From the NCBI RefSeq assembly GCF_021228795.1, contig NZ_CP089309.1, positions 2,294,001-2,358,000 of the forward strand: 64,000 nt of DNA, in the 5' to 3' direction. Each line of letters begins with the position of its first letter. Within the stretch, counting starts at the first letter, position 1. The notes beneath the pieces were generated by a model, which saw only the letters and a program-made list of their open reading frames with translations, did not search any database and had not been told where the DNA came from. Below are positions 1-64,000 of this stretch, piece after piece. A program made the position numbers and the translations under genes. The stretch is from Thiocapsa bogorovii. Lineage in GTDB: Bacteria > Pseudomonadota > Gammaproteobacteria > Chromatiales > Chromatiaceae.

Positions 1-1
1 G

Positions 2-94
2 ATCGAGTGCGAGCAAGGCGGCACCATCAGACGTATCCTGGTCGAGAACGGTCAGCCGGTCGAATACAACCAGCCGCTGTTCGTCATCGAATAA
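2..94 (+). CDS. accB: acetyl-CoA carboxylase biotin carboxyl carrier protein, C-terminal end
   Basis: Only the last 30 codons are in the window. They read ...[23 protein letters not shown] and match the last strand of a biotinyl/lipoyl domain. BCCP carries the biotin that AccC carboxylates in the first step of fatty acid synthesis. The biotinylated lysine lies upstream of the window edge. The stop TAA at 92-94 is 75 nt before accC, the usual accB-accC operon arrangement. The frame is clear, and the immediate accC neighbour makes the call firm despite the short fragment. Confidence 0.85.
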
Positions 95-169
95 GGGCGG
101 AGGCTAGCGTCCCCGTCGTCGAGCGCCGCCCCGATTCGCCGCGCCTCCCTCAGCAAAGACATCGCCACC

Positions 170-1519
170 ATGCCAGCAATGATCGAGAAGGTCCTGATCG
201 CCAACCGGGGCGAGATCGCGCTCCGGATCCTGCGCGCCTGTCGCGAGCTGGGCATCAAGACGGTCGCGGTGCATTCCGAAGCGGACCGCGACCTCAAGCA
301 CGTCCTCTTGGCCGACGAGTCGGTCTGCATCGGCCCTGCCGCCTCGCTGCACAGCTATCTCAACGTGCCGGCGATCATCAGCGCAGCCGAGGTCACCGAC
401 ACGGTCGCCATCCACCCCGGCTACGGCTTCCTGTCCGAGAACGCCGATTTCGCCGAGCGGGTCGAACGCTCCGGCTTCATCTTCATCGGCCCGCGCCCCG
501 AAACCATCCGCCTGATGGGCGACAAGGTCTCGGCGATCGCCGCCATGAACAAGGCCGGCGTACCCTGCGTGCCCGGCTCCGATGGCCCGCTCGACGACAA
601 CAAGAAACGCACGCTGGAGATCGCCCGTCAGATCGGCTACCCGGTGATCATCAAGGCATCCGGCGGCGGGGGCGGTCGCGGCATGCGTGTCGTCCACTCC
701 GAGGCGACCTTGCTGAACGCCATCTCCCTGACCAAGGCGGAGGCCGCCGCAGCCTTCAACAACGACATGGTCTACATGGAGAAGTACCTGGAGAACCCGC
801 GTCACATCGAGTTCCAGGTACTCTCGGACCAGCACGGCAACGCTATCCATCTCGGCGAGCGCGACTGCTCCATGCAGCGCCGCCACCAGAAGGTCGTCGA
901 AGAGGCACCCGCGCCGGGCATCACCGAAGCACAACGCCGCGAGATCGGCGAGCGCTGTGCGGAGGCCTGCCGCACCATCGGTTATCGCGGCGCCGGCACC
1001 TTCGAATTCCTCTTCGAGGACGGCTGCTTCTATTTCATCGAGATGAACACGCGCGTGCAGGTCGAGCACCCGGTTACCGAGATGATCACGGGCGTGGACA
1101 TCGTCAAAGAGCAGATCCTGATCGCCGCCGGCGAGCCGCTGCGCTACACGCAGGACGACATCGTGATCCGCGGGCATGCCGTGGAGTGCCGACTCAACGC
1201 CGAGGACTCCGAGACCTTCATGCCGAGCCCCGGCAAGATCACCGAATTCCATGCCCCCGGCGGCCCCGGCGTGCGACTCGAAACGCACATCTATACCGGC
1301 TACACCGTACCGCGCTACTACGACTCCATGATCGGCAAGCTGATCACCCACGGCGAGGACCGCGAGGCTGCGATTGCGCGGATGTGTAATGCGCTGCGCG
1401 AGACGGTGATCGACGGCATCAACACCAATATCAAGCTGCAGCGGTCGATTCTCAGGGACGGGGCGTTTCTGGCCGGCGGGGCGAATATCCATTATCTGGA
1501 AAAGAAGCTCGGCATGTGA
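170..1519 (+). CDS. accC: acetyl-CoA carboxylase, biotin carboxylase subunit
   Basis: A 449-residue biotin carboxylase of the usual length (E. coli 449). It carboxylates the biotin of AccB using ATP and bicarbonate in the cytoplasm. Visible features are the N-terminal [11 protein letters not shown] strand, the ATP-grasp glycine loop SGGGGGRGM (about residue 163), the CSMQRRHQK segment and the active-site [14 protein letters not shown] (about residue 290). An alternative ATG nine bases downstream (179) would give [12 protein letters not shown], closer to the family start. The gene follows accB in one operon, and its end runs straight into a paired palindromic repeat. Nothing suggests damage. 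Confidence 0.97.
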
Positions 1520-1522
1520 TGC

Positions 1523-1805
1523 TGAACCGCGTTTCGAGCGACATGCAACGTTCGAGAGGGCGTCGATGTCGGCGCGATTGGATGACTCGGCGCGACGCGG
1601 TTCAGGACGTTAAGACTAACGCATGACTCGGACCGGCTTCGAGGCAGGTAGGCACTCGGGGCTGGATCGGACTCGCCGCGGCCCTCGCGCAACACAATCA
1701 ATCCGATCTTTCTATCTCTTAAATCGCGTCGACTCCGGCGCTTACGAACCGCTGCGAGATCGAGACCGCATGAACACTGCGCATATTGTGCCGGACGCGA
1801 TTTAA
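1523..1805 (+). repeat. paired intergenic palindrome, composite 1 (accC/prmA junction)
   Basis: Two imperfect palindromes fill the accC-prmA gap. The first (1523-1604) has ends TGAACCGCG and CGCGGTTCA. The second (1719-1805) has ends TTAAATCGCG and CGCGATTTAA. About 115 nt separates them, the longest spacer seen in this family. The second unit ends on the base before the prmA ATG. The unit order (type I after the stop, type II before the start) is shared with the composites at 5812, 6771, 47135 and 55484. Confidence 0.8.
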
Positions 1806-2708
1806 ATGGGTTGGCTGCAGCTTTCGATCGAGGTGCCGAAACCGGACGCGGAGGAAATCGCCGCCGTCCTGGAAGACGGCGGCGCACTCTCCGTAACGCT
1901 CGCCGATGCCGCCGACGAACCCCAGCTCGAGCCGGGCCCGGGCGAGACGCCACTCTGGTCGCAGGTCAAGATTTCAGCCCTGTTCGATGCGGACCCCGAG
2001 AGCGAGGCACTGGTCGGCCGTTTGGTCGATCAACTGGTGCGTGAGCCGCGCTCCGGCGGTGCTTGTGGGCCTCGCGTCGAGCGGATCGAGGATCAGGTCT
2101 GGGAGCGGGTCTGGCTCGACACCTTCAAGCCGACCCGCTTCGGTCGGCGTCTTTGGGTCTGTCCGCACGGGCAGGATCCGGATGATCCGGAGTCCGTCGC
2201 CGAGGCCGTGGTCGTCGCGCTGGATCCGGGGCTGGCCTTCGGGACCGGGCATCATCCGACCACCGCGCTCTGTTTGGAGTGGCTCGACGGTACCGCGCTC
2301 GACGGCAAAACGGTTCTGGATTACGGCTGCGGCTCGGGGATCCTCGCGATCGCGGCGCTGCAACTTGGGGCTGCACAGGCGATCGCCGTCGATCATGACC
2401 CTCAAGCACTGGAGGCGACGCGGGACAACGCCCTTGCCAACGGGGTCGCCGACCGACTCGCGATCTACGGGCCGGATGAGGTGCCCGAGCTGAAGGTCGA
2501 TGTGACCATCGCCAACATCCTCGCCGGGCCGCTGATCTCGCTGGCCCCTCGGCTTGTCGAGTCGCTGCGACCGGGCGGCGCGCTGGCCGTCTCGGGCGTG
2601 CTTGCCGAGCAGGTCGAGACAATCCGCGCGGCCTATGGCGAGCGGATCGAGCTCGCACCGACACGCCTGCGCGAGGATTGGGCGCTCATCTGCGGGACGC
2701 GCCGGTAG
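1806..2708 (+). CDS. prmA: ribosomal protein L11 methyltransferase
   Basis: A 300-residue SAM-dependent methyltransferase that trimethylates ribosomal protein L11. The N-terminal half is the substrate-recognition domain starting MGWLQLSIEVPKPDAEEIA. The catalytic Rossmann half carries motif I VLDYGCGSGILAI (about residue 172) and the PrmA-typical IANILAGPL (about residue 243). GTGHHPTT is also present. The length equals the family norm (E. coli 293). The ATG follows directly after a TTTAA-ended palindromic repeat, so there is no ordinary Shine-Dalgarno outside that repeat. prmA next to dusB and fis is the standard gammaproteobacterial order. Confidence 0.97.
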   Translation: MGWLQLSIEVPKPDAEEIAAVLEDGGALSVTLADAADEPQLEPGPGETPLWSQVKISALFDADPESEALVGRLVDQLVREPRSGGACGPRVERIEDQVWERVWLDTFKPTRFGRRLWVCPHGQDPDDPESVAEAVVVALDPGLAFGTGHHPTTALCLEWLDGTALDGKTVLDYGCGSGILAIAALQLGAAQAIAVDHDPQALEATRDNALANGVADRLAIYGPDEVPELKVDVTIANILAGPLISLAPRLVESLRPGGALAVSGVLAEQVETIRAAYGERIELAPTRLREDWALICGTRR

Positions 2709-2709
2709 A

Positions 2710-2778
2710 GCGGACAAGCGTAGCGCAGTCCGCCGGCTCCGGCTCAGGGATCGGTAGACTGCGCTCTCGAATGTCCGC
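2710..2778. repeat. inverted repeat downstream of prmA
   Basis: Two arms of about 21-22 nt, GCGGACAAGCGTAGCGCAGTC and the reverse complement of a GCGGACATTCG...GCGCAGTC arm ending at 2778, face each other across a GC-rich loop. The start lies two bases after the prmA stop. It has no T-tract, so it may be an mRNA 3'-end stabiliser or a REP-like element rather than a classic terminator. It differs from the TTTAAACCGCG family. Confidence 0.6.
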
Positions 2779-2891
2779 CCGATCCTCCATGTCGACCCGA
2801 CCGCTCCGATCGGCGACGTGGCCAGGCGGGCGAGTCAGGCTCGTTTCGAAACATGATTGGTTCAATCGCGCCTACTGTATCGAGTCCGTCC

Positions 2892-3890
2892 ATGAATCGC
2901 TCATTCGCCATCGGCCCCCACCGCTTCGAAAACAATCTCATCCTTGCCCCGATGGCCGGGGTGAGCGATCGACCCTTCCGTGCGCTTTGTCGGCGAATGG
3001 GTGCGGGGCTCGCGGTTGCCGAGATGGTCTCGTCGAACACCGCGCTTTGGGGCACACGCAAATCGGTGCGGCGTCTGGACTACGCGGGCGAGGCCGGTCC
3101 GGTGTCGGCGCAGATCGTCGGCGCGGATCCGCTCGACATGGCCGAAGCGGCCCGGATCAACGTCGACCTGGGCGCCGACATCGTCGACATCAATATGGGT
3201 TGTCCCGCAAAGAAGGTCTGCAAACGCGCGGCGGGCTCTGCACTGCTGCGCGACGAGGTCCTGGTCGGGCGTATCCTCGAGTCCGTGGTGGCTGCGGTCC
3301 CGGTCCCGGTCACCTTGAAGATCCGCACCGGCTGGTCGCCCGAGAACCGCAATGCCGTGCGGGTTGCGCAGATCGCGCAGGAGTCCGGGATCGCCGCCTT
3401 GACCGTCCATGGGCGTACGCGTGCCTGCAGCTACGGCGTACCCGCCGAATACGACACGCTCCGTGCCGTCCGCGCGGCGGTGACGATACCGCTCATCGCC
3501 AACGGCGACATCGCGAGCCCCGAACGGGCGAAACAGGTCCTGGACTGCACCGGCGCCGATGCTATCATGATCGGACGCGCGGCCCGGGGACGACCCTGGA
3601 TCTTCCGCGACGTCACGGCTTACCTGACCTCGGGCACACTGCCGGTCGAACCTCCGAGGCACTGGATCCATGCGCTCCTGCACGAGCATCTCGATGCCTT
3701 GTATCGGTTTTACGGCGCCCATGCCGGCGTGCGAATCGCGCGCAAACACATCTCCTGGTACTGCCGTCACTTACCGGGTGCAGCGATCTTCAGAGACATC
3801 GTCAACGGGACCGAAACCCCGGCGGAGCAGTTGTCGCGGGTCGCCGCGTTCTTCGAGCAATGCCCCGAAACGGAGAATCAAGCAGCATGA
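2892..3890 (+). CDS. dusB: tRNA-dihydrouridine synthase B
   Basis: An FMN enzyme that reduces uridines in the tRNA D-loop. Family marks are LAPMAGVSDRPFR near the N-terminus, the catalytic-cysteine loop NMGCPAKKVCK, KIRTGW and the phosphate-binding IMIGRAARGRPWIF. From ATG 2892 the protein has 332 residues (E. coli DusB 321). An in-frame upstream ATG at 2853 adds 13 residues that do not look conserved. The stop codon overlaps the fis ATG (ATGA), so the two genes are translationally coupled, as in E. coli where dusB leads the fis operon. Confidence 0.95.
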   Translation: MNRSFAIGPHRFENNLILAPMAGVSDRPFRALCRRMGAGLAVAEMVSSNTALWGTRKSVRRLDYAGEAGPVSAQIVGADPLDMAEAARINVDLGADIVDINMGCPAKKVCKRAAGSALLRDEVLVGRILESVVAAVPVPVTLKIRTGWSPENRNAVRVAQIAQESGIAALTVHGRTRACSYGVPAEYDTLRAVRAAVTIPLIANGDIASPERAKQVLDCTGADAIMIGRAARGRPWIFRDVTAYLTSGTLPVEPPRHWIHALLHEHLDALYRFYGAHAGVRIARKHISWYCRHLPGAAIFRDIVNGTETPAEQLSRVAAFFEQCPETENQAA

Positions 3891-4195
3891 ATTCAGTCGC
3901 CTTGGACAGTGTATCCGAACCGACATCGATGGGGCTGCAGGTGGTGGAGGCGGATCGCACCGACCCACTGAGTAAATGCGTACAGGATGCCCTGCGCTTC
4001 TATCTCGAGAACATGGCCGGCCATGACGTGGTCAACCTCTACGCCCTGGTGCTCGAGGAAGTCGAGCGCCCGATGTTCGAGACCGTTCTGGACCACACCA
4101 ACGGCAACCTGAGCCACGCCGCGAAGATCCTCGGCCTGACGCGCGCCACCCTACGCAAGCGACTGGCCGCTCACGGGATCGAGCGCGCGCGCTGA
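3887..4195 (+). CDS. fis: DNA-binding protein Fis
   Basis: A 102-residue nucleoid-associated protein and transcription factor. It bends DNA and activates rRNA and other promoters during rapid growth. The C-terminal helix-turn-helix is clear: FETVLDHTNGNLSHAAKILG followed by LTRATLRKRLAAHGI. The N-terminal part is the dimerisation region. The start overlaps the dusB stop by four bases (ATGA). Length and context agree with gammaproteobacterial Fis (98 residues in E. coli). Confidence 0.95.
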   Translation: MNSVALDSVSEPTSMGLQVVEADRTDPLSKCVQDALRFYLENMAGHDVVNLYALVLEEVERPMFETVLDHTNGNLSHAAKILGLTRATLRKRLAAHGIERAR

Positions 4196-4255
4196 CCCCG
4201 TATCGCCGGCCGCAGCGCAGGCCCCCTTTCAGATCATCAGACCGGATCGACCCCC

Positions 4256-5815
4256 ATGCAATCCATTCACCGCGCCCTGATCAGCGTGTCCGACAAGACC
4301 GGCCTCGCCGCCTTCGCCCGCGACCTTGCCGTCAAAGGCGTCGAGATCCTGTCCACCGGCGGAACCGCCCGGCTCCTCACCGAGCAAGGCATCCCCGTCA
4401 CCGAAGTATCCGACTACACCGGATTCCCGGAGATGATGGACGGTCGGGTCAAGACCCTGCACCCGCGCATCCACGGCGGCATCCTGGGGCGTCGCGGCGT
4501 CGACGACCGGGTCATGCGCGAGAACGAGATCAAGCCGATCGACCTGGTCGTCGTGAATCTCTACCCCTTCGAGCAGACGGTCGTCGATCCGTCCTGCGAT
4601 CTGGCCACGGCCATCGAGAACATCGACATCGGCGGCCCGACCCTGCTGCGCGCCGCGGCCAAGAACCACGCGTCCGTTTCCGTGGTCGTCGACTCGGCCG
4701 ACTACCCCCGTATCACCGCGGAGATCGCCGAGCACGGCGGAGTGAGCGAGGCCACGCGTTTCGATCTGGCGGTCAAGGCCTTCGAGCACACCGCCCGCTA
4801 CGACGGCGCCATCGCCAATTATCTCGGCGCAAAGCTCGCGACCGACACCCCCGGCGCCTTCCCGCGCACGCTGAGCCTGCAGCTCGCACGCAAGCAATCC
4901 ATGCGCTACGGGGAGAATCCGCATCAGAACGCGGCCTTCTACATCGAGCACGGCGACCTGGAGACGAGCATCGCCACCGCCAGCCAGATCCAAGGCAAGG
5001 CGCTGTCCTACAACAACATCGCCGATACGGATGCGGCGCTCGAGTGCGTGAAGCAGTTCTCCGAGGGTCCGGCCTGCGTCATCGTCAAGCACGCCAACCC
5101 CTGCGGTGTCGCACTGGGCGCCAACCTGCTCGAGGCCTACGAGCGCGCCTACAGCACGGACCCGGAATCGGCTTTCGGCGGCATCATCGCCTTCAACGGC
5201 GAGCTCGACGGCGAGACGGCCCGCACCATCGTCGAGCGTCAGTTCGTCGAGGTCATCATCGCACCGCGCGTGACCGCCGAGGCCAGCGAGGCGGTCGCAG
5301 CCAAAAAGAACGTCAGACTGCTCGAATGCGGCGAGTGGGACAGCGAGCTGGTCCACCGACTCGACTTCAAACGCGTCAACGGCGGTCTGCTGGTTCAGGA
5401 TGCCGACCTGCGCCTGACCGAAGCGCTGAAGACCGTCACCGAGCGCGCGCCGAGCGAGCAGGAGCTTTCGGACCTGCTCTTTACATGGCGGGTCGCCAAG
5501 TTCGTCAAATCCAACGCCATCGTCTACGGGCGCGACGCCATGACCATCGGTGTCGGCGCCGGCCAGATGAGCCGTGTGAACTCCGCACGCATCGCCTCCA
5601 TCAAGGCCGAGCAGGCGGGTCTCGTGGTCGCCGGCGCCGTCATGGCCTCGGACGCCTTTTTCCCCTTCCGCGACGGGATCGACCAGGCCGCGGCGGCAGG
5701 GATCACGGCCGTGATCCAGCCCGGCGGCTCCATGCGCGACGAAGAGACCATTGCCGCGGCCAACGAGCACGGGATCGCGATGCTCTTCACCGGCATGCGG
5801 CATTTCAGGCATTAG
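4256..5815 (+). CDS. purH: bifunctional AICAR formyltransferase/IMP cyclohydrolase
   Basis: A 519-residue enzyme for the last two steps of de novo IMP synthesis. The N-terminal MGS-like cyclohydrolase domain runs from [11 protein letters not shown] through the STGGTARLL and GGRVKTLHP-type region. The C-terminal formyltransferase domain has the catalytic KHANPCG (about residue 279), SAFGG and KSNAIVY. The end FTGMRHFRH is typical. The stop TAG (5813-5815) lies inside the first unit of a palindromic repeat. purD lies two genes on, with an lpxA-family gene in between, so this is a split purHD arrangement. Confidence 0.97.
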
Positions 5816-6001
5816 ATCGCGTCCGGACCGACAGGCACTGTTTTCGTTTCGGCGAGGCCTTGGAGCCACCAGCCCAGGCCGGAGTCGACGCGATTTAAGT
5901 CTTTATTTTTTATTCTTTGAACCGCGTCGACTCAGAGCTTTCATGACGCGCCGACCTCGATCGACGCCATCACCTTCTTGACTCACACAGGACGCGGTTC
6001 A
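5812..6001 (+). repeat. paired intergenic palindrome, composite 2 (purH/lpxA junction)
   Basis: Unit I (5812-5898) runs from TTAGATCGCGTCC to GACGCGATTTAA and contains the purH stop codon. A 17-nt AT-rich spacer with TTTATTTTTTATT follows. Unit II (5916-6001) runs from TTTGAACCGCGTCGACTC to GACGCGGTTCA and ends on the base before the lpxA ATG. The whole intergenic region is therefore made of the repeat. Confidence 0.85.
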
Positions 6002-6775
6002 ATGGGCATCCACCCGACGGCCATCATCGAAGACGGCGCCGAGCTGCATCCCTCGGTCACTGTCGGTCCCTATTCGATCATCGAGTCCGGGGCCGTCGTC
6101 GGCGAAGGCTGCCGGATCGAGTCCTGCGTGCGCATCTTCGGCGCGACGCGGATGGGCGCACACAACCGGGTCTGTCACGGGGCGACGCTCGGCTCGGAGC
6201 CCCAGGATCTCGGCTTTCGCCCGGAACTGGCGCGGCCGCTCGTGATCGGCGACCACAATCACTTCAAAGAAGGCGTCAACATCAGTTGCGGCATCAAGTC
6301 CGAGGCGGGCACCCGCATCGGCAGCCACAATTATTGGATGGCCTTCTCGCATGCGGGTCATGACTGCATCGTCGGCGACCACAACATCTTCGCCAACACG
6401 GCCACGCTCGCCGGTCATTGCGAGGTCGCGGATCGGACCTTCCTCTCGGGACAGGTCGCCGTGCATCAGTTCTGCCGGATCGGCTCCTATGCCATGGTCG
6501 CCGGGGTCACGGGTGTCGCGCAGGACGTGCCGCCGTTCGCCCTGGTCGACGGCCATCGCGCGCGCATCGTGGGTCTGAACGTGGTCGGCTTGCGGCGCGG
6601 CGGCTTCTCGCAGGAGCAGCGCACGCGCATCAAGGCGGTCTATCGACTGGTCTTCCGCTCCGGGCTGCGCCCGGGCGAGGCACTCGCCCGAGCCGAGCAG
6701 GAGTACCCAGGCCCGGAGACTCAATCCATCGTCCAGTTCATTCAGTCGAGCCGGCGCGGCGTCGTCTCGTTTTAA
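6002..6775 (+). CDS. lpxA: acyl-[ACP]--UDP-N-acetylglucosamine O-acyltransferase (LpxA family)
   Basis: A 257-residue left-handed beta-helix acyltransferase, the first step of lipid A synthesis. Hexapeptide repeats start at [17 protein letters not shown]. The catalytic histidine lies in [13 protein letters not shown], near the usual position 125. The C-terminal half is helical. The length matches LpxA (262 in E. coli). Oddities: it stands between purH and purD rather than in the lpxD-fabZ-lpxA-lpxB cluster, and the nucleotide-side motif reads GSEPQDLGF instead of the commoner GEPPQDLKY. It may be a second, divergent LpxA copy. Both gene borders are palindromic repeats, and the repeat supplies the stop codon TAA. 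Confidence 0.85.
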
Positions 6776-6966
6776 ACCGCGTCCAGAGCGAAATGCTGAT
6801 TCGTGAGTGAGATAGACGTTGGCTGCATCCACGACCCTTAGCCGGGACGCGGTTTAAAATAATTTATTTTTTAATCGTTTAAACCGCGCCGGCTCCAGCG
6901 CTCGTCAAATCTGCCGGAGCCGATCCCATCCCAAAACATCGCATACCGCGCTGAGCGCGGTTTAAA
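6771..6966 (+). repeat. paired intergenic palindrome, composite 3 (lpxA/purD junction)
   Basis: This is the clearest member of the family. Unit I (6771-6858) runs TTTAAACCGCGTCC to GGACGCGGTTTAAA, and its TAA is the lpxA stop. The spacer (6859-6877) is almost pure A/T. Unit II (6878-6966) runs TTTAAACCGCGCCGGCTCC to GCGCGGTTTAAA, ending 10 nt before the purD ATG. Both units align with the corresponding units at 47135-47329 over their whole length, not only at the ends. Confidence 0.9.
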
Positions 6967-6976
6967 GGTGACAGGT

Positions 6977-8266
6977 ATGAAGATCCTGATCGTCGGCAAT
7001 GGCGGGCGCGAGCATGCCCTCGCCTGGAAGGCCGCACAATCGCCGCTGGCCGAGCGCGTTTACGTTGCGCCCGGCAACGGCGGCACCGCGCATGAGCCCA
7101 AGGTGGAAAATCTGCCGATCGCGGCGGACGACATTCCCGCACTGGTGCGTTTTGCCACCGAGCAGGCAATCGACCTGACCATCATCGGCCCGGAGGCACC
7201 CCTGGTCGCGGGCGTCGTCGATGCCTTCAAGGCGGCCGGGCTGCGCTGTTTCGGACCGACCCGCGACGCTGCGCAGCTCGAGGGCTCGAAGGCCTTCACC
7301 AAGGATTTCCTCGCGCACCATCGCATCCCGACGGCGTCCTACGGCGTCTTTACCGAGACCGAGCCTGCGCTCGCCTATCTGCGTCGCGTCGGCGCACCCA
7401 TCGTCATCAAGGCCGACGGTCTCGCCGCGGGCAAGGGTGTCATCCTGGCCGAGGATCTCGCGACCGCCGAGGCGGCGGTGCAGGACATGCTCGGCGCCGG
7501 GCGCTTCGGCAGTGCCGGCAATCGCATGGTCATCGAAGAATTCCTGACCGGCGAGGAGGCGAGCTTCATCGTCATGGTCGACGGCGAGCACATCCTGCCG
7601 CTCGCCACCTCGCAGGATCACAAGGCCCGCGACGACGGCGATCGCGGACCAAACACCGGCGGAATGGGTGCCTACTCACCGGCACCGATCGTCACCCCGG
7701 ACATCCACGATCGCGTCATGCGCGAGGTGATCGAACCGACCGTCGCCGGGCTCGCCGCCGAAGGCATCCATTATGTCGGGTTCCTTTACGCCGGCCTCAT
7801 GGTCGCCGCCGACGGGACGCCCAAGGTGCTCGAGTACAACTGCCGGCTCGGCGACCCCGAGACCCAGCCGCTGCTAATGCGTCTGGAGTCCGACCTAGTC
7901 GAGCTGTGCCTGGCCGCGATCGAAGGTCGTCTCGATCGGGTCAGGGCCGTCTGGGATCCGCGGCCCGCGCTGGGCGTAGTCATGGCGGCCGGCGGTTATC
8001 CGGACAGCTACGAGACCGGCCACCCGATCAACGGGCTGGACGCCGCGCTGCCCTCGGACGTCAAGGTCTTTCAGGCCGGCACAAAGGCGGATGGATCGGC
8101 GATCCTGACCAACGGCGGACGGGTCCTCTGCGTCACCGCACTCGGAAACAGCGTTTCGGAGGCGCAATCCCGAGCCTATCAAGCCATCGAGAATATTCGG
8201 TGGGAAGGCTGCCGGTTCCGGCGCGATATCGGTTATCGGGCGATTGCCCGCGAGCCGTCGAGCTGA
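6977..8266 (+). CDS. purD: phosphoribosylamine--glycine ligase
   Basis: A 429-residue ATP-grasp enzyme joining glycine to phosphoribosylamine in purine synthesis. N-terminal MKILIVGNGGREHALAWK, the IIGPEAPLVAG loop, the ATP-grasp core VIKADGLAAGKGV and the metal-binding EYNCRLGDPETQ are all present. The length equals E. coli PurD (429). ATG 6977 is chosen over an in-frame GTG at 6968 because it matches the family start. It lies 10 nt after a palindromic repeat. Its 3' end converges with the defence-operon helicase across about 100 nt with no visible gene. Confidence 0.97.
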   Translation: MKILIVGNGGREHALAWKAAQSPLAERVYVAPGNGGTAHEPKVENLPIAADDIPALVRFATEQAIDLTIIGPEAPLVAGVVDAFKAAGLRCFGPTRDAAQLEGSKAFTKDFLAHHRIPTASYGVFTETEPALAYLRRVGAPIVIKADGLAAGKGVILAEDLATAEAAVQDMLGAGRFGSAGNRMVIEEFLTGEEASFIVMVDGEHILPLATSQDHKARDDGDRGPNTGGMGAYSPAPIVTPDIHDRVMREVIEPTVAGLAAEGIHYVGFLYAGLMVAADGTPKVLEYNCRLGDPETQPLLMRLESDLVELCLAAIEGRLDRVRAVWDPRPALGVVMAAGGYPDSYETGHPINGLDAALPSDVKVFQAGTKADGSAILTNGGRVLCVTALGNSVSEAQSRAYQAIENIRWEGCRFRRDIGYRAIAREPSS

Positions 8267-8370
8267 AGGTCATCCGCGCCCCGTGCCCGGCCGACCGCGC
8301 AGTCGATCATGCCGGGCAGGGTCGCTGATCAGGTTTGCGAGAGCGACCGCCGTATGGGCATCTGCTCGAA

Positions 8371-11106
8371 TCAACCACTCCATCCCTGCCGCATCAGATT
8401 CTCGACATCCCGGCGTGACAGCACGGTCGCACAATCGCGCCAGGCCGCGTCGCTGGGCATGATGCTGCTGTTGTAGCGCAGATCAAAGCCGGTCGCCTGG
8501 CGGCGCTCCTCGATGTACTGGTCCATCTTCTCGCCCAGGGTTCCCAGGTCGTCGATCCAATCATCACGGATGGTATCGGGCAGGCCACCGAACAGGTCGT
8601 AGCGGTTGCGCATGCGTTCGGAGAGGCGTGCATAGACCGTCTCGTCCACCGTGCCCCGGTGCACCAGATTCAGCATGTCCACCGCCGGGCGCACCTGGCC
8701 GAAGCGTTTGATGCGCCCGATGCGCTGCTCCAGCCGGGTTGGATTCCAGGGCAGATCGACGTTGATCAAGGTGCCGAGCGTTTGCAGGTTCAGGCCCTCG
8801 CAGGCGGCATCGGTGGCCACCATCAGGCGAACCTCGCGATCGGCGACCATGCGTTTGAGCACCTCGCGCTCGATGCCGACCGCCTGGCCATCGCGATAGA
8901 GCCGGCTGCGATCGGCGCCGGCGTAGAGACCGATGGTCTGCTCCGGAAACTCGGCCGCCAGCGCATCGGCCACCCAGCGCGCGGTGTCGTAATACTGGCT
9001 GAAGATGATGCAGCCGAGCGCAAGCCAGCCCTCGTCTTTGAGGTAGAAGCGGATCGCGGTAAGCTTCGGATCATCGTCCATGCCTTCCAGCGCCGTGATC
9101 AGGCTCGCCAGTGCGGCGCGCTCGGCATCGGTTTGGATGGCCAGTTGCGCATCGATGTCTTCCGTCTCTTCCTGGATCTCACGCCCGGCGAGCAGGGTCC
9201 GCGCGGTATTGAGGCCGGCGACGCGGCTCGAGCAAACACGCTGCTCCATGAGGTTGCGCATGAATCCGCTCCCCTGACCGCGCTTGGCCAGCACGCGGCC
9301 GAAGGCGCGCGCTTCCTCGTAGGCGCGGTCGAAGTCCGGGGTGGTCCGCAGCGCATTGTCCTGGAACAAGGCGTTGAACCGATGCGGCGCTTGGACCAGT
9401 CCCCCATCCGGGTGGACATGGACGGCGATGCGCTCGAGCAGGCCGCGCTCCTCCAGCGTCGTGCGCTTGCGCAGCACCACATGGCGCACGAAGGGGTTCT
9501 CGCGCTGGAAGAAGGTCGCGCCGTCGATGGCGCGCTCCAGCTCGGTCTCCAGGTCGTCGCGCAGGTCCAGCGGCAGATCGCTCAAGGCGCCGGCCAGGTG
9601 CGCCGCGGGTGCCATGTCGAGCGCTTCGCGCAGGTTGCGGAACAGCCGCCGGGCATTCGGCTCGTTGCTGGAGGCCATGGTCGGCAGCGGCGAGCGCAGC
9701 AACCGCCAGCCGTAATCGAGCCCGTCGACGCGTTCGGCGCCGCACAGGATCGGCAGCACGCGCTCGGGGTCATGCCAGGGCGCGAGGTCGTTGCCGAACA
9801 CGAAGCCGGTACCGCCGCGGTGCAGCACCCGTACCAGGTCCCATAGGTCGTCGGCGCGCGTCTGGATCGGGGTCGCGGTGCCGAGCAGGACGTGCTCGGC
9901 CCGGTCGGCGACGGCGAGCATGAAGGCCAGCAATGCATTTGGCTCGCCAGCGTCCGGGCCGTAGCCCTGCCGCGAACGGGCCTTGTGCGCCTCATCGAGA
10001 ATGACCAGCGAGAAGCTGATGCCGGCCAAGACCTCCTTCTCCGTTGACGGCTGCACCATCAGTCCGGTGGAGACGATGCCGATACGCAGCGGGCAGCGCG
10101 CGATCTGCGCCGGTCCGCCTGGGGAGATCGCCCGCTCCTCCGGGTCGAGCCAGACCTTGCGGCTGGAGTGCCAGCGCGCACAGGGGATGCCGAGCTTGTC
10201 GAGCATCTCGGTCTGCCACTGTTCGCAAAGGGTCGCGGGGGCGAAGATGACGATGGGTTTGCGCCGTTTTTGCGCCTTTTCCGCGAGCAGGCACAGGGTC
10301 AGCGCCGCGGTGCCGAGCGACAGCGTCTTGCCCAGCCCCACCTCATCGGCCAGCAGCAGCCGGACCTGGCCGTGGTCGTGGTAATGGCGCAGGCACTCGG
10401 TGACAAAGCCCTGCTGCCAGGGTTGCAGGGCCATGCCCTCGCGATACAGCGGCGATTCGATCAGCGCCGCCGGCGTCAGCGTCGCCTCGCTGTCGAGCGC
10501 GGGGAGTTGTACCTCGACGCGCCGGCCACGGCGGGCGACCTCGCGGCAGACCGCCTCCGGTAGCGGGCGCGCCGCGTTCCACAGGAACTCGAACTCGGCC
10601 TCGATCCAGGCCACCGCCTCGGGCGAGTCGTCTTGCCAGAGGATCTCGTAGTGCTGCTGCCAGCCGTGGCGGGTCTCGTTCATCGAGCCGATAAAACCGA
10701 GCTTCTGCCCGTCGGCGCGCTCAATGACGCCGGCCTTACCATGCACGAAGCCGCAGACGCTGTCCGGTGCCACGCGAATCACCTGCCCGCGCTTGGCCAG
10801 GAAGGCATCCAGGCGTTGGTAGCGCGTGCGGTTGAGCAGGGATTCCGCCTCGATGGAGCGCTCGTTCCAGCGCCCGAGCATGCGCGCCTCGCGCAACTGG
10901 GCCACCTTCAGGTCCTCCGGCGCCAGGTCCACGTTACAGACGATGCGCACATCCGGGATCGGCTCCAGCCACTCGTGGGCGATCTCGAACAGGGAGCTGG
11001 TGAAGTAGCCGGCGATGCGCCGATAGCTGCGCGCGCCTTTGAGCTGCTCGGCCAGGAAGCTCTGGTCGAGGTGGTGGGTGCGGGAGGAGAGGCGGAGGAT
11101 GGTCAC
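8371..11106 (-). CDS. phospholipase D-like/SNF2 helicase of a defence operon
   Basis: A 911-residue protein, last gene of the minus-strand operon. The N-terminus (about residues 1-190) is PLD-like, with FVHGKAGVI and GFIGSMNETRHG resembling an HKD-type half-site. The middle is an SNF2 helicase: Walker A LADEVGLGKTLSLG (about 255), DEAH box VILDEAHKARS (about 372) and motif III LGTATPIQ (about 410). The C-terminal helicase lobe has the motif VI region LEQRIGRIKRFGQ. Start GTG at 11106 overlaps the upstream stop as GTGA, so it is coupled to the small gene. SNF2/PLD proteins beside DUF1156 and DUF499 genes form the helicase part of the predicted Hma-type (helicase-methylase-ATPase) anti-phage systems. 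The frame is intact, unlike the methylase. Confidence 0.85.
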   Translation of the reverse strand: MTILRLSSRTHHLDQSFLAEQLKGARSYRRIAGYFTSSLFEIAHEWLEPIPDVRIVCNVDLAPEDLKVAQLREARMLGRWNERSIEAESLLNRTRYQRLDAFLAKRGQVIRVAPDSVCGFVHGKAGVIERADGQKLGFIGSMNETRHGWQQHYEILWQDDSPEAVAWIEAEFEFLWNAARPLPEAVCREVARRGRRVEVQLPALDSEATLTPAALIESPLYREGMALQPWQQGFVTECLRHYHDHGQVRLLLADEVGLGKTLSLGTAALTLCLLAEKAQKRRKPIVIFAPATLCEQWQTEMLDKLGIPCARWHSSRKVWLDPEERAISPGGPAQIARCPLRIGIVSTGLMVQPSTEKEVLAGISFSLVILDEAHKARSRQGYGPDAGEPNALLAFMLAVADRAEHVLLGTATPIQTRADDLWDLVRVLHRGGTGFVFGNDLAPWHDPERVLPILCGAERVDGLDYGWRLLRSPLPTMASSNEPNARRLFRNLREALDMAPAAHLAGALSDLPLDLRDDLETELERAIDGATFFQRENPFVRHVVLRKRTTLEERGLLERIAVHVHPDGGLVQAPHRFNALFQDNALRTTPDFDRAYEEARAFGRVLAKRGQGSGFMRNLMEQRVCSSRVAGLNTARTLLAGREIQEETEDIDAQLAIQTDAERAALASLITALEGMDDDPKLTAIRFYLKDEGWLALGCIIFSQYYDTARWVADALAAEFPEQTIGLYAGADRSRLYRDGQAVGIEREVLKRMVADREVRLMVATDAACEGLNLQTLGTLINVDLPWNPTRLEQRIGRIKRFGQVRPAVDMLNLVHRGTVDETVYARLSERMRNRYDLFGGLPDTIRDDWIDDLGTLGEKMDQYIEERRQATGFDLRYNSSIMPSDAAWRDCATVLSRRDVENLMRQGWSG

Positions 11107-11381
11107 CGCGTTGTTGCGTCGGAGAATCGATCAGGAAGCCCATTCCGGATCGCTCCGGCCAATATCTTGGGGACGACATCCTGGGGACGACACAAATCCG
11201 CGTCGCTGAGGCCTTCCGTCAGTCCGGCCAGCAGGTGCTTCAGGTCCTGGCCATTATCAGCGGCACTGACGGGAGGATCATCGATCAGCAACAGGACGCG
11301 CAGATGGGTCCCGTCGCGGATGTCCTCCGGCAGGCGAATACTGTGTTGTTCGACGGTAGCCTCAAGCTCGATGGCGCGCAT
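11103..11381 (-). CDS. small operon protein, antitoxin-like N-terminus
   Basis: A 92-residue protein between methylase and helicase. It starts MRAIELEATVEQHSIRLPED, a short beta-strand pattern resembling AbrB/DUF104-type antitoxin N-termini, followed by a charged helical tail. This similarity is only by eye. An in-frame TTG start 45 nt upstream (11426) is possible. The TGA stop overlaps the helicase GTG by four bases, and the gene begins 74 nt after the methylase stop, so it belongs to the operon. I cannot assign a function. A structural partner of the helicase or an antitoxin-like regulator are both possible. Confidence 0.6.
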   Translation of the reverse strand: MRAIELEATVEQHSIRLPEDIRDGTHLRVLLLIDDPPVSAADNGQDLKHLLAGLTEGLSDADLCRPQDVVPKILAGAIRNGLPDRFSDATTR

Positions 11382-11455
11382 CGGGACATCCTGCAAAATG
11401 CTGTGTTGGATAGGATTGAAGGTCAAGGCACGTCATTGCAATGACAGTCCAACGG

Positions 11456-12835
11456 CTACTGCAACCGCTGATTGCGCATGCGGCTGGCAATGGCCTCGGC
11501 TTTGCTTCGGGTCTCGGGTTGGCGGGCCTTGGCGGCGATGAAACTGGTCATGTCGATCAGCTTCGGGCGCAGACCCAGGTAATCGGGGACGGCGTCGCGC
11601 AGGTTGGCCATGACCACCTCGGCGTACTTGTCGGCCAGGAACTCCTGGATGGCGACGATCAGGGCGCCGAGCGGGGTCGGGCCGAGCTCGGTGCGGTCGG
11701 TGAGGTCGCGCGGTTTGAACTCGGTGACGGCCTTCAGGCGCGCGGCGTTGGGCTTGATGCTGGCCATGATGGCGGCGTAGTCGGCAACCCGGAAGGCCTT
11801 GGCGAAGTTCTGGTAGTTGTCGAGCTTGGCGGCGCCCGTGGTCTCCATGTCGAGCATGCGCAGATAGAAGCGCTGGATGCCGCTGATGGCGGCCCAGGTT
11901 TCCGATTCCAGTCCATCCGGCACCAGCAGGCCGTTGGCGGTCTCGGCGGCCTGCTCGACGATCTCATCGACCACGGTGGTCTCGCCCTTGCGGCGCGGGC
12001 GCAGCGCGAAGCTGGTCACGTCCTCGCCGCCGATGCTGGTGAAGCCGGTCAGCACCTTCAGCGCCGCGGCGTAGCCGGCCATCTGTAGGTCGGAGTCGTT
12101 GAACACCGGGGCGCCCATCTTCGCCTCGGTCTCGGTGTTGAGGTGCAGCATCTGCTGAATCTGGGCGTCCACCTCGCGCTTGACGGCCGGCAGGATGCGC
12201 TGTTTGAAGCCGGGGCGCTCACCGGCCGGGCGTTTGCGCAGCGCCAGCACCACGGTCCCCTGAACGAATCCGCCCTTCTTCAACTCCTAGGTGGTCTCGG
12301 TGGCGATGTACCAGGCGCCCACCACTTGCAGGCCGGCGGCCCAGAAGATGCTGACCATATCGGACCAGACGCCAGTGTCCTGGTGCGTGAACATCACGCA
12401 CTGCATGCCGTTGTCCGGCATGTGCTCGGTCATCGCCCTGTAGGCGTCCACCATGCCGCGGCGGAATGCGTCGCCCGAGCCCTTGATGGCGAGGTCGCGA
12501 CGAGAATCCCAGGTCCATTGGTCGAAGGGTGGGGATGGGTTCTTGCGGAGCCAGGCGATGAAGAAGTCGGTGATCTCGTGGTACATCACGGCGTCCCCAT
12601 AAGGTAGATCCGTTACGTAAACATCGCAGTTGTTAGACAAATCCTTAGCCGCGACAGTGTCAACTGTTGCGCTTAAGCGCGAGTCTTCACTCGGATAAGG
12701 TTTTGTTACTGAGCTAATCAAATACGAGCTGGCACGGCAACCAAAATTGTCCAGCGTATTCAGGGCTTGGTTATAGAATGTACTCTGGCACGTCGGCTCG
12801 CGTTGCGAGGCGGTATTCCTTGGATCCCATCTGGC
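11456..12835 (-). pseudogene. DUF1156 methylase fragment C (catalytic motif IV and C-terminus)
   Basis: Codons 566-1025 of the healed gene. It starts at the IS256 junction and reads ARWDPRNTASQREPT, then NTLDNFG, the motif IV region VYVTDLPYGDAVMYHEI, and TETT-TAG-ELKKGGFVQGTV, where TAG probably replaces a serine codon. The stretch from the junction to about 12600 is visibly AT-richer than the rest. From about 12590 to the end the usual high GC returns. The distal end runs to ...SRMRNQRLQ and TAG at 11456-11458. Confidence 0.85.
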
Positions 12836-12844
12836 AAGCTTCGA

Positions 12845-14302
12845 GAGCTATGCTCGATTCTGGTGTATGAGCGGGGACTGATAGAGCTTGAGCAGGCGGC
12901 GCACCGTTGCTGACAATGTGGTTGTCGAGACCCAAAGCAGCAACGAGAGAGGTGCGCCATGAGCGACGATACGAGTACGGGGGCCCGCCGTGCAAGAGGG
13001 GATCGGGGCGAGGTGCTGGCCGAGCTGGGCCTGCCGCTGGAGGAGCTGGTGCGCCGCGGGGCGCGCGACATCCTGCAGCGGGCCATCGAGGCGGAGGTGG
13101 AGCAGCTGCTCGAGGAGTTTGCCGGGGTGTCGCTGATGGACGGACGCCGGGCGGTGGTGCGCAACGGTTATCTGCCGGCGCGCGAGATCCTCACCACGGT
13201 GGGTCCGGTGGAGGTGCAGGTGCCCAAGGTACGCGACCGCTCCGGGGCCGGGGTGAAGTTCAACTCCGCGCTGGCCCCGCCGTACGTGCGCCGCAGTGCC
13301 CGGGTCGCCGCGGCGCTGCCGTGGCTCTATCTGAAGGGGATCTCCAGCGGCGACCTCGGGGAGGCGTTGGAGGTGCTGGTGGGAGAGGACGCCAAGGGGC
13401 TCTCCGCGGCGGCGCTGGGCCGGCTCAAGGCCGCGTGGGCCGAGGAGTACAAGGACTGGACCCAGCGCAGCCTCGAAGGCCGGCAATACGCCTACTGGTG
13501 GGTCGACGGCATCTACACGACACTGCGCGAGAGCGACGATCCCAAGCTCTGTCTGCTGGTGATCATCGGGGTGAGACCCGACGGCACCAAGGAGTGGGTC
13601 GCCATCGTCGACGGGTTGCGCGAATCCACCGAATCCTGGCTCGACGTGCTGCGCGATCTGAAGGCACGTGGTCTGCAGGCGGGTCCGCGCCTGGCCGTCG
13701 GCGACGGGGCGCTGGGGTTTTGGGGTGCGCTTGAGCAGGTCTACCCCGAGACCGTGCATCAGCGCTGCTGGTTCCACAAGATGGGCAACGTGCTCAATGC
13801 CTTGCCCAAGTCGTTGCAAGGCAAGGCGAAGGCGGATCTGCAGGCGATCTGGATGGCACCGACCCGCAAGCAGGCTACGCAAGCCTTCAAGCGCTTCATC
13901 AGCCGCTATGGGGCCAAATACCCCAAGGCGACCGAGAAGCTCGAAAAGGACCGCGAGGCCCTGCTCGCTTTCTTCGCCTTCCCGGCCGAGCACTGGGTGC
14001 ACCTGCGCACCACCAACCCCATCGAGTCCACCTTCGCCACTGTGCGCCATCGCACCGGCCGGACCAAGAACTGCGTCACCCGCGCGACCTTCCTCGGCCT
14101 GGCCTTCAAGATGAGCGAAGAGGCCGCCAAGACCTGGCGGCGCATCCGTGCCCCCGAGAAAGTGGCCGAACTGCTCGGCGGAACACGTTACGAAGACGGG
14201 ATTCCGGTGTCCGACGACCCACCGGAGACCCAAGAGGAGCAACGGAAAGCCGCCTGATCAAACTCTGGCCCTATGGTCATACACCAGATTTGACAATAGC
14301 TC
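12845..14302 (+). mobile_element. IS256-family insertion sequence
   Basis: A complete 1458-bp element with imperfect terminal inverted repeats: left GAGCTATGCTCGATTCTGGT, right end reverse complement GAGCTATTGTCAAATCTGGT. It is flanked by a perfect 9-bp duplication AAGCTTCGA (12836-12844 and 14303-14311). One mutator-type transposase gene fills it. It sits inside the AT-rich central patch of the DUF1156 methylase, and deleting it with one duplication restores ...DRLSKL-ARWDPRN... in frame. Confidence 0.95.
12959..14257 (+). CDS. IS256-family (mutator-type) transposase
   Basis: A 432-residue DDE transposase. It has the N-terminal LIEAEVEQLLEEFAG-type region (here RAIEAEVEQLLEEFAG), the first aspartate in YWWVDGIYT, a second in AVGDGALGFWGAL followed by QRCWFHKMGNVLNALP, and the glutamate region TTNPIESTFATVRHRTGRTKNC. 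All of these are diagnostic of IS256. The length is typical (about 400-430). The gene fills its element and is intact, so the copy may still move. A ribosome binding site GAGAGG lies just upstream of the ATG. Confidence 0.95.
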   Translation: MSDDTSTGARRARGDRGEVLAELGLPLEELVRRGARDILQRAIEAEVEQLLEEFAGVSLMDGRRAVVRNGYLPAREILTTVGPVEVQVPKVRDRSGAGVKFNSALAPPYVRRSARVAAALPWLYLKGISSGDLGEALEVLVGEDAKGLSAAALGRLKAAWAEEYKDWTQRSLEGRQYAYWWVDGIYTTLRESDDPKLCLLVIIGVRPDGTKEWVAIVDGLRESTESWLDVLRDLKARGLQAGPRLAVGDGALGFWGALEQVYPETVHQRCWFHKMGNVLNALPKSLQGKAKADLQAIWMAPTRKQATQAFKRFISRYGAKYPKATEKLEKDREALLAFFAFPAEHWVHLRTTNPIESTFATVRHRTGRTKNCVTRATFLGLAFKMSEEAAKTWRRIRAPEKVAELLGGTRYEDGIPVSDDPPETQEEQRKAA

Positions 14303-14714
14303 AAGCTTCGAGAGACGATCCAATGCGTCGCATAGCATTGGTGCTAAGAACGGATTCCCTATGCTCTGACGGCGAATTAGAGCAGCGAGTAGGATGGCTC
14401 TTGAGCAAAACAAATGGGACCAGTGCGTCCATCCGCGTGCTATGCGTAGCTCCCGCCCTTGGTAGCGCGGTGGACCACCTATCTCAATAGCTTGTTCGGC
14501 CACCAGGCCGGAGCACTGCCAGAAGACGAAATTCTCGACAAGCAAATTTTCAACCTTGCGTTCCCGGAGCAAGTCTTGGTCTTGCGCGCTCGCAAAAAAT
14601 GTCTCAGCGCACCGCAGCCCGAGCGTCCCTTCGGTTGTCCATTGAATGCAGTACAAACGGTCTTGGAAAACATCCTCGAAACGAGGTTTGAAGTCAGTCT
14701 TTTGCCATAGCCGT
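14303..14714 (-). pseudogene. DUF1156 methylase fragment B (AT-rich middle)
   Basis: Codons 428-565 of the healed gene, lying between ISL3 and IS256. It reads LRLWQKTDFKPRFEDVF, DRLYCIQWTT and later RGWTHWSHLFCSRAILLAAL, matching the RGWTHWHHLF-type block of DUF1156 proteins. No stop codon or frameshift is present. Base composition is near 50% GC against roughly 65% in the flanking fragments, and codon choice differs (many AAT, TTT, CAA, TTG). That suggests this block was acquired separately. Confidence 0.8.
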
Positions 14715-14768
14715 AAATTATTGGCTCTTTTACGTTTGATGTGGGTAACCCGTCCAGGTATCCCCGGA

Positions 14769-15007
14769 TCATGCTAACGCCTTTGCACACTGTTTGTTTG
14801 CAAACGGGCAGGCCGGCAGATGCGTGAGCTTGCCCGCGACCAAGTAGGCGATGGTGATGAGATGGCGCACGGTGCCGTAGCCGCGGGCCTTGGCCTTGGC
14901 GGCCTGGATCTGCCCGTTCGCCGCCTCGACCCGGCCGTTGGTGAGTTTGGAATCGAAGGCGTTGAGGATGCCGTCCCAATGGGTTTTGACGGTCTTGGCG
15001 AAGTCCT
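14769..15007 (-). pseudogene. ISL3 transposase, C-terminal fragment
   Basis: It reads KDFAKTVKTHWDGILNAF, then SKLTNGRVEAANGQIQAAK and ARGYGTVRHLITIAYLVAGK. This is the C-terminal DDE_Tnp_ISL3 block with the catalytic glutamate (NGRVEAANG). It joins ...RCRLEPM from 18484 across the TTCAT duplication of the IS4/IS1380-type element, giving RLEPM-KDFAK in frame. Confidence 0.85.
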
Positions 15008-15784
15008 TCATCCTAAAAAGAGCAGTTAAACCTTGCCTCGAGTGATCCAAGCCGCTGAAATATCGGCGCAAGGAGGTCCCCATGAGCAACCCGATCCCTC
15101 ACCCGCAGGGTGAACCCGAAACCACCGCATTGGTACCGCATGCCGGCCCGGTTGCGGTGGACACGTTTGGCGGGCGCGTCCACGTCGAGTGGGATGCGCA
15201 GGCGGCGGTCACCCCGCTGGGGCAGCTGCCGTTCTTCACCGAGTTTTTGCGCCTGGGCGGGCGCTTCGATGCCTGGGTCGAGAGCTGCCCGCTGAAGCTG
15301 ACCAGCCCGAACGCCCCGAGCACGCGCGACGTTCTGGGTACCGCCATCCTGGCGGTGCTGTCCGGGCATCAGCGCTATGCCCACATCAGTGCCCTGCGCG
15401 GCGACACCATCAACGCCGCCCTGCTGGGCATGGAGGCGGTGGTGAGCGAGGACTCGGTGCGCCGCAACCTCGGCAAGCTCGATGAAGCCGACGGGGTGGC
15501 CTGGTTGCAGAACCACCTGGACGCCTGCGTGGCGCCGGTGCCGGGCGTGCCCTGGATTCTCGATGCCGACGTGACGGTCAAGCCGCTCTACGGGCATCAA
15601 GAGGGTGCGGTCAAAGGCTACAATCCGCACAAGCCGGGTCGGCCCTCGCACACCTACCATACCTATTTCGTCGCCGGTCTGCGTCTGATCCTGGACGTGG
15701 AGGTGCTCCCCAGGTGTCAGGATAGATGTCGCCTCCCTTTGGGAGAATGTGTGGGAGGATGGGGCATCACCGACCCGGGGCTTT

Positions 15785-15848
15785 GCGCCCTCCGGGGTCA
15801 GCCGGGAAGGAGCCCGAAGGGCGACTGACGGCTGACCCCGGAGGGCGC
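15785..15848 (+). repeat. 19-bp perfect inverted repeat upstream of orfA in IS3 copy A
   Basis: Arms GCGCCCTCCGGGGTCAGCC (15785-15803) and GGCTGACCCCGGAGGGCGC (15830-15848) pair perfectly, with a second small hairpin in the loop. It lies between the left end and orfA and could block transcription entering from outside. In copies B and C one base of the orfA-proximal arm is missing. Confidence 0.7.
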
Positions 15849-15884
15849 GGCGCAAGCGCCCCGAGGCATGAGAAGGCGAGCGAC

Positions 15885-16403
15885 ATGACAACCTATTCGA
15901 GCGAACTGAAAGACAGCATCCTGACGAAGCTACTGCCGCCCAACAACGTCGGCGTCCCGCAGTTGGCCGCGCAAACCGGCATCCCGCGCGACACCCTCTA
16001 CGGCTGGCGGCGCGAGGCGTTGGGTCGGGCGCGTCGACCACGGGCATCGACGGTGCCTGCCGGGACGCTCGGCAGCGAGGAGAAGTTTGCCGTGGTGATG
16101 GAGACCGCCACCCTCAATGAGTTGGAGCTGGGCGCGTACTGTCGGCGCAAGGGCCTGTTCGCCGAGCAGATCAGCGCGTGGCGCACGACCTGCCAGCAGG
16201 CCAATGCGCCGCTGACGAGCACGACCGAGCGGGCCGAGCGGCGCGCCGAGCAGGCGGAGATCGTGCGCCTGGGTCGGGAGTTGCAGCGCAAGGACCGGGC
16301 CTTGGCCGAAGCCGCCACGTTGCTGGTGCTCCAAAAAAAAGTCCGGGCGATCTGGGAGGAGCCAGAGGACGCTCGCTCGCCTATGAGCGGCGCGTACAAG
16401 TGA
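15885..16403 (+). CDS. IS3-family OrfA (copy A)
   Basis: A 172-residue helix-turn-helix protein. The N-terminal HTH reads GVPQLAAQTGIPRDTLYGWR, and a leucine-rich helix near the C-terminus ends in LLVLQKK. The A8 run in CTCCAAAAAAAAGTCC (16333-16340) is the slippery site. A -1 shift there reads QKSPGD and continues into orfB to make the OrfAB transposase. Without the shift, OrfA ends ...MSGAYK and its TGA overlaps an orfB GTG (GTGA). Confidence 0.88.
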   Translation: MTTYSSELKDSILTKLLPPNNVGVPQLAAQTGIPRDTLYGWRREALGRARRPRASTVPAGTLGSEEKFAVVMETATLNELELGAYCRRKGLFAEQISAWRTTCQQANAPLTSTTERAERRAEQAEIVRLGRELQRKDRALAEAATLLVLQKKVRAIWEEPEDARSPMSGAYK

Positions 16404-17452
16404 GCGAGTACATCGCCCAAGCCTGTGCCGAGGGCGCCCGCCTGAGTCGCGCCTGCGCCGCCGTGGGGCTGTCCGAGCGCACCCTGCAGCGCTGGCGTCG
16501 CGACGGGGCGATCGGCGGCGACGGGCGCACGCGCGAGCACCGGACCGAAGGCGCGGTACGCACCCCGGCCAATCGGCTCTCGCCCCACGAGCGACAAGCC
16601 GTCCTCACAGCCGCCAACGCGCCCAGGTTCGCGAGCTTGAGTCCGCATCAGATCGTCCCGGCGCTGGCCGACGAGGGCTGCTACCTGGGATCCGAGTCGA
16701 CCTTCTACCGCGTGCTGCGCGACGCCGGGCAGCTCGCCCGCCGCGGTCGCGCCAAGGCGCCGACACGGGTGCGCCCGCAGCCGCTGGAGGCGACCGGGCC
16801 GAATCGGGTTTGGAGCTGGGACATCACCTACCTGGCCAGTACCGTGCAGGGGATGTTCTTCTATCTGTACCTGATCATGGATGTCTACAGCCGCAAGATC
16901 GTCGGCTGGGAGGTCTACCCGCAGGAGTCCGCCGCGCACGCCGCCAGCGTCCTGCACAAGGCCTACCTGCGCGAAGGCGTGCACCCGGGCACACTGGTCC
17001 TGCACTCGGACAACGGCTCGCCGATGAAAGGCGCCACCATGCTGGTGATGCTCCAGCGCCTCGGGGTCGTGCCGTCCTTCAGTCGCCCGGCCGTGAGCAA
17101 CGACAACCCCTACTCGGAGTCGCTGTTCAACACCGTCAAGGGTCGCCCGGACTTCCCCTCCGATCCCTTCGACGGCGTCGAGGCGGCACGCCGCTGGATG
17201 ACGACATTCACCGCCTGGTACAACACCATCCACCTGCACAGCGCGCTGAAGTTCGTCACCCCGGCACAGCGCCATCGCGGCGAGGATGTCGACCTGCTGG
17301 CACGGCGCGACGCGCTCTATCAAGCCGCCAGAGACGACAACCCGACGCGCTGGTCCGGACCCACCCGCAATTGGACGCCGCCCGCTTCGGTCTTGCTCAA
17401 CCCGGGAAAACCCCCTCGTGAACAGGAGAAGGCCGACACGAACATGACATGA
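16400..17452 (+). CDS. IS3-family OrfB, integrase core (copy A)
   Basis: A 350-residue catalytic half of the transposase. Retroviral-type integrase core: WSWDITYLAS (first Asp), HSDNGSPMKG (second Asp) and NPYSESLFNTVKG (Glu). The N-terminal part is HTH-rich, with VGLSERTLQRWRRDG. GTG 16400 overlaps the orfA stop, so OrfB could be made alone or as an OrfAB fusion through the upstream A8 slip. The frame is intact. Confidence 0.88.
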   Translation: MSEYIAQACAEGARLSRACAAVGLSERTLQRWRRDGAIGGDGRTREHRTEGAVRTPANRLSPHERQAVLTAANAPRFASLSPHQIVPALADEGCYLGSESTFYRVLRDAGQLARRGRAKAPTRVRPQPLEATGPNRVWSWDITYLASTVQGMFFYLYLIMDVYSRKIVGWEVYPQESAAHAASVLHKAYLREGVHPGTLVLHSDNGSPMKGATMLVMLQRLGVVPSFSRPAVSNDNPYSESLFNTVKGRPDFPSDPFDGVEAARRWMTTFTAWYNTIHLHSALKFVTPAQRHRGEDVDLLARRDALYQAARDDNPTRWSGPTRNWTPPASVLLNPGKPPREQEKADTNMT

Positions 17453-18483
17453 TTGATGCGACAACTACCTTGACACTTACCGTGCTGGACGGCAACCAAA
17501 CCGCGTCCAAGTACAGCGCGCCGGGGCTGTGGGAGTTGCTCGCGCGCCTGCCGCGGGCGCACTGGCCGCTGTGCATTCGCGGCGACCGCGATTGGGGCAC
17601 CCAAGCCAACATGGCGCGTGCCGAGCAGGAGGGGATCCCGTATCTGTTCAAGCTGCGCATGACCTCCAAGGTCAAGCAGACCGTCGAGCGCCTGATGCGC
17701 GATGCCGAGTGGTGCGATGCCGGTCAAGGCTGGCAGGGGGCCGAGACGACCCTGCGTCTGTCGGGCTGGAGCCGTGCCCGGCGCGCCGTCGTGCTGCGCC
17801 GGCGCATCAAGGCCGACCTGGCCGTCGTCGAGCAGGGTGATCCCGAGCAGCTGCGCCTGAGCTTCGCCGAGCTCACCGACGAGACGATCGTCTACGAGTA
17901 CGCCGTGCTGGTGACCTCGCTGCCCCATGAGATCCTGAGCGTGGCGCAACTCTATCGCGATCGCGCCGACGCGGAGAATCCCTTCGACGAGCTCAAGAAC
18001 CATTGGGGCTGGGGCGGCTTCACCACCCGCGACATCAAGCGCTGCCGCTTCATGGCGCGCATCACCGCCTTGACCTACAACTGGTGGAGCCTGTTCGTGC
18101 GCCTGGCCGACCCGACTCGGCACACCGAGGCGATCACCAGCCGCCCGCTGCTGCTCAGCGCACCGGCACGACTGACCCGTCACGGCGGGCAGACGCGCCT
18201 GACCATCAGCCATCCCCATGCCGAAGCCGGGTGGGTGGAGGCGACCTGCCGCGAGATCACGGCCTTCTTCAACACGCTGCGCCGAACTGCGGAGCAGTTG
18301 AGTCCCCTGCAACGCTGGTACCGGCTCCTCTCGCGGGCGCTGGTGAAGTATCTCAACGGCCGCCAATTGCAGCCGCCGGCGGTGTTACCGGCGCCGGCGT
18401 AGCCGCCGAACCGCCGGTATGTGTACTCGCCCGCGGGCCGAAAACGCTCCGCGACGGGCGCTAACTGCTCTTTTTAGGTTCAT

Positions 18484-18784
18484 CGGCTCGAGGCGGCAGC
18501 GCCGGGCCCAGCTGTACCAGCGGGTGAGCAACGCCTCGGCCTCCTCGCGGGAGTCGGCCAGGCGGAAGATCTCGCGCAGGCTCTCCTTGATGCGGTAGGC
18601 CCGGTGGGTCTTGAGGTTGAGGCGGCGCAGATCGAGGTACTGGCGCAGCTGCCGACGGCTCCAGTCCTGTTGATCCTTGAGCCAGATGTAGCGGCTGCGC
18701 TTGAGCGCGGGCGTGGCTTTGACCTCCGCGCGGCGCACCGCATCCACGGCCTGATTGGCGAGCTGGATGAGGTGGAATTCATCG
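18484..18784 (-). pseudogene. ISL3 transposase, middle fragment
   Basis: It reads DEFHLIQLANQAVDAVRR then RYIWLKDQQDWSRRQLRQ and CRLEPM. This is the middle of an ISL3 transposase, between the second catalytic residue and the C-terminal glutamate block. It joins ...LPWANITF from 20567 across the CCTT duplication (gene strand) of IS3 copy B to give NITF-DEFHL in frame, and it joins 15007 at its other end. Confidence 0.85.
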
Positions 18785-18818
18785 AAGGCGGTAAGTGTCA
18801 AGGTAGTTGTCGCATCAA

Positions 18819-19871
18819 TCATGTCATGTTCGTGTCGGCCTTCTCCTGTTCACGAGGGGGTTTTCCCGGGTTGAGCAAGACCGAAGCGGGCGGCGTCCAA
18901 TTGCGGGTGGGTCCGGACCAGCGCGTCGGGTTGTCGTCTCTGGCGGCTTGATAGAGCGCGTCGCGCCGTGCCAGCAGGTCGACATCCTCGCCGCGATGGC
19001 GCTGTGCCGGGGTGACGAACTTCAGCGCGCTGTGCAGGTGGATGGTGTTGTACCAGGCGGTGAATGTCGTCATCCAGCGGCGTGCCGCCTCGACGCCGTC
19101 GAAGGGATCGGAGGGGAAGTCCGGGCGACCCTTGACGGTGTTGAACAGCGACTCCGAGTAGGGGTTGTCGTTGCTCACGGCCGGGCGACTGAAGGACGGC
19201 ACGACCCCGAGGCGCTGGAGCATCACCAGCATGGTGGCGCCTTTCATCGGCGAGCCGTTGTCCGAGTGCAGGACCAGTGTGCCCGGGTGCACGCCTTCGC
19301 GCAGGTAGGCCTTGTGCAGGACGCTGGCGGCGTGCGCGGCGGACTCCTGCGGGTAGACCTCCCAGCCGACGATCTTGCGGCTGTAGACATCCATGATCAG
19401 GTACAGATAGAAGAACATCCCCTGCACGGTACTGGCCAGGTAGGTGATGTCCCAGCTCCAAACCCGATTCGGCCCGGTCGCCTCCAGCGGCTGCGGGCGC
19501 ACCCGTGTCGGCGCCTTGGCGCGACCGCGGCGGGCGAGCTGCCCGGCGTCGCGCAGCACGCGGTAGAAGGTCGACTCGGATCCCAGGTAGCAGCCCTCGT
19601 CGGCCAGCGCCGGGACGATCTGATGCGGACTCAAGCTCGCGAACCTGGGCGCGTTGGCGGCTGTGAGGACGGCTTGTCGCTCGTGGGGCGAGAGCCGATT
19701 GGCCGGGGTGCGTACCGCGCCTTCGGTCCGGTGCTCGCGCGTGCGCCCGTCGCCGCCGATCGCCCCGTCGCGACGCCAGCGCTGCAGGGTGCGCTCGGAC
19801 AGCCCCACGGCGGCGCAGGCGCGACTCAGGCGGGCGCCCTCGGCACAGGCTTGGGCGATGTACTCGCTCAC
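18819..19871 (-). CDS. IS3-family OrfB, integrase core (copy B)
   Basis: The predicted product is identical to that of copy A (350 residues), with the same WSWDITY, HSDNGSP and YSES catalytic blocks. GTG at 19871 overlaps the orfA stop. Intact. Confidence 0.88.
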   Translation of the reverse strand: MSEYIAQACAEGARLSRACAAVGLSERTLQRWRRDGAIGGDGRTREHRTEGAVRTPANRLSPHERQAVLTAANAPRFASLSPHQIVPALADEGCYLGSESTFYRVLRDAGQLARRGRAKAPTRVRPQPLEATGPNRVWSWDITYLASTVQGMFFYLYLIMDVYSRKIVGWEVYPQESAAHAASVLHKAYLREGVHPGTLVLHSDNGSPMKGATMLVMLQRLGVVPSFSRPAVSNDNPYSESLFNTVKGRPDFPSDPFDGVEAARRWMTTFTAWYNTIHLHSALKFVTPAQRHRGEDVDLLARRDALYQAARDDNPTRWSGPTRNWTPPASVLLNPGKPPREQEKADTNMT

Positions 19872-20386
19872 TTGTACGCGCCGCTCATAGGCGAGCGAGC
19901 GTCCTCTGGCTCCTCCCAGATCGCCCGGACTTTTTTTTGGAGCACCAGCAACGTGGCGGCTTCGGCCAAGGCCCGGTCCTTGCGCTGCAACTCCCGACCC
20001 AGGCGCACGATCTCCGCCTGCTCGGCGCGCCGCTCGGCCCGCTCGGTCGTGCTCGTCAGCGGCGCATTGGCCTGCTGGCAGGTCGTGCGCCACGCGCTGA
20101 TCTGCTCGGCGAACAGGCCCTTGCGCCGACAGTACGCGCCCAGCTCCAACTCATTGAGGGTGGCGGTCTCCATCACCACGGCAAACTTCTCCTCGCTGCC
20201 GAGCGTCCCGGCAGGCACCGTCGATGCCCGTGGTCGACGCGCCCGACCCAACGCCTCGCGCCGCCAGCCGTAGAGGGTGTCGCGCGGGATGCCGGTTTGC
20301 GCGGCCAACTGCGGGACGCCGACGTTGTTGGGCGGCAGTAGCTTCGTCAGGATGCTGTCTTTCAGTTCGCTCGAATAGGTTGTCAT
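19868..20386 (-). CDS. IS3-family OrfA (copy B)
   Basis: The predicted product is identical to copy A OrfA (172 residues). The A8 slippery run is preserved, so a programmed -1 shift is still needed to make OrfAB. Intact. Confidence 0.88.
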   Translation of the reverse strand: MTTYSSELKDSILTKLLPPNNVGVPQLAAQTGIPRDTLYGWRREALGRARRPRASTVPAGTLGSEEKFAVVMETATLNELELGAYCRRKGLFAEQISAWRTTCQQANAPLTSTTERAERRAEQAEIVRLGRELQRKDRALAEAATLLVLQKKVRAIWEEPEDARSPMSGAYK

Positions 20387-20566
20387 GTCGCTCGCCTTCT
20401 CATGCCTCGGGGCGCTTGCGCCGCGCCCTCCGGGTCAGCCGTCAGTCGCCCTTCGGGCTCCTTCCCGGCTGACCCCGGAGGGCGCAAAGCCCCGGGTCGG
20501 TGATGCCCCATCCTCCCACACATTCTCCCAAAGGGAGGCGACATCTATCCTGACACCTGGGGAAGG

Positions 20567-21307
20567 TGATGTTCGCCCACGGCAGCTGCTCCTGCACCCC
20601 GCTGCGGTAGCTCCCCGACATGTCGATGCAGACGTCGCGCACGTTCTCCGCGCAGCCGCCGTGGGCCTCGAGGTCCTCGGCGAACTGCGCGACCACCTCG
20701 GCCTTGCGCCCCTCGGTGGCGAACAACAGCCGCGGTTCCTCCAGATCGTGAAAGAGGCTGATGTAGTGATGTCCCCGCCGCGCCGCGGTCTCGTCCAGAC
20801 CGACGGCGGTGACCTGCGAGAAGTCCTCCTGCGCGCGCGCCTGCTCGACATAGTGGTCCAGCACCCGCCACAGGCGCATGTCGCTCACGCCCAGCAGCTG
20901 CGCGACCTGGCGTACCGTCATGGCCCGGCACAAGGCGACGATCAGCGCCTCCATCAACTGGGTGAAGCCGCTGCCGGGACGCGCCCACGGCACCTCCACT
21001 TGGGTGGTCTTGCCGCAGGCGTCACAGCGCACCCGCGGCACCTTGGCCTGAATGTACGCCTGGAACTGGAAGAAGTTCAGATGACGCCATTCCGGGCCTG
21101 CGTGTCATGCACCGGCTGGTGCTCCGCCCCGCAGTGCGGGCAGGTAAAGCGCGCCCCGCGGGCGAAGCCGACCGTGAAATCGATGCGTCCGGCCTGCGGA
21201 TCGAAGTCCACCTCCCGGACCTCCCACGGTGTCTGCAACCCCAACGCGACGGTGAACAAGGAAGCGGAATCCACGGCAGTGACCTCCGGCGGTTGGCCTG
21301 TGGACAT
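20567..21307 (-). pseudogene. ISL3 transposase, N-terminal part with a frameshift
   Basis: The start is at 21307 (MSTGQPPEVTAVDSASLFTV). The zinc-finger-like CPHCGAEHQPVHD follows, then the frame ends in TGA at 21077. The continuation NFFQFQAYIQAKVPRVRCDAC is in another frame: shifting at about 21080-21085 restores the expected WRHLNFFQF, so one base has been lost. Downstream are the HTH MTVRQVAQLLGVSDMRLWRV, the first catalytic Asp region AVGLDETAARRGH and the second CIDMSGSYRSG. The fragment ends at IS3 copy B. Confidence 0.85.
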
Positions 21308-21550
21308 GTGGACGCGTCCTGCGGACCGGCCCGAGCCCTACGGGCCGTGTGGACAACCCCTGGACCGCGCCGAGCAAGGTCGTGCCGATTGCGAGCTCCT
21401 CGCCGGCGCGGCCCACCGGTTGACCACACTCTCGGGCCTCGCGCCCACATGCCCACAGGCCCAGCAACAGGTTTTACGAAATGTGCTCCAAAGGGTGTGA
21501 ATCGGCAGGGCCGGAGTCAAGCCCTGACCCACAGGAAACGTAACAGGGCC

Positions 21551-22833
21551 AAATTATTGCGAAGATCGCCGTCGGCATCACGATAATCGCCGCGAATGGT
21601 CTTGATCGGCGTCAGATAGGTCCTGCCGTCGAGTTCATAGACCAGATTGCCGTCGCGGACTGTGCCTCGTTCGGCGGCCTGCATCTCGGCCACCGAGACG
21701 CCAGTCAGGATCTCGATGTCAAAGCGCTTGTTCGCATGATCCGGTACCAACTTCGCGACCACGTTACGGTTTCTCGAAATCACCCAACTCGGCGCCATCG
21801 GTACCATCCAGCCGGTCTCCGGACAGCGGGTCTCCAGGCAGTAGAGATAGGCCTTGGCCCGGTTGCCCTGGCTGTCGTGCTCAATGCCCAGTTCAGTGAT
21901 CTCCCGATCCACCGCCTCGGCGACCTCGCGCTGCGCCCGCTCGATCTCGGCGCGCTGCTCGGGCGGCGCGCCGATGATGTTGAGCGCCCCCCAGGTCAGC
22001 ATGCAGGCGATGGGGTTCAGGTCCGAGGCGTAGACATCGCAGCCCAGACGCGCGGCCTCGAACGGGATCGAGCCGCCGCCGCAGAAGGTGTCGCCGACCT
22101 TGGGCCGGTGGCCGAATCGCAGGACGCCGAGTTGCTCGACCAGTTCCTGATGCGAGTGCGCGTCGATACCGAAGCGGCCAAGATGGGCGTTCACCGCGGG
22201 CCAGATCGGGGCATAGAGTGCAGCCTGGTCCAGTTCCTCCGGGCGTTTGCAGAGGCCGGCGCGTTCCTCGTAGGTGGGAAAGGTCGCGAGAGCCTTGGCC
22301 AACAGGTCCAGCTTTTCCGCCGGGTCGATGTCGCGGAGCCAGCGTAGGCTGAGCCCCGGGTAGTCAACGAGGTCGATCGGAAATTGCAGCCGGTCGATCT
22401 CCTCGGCGGTGTGCGCCTGCCCTTTGAGGCTGTAGCTGAACGAGCGCCAGGGGTGTGCCAGTGCAACCCGCTCGGCGATGTCGGACGGCTTGAGCTTGGG
22501 CTCACGCCGCGCCAACCCGCCTTCGTCGAAGGCCATCAGTTTCTCGAAGATCTCCAGGTCTTTTTCGGGATCATCGGTTTGCGGCAGCAGGCTACCCAAC
22601 AGGATGGCGCGGACCAGGATCAGCGGCTTGCGGCCCTTCCAGTAAGAGCCCAACGCGGTCAGCGTCTGCCCGGCGCCGGCCTTGCGCTCGCGCTGCGCCT
22701 AAAACGAGACCTTCTGCGCCGGGAACACTGCCTCGATCAGCGCCGGGGCGTCTTTGAGGGCGAAGGGTTGCAGCGCGGCGCCGGTCGCGGATGTCGTCGT
22801 CGGGGCTAGTGTTTCAGCAGCGTCCATGGGCAT
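21551..22833 (-). pseudogene. DUF1156 methylase fragment A (N-terminus and motif I)
   Basis: The start ATG is at 22833 (or 22827). It runs MPMDAAETLAP, then PALIEAVFPAQKVSF followed by TAG (22701-22699), where the family appears to have Glu, then AQRERKAGAGQTLTALGSYW with no other lesion. SAM motif I is GDTFCGGGSIPFEA with VYASDLNPIA. The fragment ends at the ISL3 duplication in ...DLRNNL. GC-rich like the surrounding genes. Confidence 0.87.
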
Positions 22834-22863
22834 GGTGCGTTTCCGTCTGGGACAAAAATGAGG

Positions 22864-23676
22864 TCAAAAGAGGTAGCGCAGGTTCGCGCCAGAACCCATT
22901 TTCTTGAGTCCGGGCGTGGACTTGAGGAAGCTTGCGCGCGCAGCCTTGTCATAGCCGAGCTTCTGTAGGGCTTGGCCCACAGCCGAGGCAGGGTAGCCGC
23001 CTCCCGGCTGCTGTTTGCATAGACCGCGGACCTTTGCCAGCACCGCCTTCGCATCCTTGCCGACGGTAAGCGGCATCGGCTGAACAGGGGGCTCGGGTTT
23101 GGACGCCTGAATAACGACAGGGGGCGGCTGCACGACGCTGACCGACTTCGGCCAGGGGGCGTTAGCCGGCTTCAAGGCGGGCAGCAACAGGGTCGTCAAC
23201 TGCGTATTGCGGGCCGTCGGGATGTCGCTGTCGGCATAAGCGACCAAGGTCTTGCAGCCGCGTGCCTTGGCCTGTTCGGCGGCGCCGATCAGCAGGTCGT
23301 CGCGCGAGACGACCACCACCAAGGTCTGCTCGCTCAGATGCGCGTCGAGCGCCGCCCCCAATGCCATCAGCAAAACGATATCCGCGCCGTTCTTACGGTG
23401 CGGTGCCGGTAGCGCCTGGATCGCGAGGTCGGGGTCCTCGGCGAGCAATGCGCTGCGCCAATCGTCGATCTTCTGGCCAAGATTGTTGCCGGCGATCGTG
23501 GCGCTGACGACGCGGGCCTTGAATTCGGTCCGGAACAGGTTGAGCAAGGGCGCCGCGCACTGGGCCGATTGGTTGTCCGCATCCACGTACAGCGCGACCG
23601 AGACGACCGAAACCGCAGGGGTTTCAGGCGTGGAGAGGGCGTCGGTGAGGGATCGAGGCGGCGTGTCGAGCGGCAT
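22864..23676 (-). CDS. NYN-domain protein with a C-terminal OST-HTH-like domain
   Basis: A 270-residue protein directly upstream of the methylase (30 nt gap), on the same strand. The N-terminal half looks like a NYN/PIN-like nuclease: ALYVDADNQSAQ (first acidic motif, about residue 30), GADIVLLMALGAALDA (about 98) and VVVVSRDDLLIGAAEQAKARG (about 120). The linker is proline-rich. The C-terminal 60 residues, PASAVGQALQKLGYDKAARA with FLKSTPGLKKMG, resemble an OST-HTH/LOTUS RNA-binding domain. Such proteins are predicted RNases. Here it would be an embedded or accessory effector of the defence operon (inference). ATG 23676 follows GGAG at a normal distance. The frame is intact. Function unproven. 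Confidence 0.65.
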   Translation of the reverse strand: MPLDTPPRSLTDALSTPETPAVSVVSVALYVDADNQSAQCAAPLLNLFRTEFKARVVSATIAGNNLGQKIDDWRSALLAEDPDLAIQALPAPHRKNGADIVLLMALGAALDAHLSEQTLVVVVSRDDLLIGAAEQAKARGCKTLVAYADSDIPTARNTQLTTLLLPALKPANAPWPKSVSVVQPPPVVIQASKPEPPVQPMPLTVGKDAKAVLAKVRGLCKQQPGGGYPASAVGQALQKLGYDKAARASFLKSTPGLKKMGSGANLRYLF

Positions 23677-23824
23677 GGTCAATCTCCTTATGCGTGATCC
23701 GCGACCGGTCAGCGTGCTCGGGTTTCGGCGGGATGCGCTTCGCTTTGCCGCCCTAAGGCTCTTCGGTGCGTGCGTCGTATGGGGTCTGTTTCAGCAGATC
23801 ATCGGGCACGCGTGTCAGGGTCAG

Positions 23825-23879
23825 TGATGACACTGTCGTTACCTGCCTGCTAGTATGCTGACAAACGGGAGAATTTGCC
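23825..23879 (+). promoter_or_regulatory. probable promoter and ribosome binding site of the toxin-antitoxin pair
   Basis: Between the NYN gene and the tacA-like gene lie TGATGACACTGTCG, a TAGTATGCT block that could be a -10 region, and GGGAGA 8 nt before the ATG. TA operons of this class are usually repressed by the antitoxin at such a site. The assignment is by pattern only. Confidence 0.4.
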
Positions 23880-24170
23880 ATGTCGACTGCTCAAGAATTG
23901 GCCGCCAAGCGACAGACGCTCAATCTTCGCATCAAGGCGGAGGAGCGCGACTTGATCGACCGTGCCGCACGCATTGCCGGCAAGAACCGCACCGAGTTCA
24001 TCCTGGACGCGAGCCGGCATGCGGCCGAGGAGACCCTGCTGGATCAAGCACTGCTGCGCCTGTCTCCCGATGCCTTCGCGGCCTTCGAGGCGCGCCTTGA
24101 TGCGCCGCCGGCCCCGAATACTCGGCTGCGCAAGACCATGCGGGGCAGACCGCCCTGGGACACCGAGTGA
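23880..24170 (+). CDS. DUF1778 antitoxin (TacA-like)
   Basis: A 96-residue ribbon-helix-helix antitoxin. The N-terminal RQTLNLRIKAEERDLIDRAA is the DNA-binding part, followed by AGKNRTEFILDASRHAAEE. The C-terminal tail (RGRPPWDTE) would wrap the toxin. The stop overlaps the toxin start as GTGA, the usual TacA-TacT coupling. Antitoxin and complex should repress their own promoter. The pair reads on the plus strand, opposite to the defence operon that surrounds it. Confidence 0.9.
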   Translation: MSTAQELAAKRQTLNLRIKAEERDLIDRAARIAGKNRTEFILDASRHAAEETLLDQALLRLSPDAFAAFEARLDAPPAPNTRLRKTMRGRPPWDTE

Positions 24171-24664
24171 CCCTGAGTCCGCCGAGCCCTTTGACCGGCT
24201 ACCATGATTGCAAAGGCTTTTCATGTGGTCGCAAGGCATTGGACGACTGGCTGAAAGGTCGCGCATTGCGGAATCAGTCGAGCGGGGCCTCCCGTACCTT
24301 CGTGGTCTGCGACCAGAATCGGGTCATCGCCTATTACGCGTTGGCCTCCGGGGCCGTTGCCATGACTGCGGCGACCGGTCGACTGCGACGCAATATGCCC
24401 GATCCCATTCCCGTGGTCATACTCGCGCGTCTTGCAGTCGATCATTCCCATGGCGGCAGGGGGCTGGGCCGGGCGTTGCTGCAGGACGCGGGCTGGAGGG
24501 TCCTGAACGCCGCCGACGCGATCGGCATTCGCGGCCTGTTGGTGCATGCCATCGACGCGGATGCCCGATGCTTCTATCACCATCTCGGCTTCGACTCCTC
24601 ACCGCTCGACCCCGCGACACTGATGATCAGCCTCAAGGATTTACGCGCCAGCCTCGCGGACTGA
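24167..24664 (+). CDS. GNAT-family toxin (TacT-like)
   Basis: A 165-residue acetyltransferase of the TacT class. These toxins acetylate the amino group of charged tRNAs and stop translation. It starts GTG (24167) inside the antitoxin stop. It shows the TacT opening GYHDCKGFSCGRKALDDWLK, the mid strand YYALASGAV, the acetyl-CoA loop VDHSHGGRGLGRALL and the C-terminal FYHHLGFDSSP with a tyrosine in the expected place. Length and motifs match the family. It lies between the DUF3780 and NYN genes, so the toxin-antitoxin pair splits the operon. Confidence 0.9.
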   Translation: MTLSPPSPLTGYHDCKGFSCGRKALDDWLKGRALRNQSSGASRTFVVCDQNRVIAYYALASGAVAMTAATGRLRRNMPDPIPVVILARLAVDHSHGGRGLGRALLQDAGWRVLNAADAIGIRGLLVHAIDADARCFYHHLGFDSSPLDPATLMISLKDLRASLAD

Positions 24665-25287
24665 TCGGCCCATGGATTCACACCAGCCACGCGCGATCCG
24701 GTGCTCCATCGGTTCTTCGGCGGGAACCATCAATCCACCGGCGCCGCGGCCGCGTCAGTCGAACAGCCCCAATGTCTTATTCACCCCGGCTTCGCCGAGC
24801 TTTCGCGTCTCCAGTCGAGCTTTCAGCAACTCATTCTGTGCCACGTCGCCAAGCGCATAGCGCAGCGCAACCCGCCACCCGTGATCGCCGTCTTGAAGGC
24901 CGCCGGTGGCAATCGCCGTCATACCGAACAGCCACCAGCGTTCTTCGGGGCGCAGCGCCAGCCAATTACGCACGGCGATGCGGATCTTCTCGGGCTCGAG
25001 CTTCTCCACTGCCCAGGCCAACACGCACAGTTCCTTGCCGAGCAGGCGATCCACAGGTGTTTCGCCGACCTTCCAGGTACCGGTGGCGAGGTTGTGCTCC
25101 TTCAAGCGGGCATTGAAGGCGCGTTGGACCTCGGCACGGATGGCGGTCCAGCGGGGGCGCGCGAGCATGACGCGATCGAGGATTTGCTCTGGCGCGGCGC
25201 CGGCACCCATGCCTAAGTGCTCGCTGATGAGCACGGCCGCGGTGTTGCCGCGTGGGATGGTGACGACAAAGTGGTGCGGGTCGGAGG

Positions 25288-27058
25288 CGGTAAGTGTCAA
25301 GGTAGTTGTCGCATCAATCATGTCATGTTCGTGTCGGCCTTCTCCTGTTCACGAGGGGGTTTTCCCGGGTTGAGCAAGACCGAAGCGGGCGGCGTCCAAT
25401 TGCGGGTGGGTCCGGACCAGCGCGTCGGGTTGTCGTCTCTGGCGGCTTGATAGAGCGCGTCGCGCCGTGCCAGCAGGTCGACATCCTCGCCGCGATGGCG
25501 CTGTGCCGGGGTGACGAACTTCAGCGCGCTGTGCAGGTGGATGGTGTTGTACCAGGCGGTGAATGTCGTCATCCAGCGGCGTGCCGCCTCGACGCCGTCG
25601 AAGGGATCGGAGGGGAAGTCCGGGCGACCCTTGACGGTGTTGAACAGCGACTCCGAGTAGGGGTTGTCGTTGCTCACGGCCGGGCGACTGAAGGACGGCA
25701 CGACCCCGAGGCGCTGGAGCATCACCAGCATGGTGGCGCCTTTCATCGGCGAGCCGTTGTCCGAGTGCAGGACCAGTGTGCCCGGGTGCACGCCTTCGCG
25801 CAGGTAGGCCTTGTGCAGGACGCTGGCGGCGTGCGCGGCGGACTCCTGCGGGTAGACCTCCCAGCCGACGATCTTGCGGCTGTAGACATCCATGATCAGG
25901 TACAGATAGAAGAACATCCCCTGCACGGTACTGGCCAGGTAGGTGATGTCCCAGCTCCAAACCCGATTCGGCCCGGTCGCCTCCAGCGGCTGCGGGCGCA
26001 CCCGTGTCGGCGCCTTGGCGCGACCGCGGCGGGCGAGCTGCCCGGCGTCGCGCAGCACGCGGTAGAAGGTCGACTCGGATCCCAGGTAGCAGCCCTCGTC
26101 GGCCAGCGCCGGGACGATCTGATGCGGACTCAAGCTCGCGAACCTGGGCGCGTTGGCGGCTGTGAGGACGGCTTGTCGCTCGTGGGGCGAGAGCCGATTG
26201 GCCGGGGTGCGTACCGCGCCTTCGGTCCGGTGCTCGCGCGTGCGCCCGTCGCCGCCGATCGCCCCGTCGCGACGCCAGCGCTGCAGGGTGCGCTCGGACA
26301 GCCCCACGGCGGCGCAGGCGCGACTCAGGCGGGCGCCCTCGGCACAGGCTTGGGCGATGTACTCGCTCACTTGTACGCGCCGCTCATAGGCGAGCGAGCG
26401 TCCTCTGGCTCCTCCCAGATCGCCCGGACTTTTTTGGAGCACCAGCAACGTGGCGGCTTCGGCCAAGGCCCGGTCCTTGCGCTGCAACTCCCGACCCAGG
26501 CGCACGATCTCCGCCTGCTCGGCGCGCCGCTCGGCCCGCTCGGTCGTGCTCGTCAGCGGCGCATTGGCCTGCTGGCAGGTCGTGCGCCACGCGCTGATCT
26601 GCTCGGCGAACAGGCCCTTGCGCCGACAGTACGCGCCCAGCTCCAACTCATTGAGGGTGGCGGTCTCCATCACCACGGCAAACTTCTCCTCGCTGCCGAG
26701 CGTCCCGGCAGGCACCGTCGATGCCCGTGGTCGACGCGCCCGACCCAACGCCTCGCGCCGCCAGCCGTAGAGGGTGTCGCGCGGGATGCCGGTTTGCGCG
26801 GCCAACTGCGGGACGCCGACGTTGTTGGGCGGCAGTAGCTTCGTCAGGATGCTGTCTTTCAGTTCGCTCGAATAGGTTGTCATGTCGCTCGCCTTCTCAT
26901 GCCTCGGGGCGCTGTGCCGCGCCCTCCGGGTCAGCCGTCAGTCGCCCTTCGGGCTCCTTCCCGGCTGACCCCGGAGGGCGCAAAGCCCCGGGTCGGTGAT
27001 GCCCCATCCTCCCACACATTCTCCCAAAGGGAGGCGACATCTATCCTGACACCTGGGG
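25288..27058 (-). mobile_element. IS3-family element, copy C (frameshift site collapsed)
   Basis: A 1771-bp copy between 4-bp duplications GAGG (25284-25287, 27059-27062). It has the same ends as copies A and B. The slippery run is A6 instead of A8 (T6 at 26430-26435 on the plus strand), which fuses orfA and orfB. Like copy B it lacks one base of the upstream hairpin arm, and it has further differences near the orfA start (GCTGTG for GCTTGCG). It probably derives from a B-like copy. Confidence 0.93.
25318..26883 (-). CDS. IS3-family fused OrfAB transposase (copy C)
   Basis: A 521-residue single frame covering both OrfA and OrfB. At the former slip site the sequence reads ...LLVLQ-KSPGD..., exactly what a -1 shift on the A8 of copies A and B would give. 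The N-terminal HTH, leucine-rich helix and DDE core (WSWDITY, HSDNGSP, YSES) are all present. Because the fusion no longer needs frameshifting, every translation would give full-length transposase. In IS3-family elements the OrfAB fusion is the active enzyme, so this copy may be more active (inference). Confidence 0.88.
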   Translation of the reverse strand: MTTYSSELKDSILTKLLPPNNVGVPQLAAQTGIPRDTLYGWRREALGRARRPRASTVPAGTLGSEEKFAVVMETATLNELELGAYCRRKGLFAEQISAWRTTCQQANAPLTSTTERAERRAEQAEIVRLGRELQRKDRALAEAATLLVLQKSPGDLGGARGRSLAYERRVQVSEYIAQACAEGARLSRACAAVGLSERTLQRWRRDGAIGGDGRTREHRTEGAVRTPANRLSPHERQAVLTAANAPRFASLSPHQIVPALADEGCYLGSESTFYRVLRDAGQLARRGRAKAPTRVRPQPLEATGPNRVWSWDITYLASTVQGMFFYLYLIMDVYSRKIVGWEVYPQESAAHAASVLHKAYLREGVHPGTLVLHSDNGSPMKGATMLVMLQRLGVVPSFSRPAVSNDNPYSESLFNTVKGRPDFPSDPFDGVEAARRWMTTFTAWYNTIHLHSALKFVTPAQRHRGEDVDLLARRDALYQAARDDNPTRWSGPTRNWTPPASVLLNPGKPPREQEKADTNMT

Positions 27059-27158
27059 GAGGTGGCCGGCTTGCCAAAGCCCAGGGTGCGATGAGCATAG
27101 GCGACGTGCCCGGAAGCCCCACCCGGTTGTTTGGGGTTCGTGCTGGCAGCGGTAGTGG

Positions 27159-30100
27159 TCATGCGTCCTGAACCACGTCTCCGGCGGAGAGTCCGATGCC
27201 GGCCAGTTCGGCAAACTGCTTGAGGGCGAAGCCGTCGCCGAAGTCGATGCCGCCGCGGACGGTTACCTGCACGCCGGCCTGCTCGTCGCCGATGGCCGCG
27301 CGCACGCCGCGGATGGCGGTCTCGATGGCGGCGGCGGTCAGCGCGCGCTCGTTGAAGCGGATCTGTACCGCGTGCTCGCCTTCACCGATGATGATCTGCA
27401 CACCGCGCAGCACGATATCGCCGCGCTCGCGAAAATCATCGATGACGCCGAAGACCTTATCGGTGGTGTCGATCGAGATCTTCTTGTGACCAGGGATCGA
27501 GGCCGGTTTGTTGTCGTCGATGATGACGCGATCGTCGCCGTCCGCGGGGATCTGAATCTTGGCCGGCTTCTCTACCTCGCCGGCCTTCGCGGCGACGAGC
27601 AGGGTGCAGGCCGTGGCCGGCACCGCAAAGGGTTCGCTGTAGACCGTCCCTTCCTTGGGATTGGTCCCGTCCAGGCTGTAGCGCAGCTCGGCGGCGGGCG
27701 TGCAGTGCAGCTCCAGTTTGCGCCCGTCGGCGAGCTTGTGAATCTCATGGCGAATGGTGAGGTCCGCGGTCCAACGGGTCGGCTCGCCGGTCTGGTATTT
27801 GCCGCTGCTGTCGACGGCGATGAAGTACAGCGTCGCCTCGGTTGTGCGGTAGTCCTCCAGGTCCTGCACCTGTTCGTCCTGCTCACTGACCGAATTGGTC
27901 TTGAGCACGTAGACGCGCGGGCTGTCGCCGGCGTTGCGCGGGGTGAGCGAGAGCGTGGTCTCGCCGGTCTCGCGGCTGGTACCGAGCGCGATGACGTTGA
28001 CCGAGGTCTTCTCGGCCGGGAAGGGTCCCTTCTCGATCTGGCCGTCGGCGTGTTGCCGCCAGCGGCCTTGCTTGAGCGCCTCATCGCGCAAGACCTCCAG
28101 ACCGCGGGCGCCCGGCAGCCAGGGCCAGGTGGGATCGGTCTTGGCGCGCATGAGCAGATCGCGCCAGGGCACGCGCCGATCCGAGGCGGGCCAGAGGTAG
28201 GTCTCGGCCATGGCCCAGTAGGCCGGCAGCTCGAGCGCGAGCTTGTTGTCGCAACGCCCACTGGCGAGCAGTTTCTCGATCTGCGTCTCGGCGGCGTACT
28301 CGCCGTCACCGAAACTGAGGCCGTTGTCGATGGTGGCCATGACCAGCTCGCCTTCACCAGTGGCACCGGGGGCCGGAAAGAACAGCCGGTTGTAGGCGCC
28401 GGAGACGGCCTTGGTGAAGCGCTCTTCGAGCTCTTCGAGCTTGTCGCGGGCCTCGTCATAGAGGGTATCGCCGGGCTTGAGGTTGGCCTGGATCTTCTCG
28501 ATGGCATAGAGCTCGCGCAGCCGTGCCTCGACCTCGTTGGCCAGGTGGCTGTCGTTGCCGGACAGGATCAGGACGTTGTTCTTCTCCTGCTGGAATTCGT
28601 AGAAGTTGCGGATGGCCTCCGGTGGCGTGCGGCCGTCGGGCTGCACCACCAGCAGGATGCGGCTGCCGGACAACTTGACGTCGTCCAGCCGCGGCATGAT
28701 CTGAACTTCTTGGTAGGCGGCGCGGGACTTGCTCTGCGCCTTGAACAGACCGGTGAGGCGGTTGATCAGGGCCTGTTCCAGCTTGGGCGCCGGCACCTGC
28801 CTGGCATCGCGCTCGATGCGCCGGCCGAGGTTCTCGGTCTCCTTGAAATAGAATTGCTCGCGTTCGCGGTGCAGGTACCAGGCGCGATCGCGCAGGCGCT
28901 CCAGGCCGGCCAGGAACTCGTCGGCCTTGCGGTTGGGGGCGGCCAGGTATTCGATGATCTCGGCCTGGGTCAGGCCGCTGTGGGCGCCGACCGCGCGCGA
29001 CAGCGACGCGGACAGCACCAGTTTGGCGACCTGCGCGGCGGCATCGCCGCCGAGGTCGCCGTCGATCTCCTCGGCGCGGGCGTTGCCGTGGTCGGCGATG
29101 TCGTTGACCACCGCCGGCAGCAGGGCTGGGTTGACGCGCTGAACCTCGTCGCGTACTTCGACGTCGTTGAGATCCAGGTGCTGGGTGCCGATGAGGAAGA
29201 CGTCGTTTGAGTCGCGGTTCCAGACGCTGCGCAGCAGCCGGGCGGTGAACTGCATCAGGCCGCGGGTCTGGCGAAAGCCCTCGTTCTCTTTGAACAGCGC
29301 GACCAGGTTCTTAAAGGACGGATGGAACGGGTAGGTCTCGCGGACCTCCTCGGCCACCTCTTCCATGGCGCGGGCGGTGATGTAGCCGCCGTCTTCGGCC
29401 GCCTTGACCTGCTCGGCGAAGGCCTCGGCGACCGAGTCGATGACGGATGCATCCGGCAGTGCGGTGAACAGGCGTTTCTTGAGGATCTGGTAGATCTCGT
29501 TGCCGGCGAGTTGCACCGGCGTGATGCTCTGCGCCTGGCGGCGGGACTCCTGCCGCAGGTTGGACATGACCCGCGCGAGGTCTTTGGTCTGCGCGTCGTA
29601 GCTGCCGGCAAGGTTGGCGATGACCACGCAGCAACGCGGCAGCTTGATCGCGGCGGTGAACAGGTTGCTCAGGGTGTAGGTGACGACATCGGCCAGCGAG
29701 CCCTTGCCGACGGCGCGGGTGGTGGCGTTGAGCAGGTACGGTGGCAGCTCGTCGAGGAGGATCAGGGTCGGTGTCTCGCCGATGATCTCGATCCATCTGG
29801 CCTCGTCGACCCCGCGCGGGCCGTCGACCCAGTAGGGGCGAATCCGTTCCGCTTGACCAAGCTGCTCGGTGATCTCGCCCCAGATGTAGTGGTCCGGGTC
29901 GTTGCGGCCGTTGAAGGCGGCGATGCGTGCCGGGCCGAAGTCGAGCCGCTCGGCCAACTGCGCGGGCAGCACCTCGGGGCGCAGGTGCGGATGCCGCGCC
30001 AGCAGGCCGAGGGCGGTCATCAGGTGCGTCTTGCCGCCGCCCATCGCCTGGGCGAGCTCGAAGGCGGCTTGATCGGACTTGCCGGCAAGGCGCAGTAGGC

Positions 30101-30269
30101 CCTCGCGGAACAGCGCCTCCATGCCGGCGGTGACATAGTTGCGGGCGAAAACGGCGCGCCCGTCGCCTTCATCGGTGATGAGGTCCGAGAGGTTTTCGAT
30201 GGCCTCGGTCATCCGGTAGTCGTTGACCATCGGATGGATGCGGCAGGCGTCACGAACGGTTCCGAGCAC
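27159..30269 (-). CDS. DUF499 anti-phage-associated P-loop ATPase
   Basis: A 1036-residue protein and first gene of the defence operon. Walker A is QAMGGGKTHLMTALG (about residue 72) and Walker B LILLDELPPYLL (about residue 166). The middle is helical, and the C-terminal third holds strand-rich regions and the last part ELAGIGLSAGDVVQDA. DUF499 proteins are large AAA-like ATPases recurrent beside DUF1156 methylases and helicases in defence islands. A DNA-translocating or remodelling role is inferred. GTG 30269 is chosen because AAGGGGA lies 6 nt upstream and no in-frame ATG precedes it. The stop overlaps the DUF3780 ATG. No lesion is visible. Confidence 0.87.
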   Translation of the reverse strand: MLGTVRDACRIHPMVNDYRMTEAIENLSDLITDEGDGRAVFARNYVTAGMEALFREGLLRLAGKSDQAAFELAQAMGGGKTHLMTALGLLARHPHLRPEVLPAQLAERLDFGPARIAAFNGRNDPDHYIWGEITEQLGQAERIRPYWVDGPRGVDEARWIEIIGETPTLILLDELPPYLLNATTRAVGKGSLADVVTYTLSNLFTAAIKLPRCCVVIANLAGSYDAQTKDLARVMSNLRQESRRQAQSITPVQLAGNEIYQILKKRLFTALPDASVIDSVAEAFAEQVKAAEDGGYITARAMEEVAEEVRETYPFHPSFKNLVALFKENEGFRQTRGLMQFTARLLRSVWNRDSNDVFLIGTQHLDLNDVEVRDEVQRVNPALLPAVVNDIADHGNARAEEIDGDLGGDAAAQVAKLVLSASLSRAVGAHSGLTQAEIIEYLAAPNRKADEFLAGLERLRDRAWYLHREREQFYFKETENLGRRIERDARQVPAPKLEQALINRLTGLFKAQSKSRAAYQEVQIMPRLDDVKLSGSRILLVVQPDGRTPPEAIRNFYEFQQEKNNVLILSGNDSHLANEVEARLRELYAIEKIQANLKPGDTLYDEARDKLEELEERFTKAVSGAYNRLFFPAPGATGEGELVMATIDNGLSFGDGEYAAETQIEKLLASGRCDNKLALELPAYWAMAETYLWPASDRRVPWRDLLMRAKTDPTWPWLPGARGLEVLRDEALKQGRWRQHADGQIEKGPFPAEKTSVNVIALGTSRETGETTLSLTPRNAGDSPRVYVLKTNSVSEQDEQVQDLEDYRTTEATLYFIAVDSSGKYQTGEPTRWTADLTIRHEIHKLADGRKLELHCTPAAELRYSLDGTNPKEGTVYSEPFAVPATACTLLVAAKAGEVEKPAKIQIPADGDDRVIIDDNKPASIPGHKKISIDTTDKVFGVIDDFRERGDIVLRGVQIIIGEGEHAVQIRFNERALTAAAIETAIRGVRAAIGDEQAGVQVTVRGGIDFGDGFALKQFAELAGIGLSAGDVVQDA

Positions 30270-30649
30270 GGCGATCCCCTTTGTGCATCAGGCACGTCCG
30301 GCCGACGTGCATTCAGTGTTGATCAGGGTCGTCCGCTACTCCGGCGGCTCGCCCCGGTCCTTGGATGCGTTGTGATCTGTCGGCAGCGAAGAACGCGATC
30401 TGTCGTTTGTACTTTACTCTATCGTACCCACTGCCATCTTCCACCGGAAGTGGTCGCCCAAATGCAGGCGCCGGATAGTGCATCCGCCAGTCTTGCTCGG
30501 TCTTCCTCGCGACCCGCCTTCAGGCCATCGTCCGTCCGATCTCGTCGTGGGGAGCGGTTCGTTGAACGGTTGAACTCTCTATTCCTTGTGGCCGGAGGCG
30601 GAGCCTTCTACGCTAGTGGGACCGCGATCTTCCCGGAGCAAAGAAACCG
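30270..30649. other. non-coding gap between the defence operon and the small gene at 30650
   Basis: 380 nt with no convincing gene on either strand. It should contain the promoter of the minus-strand operon. A short palindrome lies near the operon start (see 30292-30310), and TTGAAC at 30560 could be a -35 element for the plus-strand gene. Nothing else is recognisable. Confidence 0.5.
30292..30310 (-). promoter_or_regulatory. palindrome upstream of the DUF499 start, possible operator
   Basis: GCACGTC-CGGCC-GACGTGC, a 7-bp perfect stem, sits about 23 nt before the GTG of the first operon gene. It could be a repressor site or a leader hairpin. There is no direct evidence beyond position and symmetry. 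Confidence 0.3.
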
Positions 30650-30877
30650 ATGAGCGAAGCGCAGAAGAAGCCTGATCAAGAGCACGACGAACATCTCGCG
30701 CACGAACTGACCATGGCGGCGGCGCAGATGCAGCGTGCGATCCATGCCGCTATCCAGGCGGGCCTGAAGGTCACGCTGAAGGTCGAGACCATGAAGCACG
30801 TCGGCCATCACTATCCCGAGCCCTTGGTGGAGGTCGAGGTGGAGCGTGTGATCAAGCTCGGGTTAGACATGAGATAA
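30650..30877 (+). CDS. small conserved-looking hypothetical protein
   Basis: A 75-residue soluble protein: MSEAQKKPDQEHDEHLAHEL, then an amphipathic AAAQMQRAIHAAIQAGL helix and a strand-like LKVTLKVETMKH...LVEVEVERVIKLGLD. It has GGAG 11 nt before the ATG. I do not recognise a family. Codon use fits the surrounding high-GC genes, which is why it is kept. A terminator hairpin follows the stop directly, but its T-tract belongs to the opposite strand. Confidence 0.55.
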   Translation: MSEAQKKPDQEHDEHLAHELTMAAAQMQRAIHAAIQAGLKVTLKVETMKHVGHHYPEPLVEVEVERVIKLGLDMR

Positions 30878-30903
30878 AAAAAAGCCCGGCGGGGAGCCGG
30901 GCT
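30876..30903 (-). terminator. rho-independent terminator (minus strand), probably of the pha operon
   Basis: The hairpin AGCCCGGC-GGGGA-GCCGGGCT (30883-30903) is followed on the minus strand by eight T (A8 at 30876-30883). With IS1380 copy 1 removed it would lie about 220 nt after the phaB stop with no gene in between. It therefore looks like the original terminator of phaA-phaR-phaP-phaB. On the plus strand it may still act as an mRNA end for the small gene at 30650. Confidence 0.75.
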
Positions 30904-31107
30904 GGAAACGTCTCATGATGAGAGAGACGAGGAGGACACTGGTATCGATCTTTAAGGTCTCGGGCTCCGCAAGTCGCCGGCAGGCCCGAGACATCGATGT
31001 TCTGATTTCCGATCTTCGATCTCTAACCCGCGTCTCGCCGAGGTTCTTGTCTGCAGCGAGGCTGTTATCGCCTGGTACCCAGTCTACGAGCACCCGACGC
31101 GGTCTAG

Positions 31108-32841
31108 CCCGAATATTTCATAAAAAAGGGCGACTCTCGTTCAACCCATTGATAAAATGGCTGTTCCGCCAAGAACGCTTCGGAAGAAGCTAAACGAGGT
31201 CGCCCATGCCCGAGTCTACCCCGGAACAGCTGCGTTTTCCCCCGGTCGCCGGTTTCACGGTCCGCGGCGACTTCGACGGCGGCGCCATGTCGTCTGACTT
31301 TGGCCCCATGATTCTGCGCGGGGTTGATCGGCAGATCGGCCTGACCGAGCGGTTGAGCGCAGCGATCGATGATTGGCGCCATCCGTCCTACACCACCCAT
31401 CCGATGCGTGAGCTGATCGCGCAACGGGTCTACCAGATCGCCTGTGCTTACGAAGACGGCAACGACGCCAATGCGCTGCGCCGTGATGCGCTGTTCAAGC
31501 TGGGGCTGGAGCGCAAGCCGCTGGATGCGACGACGGACCTGGCCAGCGGGCCGACCTTCTCGCGTTTGGAGAATGGGGTCGGCGCGCGCGACCTCTACCG
31601 CATGGCGCAGGCCTTCGTCGAGGCCTTCATCGCCAGCTACCCGAAGGCGCCGCAGGTGATCGTGCTCGATATGGACCACTCCGAAGACGCCACCCATGGC
31701 CAGCAGGAGTTCGCGTTCTACAATCATCACTACGGCAACCATTGCTACTTGCCGCTGTTTCTCTTCGAGGGCCTCTCGGGGAAGTTCATCACCGCGGTGC
31801 TGCGTCCCGGCAAGCGCCCCACCGGCGCCGAGAACGCGATGATCCTCAAGCGCGTGCTCAAGCGGCTGCGGGCCGCGTGGCCACGCACACGCATCATCCT
31901 GCGCGGCGACGGACACTTCTCCAACCCCGAGTTGATGGCCTTGGCGATGGCCGATCCGTTGACGGATTTCATCTTCGGCCTGGCGGGTAACCGGGCTCTC
32001 ACGCCACGGGCCGAGCCGTTCTTGGCCGACGCCCGCAAGCTCCATGCGCTGCGCATCGAGAACGCCCGGCGCGCCGACGCCGACGTACCCGAGCGGACCC
32101 GCACCTACCACGAGGTTGACTACCGTGCCGGTTCCTGGCCCGGCGCGTGTCGGACCATCCTCAAAGTCGAGGTGACGGCGCGCGGCGACAACCTCCGCTT
32201 CGTCGTCACCTCCTTGGACTTGCCCAGTCCCGAGTGCGTCTACCGCGATCTGTACTGCGCGCGCGGCCAGGACGAGAACTTCATCAAAATGATCAAGAAC
32301 GATCTGGCCAGCGATCGCACTTCCGACAGCACCTTCTTGGCCAATCAGATGCGCTTGTTCTTCTCCTGCGCCGCTTACGTCTTGCACCAAACGCTGCGCA
32401 CCGAGGTCCTCGTCGGCACGGAACTGGCCAACGCCCAGCCTGCCACCGTGATCATCAAACTGTTCAAGCTCGCCGTGCGCGTGGTGCAGTACAAAGACCG
32501 CGTGCGCCTGCACCTGCCCTCGAGCTGTCCGGTCAAGACGCTGTTGCAGCAGGTCACCGAGAGGCTCTTCAACGCGCAGCCCGGGCGGCGCCCGCCTGGA
32601 CGCACATACATCCCCGCACGGGGATTTCAGCACGCGCACGACGACTATGCCCACCTCGGGCAGGGCATCGTACGCCTGCGCGGCGACAAAACTACTCGTG
32701 CCCCGTTGATCAAGCCCGTTGCCGCTCGGTATTTCCACCATTCAACCCCCGCGGCGTCCCGGTCATCGCCCTCGGTGACGCCCAGCGCCGCGCAAATCCG
32801 CGAGGCCAGTGTCGGCTGTGTCGGTTTATGAAACATCCGGG
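31108..32841 (+). mobile_element. IS1380-family element, copy 1
   Basis: A 1734-bp element. The ends are CCCGAATATTTCATAAA (left) and the reverse complement CCCGGATGTTTCATAAA (right). It is flanked by CTAG on both sides (31104-31107, 32842-32845), either a 4-bp duplication or a palindromic target. It carries one transposase. It lies 18 nt after the phaB stop and separates the pha operon from its terminator. Confidence 0.9.
31206..32831 (+). CDS. IS1380-family transposase, C-terminally extended by a frameshift (copy 1)
   Basis: A DDE transposase with the aspartate region IVLDMDHSEDATHGQQ, IILRGDGHFSNPELM and the Y-2-R-3-E-6-K signature in YCARGQDENFIKMIKND. Compared with copy 3, one C is missing in the run near 32580 (CAGCCCGGG versus CAGCCCCGGG). 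The frame therefore misses the TAG that ends copy 3 and reads on to 541 residues, adding about 79 unrelated residues. The core is intact. Whether the tail affects activity is unknown. Confidence 0.85.
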   Translation: MPESTPEQLRFPPVAGFTVRGDFDGGAMSSDFGPMILRGVDRQIGLTERLSAAIDDWRHPSYTTHPMRELIAQRVYQIACAYEDGNDANALRRDALFKLGLERKPLDATTDLASGPTFSRLENGVGARDLYRMAQAFVEAFIASYPKAPQVIVLDMDHSEDATHGQQEFAFYNHHYGNHCYLPLFLFEGLSGKFITAVLRPGKRPTGAENAMILKRVLKRLRAAWPRTRIILRGDGHFSNPELMALAMADPLTDFIFGLAGNRALTPRAEPFLADARKLHALRIENARRADADVPERTRTYHEVDYRAGSWPGACRTILKVEVTARGDNLRFVVTSLDLPSPECVYRDLYCARGQDENFIKMIKNDLASDRTSDSTFLANQMRLFFSCAAYVLHQTLRTEVLVGTELANAQPATVIIKLFKLAVRVVQYKDRVRLHLPSSCPVKTLLQQVTERLFNAQPGRRPPGRTYIPARGFQHAHDDYAHLGQGIVRLRGDKTTRAPLIKPVAARYFHHSTPAASRSSPSVTPSAAQIREASVGCVGL

Positions 32842-32859
32842 CTAGATGTGACGAGCCCC

Positions 32860-33600
32860 TCAATGCATGAAGAGGCCGCCGTTGACCGGCAGATTCGCGC
32901 CGGTGATGTATGCACTGTCGTCGCCGGCCAGGAAAGCGATCGCCGCGGCGATCTCGGCAGGCTGTGCCATACGGCGCATCGGAACGCCCGAGATAATACT
33001 GTTGCGCACGGTGTCGTCCATCGCCAGGGTCATGGCGGTCTCGACATAGCCGGGTGAAACGGTGTTCACAGTCACACCCTTGGATGCACCTTCCTGGGCC
33101 AGGGCCATGGTGAAGCCGTGCATACCCGCCTTGGCGGCGGAATAGTTGGCCTGGCCGAACTGACCGCGCTGTCCGTTGACAGAGGAGATGTTGATGATCC
33201 GACCGAAGCCGCGATCCAGCATCCCTTCCCAAACGTTGCGCGTCACGTTGAAGACGCTGTCCAGGTTGACCCGCATCACCGCTTCCCACTGTGCAAGCTC
33301 CATCTTCTTGAAGGTCTTGTCGCGGGTAATACCGGCACAGTTGATGAGGATATCGACCGGCCCGTGCTTCTCGGTGATCTCTTTGATCATGCGCGCACTG
33401 TCTTCGAAGGAAGACACGTCGGCAGCGATGGTGTCGATAGCAAAGCCCTCGGCCTCGCGATCCTTCTTCCAGGTTTCCGCAGCAGCGGCCTCGGAAGGAT
33501 GATGATTGGCGACGACCGTGCAGCCGTCCTTCGCCAGACGGGTGCAGATCGAGGTACCGATGCCGCCGATGCCGCCGGTCACGAGTGCGATGCGAGCCAT
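32860..33600 (-). CDS. phaB: acetoacetyl-CoA reductase
   Basis: A 246-residue short-chain dehydrogenase that reduces acetoacetyl-CoA to (R)-3-hydroxybutyryl-CoA with NADPH, the second step of PHB synthesis. The nucleotide loop is ALVTGGIGGIGTSI, with NCAGITRD in the middle, catalytic Ser/Tyr/Lys in NISSVNGQ...NYSAAKAG and the typical end VNGGLFMH. Length equals the family. It is the last gene of the phaA-phaR-phaP-phaB set and is separated from phaP by a strong hairpin. Confidence 0.96.
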   Translation of the reverse strand: MARIALVTGGIGGIGTSICTRLAKDGCTVVANHHPSEAAAAETWKKDREAEGFAIDTIAADVSSFEDSARMIKEITEKHGPVDILINCAGITRDKTFKKMELAQWEAVMRVNLDSVFNVTRNVWEGMLDRGFGRIINISSVNGQRGQFGQANYSAAKAGMHGFTMALAQEGASKGVTVNTVSPGYVETAMTLAMDDTVRNSIISGVPMRRMAQPAEIAAAIAFLAGDDSAYITGANLPVNGGLFMH

Positions 33601-33700
33601 GTCTCTTTCCTCCGGGATTTTATTGGTGTGTGTCGTTCATCAGGTCCGGAGCGATCAACGCGCGATCCGCTCACGGGGGTTCAAGATCTTTCGATCACGA

Positions 33701-33740
33701 GCCATTCGCAAGCCCCCTGCATGGGGGGCTTGCGAATGGC
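33701..33740. terminator. 17-bp perfect hairpin between phaP and phaB
   Basis: GCCATTCGCAAGCCCCC (33701-33717) and GGGGGCTTGCGAATGGC (33724-33740) pair fully around a 6-nt loop. There is no T-tract on either side, so rather than a simple terminator it may attenuate read-through from phaP to phaB or protect the phaP mRNA end, keeping phasin above reductase. This role is inferred. Confidence 0.6.
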
Positions 33741-33779
33741 GGCCCATCCCTGGGCTGCCGATTCTAGCCGACTGTCGAA

Positions 33780-34145
33780 TTAGGCGGCCGGGACACTCTT
33801 GCGCAGGTCGGCGGAAACGTCGGCCATGCTCTTTTCGATCCAGGTGCGATAGTCGTCACGGACCTCGCTGATGGCCTGCATGCTGGTCTTGCCTTCGGCC
33901 AGGACGCGCTCGCTCAGCTCCTTGGTGGCCTCGACCTGGCCCTTGAAGAACTCATTGTAGCCCTTGGACTCGGTCGCAAGCTTCATGACACGCATAGCGT
34001 GCTCCATGTAGAGGCTCATGGCATCCATCTGGCGCGCAGACATCTTCTCGAAGATGCGGACGTTCATCTCGCCGAGGCTGGTCATGCGCTCGACGGTCTT
34101 GTTGGTGAGTTCGTTGACGGTGTTCAGCGTGTCGTTGGTCGTCAT
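33780..34145 (-). CDS. phaP: phasin, PHB granule-associated protein
   Basis: A 121-residue, largely helical, amphipathic protein: MTTNDTLNTVNELTNKTVER, EMNVRIFEKMSARQMDAMS, GYNEFFKGQVEATKELSERV. It has no signal peptide or catalytic motif. Phasins coat PHB granules and limit their size. The position in the Chromatiaceae pha cluster (between phaR and phaB) and the length agree. Two PhaR-operator-like repeats lie 19-50 nt upstream of the ATG, which fits de-repression when PhaR moves to nascent granules. Confidence 0.88.
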   Translation of the reverse strand: MTTNDTLNTVNELTNKTVERMTSLGEMNVRIFEKMSARQMDAMSLYMEHAMRVMKLATESKGYNEFFKGQVEATKELSERVLAEGKTSMQAISEVRDDYRTWIEKSMADVSADLRKSVPAA

Positions 34146-34163
34146 GGTCGTTGCTCCGATGTG

Positions 34164-34195
34164 TTGTGCAGTGCAGCAATTGTTGCAGTGCACAA
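34164..34195 (-). promoter_or_regulatory. double PhaR-operator-like site upstream of phaP
   Basis: TTGTTGCAGTGCACAA (34180-34195) is adjacent to a near-inverted copy TTGTGCAGTGCAGCAA (34164-34179). The first word occurs again, base for base, in the phaA-phaE divergent region. Similar TGC-rich words are bound by PhaR in other bacteria. Both are in the right place to repress phaP. Confidence 0.7.
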
Positions 34196-34288
34196 TAGTC
34201 GCGAGACGGATGTCTGTCAACCCCCGAGTTACCAATCAAATGGATTGAGTCAGGCCGCACCGATCGGCTGAAAACAGCCGGGCCCTAC

Positions 34289-34828
34289 TCAGTCAGGCTC
34301 GTCGCGCCCTTTGTCGGCACTGCTGTCGGTCGGGGCGGGTTCCTTGCGACCGGCCTTGCCCCGCGGCTTGCCGCCGAGATCGAATCCGGCCGCGCGCATC
34401 AGCTCCCCTTGGATCTCGGACCACAGCTCGACGTTTTTCTGGGTCATCCGTGTCATGGCATCGAACGGGGTCTCGCCCAAAGAGCGGACCAGCTCGTGAT
34501 GTTGTTTGGAGAAGAGATCCAGAGAACCCTCGAGATAGCGCGCGAACATGCCTTGGAGGGTACCGCCGTAGAAGCGGATGATTTGCGACAACATGGTCGC
34601 GCTGAACAGCGGCTCTCCGCCGCTTTCCTCCTCGAGCATGATCTGCAGCAGGATGGACCGCGTGATGTCGTTGTCGTTCGCCGTGTCGACCACCTTGAAG
34701 GCGGTGCAGCTCATGACGAGGTCACGTACGTCCGCGAGTGTGATGTAACGACTGACTTCGGTGTCGTAGAGGCGCCGATTCGGGTACTTTTTGATGATGC
34801 GCTCGTCGTTCATGGGCATCTGGGCCAT
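34289..34828 (-). CDS. phaR: polyhydroxyalkanoate synthesis repressor PhaR
   Basis: A 179-residue regulator. The N-terminal DNA-binding domain reads RIIKKYPNRRLYDTEVSRYI and TLADVRDLVM. The PHB-accumulation regulatory domain with ITRSILLQIMLEEE and FYGGTLQGMFARYLE follows. The tail is basic and disordered (GKPRGKAGRKEPAP). It binds both PHB and DNA and represses phaP and its own genes until granules form. ATG 34828 is preferred; MNDERII five codons later is an alternative. It lies about 98 nt after phaA. Confidence 0.93.
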   Translation of the reverse strand: MAQMPMNDERIIKKYPNRRLYDTEVSRYITLADVRDLVMSCTAFKVVDTANDNDITRSILLQIMLEEESGGEPLFSATMLSQIIRFYGGTLQGMFARYLEGSLDLFSKQHHELVRSLGETPFDAMTRMTQKNVELWSEIQGELMRAAGFDLGGKPRGKAGRKEPAPTDSSADKGRDEPD

Positions 34829-34926
34829 GTCGTCCTTCAATCCGAGGAAGTGTACCCCAGTGGAGACGGGTACGACCTGCGGGGCCCGGCGATCCCTCGC
34901 CGGGGGACTCCCCGCCTGGGTTCGAA

Positions 34927-36111
<1,185 letters not shown>

Positions 36112-36240
36112 GGTGTGAATGCCTTATGAATTTTGGAGTGGACGTCTATTCGGAGGGGGCCGGTCGTGACGCTAAGACCCGGCCGCGGGATCTAAAATGC
36201 CCCGCTCGCGCCGATAGAGCAACCCCGAGTTTACGCCGCT

Positions 36241-36256
36241 TTGTTGCAGTGCACAA
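36241..36256. promoter_or_regulatory. PhaR-operator-like site in the phaA/phaE divergent promoter region
   Basis: TTGTTGCAGTGCACAA, identical over 16 bases to 34180-34195 upstream of phaP. It lies 49 nt before the phaE ATG and 129 nt before the phaA ATG. It could coordinate both operons with granule status. Confidence 0.65.
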
Positions 36257-36305
36257 ATCGACGTGCTAACGTGTGCTGTAAAGTGACCCAAAGGAGGGCA
36301 AAACC

Positions 36306-37385
36306 ATGAGTAATGAAACCTTTTTCAACGACGACTGGCTGGACCTGCAACGTCAGTACTGGGACAGCTGGACCGAGATGAGCCGTAAGGCGATGGGCAC
36401 GCAGGGCGGCATGGGCGAGCTTACCAACCCATGGGAAAGTGCGCTCGACAATTGGTGGAAGGCGCTCGCGCCGGCCGCGCCCGATGCCTCCAAGGCCTTC
36501 GTGGAAAAAATGATGGAGCAGGGCAAGGTCTTCTTCCGTTTCGGCGAGGCCTTTGCTTCCGGAAAGCCTGGCGACGCCGCTTCCCCGGCCGACGGCATGG
36601 CGTTCTGGACCAAGGCGATGGAAGACATCCAGAAGCGCTTCAGCGGCTCGGTCGACGACGGCGACAACGTCATACAGCGCATGATGTCGTTCTGGGAGAT
36701 GCCGCTCGACAACTGGCAGCGGATGATGTCCTCGATGTCGCCGATGCCCGGCGATGCGCTGCGCAACATGCCCCACGACCACGTCAAGGACAATCTCAAC
36801 CGCGTGCTGTCCGCGCCCGGCCTCGGCTATACGCGCGAGGAGCAGGGCCAGTATCAGGAATTGATGCGCGCATCCATGGATTACCAGAAGGCCCTGCAGG
36901 AATACAACAGCTTCTACGCCCGACTCGGCACAAAGTCGGTCGAGCGCATGGGCAATTATCTCAAGAGCGTCGTCGAGAGCGGCAAGAGCATCGATTCGGC
37001 CCGCGCCATTTACGACAACTGGGTCAGCTGCTGCGAGACGGTGTATGCGGAAGAGGTCGCGACGCCCGAATACGCGCAGCTGCACGGTCACCTCGTCAAC
37101 GCCCAGATGGCGCTGAAAAAGCGGATGGCGGTCATGGTCGATGAAAACCTCGGCGCCATGAACATGCCGAGCCGCAGCGAGCTGCGCACGCTCCAGGACC
37201 GTCTGCAGGAAACCCGTCGCGAGAACAAGAAGCTCAGCCACAGCCTGCACGCCATCGAAAAGCAGGTTGCGGCCCTTTCAGCAAACCCGTCCGAACGGCC
37301 GGCGACCGCCATCAAGGCGGCTGCACCCGCAGCCAAGGCACCGGTGCGCAAAAAAGCCGCGACCAAGACCACCAGCACCGACTAG
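36306..37385 (+). CDS. phaE: class III PHA synthase subunit PhaE
   Basis: A 359-residue subunit that activates PhaC. It opens MSNETFFNDDWLDLQRQYWD, the PhaE signature with aromatic residues. The middle is helical, and the C-terminal part, SELRTLQDRLQETRRENKKL, is a coiled-coil segment followed by a lysine/alanine-rich tail (KAPVRKKAATKTTS). No catalytic triad is expected in this subunit. Length matches A. vinosum PhaE (about 357). AAGGAGG lies 6-10 nt before the ATG, a strong ribosome binding site. phaC follows 99 nt on. Confidence 0.95.
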   Translation: MSNETFFNDDWLDLQRQYWDSWTEMSRKAMGTQGGMGELTNPWESALDNWWKALAPAAPDASKAFVEKMMEQGKVFFRFGEAFASGKPGDAASPADGMAFWTKAMEDIQKRFSGSVDDGDNVIQRMMSFWEMPLDNWQRMMSSMSPMPGDALRNMPHDHVKDNLNRVLSAPGLGYTREEQGQYQELMRASMDYQKALQEYNSFYARLGTKSVERMGNYLKSVVESGKSIDSARAIYDNWVSCCETVYAEEVATPEYAQLHGHLVNAQMALKKRMAVMVDENLGAMNMPSRSELRTLQDRLQETRRENKKLSHSLHAIEKQVAALSANPSERPATAIKAAAPAAKAPVRKKAATKTTSTD

Positions 37386-37484
37386 CTCGGGCCGTCACAC
37401 CACATGTAACGCATTCTCCGGCCACCCGATGAACCGGGCGCCGGAGCCGTGCATCCAACGTACACCGCGAGGAACCGAACCGTG

Positions 37485-38555
37485 ATGATCCCGATCGATA
37501 TCCGGCCCGACAAGCTCACCCAAGAGATGCTGGACTATTCGCGCAAGCTCGGCCAAGGCATGGAAAACCTGCTCAACGCCGAGAAGATCGACACCGGCGT
37601 AAGCCCGAAGCAAGCGGTCTACACCGAAGACAAGCTGGTGCTGTTCCGCTACGACACACCCGAGGGCGTGACCCCCGACCCCGTCCCGTTGCTGATCGTC
37701 TACGCCCTGGTCAACCGTCCCTACATGACCGACATCCAGGAAGACCGCTCGACCATCAAGGGTCTGTTGGCGACCGGGCAGGACGTCTATCTGATCGACT
37801 GGGGCTACCCGGATCAAGCCGACCGGGCGATCACGCTCGACGATTACATCAACGGCTATATCGACAGCTGCGTGGATCACATCCGCGAGGCGCACGGGGT
37901 CGAGAAGATCAACATCCTCGGCATCTGCCAGGGTGGCGCCTTCAGCCTCATGTACACCTCGATGCATCAGGACAAGGTCAACAGCCTGGTGACCATGGTC
38001 ACGCCGGTCGACTTCAAGACCCCGGACAATCTCCTGTCCGCCTGGGTGCAGAACGTCGATATCGACCTCGCGGTCGACACCATGGGAAACATCCCGGGCG
38101 AGCTGTTGAACTGGACCTTCCTCTCGCTCAAGCCATTCAGCCTGACCGGACAGAAATACGTCAACATGGTCGACGTGCTCGACGACCCGGACAAGGTGAA
38201 GAACTTTCTGCGCATGGAGAAGTGGATCTTCGACAGCCCGGATCAGGCCGGAGAGACCTTCCGTCAGTTCATCAAGGACTTCTATCAGCGCAACGGTTTC
38301 ATCAACGGCGGCGTCATGTTGGCGGGCCGGGAGGTGGACCTGAAGAACATCACCTGCCCAGTCCTGAACATCTATGCGATGCAGGACCACCTGGTGCCGC
38401 CGGATGCCTCCAAGGCGCTGAAAGGTTTGACCGGCAGCAAAGACTATACCGAGTTGGCCTTCCCCGGCGGCCACATCGGCATCTATGTCAGCGGCAAAGC
38501 GCAGAAAGAGGTCACCCCGGCCATCGGGAAGTGGCTGAACGCGCACTCGGCTTAA
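37485..38555 (+). CDS. phaC: class III PHA synthase catalytic subunit PhaC
   Basis: A 356-residue alpha/beta-hydrolase-fold polymerase joining 3-hydroxybutyryl units from CoA onto PHB. The lipase-like box is LGICQGGAFS with the nucleophilic cysteine (about residue 149). The aspartate is in MQDHLVPPDAS and the histidine in FPGGHIGIY. The sequence from IDIRPDKLTQEMLDYSRKLG onward is very close to A. vinosum PhaC, from memory. ATG 37485 (MIPID) follows an in-frame GTG at 37482. The stop TAA is shared with the start of a palindromic repeat half-unit. Confidence 0.97.
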   Translation: MIPIDIRPDKLTQEMLDYSRKLGQGMENLLNAEKIDTGVSPKQAVYTEDKLVLFRYDTPEGVTPDPVPLLIVYALVNRPYMTDIQEDRSTIKGLLATGQDVYLIDWGYPDQADRAITLDDYINGYIDSCVDHIREAHGVEKINILGICQGGAFSLMYTSMHQDKVNSLVTMVTPVDFKTPDNLLSAWVQNVDIDLAVDTMGNIPGELLNWTFLSLKPFSLTGQKYVNMVDVLDDPDKVKNFLRMEKWIFDSPDQAGETFRQFIKDFYQRNGFINGGVMLAGREVDLKNITCPVLNIYAMQDHLVPPDASKALKGLTGSKDYTELAFPGGHIGIYVSGKAQKEVTPAIGKWLNAHSA

Positions 38556-38590
38556 ACCGCGTCCAGAGCGAGATGCTCACTTTCGAGGCA
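38552..38590 (+). repeat. half unit of the TTTAAACCGCG repeat family after phaC
   Basis: TTAAACCGCGTCCAGAGCGA with GATGCTCACTTTCGAG matches the left part of the type I units at 6771 and 47135, beginning at the phaC stop codon. The right half is missing: the sequence switches into the hairpin at 38592 and the end of the radical SAM gene. Confidence 0.75.
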
Positions 38591-38591
38591 G

Positions 38592-38615
38592 GGCTGCCGC
38601 GTTTACGCGGCAGCC
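38592..38615. terminator. hairpin at the convergent phaC/radical SAM end
   Basis: GGCTGCCGCG-TTTA-CGCGGCAGCC, a 10-bp perfect stem that can extend outward with CGAGG/CCTCG. The stop codon of the minus-strand radical SAM gene lies in the loop. It has no T-tract but is well placed as a bidirectional transcription end. Confidence 0.55.
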
Positions 38616-40333
38616 GACCTCGCGACCGGACTTGCCTCCGCCCCCTCATCGATCGTCTCGTCGATCGGCTGCATTGCCTGATCGACGTAGCAGTACCCCG
38701 GCCGCCGCGTGTCCTCCTTCACCCGCCGATAAAGTCGCCACACCCGCCAGGCGTAGGCGAGCAAACCACCGTAGGTCGTCGCAACCTCCCGAACCCGACG
38801 CGGGTAAAAGACCCACGCTGACTCGGTCGGCAGCTCCGAGCGGCGTTCCGTGCGGATCTTGCGGCGCAGAAACCCACCCTGCAGCGGATGCACCCGCTCG
38901 AACCTGAAGCAGCCGTAAAACTCCAGCGCGATCTCCATGATGCGTTTCGGATTGCGTTTGAAGGCCGCAGCGCGCCGCATCAGGGTCTCCAGGTGCGCCA
39001 TCGAATAGTAGCTGTCCCACGCGCGACGATAGACACCCTGCCACTCCTGTGCGCTCATCCGCGGATGGGTCGTGCAGACATGCTCCAGGTCGTAGCGATT
39101 CAGATCCGGGTCGAGCGGCGCCCCCTTCGCATGCAGCGCCTGGTGGTCGGCGGAGCCGGGCAGCGGCGTTAAACAGAAGAACTCGAGGATGTCGAGCGGC
39201 AGTTCGCGCTTGATCGTCTCGATGTCGTTCAGGATGCGTTCCGGCGTGTCGTCGGGAAAACCCAGGATATAGCCGCAATAGGTCGTCACGCGTTGCTGCT
39301 GCCAGGCGAGCAGCATATTGCGATAGTTGGCGATCTTGTTCTGCTTCTTGTGTGCGGACTTCAGGTTGTCCGCGTTGACGCTCTCCAGCCCGATGAACAC
39401 CCGCGAGACACCCGCTGCCCGCGCCTTGGTCACGAATCCGGGTAGGGTGTGACACATGGTATCGACCTGGATGGTGAAGTTGAGCTTCACCCCGAGCTCG
39501 CGGCGCAGCGCGGCGATGCGGTCGAAGATCGGCTCCCAGTTGCGATTGCGCGCGAAGTTGTCGTCGGTGATGAAGTAATGGCGGATCCCATGGGCCAGGT
39601 TGGCGCGCAGCAGCTGCTCGATGTCGTCCGGTTCGCGGAAACGGGATTTGCGGCCCTGCACGTTGATGATGGTGCAAAAGCTACAGAGAAAGGGACAACC
39701 GCGCCCGGCGTCGAAGGTCCCGGGCATCGGGGCATAGCGCCTCGCCACCTCGGGCGGAAGATAGGGCATGGTCTTGCCCTGCAGGTCCGGAAGCTCCGCC
39801 ATGTGGTTGTAGAGTGGCTCCAGGCGTCGCGCGTCGGCGGCACGGAGCAGATCGGCGAAATGCTCCTCGGCCTCGCCGGCAAAGAGGGTGACACCCAAAT
39901 CCATGGCCTCCTGCAGCTCCGGGGGGACGCCCGGAAGCATCGCCAAGGAGCCGCTGACATGGAAACCGCCCATGGCGACCTGCAGTCCTGCCGCCCGAAA
40001 GCGTCGCGCCAGATCCATGGCACGTGGGAACTGGTTGGATTGGACGCCCACCAGACAGACCAGACCCCGACCACCGTTGCCTTGGATCCGACGGATGATC
40101 CGCTTCACCGGGACCACCGTGTTGGTCTCGTCGTAGGCGTTGACCTCGATGCGCACCCCCTCGCCCAAGACGCCGGATTGGTCTGCAGCGCGGGTCAGCC
40201 CGTAAAGACTCGCGAGCGAGTTGGACGGGATCCATGCCTTGACCCACTGGATCACGTAGCCCTCGTCGTCGTAGTGCGACGGTTTGATCAATTCCACCTG
40301 AAAACGGGTCGTGGTCGCGCTGCTCGGACGCAT
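38603..40333 (-). CDS. B12-binding-domain radical SAM protein
   Basis: A 576-residue enzyme. The N-terminal 180 residues form a cobalamin-binding-type Rossmann region (VCLVGVQSNQFPRAMDLARR). The radical SAM core follows with CPFLCSFCTI (CX3CX2C, about residue 238), a TDDNFARNR strand and FIGLESVNADNLK. The C-terminal part, about residues 400-576, resembles the domain that follows the SAM core in hopanoid/bacteriochlorophyll-type B12 radical SAM proteins. Substrate unknown; a membrane lipid or pigment step is plausible in a phototroph but not shown. ATG 40333 is chosen because the upstream in-frame extension looks non-coding. It converges with phaC. Confidence 0.82.
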   Translation of the reverse strand: MRPSSATTTRFQVELIKPSHYDDEGYVIQWVKAWIPSNSLASLYGLTRAADQSGVLGEGVRIEVNAYDETNTVVPVKRIIRRIQGNGGRGLVCLVGVQSNQFPRAMDLARRFRAAGLQVAMGGFHVSGSLAMLPGVPPELQEAMDLGVTLFAGEAEEHFADLLRAADARRLEPLYNHMAELPDLQGKTMPYLPPEVARRYAPMPGTFDAGRGCPFLCSFCTIINVQGRKSRFREPDDIEQLLRANLAHGIRHYFITDDNFARNRNWEPIFDRIAALRRELGVKLNFTIQVDTMCHTLPGFVTKARAAGVSRVFIGLESVNADNLKSAHKKQNKIANYRNMLLAWQQQRVTTYCGYILGFPDDTPERILNDIETIKRELPLDILEFFCLTPLPGSADHQALHAKGAPLDPDLNRYDLEHVCTTHPRMSAQEWQGVYRRAWDSYYSMAHLETLMRRAAAFKRNPKRIMEIALEFYGCFRFERVHPLQGGFLRRKIRTERRSELPTESAWVFYPRRVREVATTYGGLLAYAWRVWRLYRRVKEDTRRPGYCYVDQAMQPIDETIDEGAEASPVARSAAA

Positions 40334-40511
40334 GATGGTCCCTCGTCGACGGAGAAAGGGATGACCGCCTGGGACTGGACCGCCTGCGGCTTCAAACACC
40401 GAAAACCTCGGGTCTGCGGGAACAAAGTGAAGGCGAAGATTCAGTCGTCCAGGGCGGATTCTGCGCTCGATGCTAGTCCCGATCAGAGACACGGGCAAGC
40501 CTTGAACCTAG

Positions 40512-42246
40512 CCCGAATATTTCATAAAAAAGGGCGACTCTCGTTCAACCCATTGATAAAATGGCTGTTCCGCCAAGAACGCTTCGGAAGAAGCTAAACG
40601 AGGTCGCCCATGCCCGAGTCTACCCCGGAACAGCTGCGTTTTCCCCCGGTCGCCGGTTTCACGGTCCGCGGCGACTTCGACGGCGGCGCCATGTCGTCTG
40701 ACTTTGGCCCCATGATTCTGCGCGGGGTTGATCGGCAGATCGGCCTGACCGAGCGGTTGAGCGCAGCGATCGATGATTGGCGCCATCCGTCCTACACCAC
40801 CCATCCGATGCGTGAGCTGATCGCGCAACGGGTCTACCAGATCGCCTGTGCTTACGAAGACGGCAACGACGCCAATGCGCTGCGCCGTGATGCGCTGTTC
40901 AAGCTGGGGCTGGAGCGCAAGCCGCTGGATGCGACGACGGACCTGGCCAGCGGGCCGACCTTCTCGCGTTTGGAGAATGGGGTCGGCGCGCGCGACCTCT
41001 ACCGCATGGCGCAGGCCTTCGTCGAGGCCTTCATCGCCAGCTACCCGAAGGCGCCGCAGGTGATCGTGCTCGATATGGACCACTCCGAAGACGCCACCCA
41101 TGGCCAGCAGGAGTTCGCGTTCTACAATCATCACTACGGCAACCATTGCTACTTGCCGCTGTTTCTCTTCGAGGGCCTCTCGGGGAAGTTCATCACCGCG
41201 GTGCTGCGTCCCGGCAAGCGCCCCACCGGCGCCGAGAACGCGATGATCCTCAAGCGCGTGCTCAAGCGGCTGCGGGCCGCGTGGCCACGCACACGCATCA
41301 TCCTGCGCGGCGACGGACACTTCTCCAACCCCGAGTTGATGGCCTTGGCGATGGCCGATCCGTTGACGGATTTCATCTTCGGCCTGGCGGGTAACCGGGC
41401 TCTCACGCCACGGGCCGAGCCGTTCTTGGCCGACGCCCGCAAGCTCCATGCGCTGCGCATCGAGAACGCCCGGCGCGCCGACGCCGACGTACCCGAGCGG
41501 ACCCGCACCTACCACGAGGTTGACTACCGTGCCGGTTCCTGGCCCGGCGCGTGTCGGACCATCCTCAAAGCCGAGGTGACGGCGCGCGGCGACAACCTCC
41601 GCTTCGTCGTCACCTCCTTGGACTTGCCCAGTCCCGAGTGCGTCTACCGCGATCTGTACTGCGCGCGCGGCCAGGACGAGAACTTCATCAAAATGATCAA
41701 GAACGATCTGGCCAGCGATCGCACTTCCGACAGCACCTTCTTGGCCAATCAGATGCGCTTGTTCTTCTCCTGCGCCGCTTACGTCTTGCACCAAACGCTG
41801 CGCACCGAGGTCCTCGTCGGCACGGAACTGGCCAACGCCCAGCCTGCCACCGTGATCATCAAACTGTTCAAGCTCGCCGTGCGCGTGGTGCAGTACAAAG
41901 ACCGCGTGCGCCTGCACCTGCCCTCGAGCTGTCCGGTCAAGACGCTGTTGCAGCAGGTCACCGAGAGGCTCTTCAACGCGCAGCCCGGGCGGCGCCCGCC
42001 TGAGACGCACATACATCCCCGCACGGGGATTTCAGCACGCGCACGACGACTATGCCCACCTCGGGCAGGGCATCGTACGCCTGCGCGGCGACAAAACTAC
42101 TCGTGCCCCGTTGATCAAGCCCGTTGCCGCTCGGTATTTCCACCATTCAACCCCCGCGGCGTCCCGGTCATCGCCCTCGGTGACGCCCAGCGCCGCGCAA
42201 ATCCGCGAGGCCAGTGTCGGCTGTGTCGGTTTATGAAACATCCGGG
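40512..42246 (+). mobile_element. IS1380-family element, copy 2
   Basis: A 1735-bp copy in the same orientation as copy 1, flanked by CTAG (40508-40511, 42247-42250). It is nearly identical to copy 1: a V-to-A change near 41571, and one extra base near 42003 (CCTGAGACG for CCTGGACG). It sits upstream of the radical SAM gene, so it may separate that gene from its promoter. Confidence 0.9.
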
Positions 42247-42250
42247 CTAG
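40610..42250 (+). CDS. IS1380-family transposase, C-terminally extended by a frameshift (copy 2)
   Basis: The same core as copy 1 (LDMDHSEDAT, LRGDGHFSNPE, YREK block). It lacks the same C near the C-terminus and so also overruns the copy 3 stop, reaching 546 residues and ending at the right terminus of the element. The tail frame differs from copy 1 because of the additional base. Confidence 0.85.
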   Translation: MPESTPEQLRFPPVAGFTVRGDFDGGAMSSDFGPMILRGVDRQIGLTERLSAAIDDWRHPSYTTHPMRELIAQRVYQIACAYEDGNDANALRRDALFKLGLERKPLDATTDLASGPTFSRLENGVGARDLYRMAQAFVEAFIASYPKAPQVIVLDMDHSEDATHGQQEFAFYNHHYGNHCYLPLFLFEGLSGKFITAVLRPGKRPTGAENAMILKRVLKRLRAAWPRTRIILRGDGHFSNPELMALAMADPLTDFIFGLAGNRALTPRAEPFLADARKLHALRIENARRADADVPERTRTYHEVDYRAGSWPGACRTILKAEVTARGDNLRFVVTSLDLPSPECVYRDLYCARGQDENFIKMIKNDLASDRTSDSTFLANQMRLFFSCAAYVLHQTLRTEVLVGTELANAQPATVIIKLFKLAVRVVQYKDRVRLHLPSSCPVKTLLQQVTERLFNAQPGRRPPETHIHPRTGISARARRLCPPRAGHRTPARRQNYSCPVDQARCRSVFPPFNPRGVPVIALGDAQRRANPRGQCRLCRFMKHPG

Positions 42251-42587
42251 ATCCGGCAGTTGACCGCTTCGTGCTTCATGCAAGGTCTTGACGGTCTTAG
42301 CGATCGCGCTTATCACACGGCTCACCGGTTGGGCGAAGGCCGCCTGATGCCGCGGGGGTGTCGCCCTCGACTCGACCCGTGGCATGATCCGGTGCTGGAC
42401 CGACCGGAGATCATTACCGACACTCCGACCTTGCCAGGTTGCCGGGTATGCACCTCGAGATCACACAGACTGCACACGACGCCGAGTCTCGACCGGTCAT
42501 TGCCGCGCGCGTCGCATCGCGCCTCGGCCACGACCCCGTTGTGGATCGAAGGCGTGTCGGCGCAGGCCCATGCGGAGTGGCCGGACA
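42251..42587. other. gap between IS1380 copy 2 and the DUF2126 gene
   Basis: 337 nt without a supported gene. DUF2126 proteins often carry an N-terminal transglutaminase-like domain or follow a gene for one. None is seen here, so that part may have been lost or moved when the IS arrived. A short plus-strand frame from 42449 has no recognisable content. Confidence 0.4.
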
Positions 42588-44777
42588 ATGAGCGAGCAGG
42601 ATCCGGACACGACGGACTTCGACCGCGCCGTCCGCACACACGACGAAGCCGTCGCGGCAATGGGGTTGGCCATCTGGGTCGGGACAGAGCCGACCTTCAC
42701 CGATCGCTTCTCCGAGGCCCCCGAGTGGCTGAGTACGGCCTTGGGCGAGGACAAGGCGAGCCGCGCCGAGCAGCTCCTGTGCGCGCTGCAGACCCGAACG
42801 GGCGGCCTGGTTTTACGCACCCGGGGCCGGCAGTATCCCGGTGAAGACGAACCGCGCTGGAGCCTCGGCCTCTACGCCCGGCGAGACGGCGCGCCTATTT
42901 GGCACGGGCCGCCCGATCCCGCACTCGGCGCGACCCCAGACAGCGATTGCGATCTGGGCGGCCTGCACAGCGCGCTCTGCACAAGCCTGCGGCAGATCGG
43001 CTGCGGTGTGCGAGCGATCGCCGCGGACGAGGGTTGTCTCCATGTCGTCGCACGCTTTCCGAACGCCGATCAAGCGGCCGTCGAGGACGATCCGAACGCC
43101 GGCCTGTCCGAGCCAATGCAGGTGGACCCGGCGCTTGAGGGCCCAGGGCTTGAGGACCCGGCGCTCGACGAAACCCAAGCGACCGACGGACTGCCCTGTT
43201 TCGTTCTCGACCGCATCCCCTGGCAAGGTGCGCAGGTGGCGCGTGTCGAGCTGCCCGATTGCGAATCCGTCGAGCAGTTCGCGCGCTGCCTCGCGGCGAT
43301 CGGCAACGCGGCCGCCAACGCCGGCCTTCCGGCACTCCTGCTCACCGGCCACCCGCCACCCGTGGATGCGACCGTCTCCTGGACCACCATCACGCCGGAT
43401 CCGGCAGTGATCGAGATCAACATGGCGCCCTATCCCGACGTGACCGGGTTGCTCGCCGCCACGCGCACACTCTATGCCGCGAGCAGCGAGCTCGGACTCG
43501 CCCCCTACCGCCTCTACTACAACGGCGCGGTCGCTGACTCGGGCGGCGGCGGACAGATCACCTTCGGTGGGCCCAGCCCGCAGGCGAGCCCCTTCTTCGG
43601 CGCGCCGCTCGTCTTGCCGCGCCTGGTGCGGTATCTGAACCGACATCCCGCACTCTCCTATCTCTTCGCCCACGACCATATCGGCAGTTCCGGACAAGCC
43701 GTGCGCACGGACGAGCGCGGGCGCGACGCCTTCCGCGAGCTCGGCCTCGCACTCGCCTTGCTGGAACGCGGTCCGCCCCCCGACGCGGAGACGCTGTGGT
43801 CGGGACTGTCCCATCTCCTGACCGATGCCATCGGAAACAGTCACCGCGCCGAGCTCAACATCGAGAAGCTCTGGAACCCCTATCTACCCGGACGCGGAAA
43901 ACTGGGGCTGGTCGAGTTCCGCGCCCTGCGCATGCAGCACACCCCGGGGCGTGCCGCGGCCCTCGCGGCCCTGCTGCGCGCCATCATCGCAATGCTCTGC
44001 ACCCGAGACCTCGCTGCCCCGCTGTGCGATCACGGCGACGATCTGCACGACCGCTATGCCCTACCCTACTACCTCGAACGCGACCTCGAGGAGGTGTTTG
44101 CCGATCTGAGGACCGCGGGCCTCGGCCTCGATGCGCCCTTGGCCGAGCTACTGAGGCGCAACCGCGTGCGTCTGATCGCTCGGGTGCAGCATCGCGACTG
44201 CGAGCTGACGATCCGTCGCGCGGTGGAATTCTGGCCCTTGATCGGCGATGTGGGTCGCCAGGATCAGGAGACCTCCCGCCTCGTCGACGCGAGCACGACC
44301 CGCTTGGAGATCTGCCTGCGTGCCATCGAAGGGACGCCCGCCGAGGACTTCCACGACTGGCGGCTCGCGGTCGACAGGGTGCGACTGCCATGGCGTGCGG
44401 AGCAGGACCCGCAGGGACCGGCCAAGGTTTTCGGACTGCGCTATCGCAGCTTCGTGCCTTGGCAGGGTCTGCACCCCGCGTTGCCCGCCCAGGGCCCGCT
44501 GTCCTTGACGCTCTGGCATCCTGGGCACGTCGACGCCTTGCACCTGACCTTGCACGACTGGCGGCCGAGCGGAGGCGGCTACGACGGCCTGCCCGCCGAC
44601 CTCGCCGAAGCCGCCGCTCGACGTGCAGAGCGCTGCGTGGCGGAGTCTGCATCCCCGCCCGCGCCGGAGACACTGCGTACGCCACCGCCTGAGGCCGTCA
44701 CCCCCTATGCACTGGACATGCGCTGGCTTGCACTTGGGCTCGACAACCCTGACCCGGCATGGACCGAAGGGGCATGA
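42588..44777 (+). CDS. DUF2126 protein (transglutaminase-associated C-terminal domain)
   Basis: A 729-residue protein, [20 protein letters not shown], with [16 protein letters not shown] near the start and the DUF2126 blocks [33 protein letters not shown] and the C-terminal [14 protein letters not shown]. In most relatives this domain is fused behind a transglutaminase fold in proteins of about 1100 residues, so this looks like the C-terminal module alone. The stop overlaps the moxR ATG (ATGA). DUF2126, MoxR and DUF58 neighbours suggest a chaperone-like protein-maturation or cell-surface module. The function is unproven. Confidence 0.8.
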
Positions 44778-45745
44778 GCCTGTCTGCCGAGGTCCAACGC
44801 TGCGCCGATTCGCTCGCCGCCCTCGAAGCGGCCATCGGCTGTGCCCTCGTGGGCCAACCGCGGGTCGTGCGCGAGTCCGTGGTGGCATTGGCCGCGGCCG
44901 GTCACGTCCTGCTGGAAGGCGTGCCCGGTGTCGGCAAGACCCTTTTGGTACACGCGCTTGCCGCCGCCGTCGGCGGACGATTCTCGCGGATCCAGTTCAC
45001 GCCCGACCTGATGCCGAGCGATGTCACCGGGCATGCCGTCTTCGACATGAAGAGCGAGGCCTTCCGGATCCGGCGCGGCCCGATCTTCTGCAACCTGCTG
45101 CTCGGCGACGAGATCAACCGCGCACCCGCGAAGACACAAGCGGCGTTGCTCGAGGCCATGCAGGAACAACAGGTCACGATCGAGGGCGCCGCGCTGACGC
45201 TGAGCCCACCCTTCCTGGTCTTTGCGACCCAGAACCCGATCGAGCACGAGGGGACCTATCCGCTACCCAAGGCACAGCTCGATCGCTTCCTGCTCAAGAT
45301 CATCGTCGATCACCCGGATGCCGACGAGGAGCTGGCCATGGTCCGCCAGGTGACACACGATCGGGTCGGCGACCGACTCGACGTCTCGGGCGTGCGCGAG
45401 GTCCTGAGCGCCACCGATCTGCTCGAGGTGCAGCAGGTGACCGCGCGGCTGCGGATCGACGACAGCGTCCTCGCCTATGCCGTGCGCTTGGTTCGCTCGA
45501 CGCGCGATTGGCCCGGCGTGGAAACCGGGCCCGGCCCCCGTGCAGGGATCGCCCTGGTCCGCGCCGCGCGCGGACATGCGCTCGCCGACTCGCGAGACTA
45601 CGTGACACCCGACGACGTCAAGGCGATGGCACCCGCCGTGCTGCGCCACCGCCTCGCCCTCGGCGCCGATCTGGAGATCGAGGGTCTCGGCCCGGAGGAT
45701 GTCCTGCGCGATCTCCTCGCCGACGTGCCCGCCCCGCGCACCTGA
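44774..45745 (+). CDS. MoxR-family AAA+ ATPase
   Basis: A 323-residue AAA+ chaperone. Walker A is [17 protein letters not shown] (about residue 43), Walker [22 protein letters not shown], with sensor 1 [16 protein letters not shown] and the C-terminal lid after that. MoxR proteins help assemble complexes or insert cofactors, usually with a DUF58 partner that carries a VWA-like domain, exactly the next gene. ATG 44774 overlaps the DUF2126 stop. The stop TGA begins TGAACCGCG, a remnant of the palindromic repeat family. Confidence 0.93.
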
Positions 45746-45766
45746 ACCGCGCCCGCTCAGATTCGC
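45743..45766 (+). repeat. fragment of the TTTAAACCGCG repeat family after moxR
   Basis: TGAACCGCGCCCGCTCAG with TTCGCATGC resembles the left end of type I units, and the TGA is the moxR stop. Only about 24 nt are left before the DUF58 gene begins. Confidence 0.5.
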
Positions 45767-47134
45767 ATGCAGGCCGAGCAGCCCGCTCTCGCTCGACAAG
45801 CCCGCCGATCACGGGAGAAACGGCTCGGCATAAGACCTCGCACCCCATTGGTTTTGGCACTCGCCGGCTGGACCTTCGTGGGCCTTCTCGCCGCCTGGTT
45901 TCTCGAGGCAAGGCTCGCCTGGCAAGGCATCGGCACCCTGCTCGGGGCGCTCGCCGCGGCCGACCTGGTGGCGCTCCTCGGGCTACCTTCGCCGGAGCTG
46001 CGTCGCCAGGTGCAGGGTATCCTGTCGCTCGGCACCCCGGGCCGGGTCCGACTCACCCTGATCAACCCATCGGCCCGAAACCTTCTGCTCCGTCTCCATG
46101 ATCTGCATCCGAGCGCCTTCGCCGTTCAGGGCTTGCCGCGCGAGATCGCGCTCGGCGCCGGCACAAGCACAACGATCGACTATCGCTTGACCCCATCGCA
46201 GCGCGGAAGCTTCGCCTTCCCGGGCTGCGAGATCGCCTTGCGCTCGCCGCTCGGGCTTTGGATCGACATGCGCGCGCTGACCTTGTCGACGCGCTTGCGC
46301 GTCTACCCGAATCTCGCCCGAATCGCTCGCGACAACCTGCCCGCGATGCAGGATCGGCGCGCGGTTGCCGGTGAGCGCGTGCGACCGAGACGGGGCGAAG
46401 GGGCGGAGTTTCATCAACTACGCGACTACCATAGAGGTGATGGCTTACGGCGGATCGACTGGAAGGCGACGGCGCGGATGCGTAAGCTTATCGCCCGAGA
46501 GTACGAGGACGAGCGCGGCCGGCACCTCGTCTTTCTGCTCGATGCGGGCCGGCGGATGCGCCACTGCGATGCGGAGCGCTCGCACCTCGACGAGGCGTTG
46601 AGTGCAGTGCTCGCTGTCGCCTTCGTTGCCCTCGCGCACGGGGACGCCGTGGGGCTGATGACTTATGGCGGGCCGCGGCGCTGGTGTGCGCCGCGCAAGC
46701 AACCGCAGACCATGCAGCGACTGCTCGAACGCGTCTACGACCTCGAACCGAGCCTGGACGCTTCCGATCCGCTGCAGGCCGCACGCGAGCTGCTGCATCG
46801 AATGCCGAGACGGACCTTGGTGGTGATGATCACCAACAGTCGGGACGAGGATCAGTCCGGTCTGGAGCGAGCGGCGCGATTGCTGCGACGGCGTCACATG
46901 CTGATGATCGCGGACCTGCGCGAGTCGGCACTCGACCGGAGCCTAAATACCGCGATCAAGGATCTGCCCGACGCGCTGCGGTTCCATTCGGTGCACGGAT
47001 GGCTCGCCACGCGGCGACGGCATCTGGATCGTGTGCGCCATCTCGGCGTCGAGATCCTCGACCTTCTGCCGGCGCAGTTGTCGGGCGCTTTGGTGGCGCA
47101 GTACCTCGCGATCAAGCGCGCCGGGCGGCTTTGA
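45767..47134 (+). CDS. DUF58 domain protein, MoxR partner
   Basis: A 455-residue membrane-associated protein. Two hydrophobic stretches lie near the N-terminus: LVLALAGWTFVGLLAAWFL (about 30) and GTLLGALAAADLVALLGL (about 58). The DUF58 core has VRPRRGEGAEFHQLRDYHRG and RIDWKATARMRKLIAREYED (about 205-245), followed by a VWA-like HLVFLLDAGRRM. It is the standard partner of MoxR ATPases. ATG 45767 is 21 nt after moxR. The gene ends in a palindromic repeat composite. Confidence 0.9.
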   Translation: MQAEQPALARQARRSREKRLGIRPRTPLVLALAGWTFVGLLAAWFLEARLAWQGIGTLLGALAAADLVALLGLPSPELRRQVQGILSLGTPGRVRLTLINPSARNLLLRLHDLHPSAFAVQGLPREIALGAGTSTTIDYRLTPSQRGSFAFPGCEIALRSPLGLWIDMRALTLSTRLRVYPNLARIARDNLPAMQDRRAVAGERVRPRRGEGAEFHQLRDYHRGDGLRRIDWKATARMRKLIAREYEDERGRHLVFLLDAGRRMRHCDAERSHLDEALSAVLAVAFVALAHGDAVGLMTYGGPRRWCAPRKQPQTMQRLLERVYDLEPSLDASDPLQAARELLHRMPRRTLVVMITNSRDEDQSGLERAARLLRRRHMLMIADLRESALDRSLNTAIKDLPDALRFHSVHGWLATRRRHLDRVRHLGVEILDLLPAQLSGALVAQYLAIKRAGRL

Positions 47135-47329
47135 TTTAAACCGCGTCCCTAGCAAGATGCTCATTCTCGAGTGAGCTCCACGTTTGGTGTGTCCACAACC
47201 ATTGGCGGAGACGCGGTTTAATCTGATTGATCTTTTAGTATTTTAAATCGCGCAGGCTCCAGCGGTCTTCAAGTCTGCAGGGGCCGACCCCATCCGAAGC
47301 CGTCGCATGCCGCGCCGGGCGCGGTTTAA
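47135..47329 (+). repeat. paired intergenic palindrome, composite 4 (DUF58/unknown gene junction)
   Basis: Unit I (47135-47221) is TTTAAACCGCGTCC to GACGCGGTTTAA. The AT-rich spacer is 47222-47241. Unit II (47242-47329) is TTTAAATCGCGCAGGCTCC to GCGCGGTTTAA. Both units align along their whole length with composite 3 at 6771-6966, 40 kb away, so the family spread as a two-unit block. Confidence 0.88.
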
Positions 47330-47374
47330 GTGCGAACACCCGCACACCAACCCATCCATCTCAGGAGCCAAAGA

Positions 47375-48883
47375 ATGCGTTATCTGCTCGGCGCCCTTGC
47401 GCTCGCCGCGTCCATCCCCGTTCAGGCGGCCATCCCGGCGACCCCGGTCATGACCGTCTACAAGTTCAACGGCCCGATGGAGGTGCCTTATTACAAGGCC
47501 GATAGTTTCGCGCGCTCGGGCGCGAAATCCTCTGCCGGAACCCTGACGCAGGGGACCTCGGTGATCCCGTGTTTGATGATCCGTAACGGCAAGCCCTTGA
47601 CGGACAGCTCGGGGACACCCTTCGTGGGGTTCGAGGTCGTCGTCGACCCGCGGAAGGCGAGCCGCAGCGACACCGAGCGGTTCAAGAGCACCGTCGCCGC
47701 CCGAAAATCGATGAAGGTGCAAAACCATCACTGTCCCTCCAGCGTGAAGAATGTCATCAACGTACGCGATCTCTATTCGCTCGAAAAGGCGCCCTTCTTT
47801 GATCCGCCATCGAGCGGCCGTTCCGGCAGCCCGGGTGGTACAAGCGAGCTTGACCGCATCGTGCGCAGCTTCCATGCGTCGAGCCAATGCGAGAAGGCCA
47901 ATCGCAACCTCACCGGCCGTCGTGCCGCTCTGGATCGGGCCTGGGGCGACTTCATCCGCAGCAACGGGCGGCTCGGCTCCGAGGCCACGCTCGCACGCGC
48001 CAAACATCTCGACTACGCCATGCGCACGGCGATCTACGAGGGTCACCTCGAGCGCGGCTGCAACGCCTACGGGGCCTGCGAGCGCAACATCATCGTGCTC
48101 TCGATCCGCAACCGCGCGGTCGGTCAGTGTCTGAGCCGTCAGGGATGCAAGTTCCCGGGCGACTTCCAGGGCGTCTCCTCCTCGGTATCGCAGTACAACA
48201 TCTGGGACGAATACCTGACCCAGATCTCCGGACTCACGGCCTGCTACCTACGCCCCGACCTCGCGGACAACGACCGCTATGCCAAGCTTCAGGCCATGTA
48301 CACCCAGTCGGTCGGGGATGCCGAGCGGATCCTCTTCGGCAGCGAGCGTGACCTGCAGGCGATCTTTCCGGACAATCGTCTTTCGGATCTGACCTCGATG
48401 CGCCACTACTATCACGCACCCGCCATGGGCAAGTGCTTCCCCAATCACGACCGCGTCGAGTACATGACAGGCGCGGTCGCGCGTAATGGAGACGATTTCG
48501 CCCTGATCGCCAACACGCGGATCAAGGTCGGACCGGCGAGCGGGGACGGCTATCGGTTCGAGGAGTTCCGCTTCGAGGAGACCCCGGAGCGCGATATCGT
48601 TCGTACGGAAAACAACTATCCGGGGTTCATCGTCGACGGACGCAAGGTGTCGCTTCGCAAACCCAAGTCCTGTCCGCCGTACGGCATCCCGAGCGGCTGC
48701 CGTTCGGGCAACGTCGGTCGCTATCGCACGACCCCGAGCTGGCTCTCCTCCGGCAAACCGGTGGAGATCACCTGCAGCATCCAGGACCGGGGCGAGTCCT
48801 GCCGCGGGAGCGCCACTACCCGAACAACCCGCGTGGGCGGTGTCTGCGACAAGGAGATGCGTCCGGTCGCCGGCGTGCATTGA
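47375..48883 (+). CDS. exported cysteine-containing protein of unknown function
   Basis: A 502-residue protein with a signal peptide (MRYLLGALALAASIPVQA, cleavage probably after AQA/QAA). AGGAG lies about 9 nt before the ATG. The mature part is globular, with many cysteines (CEKANRNLTGR, GCNAYGACERNI, GQCLSRQGCKFPGDF, KSCPPYGIPSGCRSG), likely disulfide-bonded in the periplasm. I do not recognise a family. The repeat-rich upstream region and the lack of an operon partner give no functional hint; lipB follows on the other strand. Confidence 0.7.
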   Translation: MRYLLGALALAASIPVQAAIPATPVMTVYKFNGPMEVPYYKADSFARSGAKSSAGTLTQGTSVIPCLMIRNGKPLTDSSGTPFVGFEVVVDPRKASRSDTERFKSTVAARKSMKVQNHHCPSSVKNVINVRDLYSLEKAPFFDPPSSGRSGSPGGTSELDRIVRSFHASSQCEKANRNLTGRRAALDRAWGDFIRSNGRLGSEATLARAKHLDYAMRTAIYEGHLERGCNAYGACERNIIVLSIRNRAVGQCLSRQGCKFPGDFQGVSSSVSQYNIWDEYLTQISGLTACYLRPDLADNDRYAKLQAMYTQSVGDAERILFGSERDLQAIFPDNRLSDLTSMRHYYHAPAMGKCFPNHDRVEYMTGAVARNGDDFALIANTRIKVGPASGDGYRFEEFRFEETPERDIVRTENNYPGFIVDGRKVSLRKPKSCPPYGIPSGCRSGNVGRYRTTPSWLSSGKPVEITCSIQDRGESCRGSATTRTTRVGGVCDKEMRPVAGVH

Positions 48884-49011
48884 CGCGAGGTCACACCGCA
48901 TGAGCGCACCTTCGGTCGGCCGGTGTTCCAACATTTCACGGAGACCGAGGGTCGATTCGCCGATTGATTGCCCCTGAAGGAGGGCGAGCGGGAGACGCCC
49001 CGAACTCTGTA

Positions 49012-49659
49012 TTAGGTACGTAGGAGACTCGCCGTCATCCCGAGCGATGCGGCGAGCAAACTGACCAAGCCGGCCTCGATCTCGGGCATTGACACGCCCG
49101 GTATCAGATCCGAAAACCGAGTGACGGCAAGGCCGGGATAGCCGCAGGGGTTGATACGACCGAAGGGGTCGAGATCCAGGCTCACGTTCAGGGCGAGTCC
49201 GTGATAACTGCAGCCGTTGCGGATGCGCAGACCGAGCGAGGCGATCTTGGCGCCCGCGACATAGACACCGGGTGCATCCGCGCGGCGCTCGGCCGTGACG
49301 TCCAGGGTCGCGAGCAGGTCGATGACCGCCTGCTCCAAGAGGCCGACAAGCCGCTTGACACCGAGTCCGGCCCGACGCAAGTCGAGCAGGACATAGACGA
49401 CCAACTGTCCGGGACCGTGATAGGTGACCTGCCCCCCACGGTCCACCTTCACAACCGGAATCTGGCCCGGATTCAGCAGGTGCTCCTCGCGGCCGGCCTG
49501 ACCGAGCGTGAAGACGGGCGGGTGCTCGAGCAACCAGAGCTCATCGGAGGTATCCGGGCGTCTCTGATCCGTGAACCCGCGCATCGCCTCCAAGGTCGGC
49601 AGATAGTCCCGATACCCCGGGAGACGACGCACCAGGAGCAGCGGGCGGGCATCCGCCAT
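49012..49659 (-). CDS. lipB: octanoyltransferase
   Basis: A 215-residue enzyme that moves octanoyl from ACP to the lipoyl domains of 2-oxoacid dehydrogenases. The family blocks are [16 protein letters not shown], the catalytic lysine in [12 protein letters not shown] and the cysteine in [14 protein letters not shown] 49659 ([10 protein letters not shown]) fits the usual length (213 in E. coli). It follows the ybeD stop by 8 nt in the conserved dacA-ybeD-lipB order. lipA, the next gene in E. coli, is not seen downstream. Confidence 0.95.
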
Positions 49660-49667
49660 ATCCGCCC

Positions 49668-49943
49668 TCAGATCACCCAAACGATGGACTCGTGGGCCGT
49701 GAGATCGCAATAGATGGCATCGAGCTGCGCACGGCTTTCCGCCTCGACGGTGAGGGTCACAGAGACCCATTTGCCGCCGCTGCTCAAGCGGGCGCTCACG
49801 TCCGCCTCCACGGGTCGCCTGGCATGCCGGCTCACGATCTCGATCACCAATCCCTCGAAATGCTCGTCGGCAAGGCCCATTGCTTTGATCGGAAAACGAC
49901 AGGGAAAGACCAGAACGGACTCGGACGGGTTTTGATCGGACAT
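49668..49943 (-). CDS. ybeD: DUF493 family protein YbeD
   Basis: A 91-residue ACT-like alpha/beta protein: [13 protein letters not shown], then [13 protein letters not shown] and [23 protein letters not shown] 49943 ([10 protein letters not shown]) gives the usual length (87 in E. coli). An upstream in-frame ATG at 50024 would add an unconserved 27-residue tail. It lies between dacA and lipB as in enterobacteria. Its role is unknown; a regulatory link to lipoate or wall metabolism is only inferred from context. Confidence 0.9.
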
Positions 49944-50059
49944 GTCGGGCTCGGATATTCCCGGCCTCGAGACCGCTATCCCGGACGGGATCGGTTTCGA
50001 CGGAGGTTTAGATTCGGCCATCTCGCACCTGTGATGTTTGGACACGGCCCCGATCCGGA

Positions 50060-51199
50060 TCAGAACAGTCTGAGGACACTGTCCTTGGCCTTTTGCCACA
50101 GACCACCTTCTCCGACATCCTCGAGTGCCACCAGCGGCACGCGATTGAGCTCTTCCTCGCCGAGCATGACCACGATCTCGCCGACCTGGGCCCCGCGTGC
50201 GATCGGGGCGGTCAAGCTGTCCTCGGCCTTTTCCAGGCGCGCGCTCAGCTCGGGGTAACGCCCGCGCTGGAAGGTCGCGAAGACATCCGCCTCCGGGCCG
50301 ACGGGCAACATCTGCTTGTCGCCCATCCAAACGCGCAAGGTCTCGACCGGCTCGTCGGCGGGATACAGACGATGGCTGTCGTAGACGCGAAAACCGTAGT
50401 TCATGAGGGCAAGGCTGGCCTCCGCGCGCGCGTTGGGCGAGGGCGCACCCATCACCACAGAGACAAGCCGCATATCGTCGCGCTTGGACGAGGACACCAG
50501 ACAGTAGCCGGCCGCCTGCGTGTAGCCGGTTTTGACGCCGTCGGCCGACTCGTCCCGGCGCAGCATGGGATTGCGGTTTTGCTGGGTAATCCCGTTGAAC
50601 GTGAACTCGCGCGTGCTGTACCAGGCATAGAACTCGGGAAACTCGCGGATGATCGCCATGGCGACCGTCGCGATGTCGCGCGCGGTGATGTAAAGATCCG
50701 GGTCCGGCAAGCCGTGCGGATTGGTGAAATGGCTTCCGGTCATTCCGAGCCGTTTTGCATTGGCGTTCATCATGTCGGCGAAGGCATCGACGCTTCCCCC
50801 GACGTGCTCGGCCAAGGCCACGCTGGCGTCATTGCCCGACTGGACGATCATACCCATCAGCAGGTCCTGGATGCTGACCTGCTTACCGACCTCGATGAAC
50901 ATCTTGGAGCCGCCGGTGCGCCAAGCCCGCTCGCTGACGAAGGCCTTGTCGGTCAGGGCGACCTTGCCCGACGCGATCTCGCGAAACACGACATAGCCGG
51001 TCATGATCTTGGTCAGGCTTGCCGGCTCCAGACGCTCGTCCGCGTTCATCTCGGCGAGGATCTGCCCGCTGTTGAAATCGATCAGCAGATAGCCCTTGGC
51101 CGCAACCTGGGGCGGGTCCGGGACAGGTTGCCGAGTTTGCGCCGACACCGGAAGGGCAAAGGCACAGATCAGCAACAACAGCTTTGAGGCTAACTTCAT
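50060..51199 (-). CDS. dacA: D-alanyl-D-alanine carboxypeptidase (PBP5/6 type)
   Basis: A 379-residue low-molecular-weight PBP that trims the terminal D-Ala of peptidoglycan stems in the periplasm. Signal peptide MKLASKLLLLICAFALPVSA. Active-site motifs are SLTK (nucleophile, about residue 62), SGN (VQSGNDASVALAE) and KTG (DGVKTGYTQAAG). The C-terminal PBP5_C domain and a final amphipathic anchor (GLWQKAKDSVLRLF) are visible. It lies downstream of mltB and rodA in a wall-synthesis cluster. Confidence 0.96.
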   Translation of the reverse strand: MKLASKLLLLICAFALPVSAQTRQPVPDPPQVAAKGYLLIDFNSGQILAEMNADERLEPASLTKIMTGYVVFREIASGKVALTDKAFVSERAWRTGGSKMFIEVGKQVSIQDLLMGMIVQSGNDASVALAEHVGGSVDAFADMMNANAKRLGMTGSHFTNPHGLPDPDLYITARDIATVAMAIIREFPEFYAWYSTREFTFNGITQQNRNPMLRRDESADGVKTGYTQAAGYCLVSSSKRDDMRLVSVVMGAPSPNARAEASLALMNYGFRVYDSHRLYPADEPVETLRVWMGDKQMLPVGPEADVFATFQRGRYPELSARLEKAEDSLTAPIARGAQVGEIVVMLGEEELNRVPLVALEDVGEGGLWQKAKDSVLRLF

Positions 51200-51309
51200 G
51201 TGGGATATCCGCAGGTCGGGACGATAGGCCAGTGATCGGGTGCATTCTAACCGCGGCCCGGCGCATTTGGCATCAGCATCCGGCGGATGCCGATCCGCGC
51301 CTGTGCCGA

Positions 51310-52335
51310 CTAGAATGAGGCACCCACCTTATTCTGCTCTGCCGACATCGCCTCGTAGCCTTCGCGGATCGCTTCGCTGAGCTGGTAAACGGCCATGGCG
51401 TAGAGGTTGCTTCGGTTGTAACGGGTGATGGCGTAGAAGTTGTTCAGCCCCACCCAGTATTCGTCGTCGACCCCGTCGAGCCGAATCAGACTCGCCGGCA
51501 CATCGTCAAACGGCGGCTCGTCCCACTCGACCCCCACGGCGCGCAGGGCCCCGACTGTCGTCTCGGGCGGGGCGGGTGTTTTCTCGACCAACGCGATCCC
51601 GGCCGGGACACCCGAGGGCAGCTTCACGGCAAAGGCAACGGGCTCGCCGGAGCGCCAACCGTGCTGTCTGAAATAGTTGGCGACGCTCCCGATGACGTCC
51701 GCGTTGCTGCGCCACAGGTCACGTCGACCGTCCCCGTCGAAATCGACCGCATCGTTGCGGTAGCTCGACGAGATGAACTGAGGCTTGCCCATCGCCCCTG
51801 CATAGGAGCCGACGGCTTGGAGCGGATCCAACTGCTCTTCGCGACTCAGTAGGAGAAACGCCTCGAGCTCGCGACGGAAGAAGTCGGCCCGCCTCGGATA
51901 GGCAAATCCGAGCGTCGTCAGCGCGTCGATCACCCGATGCTTGCCCACATTGCCGCCGTAGTTGGTCTCGACCCCGATGATGGCGACGATGATCTGAGGG
52001 GCGACGCCGTAGTCGGTCTCGGCACGCGCGAGCAATTCGGCATTGTCGTGCCGGAAGGCCACACCGCCGGCGATCCGCTCGGGCGTGACGAACAGCGCCC
52101 GATAGTCGCGCCAGGGCTTTGCTTCGTAGGGGCGGTCCATGGCATCGATGATCGTCTGACTGTAACGGGCATCAGCCAACAGGCCGCGCAGCTCTGCCGA
52201 GTCGAAACCGTGTCGTTCGACCATCTCGCGTGCGAAGACATCGGCCTCGATCGCATAGCCGGCCGGTTCGGCGTGCAGGTTCGCCGCGGCGAGCGCGACG
52301 CATCCGGCGAAGAGAAATCGGTAGACGATGGTCAT
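51310..52335 (-). CDS. mltB: membrane-bound lytic murein transglycosylase B
   Basis: A 341-residue lytic transglycosylase (GH103) that cleaves glycan strands. Signal peptide MTIVYRFLFAGCVALAAANLHA, without an obvious lipobox cysteine at the cleavage site (the only Cys, CVALAA, is inside the hydrophobic core), so it may be soluble. The catalytic glutamate is in IIGVETNYGGNVGKHRV, followed by ALTTLGFAYPRRADFFRREL and the substrate-site YAGAMGKPQFISSSYRNDAVD. It lies between rodA and dacA. The usual rlpA neighbour is not present. Confidence 0.93.
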   Translation of the reverse strand: MTIVYRFLFAGCVALAAANLHAEPAGYAIEADVFAREMVERHGFDSAELRGLLADARYSQTIIDAMDRPYEAKPWRDYRALFVTPERIAGGVAFRHDNAELLARAETDYGVAPQIIVAIIGVETNYGGNVGKHRVIDALTTLGFAYPRRADFFRRELEAFLLLSREEQLDPLQAVGSYAGAMGKPQFISSSYRNDAVDFDGDGRRDLWRSNADVIGSVANYFRQHGWRSGEPVAFAVKLPSGVPAGIALVEKTPAPPETTVGALRAVGVEWDEPPFDDVPASLIRLDGVDDEYWVGLNNFYAITRYNRSNLYAMAVYQLSEAIREGYEAMSAEQNKVGASF

Positions 52336-52483
52336 GGGGCGTACCCTGTTGGATGTTCTCGAAATCGGAGGCGACGCACGAGCGAGACGCGATAGGCCTG
52401 TGCCGTGGCGTCGGTGATCGACCCCACGACAAGGATGCGCAGCGGCCGAGACTCCTCGCGTCGTCGCATGCATCCTCCTCGGA

Positions 52484-53620
52484 TTAGCCGCGTGCGCGAA
52501 TTCGATGGGTATGTATCCCCATGATCATCCCGAATCCGGCCATCAGGGTCACCATCGAGGTCCCGCCGTAGCTGATTAGCGGCAGCGGAACGCCGACCAC
52601 CGGCAGCAAGCCGGTGACCATGCCGGTGTTGACGAAGACGTAGACGAAAAACACTAGGGTCAGCGCACCGGCCAGGAGACGCCCGTACCGATCCTGCGCC
52701 CGCGCCGCGATCACCAGACCACGCAGGATGATAAAAAGGTAGAGGGCGAGTAGGGCCAGGATCCCGGTAAACCCGAACTCCTCGCCGATGACGGCGAAGA
52801 TGAAATCGGTATTGCGCTCGGGCAGAAACTCCAAATGTGACTGGGTGCCGTTCAGCCAACCTTTTCCGTCGATCCCGCCCGAGCCGATCGCGATCGTGGA
52901 CTGAATGATGTGATAGCCGGACCCGAGGGGATCGGACTCCGGATTCAGGAAGGTGAGCACACGATCGCGCTGATAGTCATGCAAACCCATCCAGACGAGC
53001 GGGGTCACGGCTGCCGCAATGGCTCCGAGCGAAAGGATCATGCCCCAACCCATGCCGGCCACGAACAGCACCATGACGCCCGCACTGGCGACCAGCAACG
53101 AGGTCCCCAGATCCGGTTGCTTGGCGATCAGCACGACCGGGATCAGGGTCGCCACGGCCGCGAGCACCACCCACACGAGCTTCGGCGGCAAGGCGCGAGC
53201 GCTTAGCATCCAGGCAAGCAACATGGGCACCGCGAGCTTCAGAAGTTCCGAGGGCTGAAAGCGCACGACCCCGAAATCCAGCCAGCGCTGCGCCCCCTTG
53301 CCGACATCTCCGACCAAAAGCACTGCGATCAGCATCGCCACGCCGACCCCGTAGAGCAGCGGCGACCAGCTGCGAAGGCGCGCGGGGGGGACCTGTGCAA
53401 CCGCGATCATCAGGCCGAAGGCGACCCCGAGCCGAACCAACTGCCGCTCGACCGCGGCAGGATCCTGGTCGCTCGCACTGAAGAGCACCATCAGCCCGAA
53501 ACCGCATAGGGCCAGCAGGGCCACCAGCAAGGGTGCGTCCAGGTGGATCCGTTGCCAGAAACCGGGACGCCCCTGGTCCAAGGCATCGTCCGGAAAATGA
53601 CAGCTCGACCTAGTCGCCAC
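52484..53620 (-). CDS. rodA: SEDS peptidoglycan polymerase RodA
   Basis: A 378-residue polytopic membrane protein of the elongasome that polymerises glycan strands with PBP2. Ten or so hydrophobic segments. Motifs are WLDFGVVRFQPSELLKLAVP, PDLGTSLLV, LNPESDPLGSGYHIIQS, FLPERNTDFIFAVIGEEFGF and PLPLISYGGTSM. Start GTG 53620 overlaps the mrdA stop by 11 nt and gives family length (370 in E. coli). A TTG further in is possible. It is co-transcribed with mrdA. Confidence 0.94.
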   Translation of the reverse strand: MATRSSCHFPDDALDQGRPGFWQRIHLDAPLLVALLALCGFGLMVLFSASDQDPAAVERQLVRLGVAFGLMIAVAQVPPARLRSWSPLLYGVGVAMLIAVLLVGDVGKGAQRWLDFGVVRFQPSELLKLAVPMLLAWMLSARALPPKLVWVVLAAVATLIPVVLIAKQPDLGTSLLVASAGVMVLFVAGMGWGMILSLGAIAAAVTPLVWMGLHDYQRDRVLTFLNPESDPLGSGYHIIQSTIAIGSGGIDGKGWLNGTQSHLEFLPERNTDFIFAVIGEEFGFTGILALLALYLFIILRGLVIAARAQDRYGRLLAGALTLVFFVYVFVNTGMVTGLLPVVGVPLPLISYGGTSMVTLMAGFGMIMGIHTHRIRARG

Positions 53621-55484
53621 GCCCGCCTCCGGCATCACTCGGCTCGCTCGGCTCGTTCGCGACGCCGAGATAGGCATCCATAATGCGACGCGCGACGGGT
53701 GCCGCAGTGGCGCCGCCCCCGCCACCGTTCTCGACGATGACAGCAAGCGCGATGCGCGGATCCTCGACCGGCGCGAACGCAACGAACAGGGCGTGGTCCT
53801 TGAGATGCTTGGGGAGCGTCGCCGCGTTGTAGCGCTGATTCTGACCAAGGCTGAAAACCTGCGAGGTCCCCGTCTTACCGGCGATGCGGTATTCGGTACT
53901 GCGGATGCGCCGGGCGGTGCCGGATTCGACGACCTTGGCCATCGCGTCGATGATCAGATCCCATTGATGTTCGTCGGCAAGATCGATGGTGTGCGAGACC
54001 ATCGGCAACTGCTCGGCAGCAGACGCACCGGGAGCCTGAGCGGCACGCGCGACCTGAGGGCGAATGACCTTGCCGTGATTGGCGACCGCCGCTGTGGCGA
54101 CGGCCAATTGCAGCGGCGTCGCCAGGAAAGAGCCCTGCCCGATACCGACGATCAGGGTCTCGCCGGGATACCAGGCCTGTTTGCGCACCCGTCGCTTCCA
54201 GTCACGCGTCGGCATCAGTCCGCCCAGCTCGCCGGCGACATCGATTCCGGTCAAGGCGCCGAAACCGAAGTCCGAGAGAAAGCCCGAGAGTCGGTCGATC
54301 CCCAACCGGTTGGCCAGATCGTAGAAGTAGACGTCGCAGGACTGCACCAGTGCTTGCTCCAAGCTCAAGGCACCATGGCCGCCGCGACGCCAGCAGCGAA
54401 ACCGATGGGAGTGTCCAGGCAGGCTGAACGCCCCTGGGCAATAGGTCGCACGCCGCGAGGTCGTCACCCCCTCAGCAAGTCCGGCGAGTGCGACAAACTG
54501 CTTGATGGTCGAGCCCGGTGGATACTGCCCGCGCACCGCTCGGTTAAACAACGGCTTGTCCGGCGATCTCAGCAAGGCTTGATAATCGGTCTGACTGATC
54601 CCTTCCACGAACAGATTGGGGTCAAAGCTCGGATTACTGACGAGGGCCAAGATGCCGCCGTTGCGGGGATCCAGGGCGACCACCGCACCGCGCTCCTCGC
54701 CGAGCGCTTCCTTCGCCGCTTGCTGCAGACCGATGTCCAGGTACAGATGGAGATCCTTCCCCGATACGGGCGGCTGACTCTCGAGTGTGCGGATCACCCG
54801 GCCGCGGGCGTTGACCTCCACCTGCTGGTAGCCGACCCGACCGTGCAGCAGTGCCTCATGCGCCTTCTCCAGACCACTCTTGCCGATGAAGTGGCTCCCG
54901 GCGTAATTGCTCTTGTCGATCCGGGCGAGCTCCTGCTCGTTGATCCGCCCGACATAACCGAGCACGTGGGCGGTGTGCTCGCCGAGCGGATAGGTGCGCA
55001 CCAGCTCCGCACGGATATCGACACCGGCGAAACGATGCGCGTCGACCGCGAATCGCGCAACCTCGGCCGGCGTGAGATTCAGCCGGATCGGCACCCCCTG
55101 AAAACGCATCCGCTGTCGCTTTTGGCGCTCGAAGCGGGCACGATCCCGGGCGTCGATCGGGATGACTCGGGACAGCGCCTCGATAGTGGCATTCAGATCA
55201 TCCACCTTCTCGATCGTGATCTCCAACGAGAACGACGGGTGATTGTCCGCGAGCAAGACCCCGTTCGCGTCGTAGACGAGTCCACGTGCCGGCGGCAAGG
55301 GCTGGACCTTGACCCGGTTGTCGCGGGACAGCACCGAGAAATGGTCGTGCTGATCGACCTGGAGGTGCATCAGTCGCACCACGACGAGTCCAAGCGCGGC
55401 GATCACCAGGGCCGCTGCGATCCATGCACGGATCGCGATCAGGCGGCTCTCGCGTTTACGGTCTTCGAGATTGGCTTCGAGCAT
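53610..55484 (-). CDS. mrdA: penicillin-binding protein 2
   Basis: A 624-residue class B transpeptidase that crosslinks lateral wall peptidoglycan with RodA. One N-terminal membrane segment (AWIAAALVIAALGLVVVRLM). The dimerisation domain is next. The transpeptidase domain has the nucleophile in PPGSTIKQFVALAGL (STIK), SCD (VQSCDVYFYDLA) and KTGTSQV. Length matches the family (633 in E. coli). The ATG (55484) is directly next to a TTTAA-ended palindrome, so the repeat forms the 5' UTR. Confidence 0.96.
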   Translation of the reverse strand: MLEANLEDRKRESRLIAIRAWIAAALVIAALGLVVVRLMHLQVDQHDHFSVLSRDNRVKVQPLPPARGLVYDANGVLLADNHPSFSLEITIEKVDDLNATIEALSRVIPIDARDRARFERQKRQRMRFQGVPIRLNLTPAEVARFAVDAHRFAGVDIRAELVRTYPLGEHTAHVLGYVGRINEQELARIDKSNYAGSHFIGKSGLEKAHEALLHGRVGYQQVEVNARGRVIRTLESQPPVSGKDLHLYLDIGLQQAAKEALGEERGAVVALDPRNGGILALVSNPSFDPNLFVEGISQTDYQALLRSPDKPLFNRAVRGQYPPGSTIKQFVALAGLAEGVTTSRRATYCPGAFSLPGHSHRFRCWRRGGHGALSLEQALVQSCDVYFYDLANRLGIDRLSGFLSDFGFGALTGIDVAGELGGLMPTRDWKRRVRKQAWYPGETLIVGIGQGSFLATPLQLAVATAAVANHGKVIRPQVARAAQAPGASAAEQLPMVSHTIDLADEHQWDLIIDAMAKVVESGTARRIRSTEYRIAGKTGTSQVFSLGQNQRYNAATLPKHLKDHALFVAFAPVEDPRIALAVIVENGGGGGATAAPVARRIMDAYLGVANEPSEPSDAGGGRGD

Positions 55485-55680
55485 TAAACCGCGCTCGGTG
55501 ATGTAGTACTCGACCCCGGGAGGCTCCCCGTGGCTTTGCGGCTTCGGTAAACCTTCGAGTCGGCGCGGTTTAAGTCAGAAAAATTCAAAATTTCATACCG
55601 CGTGTGCTGAAACGGACGTTGGCGCGATGGCGGTCGAGCCGAGACGAGATGGGTGCATGTCATGCCGAAAGCGGCCTAGT
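55484..55680 (-). repeat. paired intergenic palindrome, composite 5 (mreD/mrdA junction)
   Basis: On the minus strand, after the mreD stop comes a decayed type I unit (55680 to about 55594; it contains TAGGCCGCTTTCGG and GACATGCACC, ending CACGCGGTATGA). An AT-rich spacer with AAATTTTGAATTTTT is next. A good type II unit (55573-55484) follows from TTAAACCGCGCCGACTC to GAGCGCGGTTTAA. The last A is the first base of the mrdA ATG. Confidence 0.75.
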
Positions 55681-56169
55681 CTAGACCAAACCGGCGCGGC
55701 GACCGAAGTCGCTGAGGATCACGAAGAGCCAGGGCCAGAGCAGAAGGCCGAGTAGAGTCGGAACCCAGTAGATCAGGAAGGGCATTGGCTGGCCCGTCGC
55801 AGCCAGGACCCACAAATTGAGCAGCCGCTCGACCAGAAGCAACACCCACACGAAAAGGGCCTGCTGCCACAAAGGGAACAGACGGATGCGTTGGTGAAGC
55901 TCGACGGCCGCGTAGGCGATCAGCGAGAGGCCCAATGCGTGCTGTCCGAACAAGGAGCCGGTGACCACATCGACGGCCAAACCAGCGGCGAAGGCTGCGA
56001 AGACCCCGAAACGCTCCGGCACCGTCAGACACCAGTACAGGGTAACGAGCGCCACCCACTGCGGCCGGAAGGCATCCGTCGCAGCAGGCATCGGCAAGAC
56101 CGTGAGAAGGAGGGCGACCAGCAAGCTGACGAGGATCAGCCAGCCGCCTCGCGGTGCGGCTTCCGTCAT
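55681..56169 (-). CDS. mreD: rod-shape-determining protein MreD
   Basis: A 162-residue inner-membrane protein with five or so hydrophobic helices (LILVSLLVALLLTVLPMP at the start, ALFVWVLLLVERLLNLWVLA in the middle) and FAAGLAVDVVTGSLFGQHAL, the MreD signature. It belongs to the MreBCD-RodA-PBP2 elongasome. The ATG overlaps the mreC stop (ATGA). Length equals E. coli MreD (162). Confidence 0.93.
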   Translation of the reverse strand: MTEAAPRGGWLILVSLLVALLLTVLPMPAATDAFRPQWVALVTLYWCLTVPERFGVFAAFAAGLAVDVVTGSLFGQHALGLSLIAYAAVELHQRIRLFPLWQQALFVWVLLLVERLLNLWVLAATGQPMPFLIYWVPTLLGLLLWPWLFVILSDFGRRAGLV

Positions 56170-57002
56170 GGCTTGGCGTCTTCGCTCGGCGCTGCGCCGG
56201 TCAGCGCCTTCTGCTGCATCTGCGGATCAAGGGTCCAGACCAGAAGGACCTCGCGGCTGCGATCGAGCCGCGCGGTCGGCTCGGCCAACACGGTTGTAAA
56301 GGGATTGTCGGGATCCTGGCGCACCGTGGTCACCCGTGCAACCGGATAGCCCGGGGGAAAACGCTCGCCCATTCCCGAGGTCACCAGCAGATCGCCCTCG
56401 CGGATGTCTGCATTTTTCGGGATGAAGAGCAACTCGAGCCCCTGCCCGACGCCGGAACCCGCCGCGATTGCGCGCAAACCGTTTCGGTTGACCTCGACCG
56501 GGAGCGAATGATCCGAGTCGGTGATCAAGAGTACAACGGACGAGAAGGGGTTGGTGCGGATCACCTGCCCCATCACGGCATTGGCATCCAACACCGGTTG
56601 GCCTACAAAAACGCCCGAGCTGGAGCCCTTATTCACCATTACCTGCTGGCGCGACGGCGTGAGATCGACGGCCAAGATTTCCGCGATCAGGACCCGCTCG
56701 CCGATGTTGAACGAGGAGCCGAGCAGATCGCGCAGGCGCATGTTCTCCGCCTCCAATGACTCGAACTGCTGTAGGCGGGCCTTCAACAGTAGGTTCTCGC
56801 GGCTGAGTGCCGTATTCGTCGCGCGCAACTGTGCCCCGTCCGTGAGCCGCTCGCGGGTGGCGCGCACGAGCGCAGAGGGCACGTCCACGGCCAGGTGCAA
56901 CGGGTAGGCGAAGACGGACAGCAGCGAGCGCACGCGCTCGAGATGGTCGAATCGATGGTCGGTGATGATGAGGCCCAGCGCGCACACCACCGCCAGGATC
57001 AC
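56166..57002 (-). CDS. mreC: rod-shape-determining protein MreC
   Basis: A 278-residue bitopic protein: N-terminal membrane helix (VVCALGLIITDH), coiled coil (LRATNTALSRENLLLKARL) and periplasmic beta-domains with VMGQVIRTNPFSSVVLLITD. It links MreB with PBP2. The GTG at 57002 is the first standard start in frame. However, the codons before it (57044-57003) read IKPLFLRGPSPTLR, which aligns with the conserved MreC N-terminus MKPxFxRGPSxxLR with ATC in place of ATG. The true start may be a non-standard ATC at 57044. mreB lies just upstream. Confidence 0.9.
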   Translation of the reverse strand: MILAVVCALGLIITDHRFDHLERVRSLLSVFAYPLHLAVDVPSALVRATRERLTDGAQLRATNTALSRENLLLKARLQQFESLEAENMRLRDLLGSSFNIGERVLIAEILAVDLTPSRQQVMVNKGSSSGVFVGQPVLDANAVMGQVIRTNPFSSVVLLITDSDHSLPVEVNRNGLRAIAAGSGVGQGLELLFIPKNADIREGDLLVTSGMGERFPPGYPVARVTTVRQDPDNPFTTVLAEPTARLDRSREVLLVWTLDPQMQQKALTGAAPSEDAKP

Positions 57003-57048
57003 CCGGAGGGTCGGCGACGGCCCGCGAAGAAAGAGCGGTTTGATGGGA

Positions 57049-58191
<1,143 letters not shown>

Positions 58192-58289
58192 CTAATCTAA
58201 CAACGCAAGGGAAGATCGGCAAGGCGGGTGTTCAGCAGTGCATCCCGGCGACACGCTGAACGTTTGGCCGGGACGACAAGACCGCGCCG

Positions 58290-58562
58290 CTAGCTTTTCG
58301 GCGGGACGTAACCCTCGGGCATCTCCGCGCCTTCGCCGAAGAAATACTTATCCATCTGCTCTTCGAGAAACTTTCGCGATTTGGGGTCCATCGGGCTTAA
58401 TCGGTTCTCGTTGATCAGCATGGTCTGGTGCCGGAGCCAGTCCTGCCAAGCAAGCTTGGATACGTTGGCATGGATGCGCTTGCCGAGCTCGCCAGGATAG
58501 GGCGCCCGATCCAAGCCCTCGGCCTCGCGGCCGAGCTTGACGCAGTGAACCATGTGGGTCAT
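58290..58562 (-). CDS. yggX: Fe(2+)-trafficking/oxidative damage protection protein YggX
   Basis: A 90-residue protein protecting Fe-S enzymes: [40 protein letters not shown], then [20 protein letters not shown]. The conserved cysteine (VHCVKLG) is present. Length equals the family (91). Its ATG overlaps the mutY stop (ATGA), the usual mutY-yggX pair. Expression would be affected if the intron in mutY blocks read-through. Confidence 0.95.
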
Positions 58563-61500
58563 GAGACGTCTCCGTGTGGTTGAGCACGAACGGGCGGTTG
58601 CGCTCGGCCGGCTTGAAAGTGTTCCAGAATGCCCTTGATAGGCGCGGGGGTCCCGACGGCGCCGAGCTCGGCCCGATTCAGCCAGCGCTGCTCCTCACCG
58701 TCGGCAACGCGAGCGGGCGTCGTGTCGAGCTGCACCAGTGCGATTCGGATATCCAATGTGAAGTGGGAGAAGGTGTGACGGCGTGCCCCGATCATTTCAA
58801 CCCGCGCGGGCGGAACACCGATGCGGGCGAGACACCAGTCGCGCGGATCCGCATCAGGCGCAATCTCGGGCAGACTCCAGAGTCGGAGAGTAAGCCGGGT
58901 CCTCACCGTCGGTTAGGCTGATGTTTGTGTTCTCTGTTTGCCGCCTGGTTTCCCGGCGGTGCCACATGATCTCGGCCATACGACGGTTTGTTCCCGGCTC
59001 CTCGCAGAACCGGACTTGGAGTGTTACACCATCCGGCTCCCAGCTTGAGTCTTCCACCAAGGAACGGGGTAGAGGTCGTGAATGATCCGCGCCGTCGGGA
59101 GCATGGGCTTGATGACCGCGTAGAAGCGCTTCCAGGTCAACGAGCGACGTTGGCTGCGCCGGTTGAGCCATTTGAACAACAGGCCCGTTGCGGCGTAAAG
59201 GTAACCCGATACGCCCCGGCTATTGCCGCTCACACCGTAATACTGGATGTGTCCGCGCAGATGCCGGATCAGGTACGCCACCATCGCCCGCCCGCCTCGC
59301 GCCCGCAACCCCCGCAGACGCTCGCTCAGGAGCTTGAGCTTCTTGCCGACCCGCTTGCCGTCGCTCTTACGCCCGACAACAAAGCGCCCCCGCCGGCTCT
59401 TCCCGACACAGTGAGTGAAGCCGAGGAAGCTGAAGGTACGCGGTCCGGGCGTCTCCGCCCGCGTCCGACCCAGCTGGTCGCTGCCGAAACGCAGCAGCGC
59501 CGTTTTGCTCGGCTCGACCTCCAGGTCGAACTGCGCCAGCCGTGCGGTCATCTCGGTGAGAAAGGCCCGTGCATCGCCTTCGTGCTCGAAGCAGGCCACA
59601 TAGTCGTCGGCATAGCGAATCAGGTACGCCCGTCCCGTGCAGGTCCCCGCAAAGCGTTTCTCGAACCAAAGGTCGAGGACGTAGTGCAGGTAGATATTGC
59701 TCAGCACGGGCGAGACCAGACCCCCTTGTGGGGCGCCCTCTTCACTGGCCGTGAACGCGCCGTCCTCCATGATGCCGGCCTTCAGGAACCGCCGCACGAT
59801 CCGCAACAGATTGGGATCGCCGATGCGGTGCTCCAGGAAGTCCATGAGGTGGGAGTGTGACAGATGATCAAAGAAGCCTTTGATGTCCGCCTCCACCACC
59901 CACTGCGTGCGCCCGTTGGTGATGACCTCGGCCACCCGGCGCAGCGCATCGTGCGCGCTGCGACCCGGCCGAAACCCGAACGAGCAGTCCCGAAACTCCG
60001 GCTCCCAAATGGCCTGAAGGATGCGGCCGAGGCGATCTTGGACCAGGCGGTCCTCGAAGCTCGGCACCCCCAACGGCCGATAACGGCCGTCCCCTTTCGG
60101 GATGTAGGTGCGCCGCACCGGCAACGGCCGGTACCCCAGACGGCGAATCCGTGCCGACAGATCCTCCAGACGCGCGTCCAGACCCACTGCATAGTCGTCC
60201 TTCCTAACCCCGTCGACTCCGGGCGCCTTGCGTCCGTCCTGGCGCTCGAAGCTTTCGCGCAACCCCTCCGGGTCAAACAACATGCCCATCAGGGACGTGA
60301 ACCGCGTGTGCGGTTCCGCGCGCGCCATCAGTGTGAAACGCTCAAGCTTGCTGGTCACGGTCAGAGTCCTCTCGGTGTAGGGCCGTGTTTCACTCTTGCG
60401 TTGTCTCAAACCGCCACCCCTTCGCTCCGCCCGCATTACCGGGTATCAACGCTACTATAGGTGGCTCCGACTTCCGCGCATCGCTGCCCGCGTCCTCGCT
60501 TTTGACACTTGTTCGCGGGTGCCCGCCTCCGACGGACCGATACACGGATCTCCCTGGTTACCGCGTGCTCTCGATGTCAGGCTCGATACGGCCTCGGACC
60601 CCGGGGAGTACCCGTGCCACTCGCCATGACGCGACACGGACTGTTGCCTGCCGGAGGGACAAACCCGTCGGCACTCCCGACCAAATGTTTCGGGGCTCAA
60701 CACCTTCAAGGTCGGCTCCACCCGTTACCTTTGCACCTCGCCTGCTGTCGTGCCTACGCATCGACGCGGCTGTTACCAGCCGCGCCGCAAGGCTCGATAC
60801 CGGGCTCGTGGCTAGCGATTACCCAGGCGGGAGTTCCACCCGCTAGAACACGCGGCCTTGCCAGGCCGCACTGCCCCAAATTCCGCTCTTGGGCCGATGC
60901 TCCAGGAGGATATTGCCGGCTGGATCGACGAGGAGCAGCATCAGGGTCTCGCGGTGCGGAGGGCTGCGGCGCGGGCGGGGTGTCGGGAGCTCGGCCTGAC
61001 GGCCCGAGTGTCGCGCAATGCACCGTTCGGACAACGGACAGCGCTCGCAGGCCGGGGTACGGCGCGTGCAGAGCGTGGCACCCAGATCCATCATACCCTG
61101 GTTGTAGGCGCCGACCCGGCTCTCCGGCGTGAGCCGTTCGGAGAGCGTCCAGAGCCGTTCGAGGACCACACGCTCGCCGGGCCAACCCTCGACGCCGAAG
61201 GCACGCGCGAGCACGCGCTTCACGTTGCCGTCGAGGATCGGATGGGGCTGATCCAGAGCGAGCGAGAGCACGGCACCGGCTGTAGAGCGACCGATGCCGG
61301 GCAGAGCCAACAAATGCTCGATCGCCGTGGGGAACACGCCGCCATGCAGATCTCGTATCCGGCACGCGGCGCGATGCAGATTGCGGGCGCGGGCGTAGTA
61401 ACCCAGCCCGGACCAGAGGGCCATCACACGATCCTCCGACGCCTCCGCGAGATCCGCCACGGTCGGGTACTGCGCGACGAAGCGCTCGAAGTAGGGGATC

Positions 61501-61652
61501 ACGACCGCGACCTGGGTCTGTTGGAGCATGATCTCCGAGACCCAGACCCGGTATGGCGTCGGATCGCGTTGCCAGGGCAAATCCTTGCGCCCGTGCCGAT
61601 CGAACCAACCGAGCACGGCCGCGCCGAACCACGCCGAGGGGTCTGCGGTCAT
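58559..61652 (-). CDS. mutY: A/G-specific adenine glycosylase, gene split by a group II intron
   Basis: MutY removes adenine opposite 8-oxoguanine. Exon 1 (61652-60872) holds the helix-hairpin-helix [16 protein letters not shown], the catalytic aspartate in [14 protein letters not shown], the Fe-S cluster [17 protein letters not shown] and the first part of the MutT-like domain to GIWG. Exon 2 (58884-58559) continues [16 protein letters not shown] and [13 protein letters not shown] group II intron lies between. If it splices at ...CTCTCC (58885), the exons give GIWG-R-LWSLPE in frame and 368 residues, the family length. If it ends ...CCGAC (58882) the frame is also kept, one residue shorter. 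Without splicing the product stops at 60843, lacking 8-oxoG recognition. Confidence 0.9.
59007..59039 (-). ncRNA. group II intron domain V
   Basis: A 33-nt hairpin with GAGCCGGATGG on the 5' side, GTAA in the terminal loop and CCAAGTCCGGTTC on the 3' side. It matches the near-invariant catalytic domain V of group II introns. It overlaps the last codons of the maturase gene. Confidence 0.9.
59024..60358 (-). CDS. group II intron reverse transcriptase/maturase
   Basis: A 444-residue protein that helps splicing and retrohoming. Reverse transcriptase blocks are [75 protein letters not shown] and the catalytic YADD in [11 protein letters not shown]. The maturase (domain X) region follows, with [16 protein letters not shown]. 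There is no HNH endonuclease domain: the protein stops after [14 protein letters not shown] 60358 has AGGA upstream. An in-frame extension to 60436 is possible. The frame is intact, so the intron may be mobile and splice-competent. Confidence 0.93.
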   Translation of the reverse strand: MTSKLERFTLMARAEPHTRFTSLMGMLFDPEGLRESFERQDGRKAPGVDGVRKDDYAVGLDARLEDLSARIRRLGYRPLPVRRTYIPKGDGRYRPLGVPSFEDRLVQDRLGRILQAIWEPEFRDCSFGFRPGRSAHDALRRVAEVITNGRTQWVVEADIKGFFDHLSHSHLMDFLEHRIGDPNLLRIVRRFLKAGIMEDGAFTASEEGAPQGGLVSPVLSNIYLHYVLDLWFEKRFAGTCTGRAYLIRYADDYVACFEHEGDARAFLTEMTARLAQFDLEVEPSKTALLRFGSDQLGRTRAETPGPRTFSFLGFTHCVGKSRRGRFVVGRKSDGKRVGKKLKLLSERLRGLRARGGRAMVAYLIRHLRGHIQYYGVSGNSRGVSGYLYAATGLLFKWLNRRSQRRSLTWKRFYAVIKPMLPTARIIHDLYPVPWWKTQAGSRMV

Positions 61653-61695
61653 CGCCTCGCGCCAATCCGGGTGCGACGAGAGAGGGCTGCCGTCT

Positions 61696-62022
61696 TCAAG
61701 ATCCGGTCTCCGCACGCGGCTGCCCGCAGTTCCAGCAGAGGTCGAAATCACCGTCCACCGATTCGCCGCAAGCACTGCATTGCCAGGTCCCGGTCTCGCT
61801 CGGACGCCGCGCATCGGCCTGAAATCGGCCGAGCAGCTCGCGACCGCGCTCGAGGTCGTCGTCTTCCACGACCCAGAGCGTAGGACCGATGTCGGCAGGA
61901 AGACCGCCCGCGGCACCGGAAAGATAGTCCCCCAGAATAACGGCCTCGACGAGGTGCCGATCCAAAAAGTCCAGCAGGAGTTGAGCCTCGATGCGATCTC
62001 GGGCCTGATAGAGACGTTGCAT
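61696..62022 (-). CDS. DUF2007 domain protein with a zinc-ribbon-like tail
   Basis: A 108-residue protein. The N-terminal half is DUF2007-like (signal-transducing PII-like fold): [52 protein letters not shown]. The C-terminal WQCSACGES...[10 protein letters not shown] has four cysteines in CxxC pairs and could bind zinc. Its stop is 43 nt before mutY, so it is likely in the same operon, and tRNA-Gly lies upstream. Function unknown. Confidence 0.8.
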
Positions 62023-62079
62023 GGGGCCTACCGAAACGGTGCGGACTTCGCTGGAGAGGGATGCGGGGCGGGGGGAAGA

Positions 62080-62153
62080 TGGAGCGGGTGATGGGAATCG
62101 AACCCACGCTATCAGCTTGGGAAGCTGAAGTTCTACCATTGAACTACACCCGC
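62080..62153 (-). tRNA. tRNA-Gly (anticodon CCC)
   Basis: A 74-nt cloverleaf on the minus strand. Acceptor arms GCGGGTG and CACCCGC pair fully. The D arm is GTTC...GAAC, the anticodon stem TCAGC/GCTGA with loop TTCCCAA, and the T arm has the GGTTCGATTCC-type loop (GGGTTCGATTCCC). Discriminator T, as expected for glycine, is followed by an encoded CCA (62082-62080). Anticodon CCC reads GGG. Confidence 0.95.
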
Positions 62154-62261
62154 TTCGAGTCCTTAGTGTAGGCCCTGCCCGCCGCGCAATCAAGAACGAG
62201 ACCCGAGCCTTGACCGGCCCCGCCCCGGCGCCGAACGGTCGCGGGACTGCGCTCGGCCGGA

Positions 62262-62697
62262 TCAGGCATCCATCCCGTACATCTCCTCGATCTCGTTGCG
62301 ATAGCGCGAGACGACCATGGCGCGCTTCACCTTCATCGTCGGCGTCAGCAGGCCGTTGTCGATGGACCAAGGCTCGAGCGTCAGCGTCGCGCGCCGGATC
62401 TTAGCGTAGCCTGGAAAATCGTGCAGTGAGGAGCGAATCCGCTTGAGGACCAGCTTGTTGAGCTGGGGATCGCGCAGGCTTTCCGGGTGCTCCGGATCCA
62501 GACCATGCTCCCGTGCGAGACCGGGCCAGAGATCTGCGTTCAACACCAATAAGGCCGTGAGGTAGGAGTGGCCCTCGCCGAGTACAACGACCTGCTCGAA
62601 CAAAGGGTCCATCGAGATCGCCATCTCGAGGTCGGCGGGCGGGACCTTCTCGCCATTTGACAGAACCAGAATATCCTTTAATCGCCCGGTAATGTAG
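62262..62697 (-). pseudogene. long-chain acyl-CoA synthetase, C-terminal fragment cut by IS1380 copy 3
   Basis: The fragment begins at the IS junction with GYITGRLKDILVLSNGEKVPP, the AMP-binding enzyme motif that contains the hinge and catalytic lysine region. It continues with the FAA1-type C-terminus (LEPWSIDNGLLTPTMKVKR). Long-chain acyl-CoA synthetases of this kind have about 600 residues, so about three quarters of the protein lies beyond the element or is lost. The gene would be inactive. The TAC codon before ITGR is shared with the element's flank (GTAG on the plus strand). Confidence 0.9.
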
Positions 62698-64000
62698 CCC
62701 GGATGTTTCATAAACCGACACAGCCGACACTGGCCTCGCGGATTTGCGCGGCGCTGGGCGTCACCGAGGGCGATGACCGGGACGCCGCGGGGGTTGAATG
62801 GTGGAAATACCGAGCGGCAACGGGCTTGATCAACGGGGCACGAGTAGTTTTGTCGCCGCGCAGGCGTACGATGCCCTGCCCGAGGTGGGCATAGTCGTCG
62901 TGCGCGTGCTGAAATCCCCGTGCGGGGATGTATGTGCGTCTAGGCGGGCGCCGCCCGGGGCTGCGCGTTGAAGAGCCTCTCGGTGACCTGCTGCAACAGC
63001 GTCTTGACCGGACAGCTCGAGGGCAGGTGCAGGCGCACGCGGTCTTTGTACTGCACCACGCGCACGGCGAGCTTGAACAGTTTGATGATCACGGTGGCAG
63101 GCTGGGCGTTGGCCAGTTCCGTGCCGACGAGGACCTCGGTGCGCAGCGTTTGGTGCAAGACGTAAGCGGCGCAGGAGAAGAACAAGCGCATCTGATTGGC
63201 CAAGAAGGTGCTGTCGGAAGTGCGATCGCTGGCCAGATCGTTCTTGATCATTTTGATGAAGTTCTCGTCCTGGCCGCGCGCGCAGTACAGATCGCGGTAG
63301 ACGCACTCGGGACTGGGCAAGTCCAAGGAGGTGACGACGAAGCGGAGGTTGTCGCCGCGCGCCGTCACCTCGGCTTTGAGGATGGTCCGACACGCGCCGG
63401 GCCAGGAACCGGCACGGTAGTCAACCTCGTGGTAGGTGCGGGTCCGCTCGGGTACGTCGGCGTCGGCGCGCCGGGCGTTCTCGATGCGCAGCGCATGGAG
63501 CTTGCGGGCGTCGGCCAAGAACGGCTCGGCCCGTGGCGTGAGAGCCCGGTTACCCGCCAGGCCGAAGATGAAATCCGTCAACGGATCGGCCATCGCCAAG
63601 GCCATCAACTCGGGGTTGGAGAAGTGTCCGTCGCCGCGCAGGATGATGCGTGTGCGTGGCCACGCGGCCCGCAGCCGCTTGAGCACGCGCTTGAGGATCA
63701 TCGCGTTCTCGGCGCCGGTGGGGCGCTTGCCGGGACGCAGCACCGCGGTGATGAACTTCCCCGAGAGGCCCTCGAAGAGAAACAGCGGCAAGTAGCAATG
63801 GTTGCCGTAGTGATGATTGTAGAACGCGAACTCCTGCTGGCCATGGGTGGCGTCTTCGGAGTGGTCCATATCGAGCACGATCACCTGCGGCGCCTTCGGG
63901 TAGCTGGCGATGAAGGCCTCGACGAAGGCCTGCGCCATGCGGTAGAGGTCGCGCGCGCCGACCCCATTCTCCAAACGCGAGAAGGTCGGCCCGCTGGCCA
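62698..64000 (-). mobile_element. IS1380-family element, copy 3 (runs off the window)
   Basis: The right end CCCGGATGTTTCATAAACC starts at 62698, with left flank GTAG rather than CTAG. The orientation is opposite to copies 1 and 2. It has one extra C near 62963 that copies 1 and 2 lack. Only about 1300 of 1735 bp are in the window. Confidence 0.9.
62940..64000 (-). CDS. IS1380-family transposase (copy 3, partial, native C-terminus)
   Basis: The same DDE core as copies 1 and 2, but the frame ends ...RLFNAQPRAAPA at TAG 62940-62942, giving the usual IS1380 length (about 462 residues if the N-terminus is complete beyond the window). Because this length suits the family, copy 3 probably shows the original frame, and copies 1 and 2 carry a shared one-base loss. 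Confidence 0.87.
   Translation of the reverse strand, partial: ASGPTFSRLENGVGARDLYRMAQAFVEAFIASYPKAPQVIVLDMDHSEDATHGQQEFAFYNHHYGNHCYLPLFLFEGLSGKFITAVLRPGKRPTGAENAMILKRVLKRLRAAWPRTRIILRGDGHFSNPELMALAMADPLTDFIFGLAGNRALTPRAEPFLADARKLHALRIENARRADADVPERTRTYHEVDYRAGSWPGACRTILKAEVTARGDNLRFVVTSLDLPSPECVYRDLYCARGQDENFIKMIKNDLASDRTSDSTFLANQMRLFFSCAAYVLHQTLRTEVLVGTELANAQPATVIIKLFKLAVRVVQYKDRVRLHLPSSCPVKTLLQQVTERLFNAQPRAAPA

What the first reader, a model, noticed from the sequence alone, without database searches (positions are those of the whole stretch)
1523..55680. Paired palindromic blocks that fill gene junctions in a fixed order and supply stop and start contexts
Seen directly: five intergenic regions (1523-1805, 5812-6001, 6771-6966, 47135-47329, 55484-55680) consist of two imperfect palindromes with TTTAAACCGCG...CGCGGTTTAA ends and an AT-rich spacer. 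A distinct type I unit always follows the upstream stop, and a distinct type II unit always precedes the next start. The orientation always follows transcription. Stop codons of purH, lpxA and phaC lie in the unit end, and prmA, lpxA and mrdA start codons abut it. Composites 3 and 4 align over their full length although 40 kb apart. Half units occur after phaC and moxR. A REP-like element, a MITE targeting gene ends or a transcription end-plus-start module are all possible. I know of no named family with this two-part, orientation-locked pattern.
Basis: partly seen in the sequence, partly recalled or inferred. Interest (0 to 1): 0.82.

Follow-up and report, generated by a model that had tools for sequence, protein, structure and literature searches.

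The report
Paired mobile hairpins between bacterial genes
The repeated hairpin pairs are small parasitic DNA elements, relatives of an IS630-type transposon, that insert at TA and so often land in stop codons without changing the protein, which explains why they seem to supply the stop and start signals of genes.

Summary
The repeats are real, but they are not a fixed-order gene-junction module. [quoted passage not shown] Types I and II are one element in opposite orientations. A composite is an inverted pair of units of about 87 nt around a spacer of about 21 nt that is 83% A+T. Related species give empty sites: the element is AACCGCG...CGCGGTT, inserted at TA (mostly YTAR) with TA on both sides. 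Because it begins with A, insertion into a TAA or TAG stop codon rebuilds TAA, on either strand. Among YTAR sites within 25 nt of gene 3' ends, 390 of 531 are stop codons, which explains the abutting stops. IS630-family elements with matching terminal repeats occur in other Chromatiaceae; this genome has only distant IS630 relatives. The claimed orientation lock fails: 21 type-I-first versus 12 type-II-first at tandem junctions, and pairs also lie between convergent and divergent genes. Against: 11 of 26 empty orthologues end in TGA. Function beyond selfish spread is unproven.

The parts
1522..1605 (.). unit of composite 1 (outer TIR end on the left), between the gene ending at 1519 and prmA
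   Evidence: arms with 4 mismatches
1719..1805 (.). second unit of composite 1 (outer TIR end on the right); abuts the start codon at 1806; 113 nt from the first unit
5812..5898 (.). left unit of composite 2; contains the TAG stop (5813-5815) of the gene 4256-5815 (purH)
5899..5916 (.). AT-rich spacer of composite 2 (18 nt)
5917..6002 (.). right unit of composite 2; its last base is the A of the lpxA ATG at 6002
6772..6857 (.). left unit of composite 3; contains the TAA stop (6773-6775) of lpxA
   Evidence: site empty in G002 and G008
6858..6878 (.). AT-rich spacer of composite 3 (21 nt)
6879..6965 (.). right unit of composite 3, upstream of purD
31023..31107 (.). single diverged unit; an insertion sequence with end CCCGAATATTTCATAAA begins at 31108, directly at its CTAG end
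38552..38587 (.). 36-nt remnant of a composite at the stop of gene 37449-38555; nearly complete at the same junction in G010
47136..47221 (.). left unit of composite 4
47222..47242 (.). AT-rich spacer of composite 4 (21 nt)
47243..47329 (.). right unit of composite 4
55484..55573 (.). well-formed unit of composite 5, abutting the start (minus strand) of gene 53610-55484 (mrdA)
55592..55680 (.). degenerate second unit of composite 5
   Evidence: read by eye; not recovered by the unit scan with up to 6 arm mismatches

Best explanation
The blocks are copies of a non-autonomous transposable element (MITE) of the IS630/Tc1-mariner kind. The mobile DNA is AACCGCG...CGCGGTT, either a single unit of about 87 nt or an inverted pair of units (about 193-196 nt) joined by an AT-rich spacer of about 21 nt. 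An IS630-family transposase is inferred to recognise the outer 25-35 nt and insert the element at a TA, preferably C/T-TA-A/G, leaving TA on both sides. Because the element starts with A on both strands, insertion into TAA or TAG gives TA+A = TAA again, so the protein upstream is unchanged; at TTAA shared by two convergent genes both stops are rebuilt. In a 64% G+C genome such sites near gene 3' ends are mostly stop codons, and insertions inside genes are lost. That yields the observed 'unit begins at the stop, next gene starts just after' pattern. Shown: copy number, empty sites, target, TIR match, spread of the whole pair. Inferred: mobilisation in trans, later loss of the transposase in this species, and selective neutrality as the reason for 3'-end placement.
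For: (1) 309 exact arms versus 4 reversed-control matches genome-wide; patchy in the genus: 7 of 10 other members have 192-956, three (G005, G006, G009) have 0-4. (2) Of 164 placed flank pairs, five rows at four loci have exactly 4 nt and no unaligned flank at the empty site. Three of the four loci hold TA: G010#17 and its filled G008 orthologue versus G001 (TTAA); G010#32 versus G001 (CTAA -> CTAA...TTAA); G001#28 versus G010 (TTAG -> TTAA...TTAG, an 88-nt single unit). They fit a TA target with one outer base kept on each side. lpxA-purD is empty in G002 and G008, holds the pair in G000, G004, G007 and a single unit in G010, G001. (3) IS630-family IS of 1274 bp counting both TA (three copies in G135, differing at 0-1 base; one in G166), all four flanked C-TA..TA-G; NF033545 E 3.7e-52, PF13358 E 8e-23. 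From position 15 on, beyond the pattern used to find the IS ends, 180 composite outer ends match eight such ends at 0.49-0.57 identity, against 0.25-0.28 shuffled, 0.29-0.34 inner ends, 0.18-0.30 for two unrelated IS630 ends; best single case 32 of 36. (4) Occupancy per YTAR: stop 77/390, 1-10 nt 12/61, 11-25 nt 12/80, 26-50 nt 4/101, >100 nt 1/310, coding 1/1145. (5) The same two C-terminal ends flank TTAA in G001 and the insertion in G010; 13 of 18 stop-located genes with an empty orthologue have at least one with a TA-type stop (background 478 of 1358 stops), protein length unchanged in 18 of 26 comparisons. (6) In G001 whole pairs are 97.4-99.5% identical over 193-196 nt, spacer included.
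Against: In 11 of 26 empty-orthologue comparisons the stop is TGA, not a TA-type stop. The fourth exact empty site reads CAAG, and others read TCAG or CTGA. These need later mutation or occasional non-TA targets. From sequence alone a TA duplication cannot be told from an element that carries one TA. No intact transposase of the matching subfamily was found in the window's genome (best relative 28% identity) or in the other carriers of its genus; the only near-full-length copy there (68%, one in-frame TGA) is in G006, which has no copies of the element. Covariation of the arms also fits selection for a hairpin.
Confidence: 0.92

Rival explanations
1. A host-maintained transcription end-plus-start module: type I acts as terminator or 3' hairpin, type II as leader of the next gene, in fixed order.
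For: Units fold better than shuffles (z -2.7 to -4.8 for six units); the spacer is AT-rich; arms covary within units (paired 0.87 against 0.63 expected at position 3, 0.83 against 0.46 at position 11); at purH-lpxA positions 3 and 6 of both arms changed together among seven species while a stop codon was kept, except for one one-sided change in the window's own copy.
Against: Order is not fixed (21 against 12, p 0.16) and pairs also occur at convergent (17 of 57) and divergent (7 of 57) junctions; presence is patchy between species and between orthologous junctions; whole pairs have multiplied recently in G001; stop codons are no more occupied per site than the next 10 nt.
Confidence: 0.05
2. 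A REP/BIME-type repeat moved by a RAYT (Y1) transposase.
For: Inverted pairs, high copy number and 3'-end placement resemble REPs; GTAG REP ends are reported to provide stop codons (PMC3733652, section read); 14 Y1 transposase matches in the genome.
Against: Unit 86-88 nt against 20-40 bp; no unpaired tag; of 37 Y1 loci read (of 100 matches in 11 genomes) 7 hold a unit, six of these about 1.3 kb and one about 1 kb from the gene, none flanking it; Y1 genes occur in carriers and non-carriers alike. The ends match IS630 TIRs.
Confidence: 0.02
3. Five junctions duplicated recently within this chromosome.
For: Composites 3 and 4 align over their full length.
Against: Hundreds of dispersed copies exist, and empty sites in relatives are precise.
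Confidence: 0.01

Closest known systems
RUP of Streptococcus pneumoniae (with IS630-Spn1)
   Same: Small non-autonomous intergenic repeat with TIRs like those of an IS630-family element, TA target, about 110 copies, enriched between convergent genes (PMC2229807 and PMC3049150, passages seen).
   Different: RUP is a single 107-bp AT-rich element; here units of about 87 nt with G+C-rich ends are often paired in inverted orientation, and the parent IS subfamily was not found intact in the same genome.
Correia/NEMIS and ERIC elements
   Same: MITEs with TIRs and TA at the termini (PMC2229807 Table 1, passage seen).
   Different: Other hosts; not described in those passages as inverted unit pairs with a constant spacer. 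Sequence relatedness was not tested.
REP dimers / BIMEs (GTAG and CGTC families)
   Same: Inverted pairs with spacers, mostly downstream of genes; GTAG REP ends often provide a TAG stop (PMC3733652: abstract, passages and one section).
   Different: REPs are 20-40 bp with an unpaired tag; here 86-88 nt, no unpaired tag, IS630-type ends.
IS630-family insertion sequences (IS630, ISY100)
   Same: TA target duplicated on insertion (PMC2170065, passages seen); IS630 preference for TA in CTAG (title of Tenzen and Ohtsubo 1991, seen in that reference list).
   Different: The window's element has no transposase gene.

Membership tests
IS630-derived MITE | terminal inverted repeats matching an IS630-family IS | tested here: met
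   180 outer ends against eight IS ends, positions 15-36: 0.49-0.57 against 0.25-0.28 shuffled
IS630-derived MITE | insertion at TA with TA on both sides | tested here: met
   three of four exact empty sites: TTAA, CTAA, TTAG; contrary: CAAG at the fourth, TCAG and CTGA at less exact ones
IS630-derived MITE | short, without transposase gene, many dispersed copies | tested here: met
   about 87 or 193-196 nt; 309 exact arms
IS630-derived MITE | moved in trans by the IS630 transposase | not testable with these tools
   needs a transposition assay
IS630-derived MITE | parent IS in the same genome (usual, not required: parents can be lost) | tested here: not met
   best relative in G000 28% identity; complete copies in G135 and G166
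REP/BIME | 20-40 bp palindrome with unpaired GTAG or CGTC tag | tested here: not met
   units 86-88 nt in 103 of 124; the 12-bp arm is paired to its end
REP/BIME | association with a RAYT gene (GTAG REPs) | tested here: inconclusive
   no flanking units at the 37 Y1 loci read, of 100 matches
RUP, ERIC, NEMIS by sequence | sequence similarity to those elements | not tested
   their sequences were not fetched
intrinsic terminator module | terminates transcription in the direction of the upstream gene | not testable with these tools
   needs RNA 3'-end data; fixed orientation was tested and not met

The most novel reading that the evidence does not exclude
An inverted two-unit MITE whose terminal A makes insertion into TAA/TAG stop codons translationally silent on both strands, giving it a safe niche at the ends of even essential genes; the host may since have taken over the hairpins that now begin inside the stop codons, which would explain paired changes in the arms that keep a stop codon across species.
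Probability: 0.2. Interest if true: 0.6.

Novelty: new variant of a known kind. Interest (0 to 1): 0.42.

Why it matters
It gives a concrete, quantified reason why palindromic elements sit on stop codons: a TA target plus a terminal A rebuilds the stop, and in G+C-rich genomes stop codons are most of the target sites near gene ends. It also identifies a likely parent transposon for a large repeat family of purple sulfur bacteria, so mobility can be tested directly. Annotators should not read these blocks as conserved regulatory modules without such tests.

Tried and rejected
Searched for a parent transposon inside the sampled blocks by pairing orphan arms: nothing convincing; the one looked at, in G008, spans an ordinary biosynthetic gene judged by eye from its translation. 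IS630 loci of the genus: those whose copies I aligned, in G001 and G004, have unrelated ends; the G010 and one further pair gave no clear ends. Y1/RAYT genes: present in carriers and non-carriers, no flanking units at 37 of 100 matches read. Orientation lock: not held. Stop codon as a special target: occupancy equals that of the next 10 nt. Rfam at its gathering scores gave no match at the units. The plasmid collection gave no match for composite 3. Pfam found nothing in the 143-aa transposase fragment, although the full-length relative matches. A single match in Galliscardovia may be chance. Literature: the listings of searches showed no description of this repeat in Chromatiaceae; most listed papers were not opened, and the held library lacks most subscription papers.
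Full report
Check of the observation. The palindromic blocks are there. In the window the arm TTTAAACCGCG (up to 2 mismatches) occurs 29 times against a shuffle mean of 9.3. In the whole genome TTAAACCGCG occurs 309 times against 4 for the reversed control. The genome is one contig of 5,649,927 bases, the length given for strain BBS (Thiocapsa bogorovii), NZ_CP089309.1, in PMC10892978 (passage seen). In three sampled blocks of 400 kb (1.2 Mb) I found 124 units with up to 4 arm mismatches, against 5 with reversed and 7 with swapped arms; 103 of the 124 are 86-88 nt long. Composites 2, 3 and 4 are as described; composite 1 has a 113-nt gap and composite 5 only one well-formed unit.

What the composite is. 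Type I and type II are the same end in opposite orientation, with the shared motif around GCATACCGC..TGGRCGCGGTTTA pointing outward on both sides. Of the 124 units, 69 fall in 38 pairs and 55 are single by my rules; a relaxed partner was found at 8 of 2000 random places. In six blocks from four genomes (2.4 Mb) 90 strict pairs were found; 54 of 90 have a spacer of exactly 21 nt, the spacers are 83% A+T, and 57 of 90 combine one unit with T-A and one with C-G at stem position 11 (11 are T-A twice, 3 C-G twice, 19 other). The stem is 12 bp: pairing is most clearly above expectation at positions 1, 3, 6 and 11 and is not seen after 12 (340 distinct units; position 1 is partly the target's own symmetry). 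Six window units fold better than shuffles, and composite 3 can also fold as a whole, outer end to outer end.

Distribution. Among 10 other genomes of the genus, seven carry 192-956 exact arms on both strands and three carry 0-4; one genome of another genus (G028) carries 117; the other genomes of that search are near their own controls. A later search with an IS end of which about 38 nt are shared with the element also touched further genera of the family (15 of 146 genomes).

Empty sites. I placed flanks of elements among blocks of G000, G010, G001 and G008: 164 flank pairs. Five rows at four loci have an empty site of exactly 4 nt with no unaligned flank: TTAA in G001 where G010 and G008 hold a pair; CTAA in G001 where G010 has CTAAACC...GGTTTAA; TTAG in G010 where G001 has TTAAACC...GGTTTAG; and CAAG in G001 where G010 has CTAA...TTAG. 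In the first three the outer base on each side comes from the target and only TA is found on both sides, so the mobile part is AACC...GGTT at a TA. Less exact empty sites read TCAG and CTGA as well as TAA. At lpxA-purD the window's pair is absent from G002 and G008 and is a single unit in G010 and G001; at purH-lpxA a pair is present in the seven carriers whose junction was held (G003's was not) and absent from the three non-carriers, although G009 holds a sequence that could be a decayed remnant (by eye).

Why stops and starts abut. In the six blocks 99 of 216 elements have a stop codon exactly in an end, 114 are elsewhere between genes and 3 inside called genes; stops are 313 of 2027 non-coding YTAR sites. 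In the collapsed sequence the share of YTAR sites bearing an element with a YTAR left end is 77/390 at stop codons, 12/61 at 1-10 nt, 12/80 at 11-25, 4/101 at 26-50, 4/130 at 51-100, 1/310 beyond 100 nt, 26/326 nearer to a start within 50 nt, 24/660 nearer to a start but farther off, 1/58 in the remainder, and 1/1145 in coding DNA (54 of 216 elements have a left end that is not YTAR and are outside these rates, 24 of them at stops). So stop codons are not favoured over the bases just after them; they are most of the available sites (390 of 531 within 25 nt). Since the element begins with A, TAA and TAG both become TAA. Of 74 genes whose stop lies in an element end, 63 end in TAA, 10 in TGA, 1 in TAG. 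In 26 comparisons with an orthologue lacking the element the orthologue ends in TAA 11, TAG 4, TGA 11 times, the filled gene always in TAA; protein length is equal in 18 of 26. By gene, 13 of 18 have at least one TA-type orthologue against a 35% background (p 0.002); this overstates the strength, because some genes had several orthologues and some loci are counted from more than one genome. In G001 two convergent genes share TTAA; in G010 the pair inserted there and both C-terminal ends are kept in place.

The parent. A contig of Thiorhodococcus mannitoliphagus (L264) carried the outer end continuing into a longer repeat. A degenerate copy (L389) led to a transposase fragment and from it to relatives in 6 of 146 family genomes. 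G135 holds three copies of a 1274-bp element (0-1 difference) and G166 one, all flanked C-TA..TA-G; the G135 protein matches NF033545 (IS630 family) at 3.7e-52 and PF13358 at 8e-23. Apart from the two G100 ends, the loci were found through the protein. The pattern that placed the ends covers the first 14 nt, so I compared positions 15-36 alone: 0.49-0.57 identity against 0.25-0.28 shuffled, 0.29-0.34 for inner ends and 0.18-0.30 for two unrelated IS630 ends. The window's genome has only distant IS630 relatives (28%); G001 has a fragment with two stops, and G006, which lacks the repeat, a 68% copy with one in-frame stop. In G001 a composite sits inside the right end of that IS fragment, where complete copies read CTAG.

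Activity. In G001 pairs are 97.4-99.5% identical over 193-196 nt, spacer included, so the pair spreads as a whole; at 97% or more no pair was listed within the sampled parts of G000, G010 or G008. The 88-nt single unit with an exact empty site shows that single units also move, or that they arise by loss of one unit after insertion.

Orientation. At tandem junctions 21 of 33 typed pairs are type-I-first; 17 of 57 lie at convergent and 7 of 57 at divergent junctions, against 270 and 267 of 2033 gene neighbours in the same blocks, so convergent junctions are over-represented.

Known precedents. RUP of pneumococcus is the closest in kind (PMC2229807, PMC3049150, passages). For REPs, ends that provide a stop codon and closeness to 3' ends are described (PMC3733652, one section and passages). 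ISY100 shows TA duplication for this IS family (PMC2170065, passages). I did not see the stop-rebuilding logic or this paired architecture stated for IS630-type MITEs in the listings and passages named, which cover only an open library.

Limits. Gene calls are from my own simple caller. Starts are less certain than stops. Four genomes were sampled in 400-kb blocks, not whole. Arm covariation can reflect hairpin selection, matching transposase sites, or template-switch correction of palindromes (recalled, not tested).

Noticed in passing
window 31108-32847, 40512-42252, 62692-64000 (reverse): A repeated insertion sequence whose end CCCGAATATTTCATAAA follows CTAG or TTAG at most of its copies; one window copy and one at G000:4516870 begin directly at the end of a hairpin unit, as if the unit ends offer its target.
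   Followed up: partly
L404 1306-1500: A composite inserted inside the right end of a broken IS630 relative, its likely parent.
   Followed up: partly
G000:C1:2223194 onward: The unit end is followed by several tandem copies of CGGTTTAG, perhaps slippage at the element end.
   Followed up: no
G010 block 246883; L205 4412: Very short derivatives of about 26 and 68 bp that keep little more than the outer ends.
   Followed up: no
window 15707-20563 and 25281-27064: Long inverted and direct repeats of 99-100% identity (up to 1646 nt), probably insertion sequence copies.
   Followed up: no
window 60589-60836 (minus): Group II intron D1-D4-6 match (Rfam RF02005), with a tRNA gene at 62083-62153.
   Followed up: no
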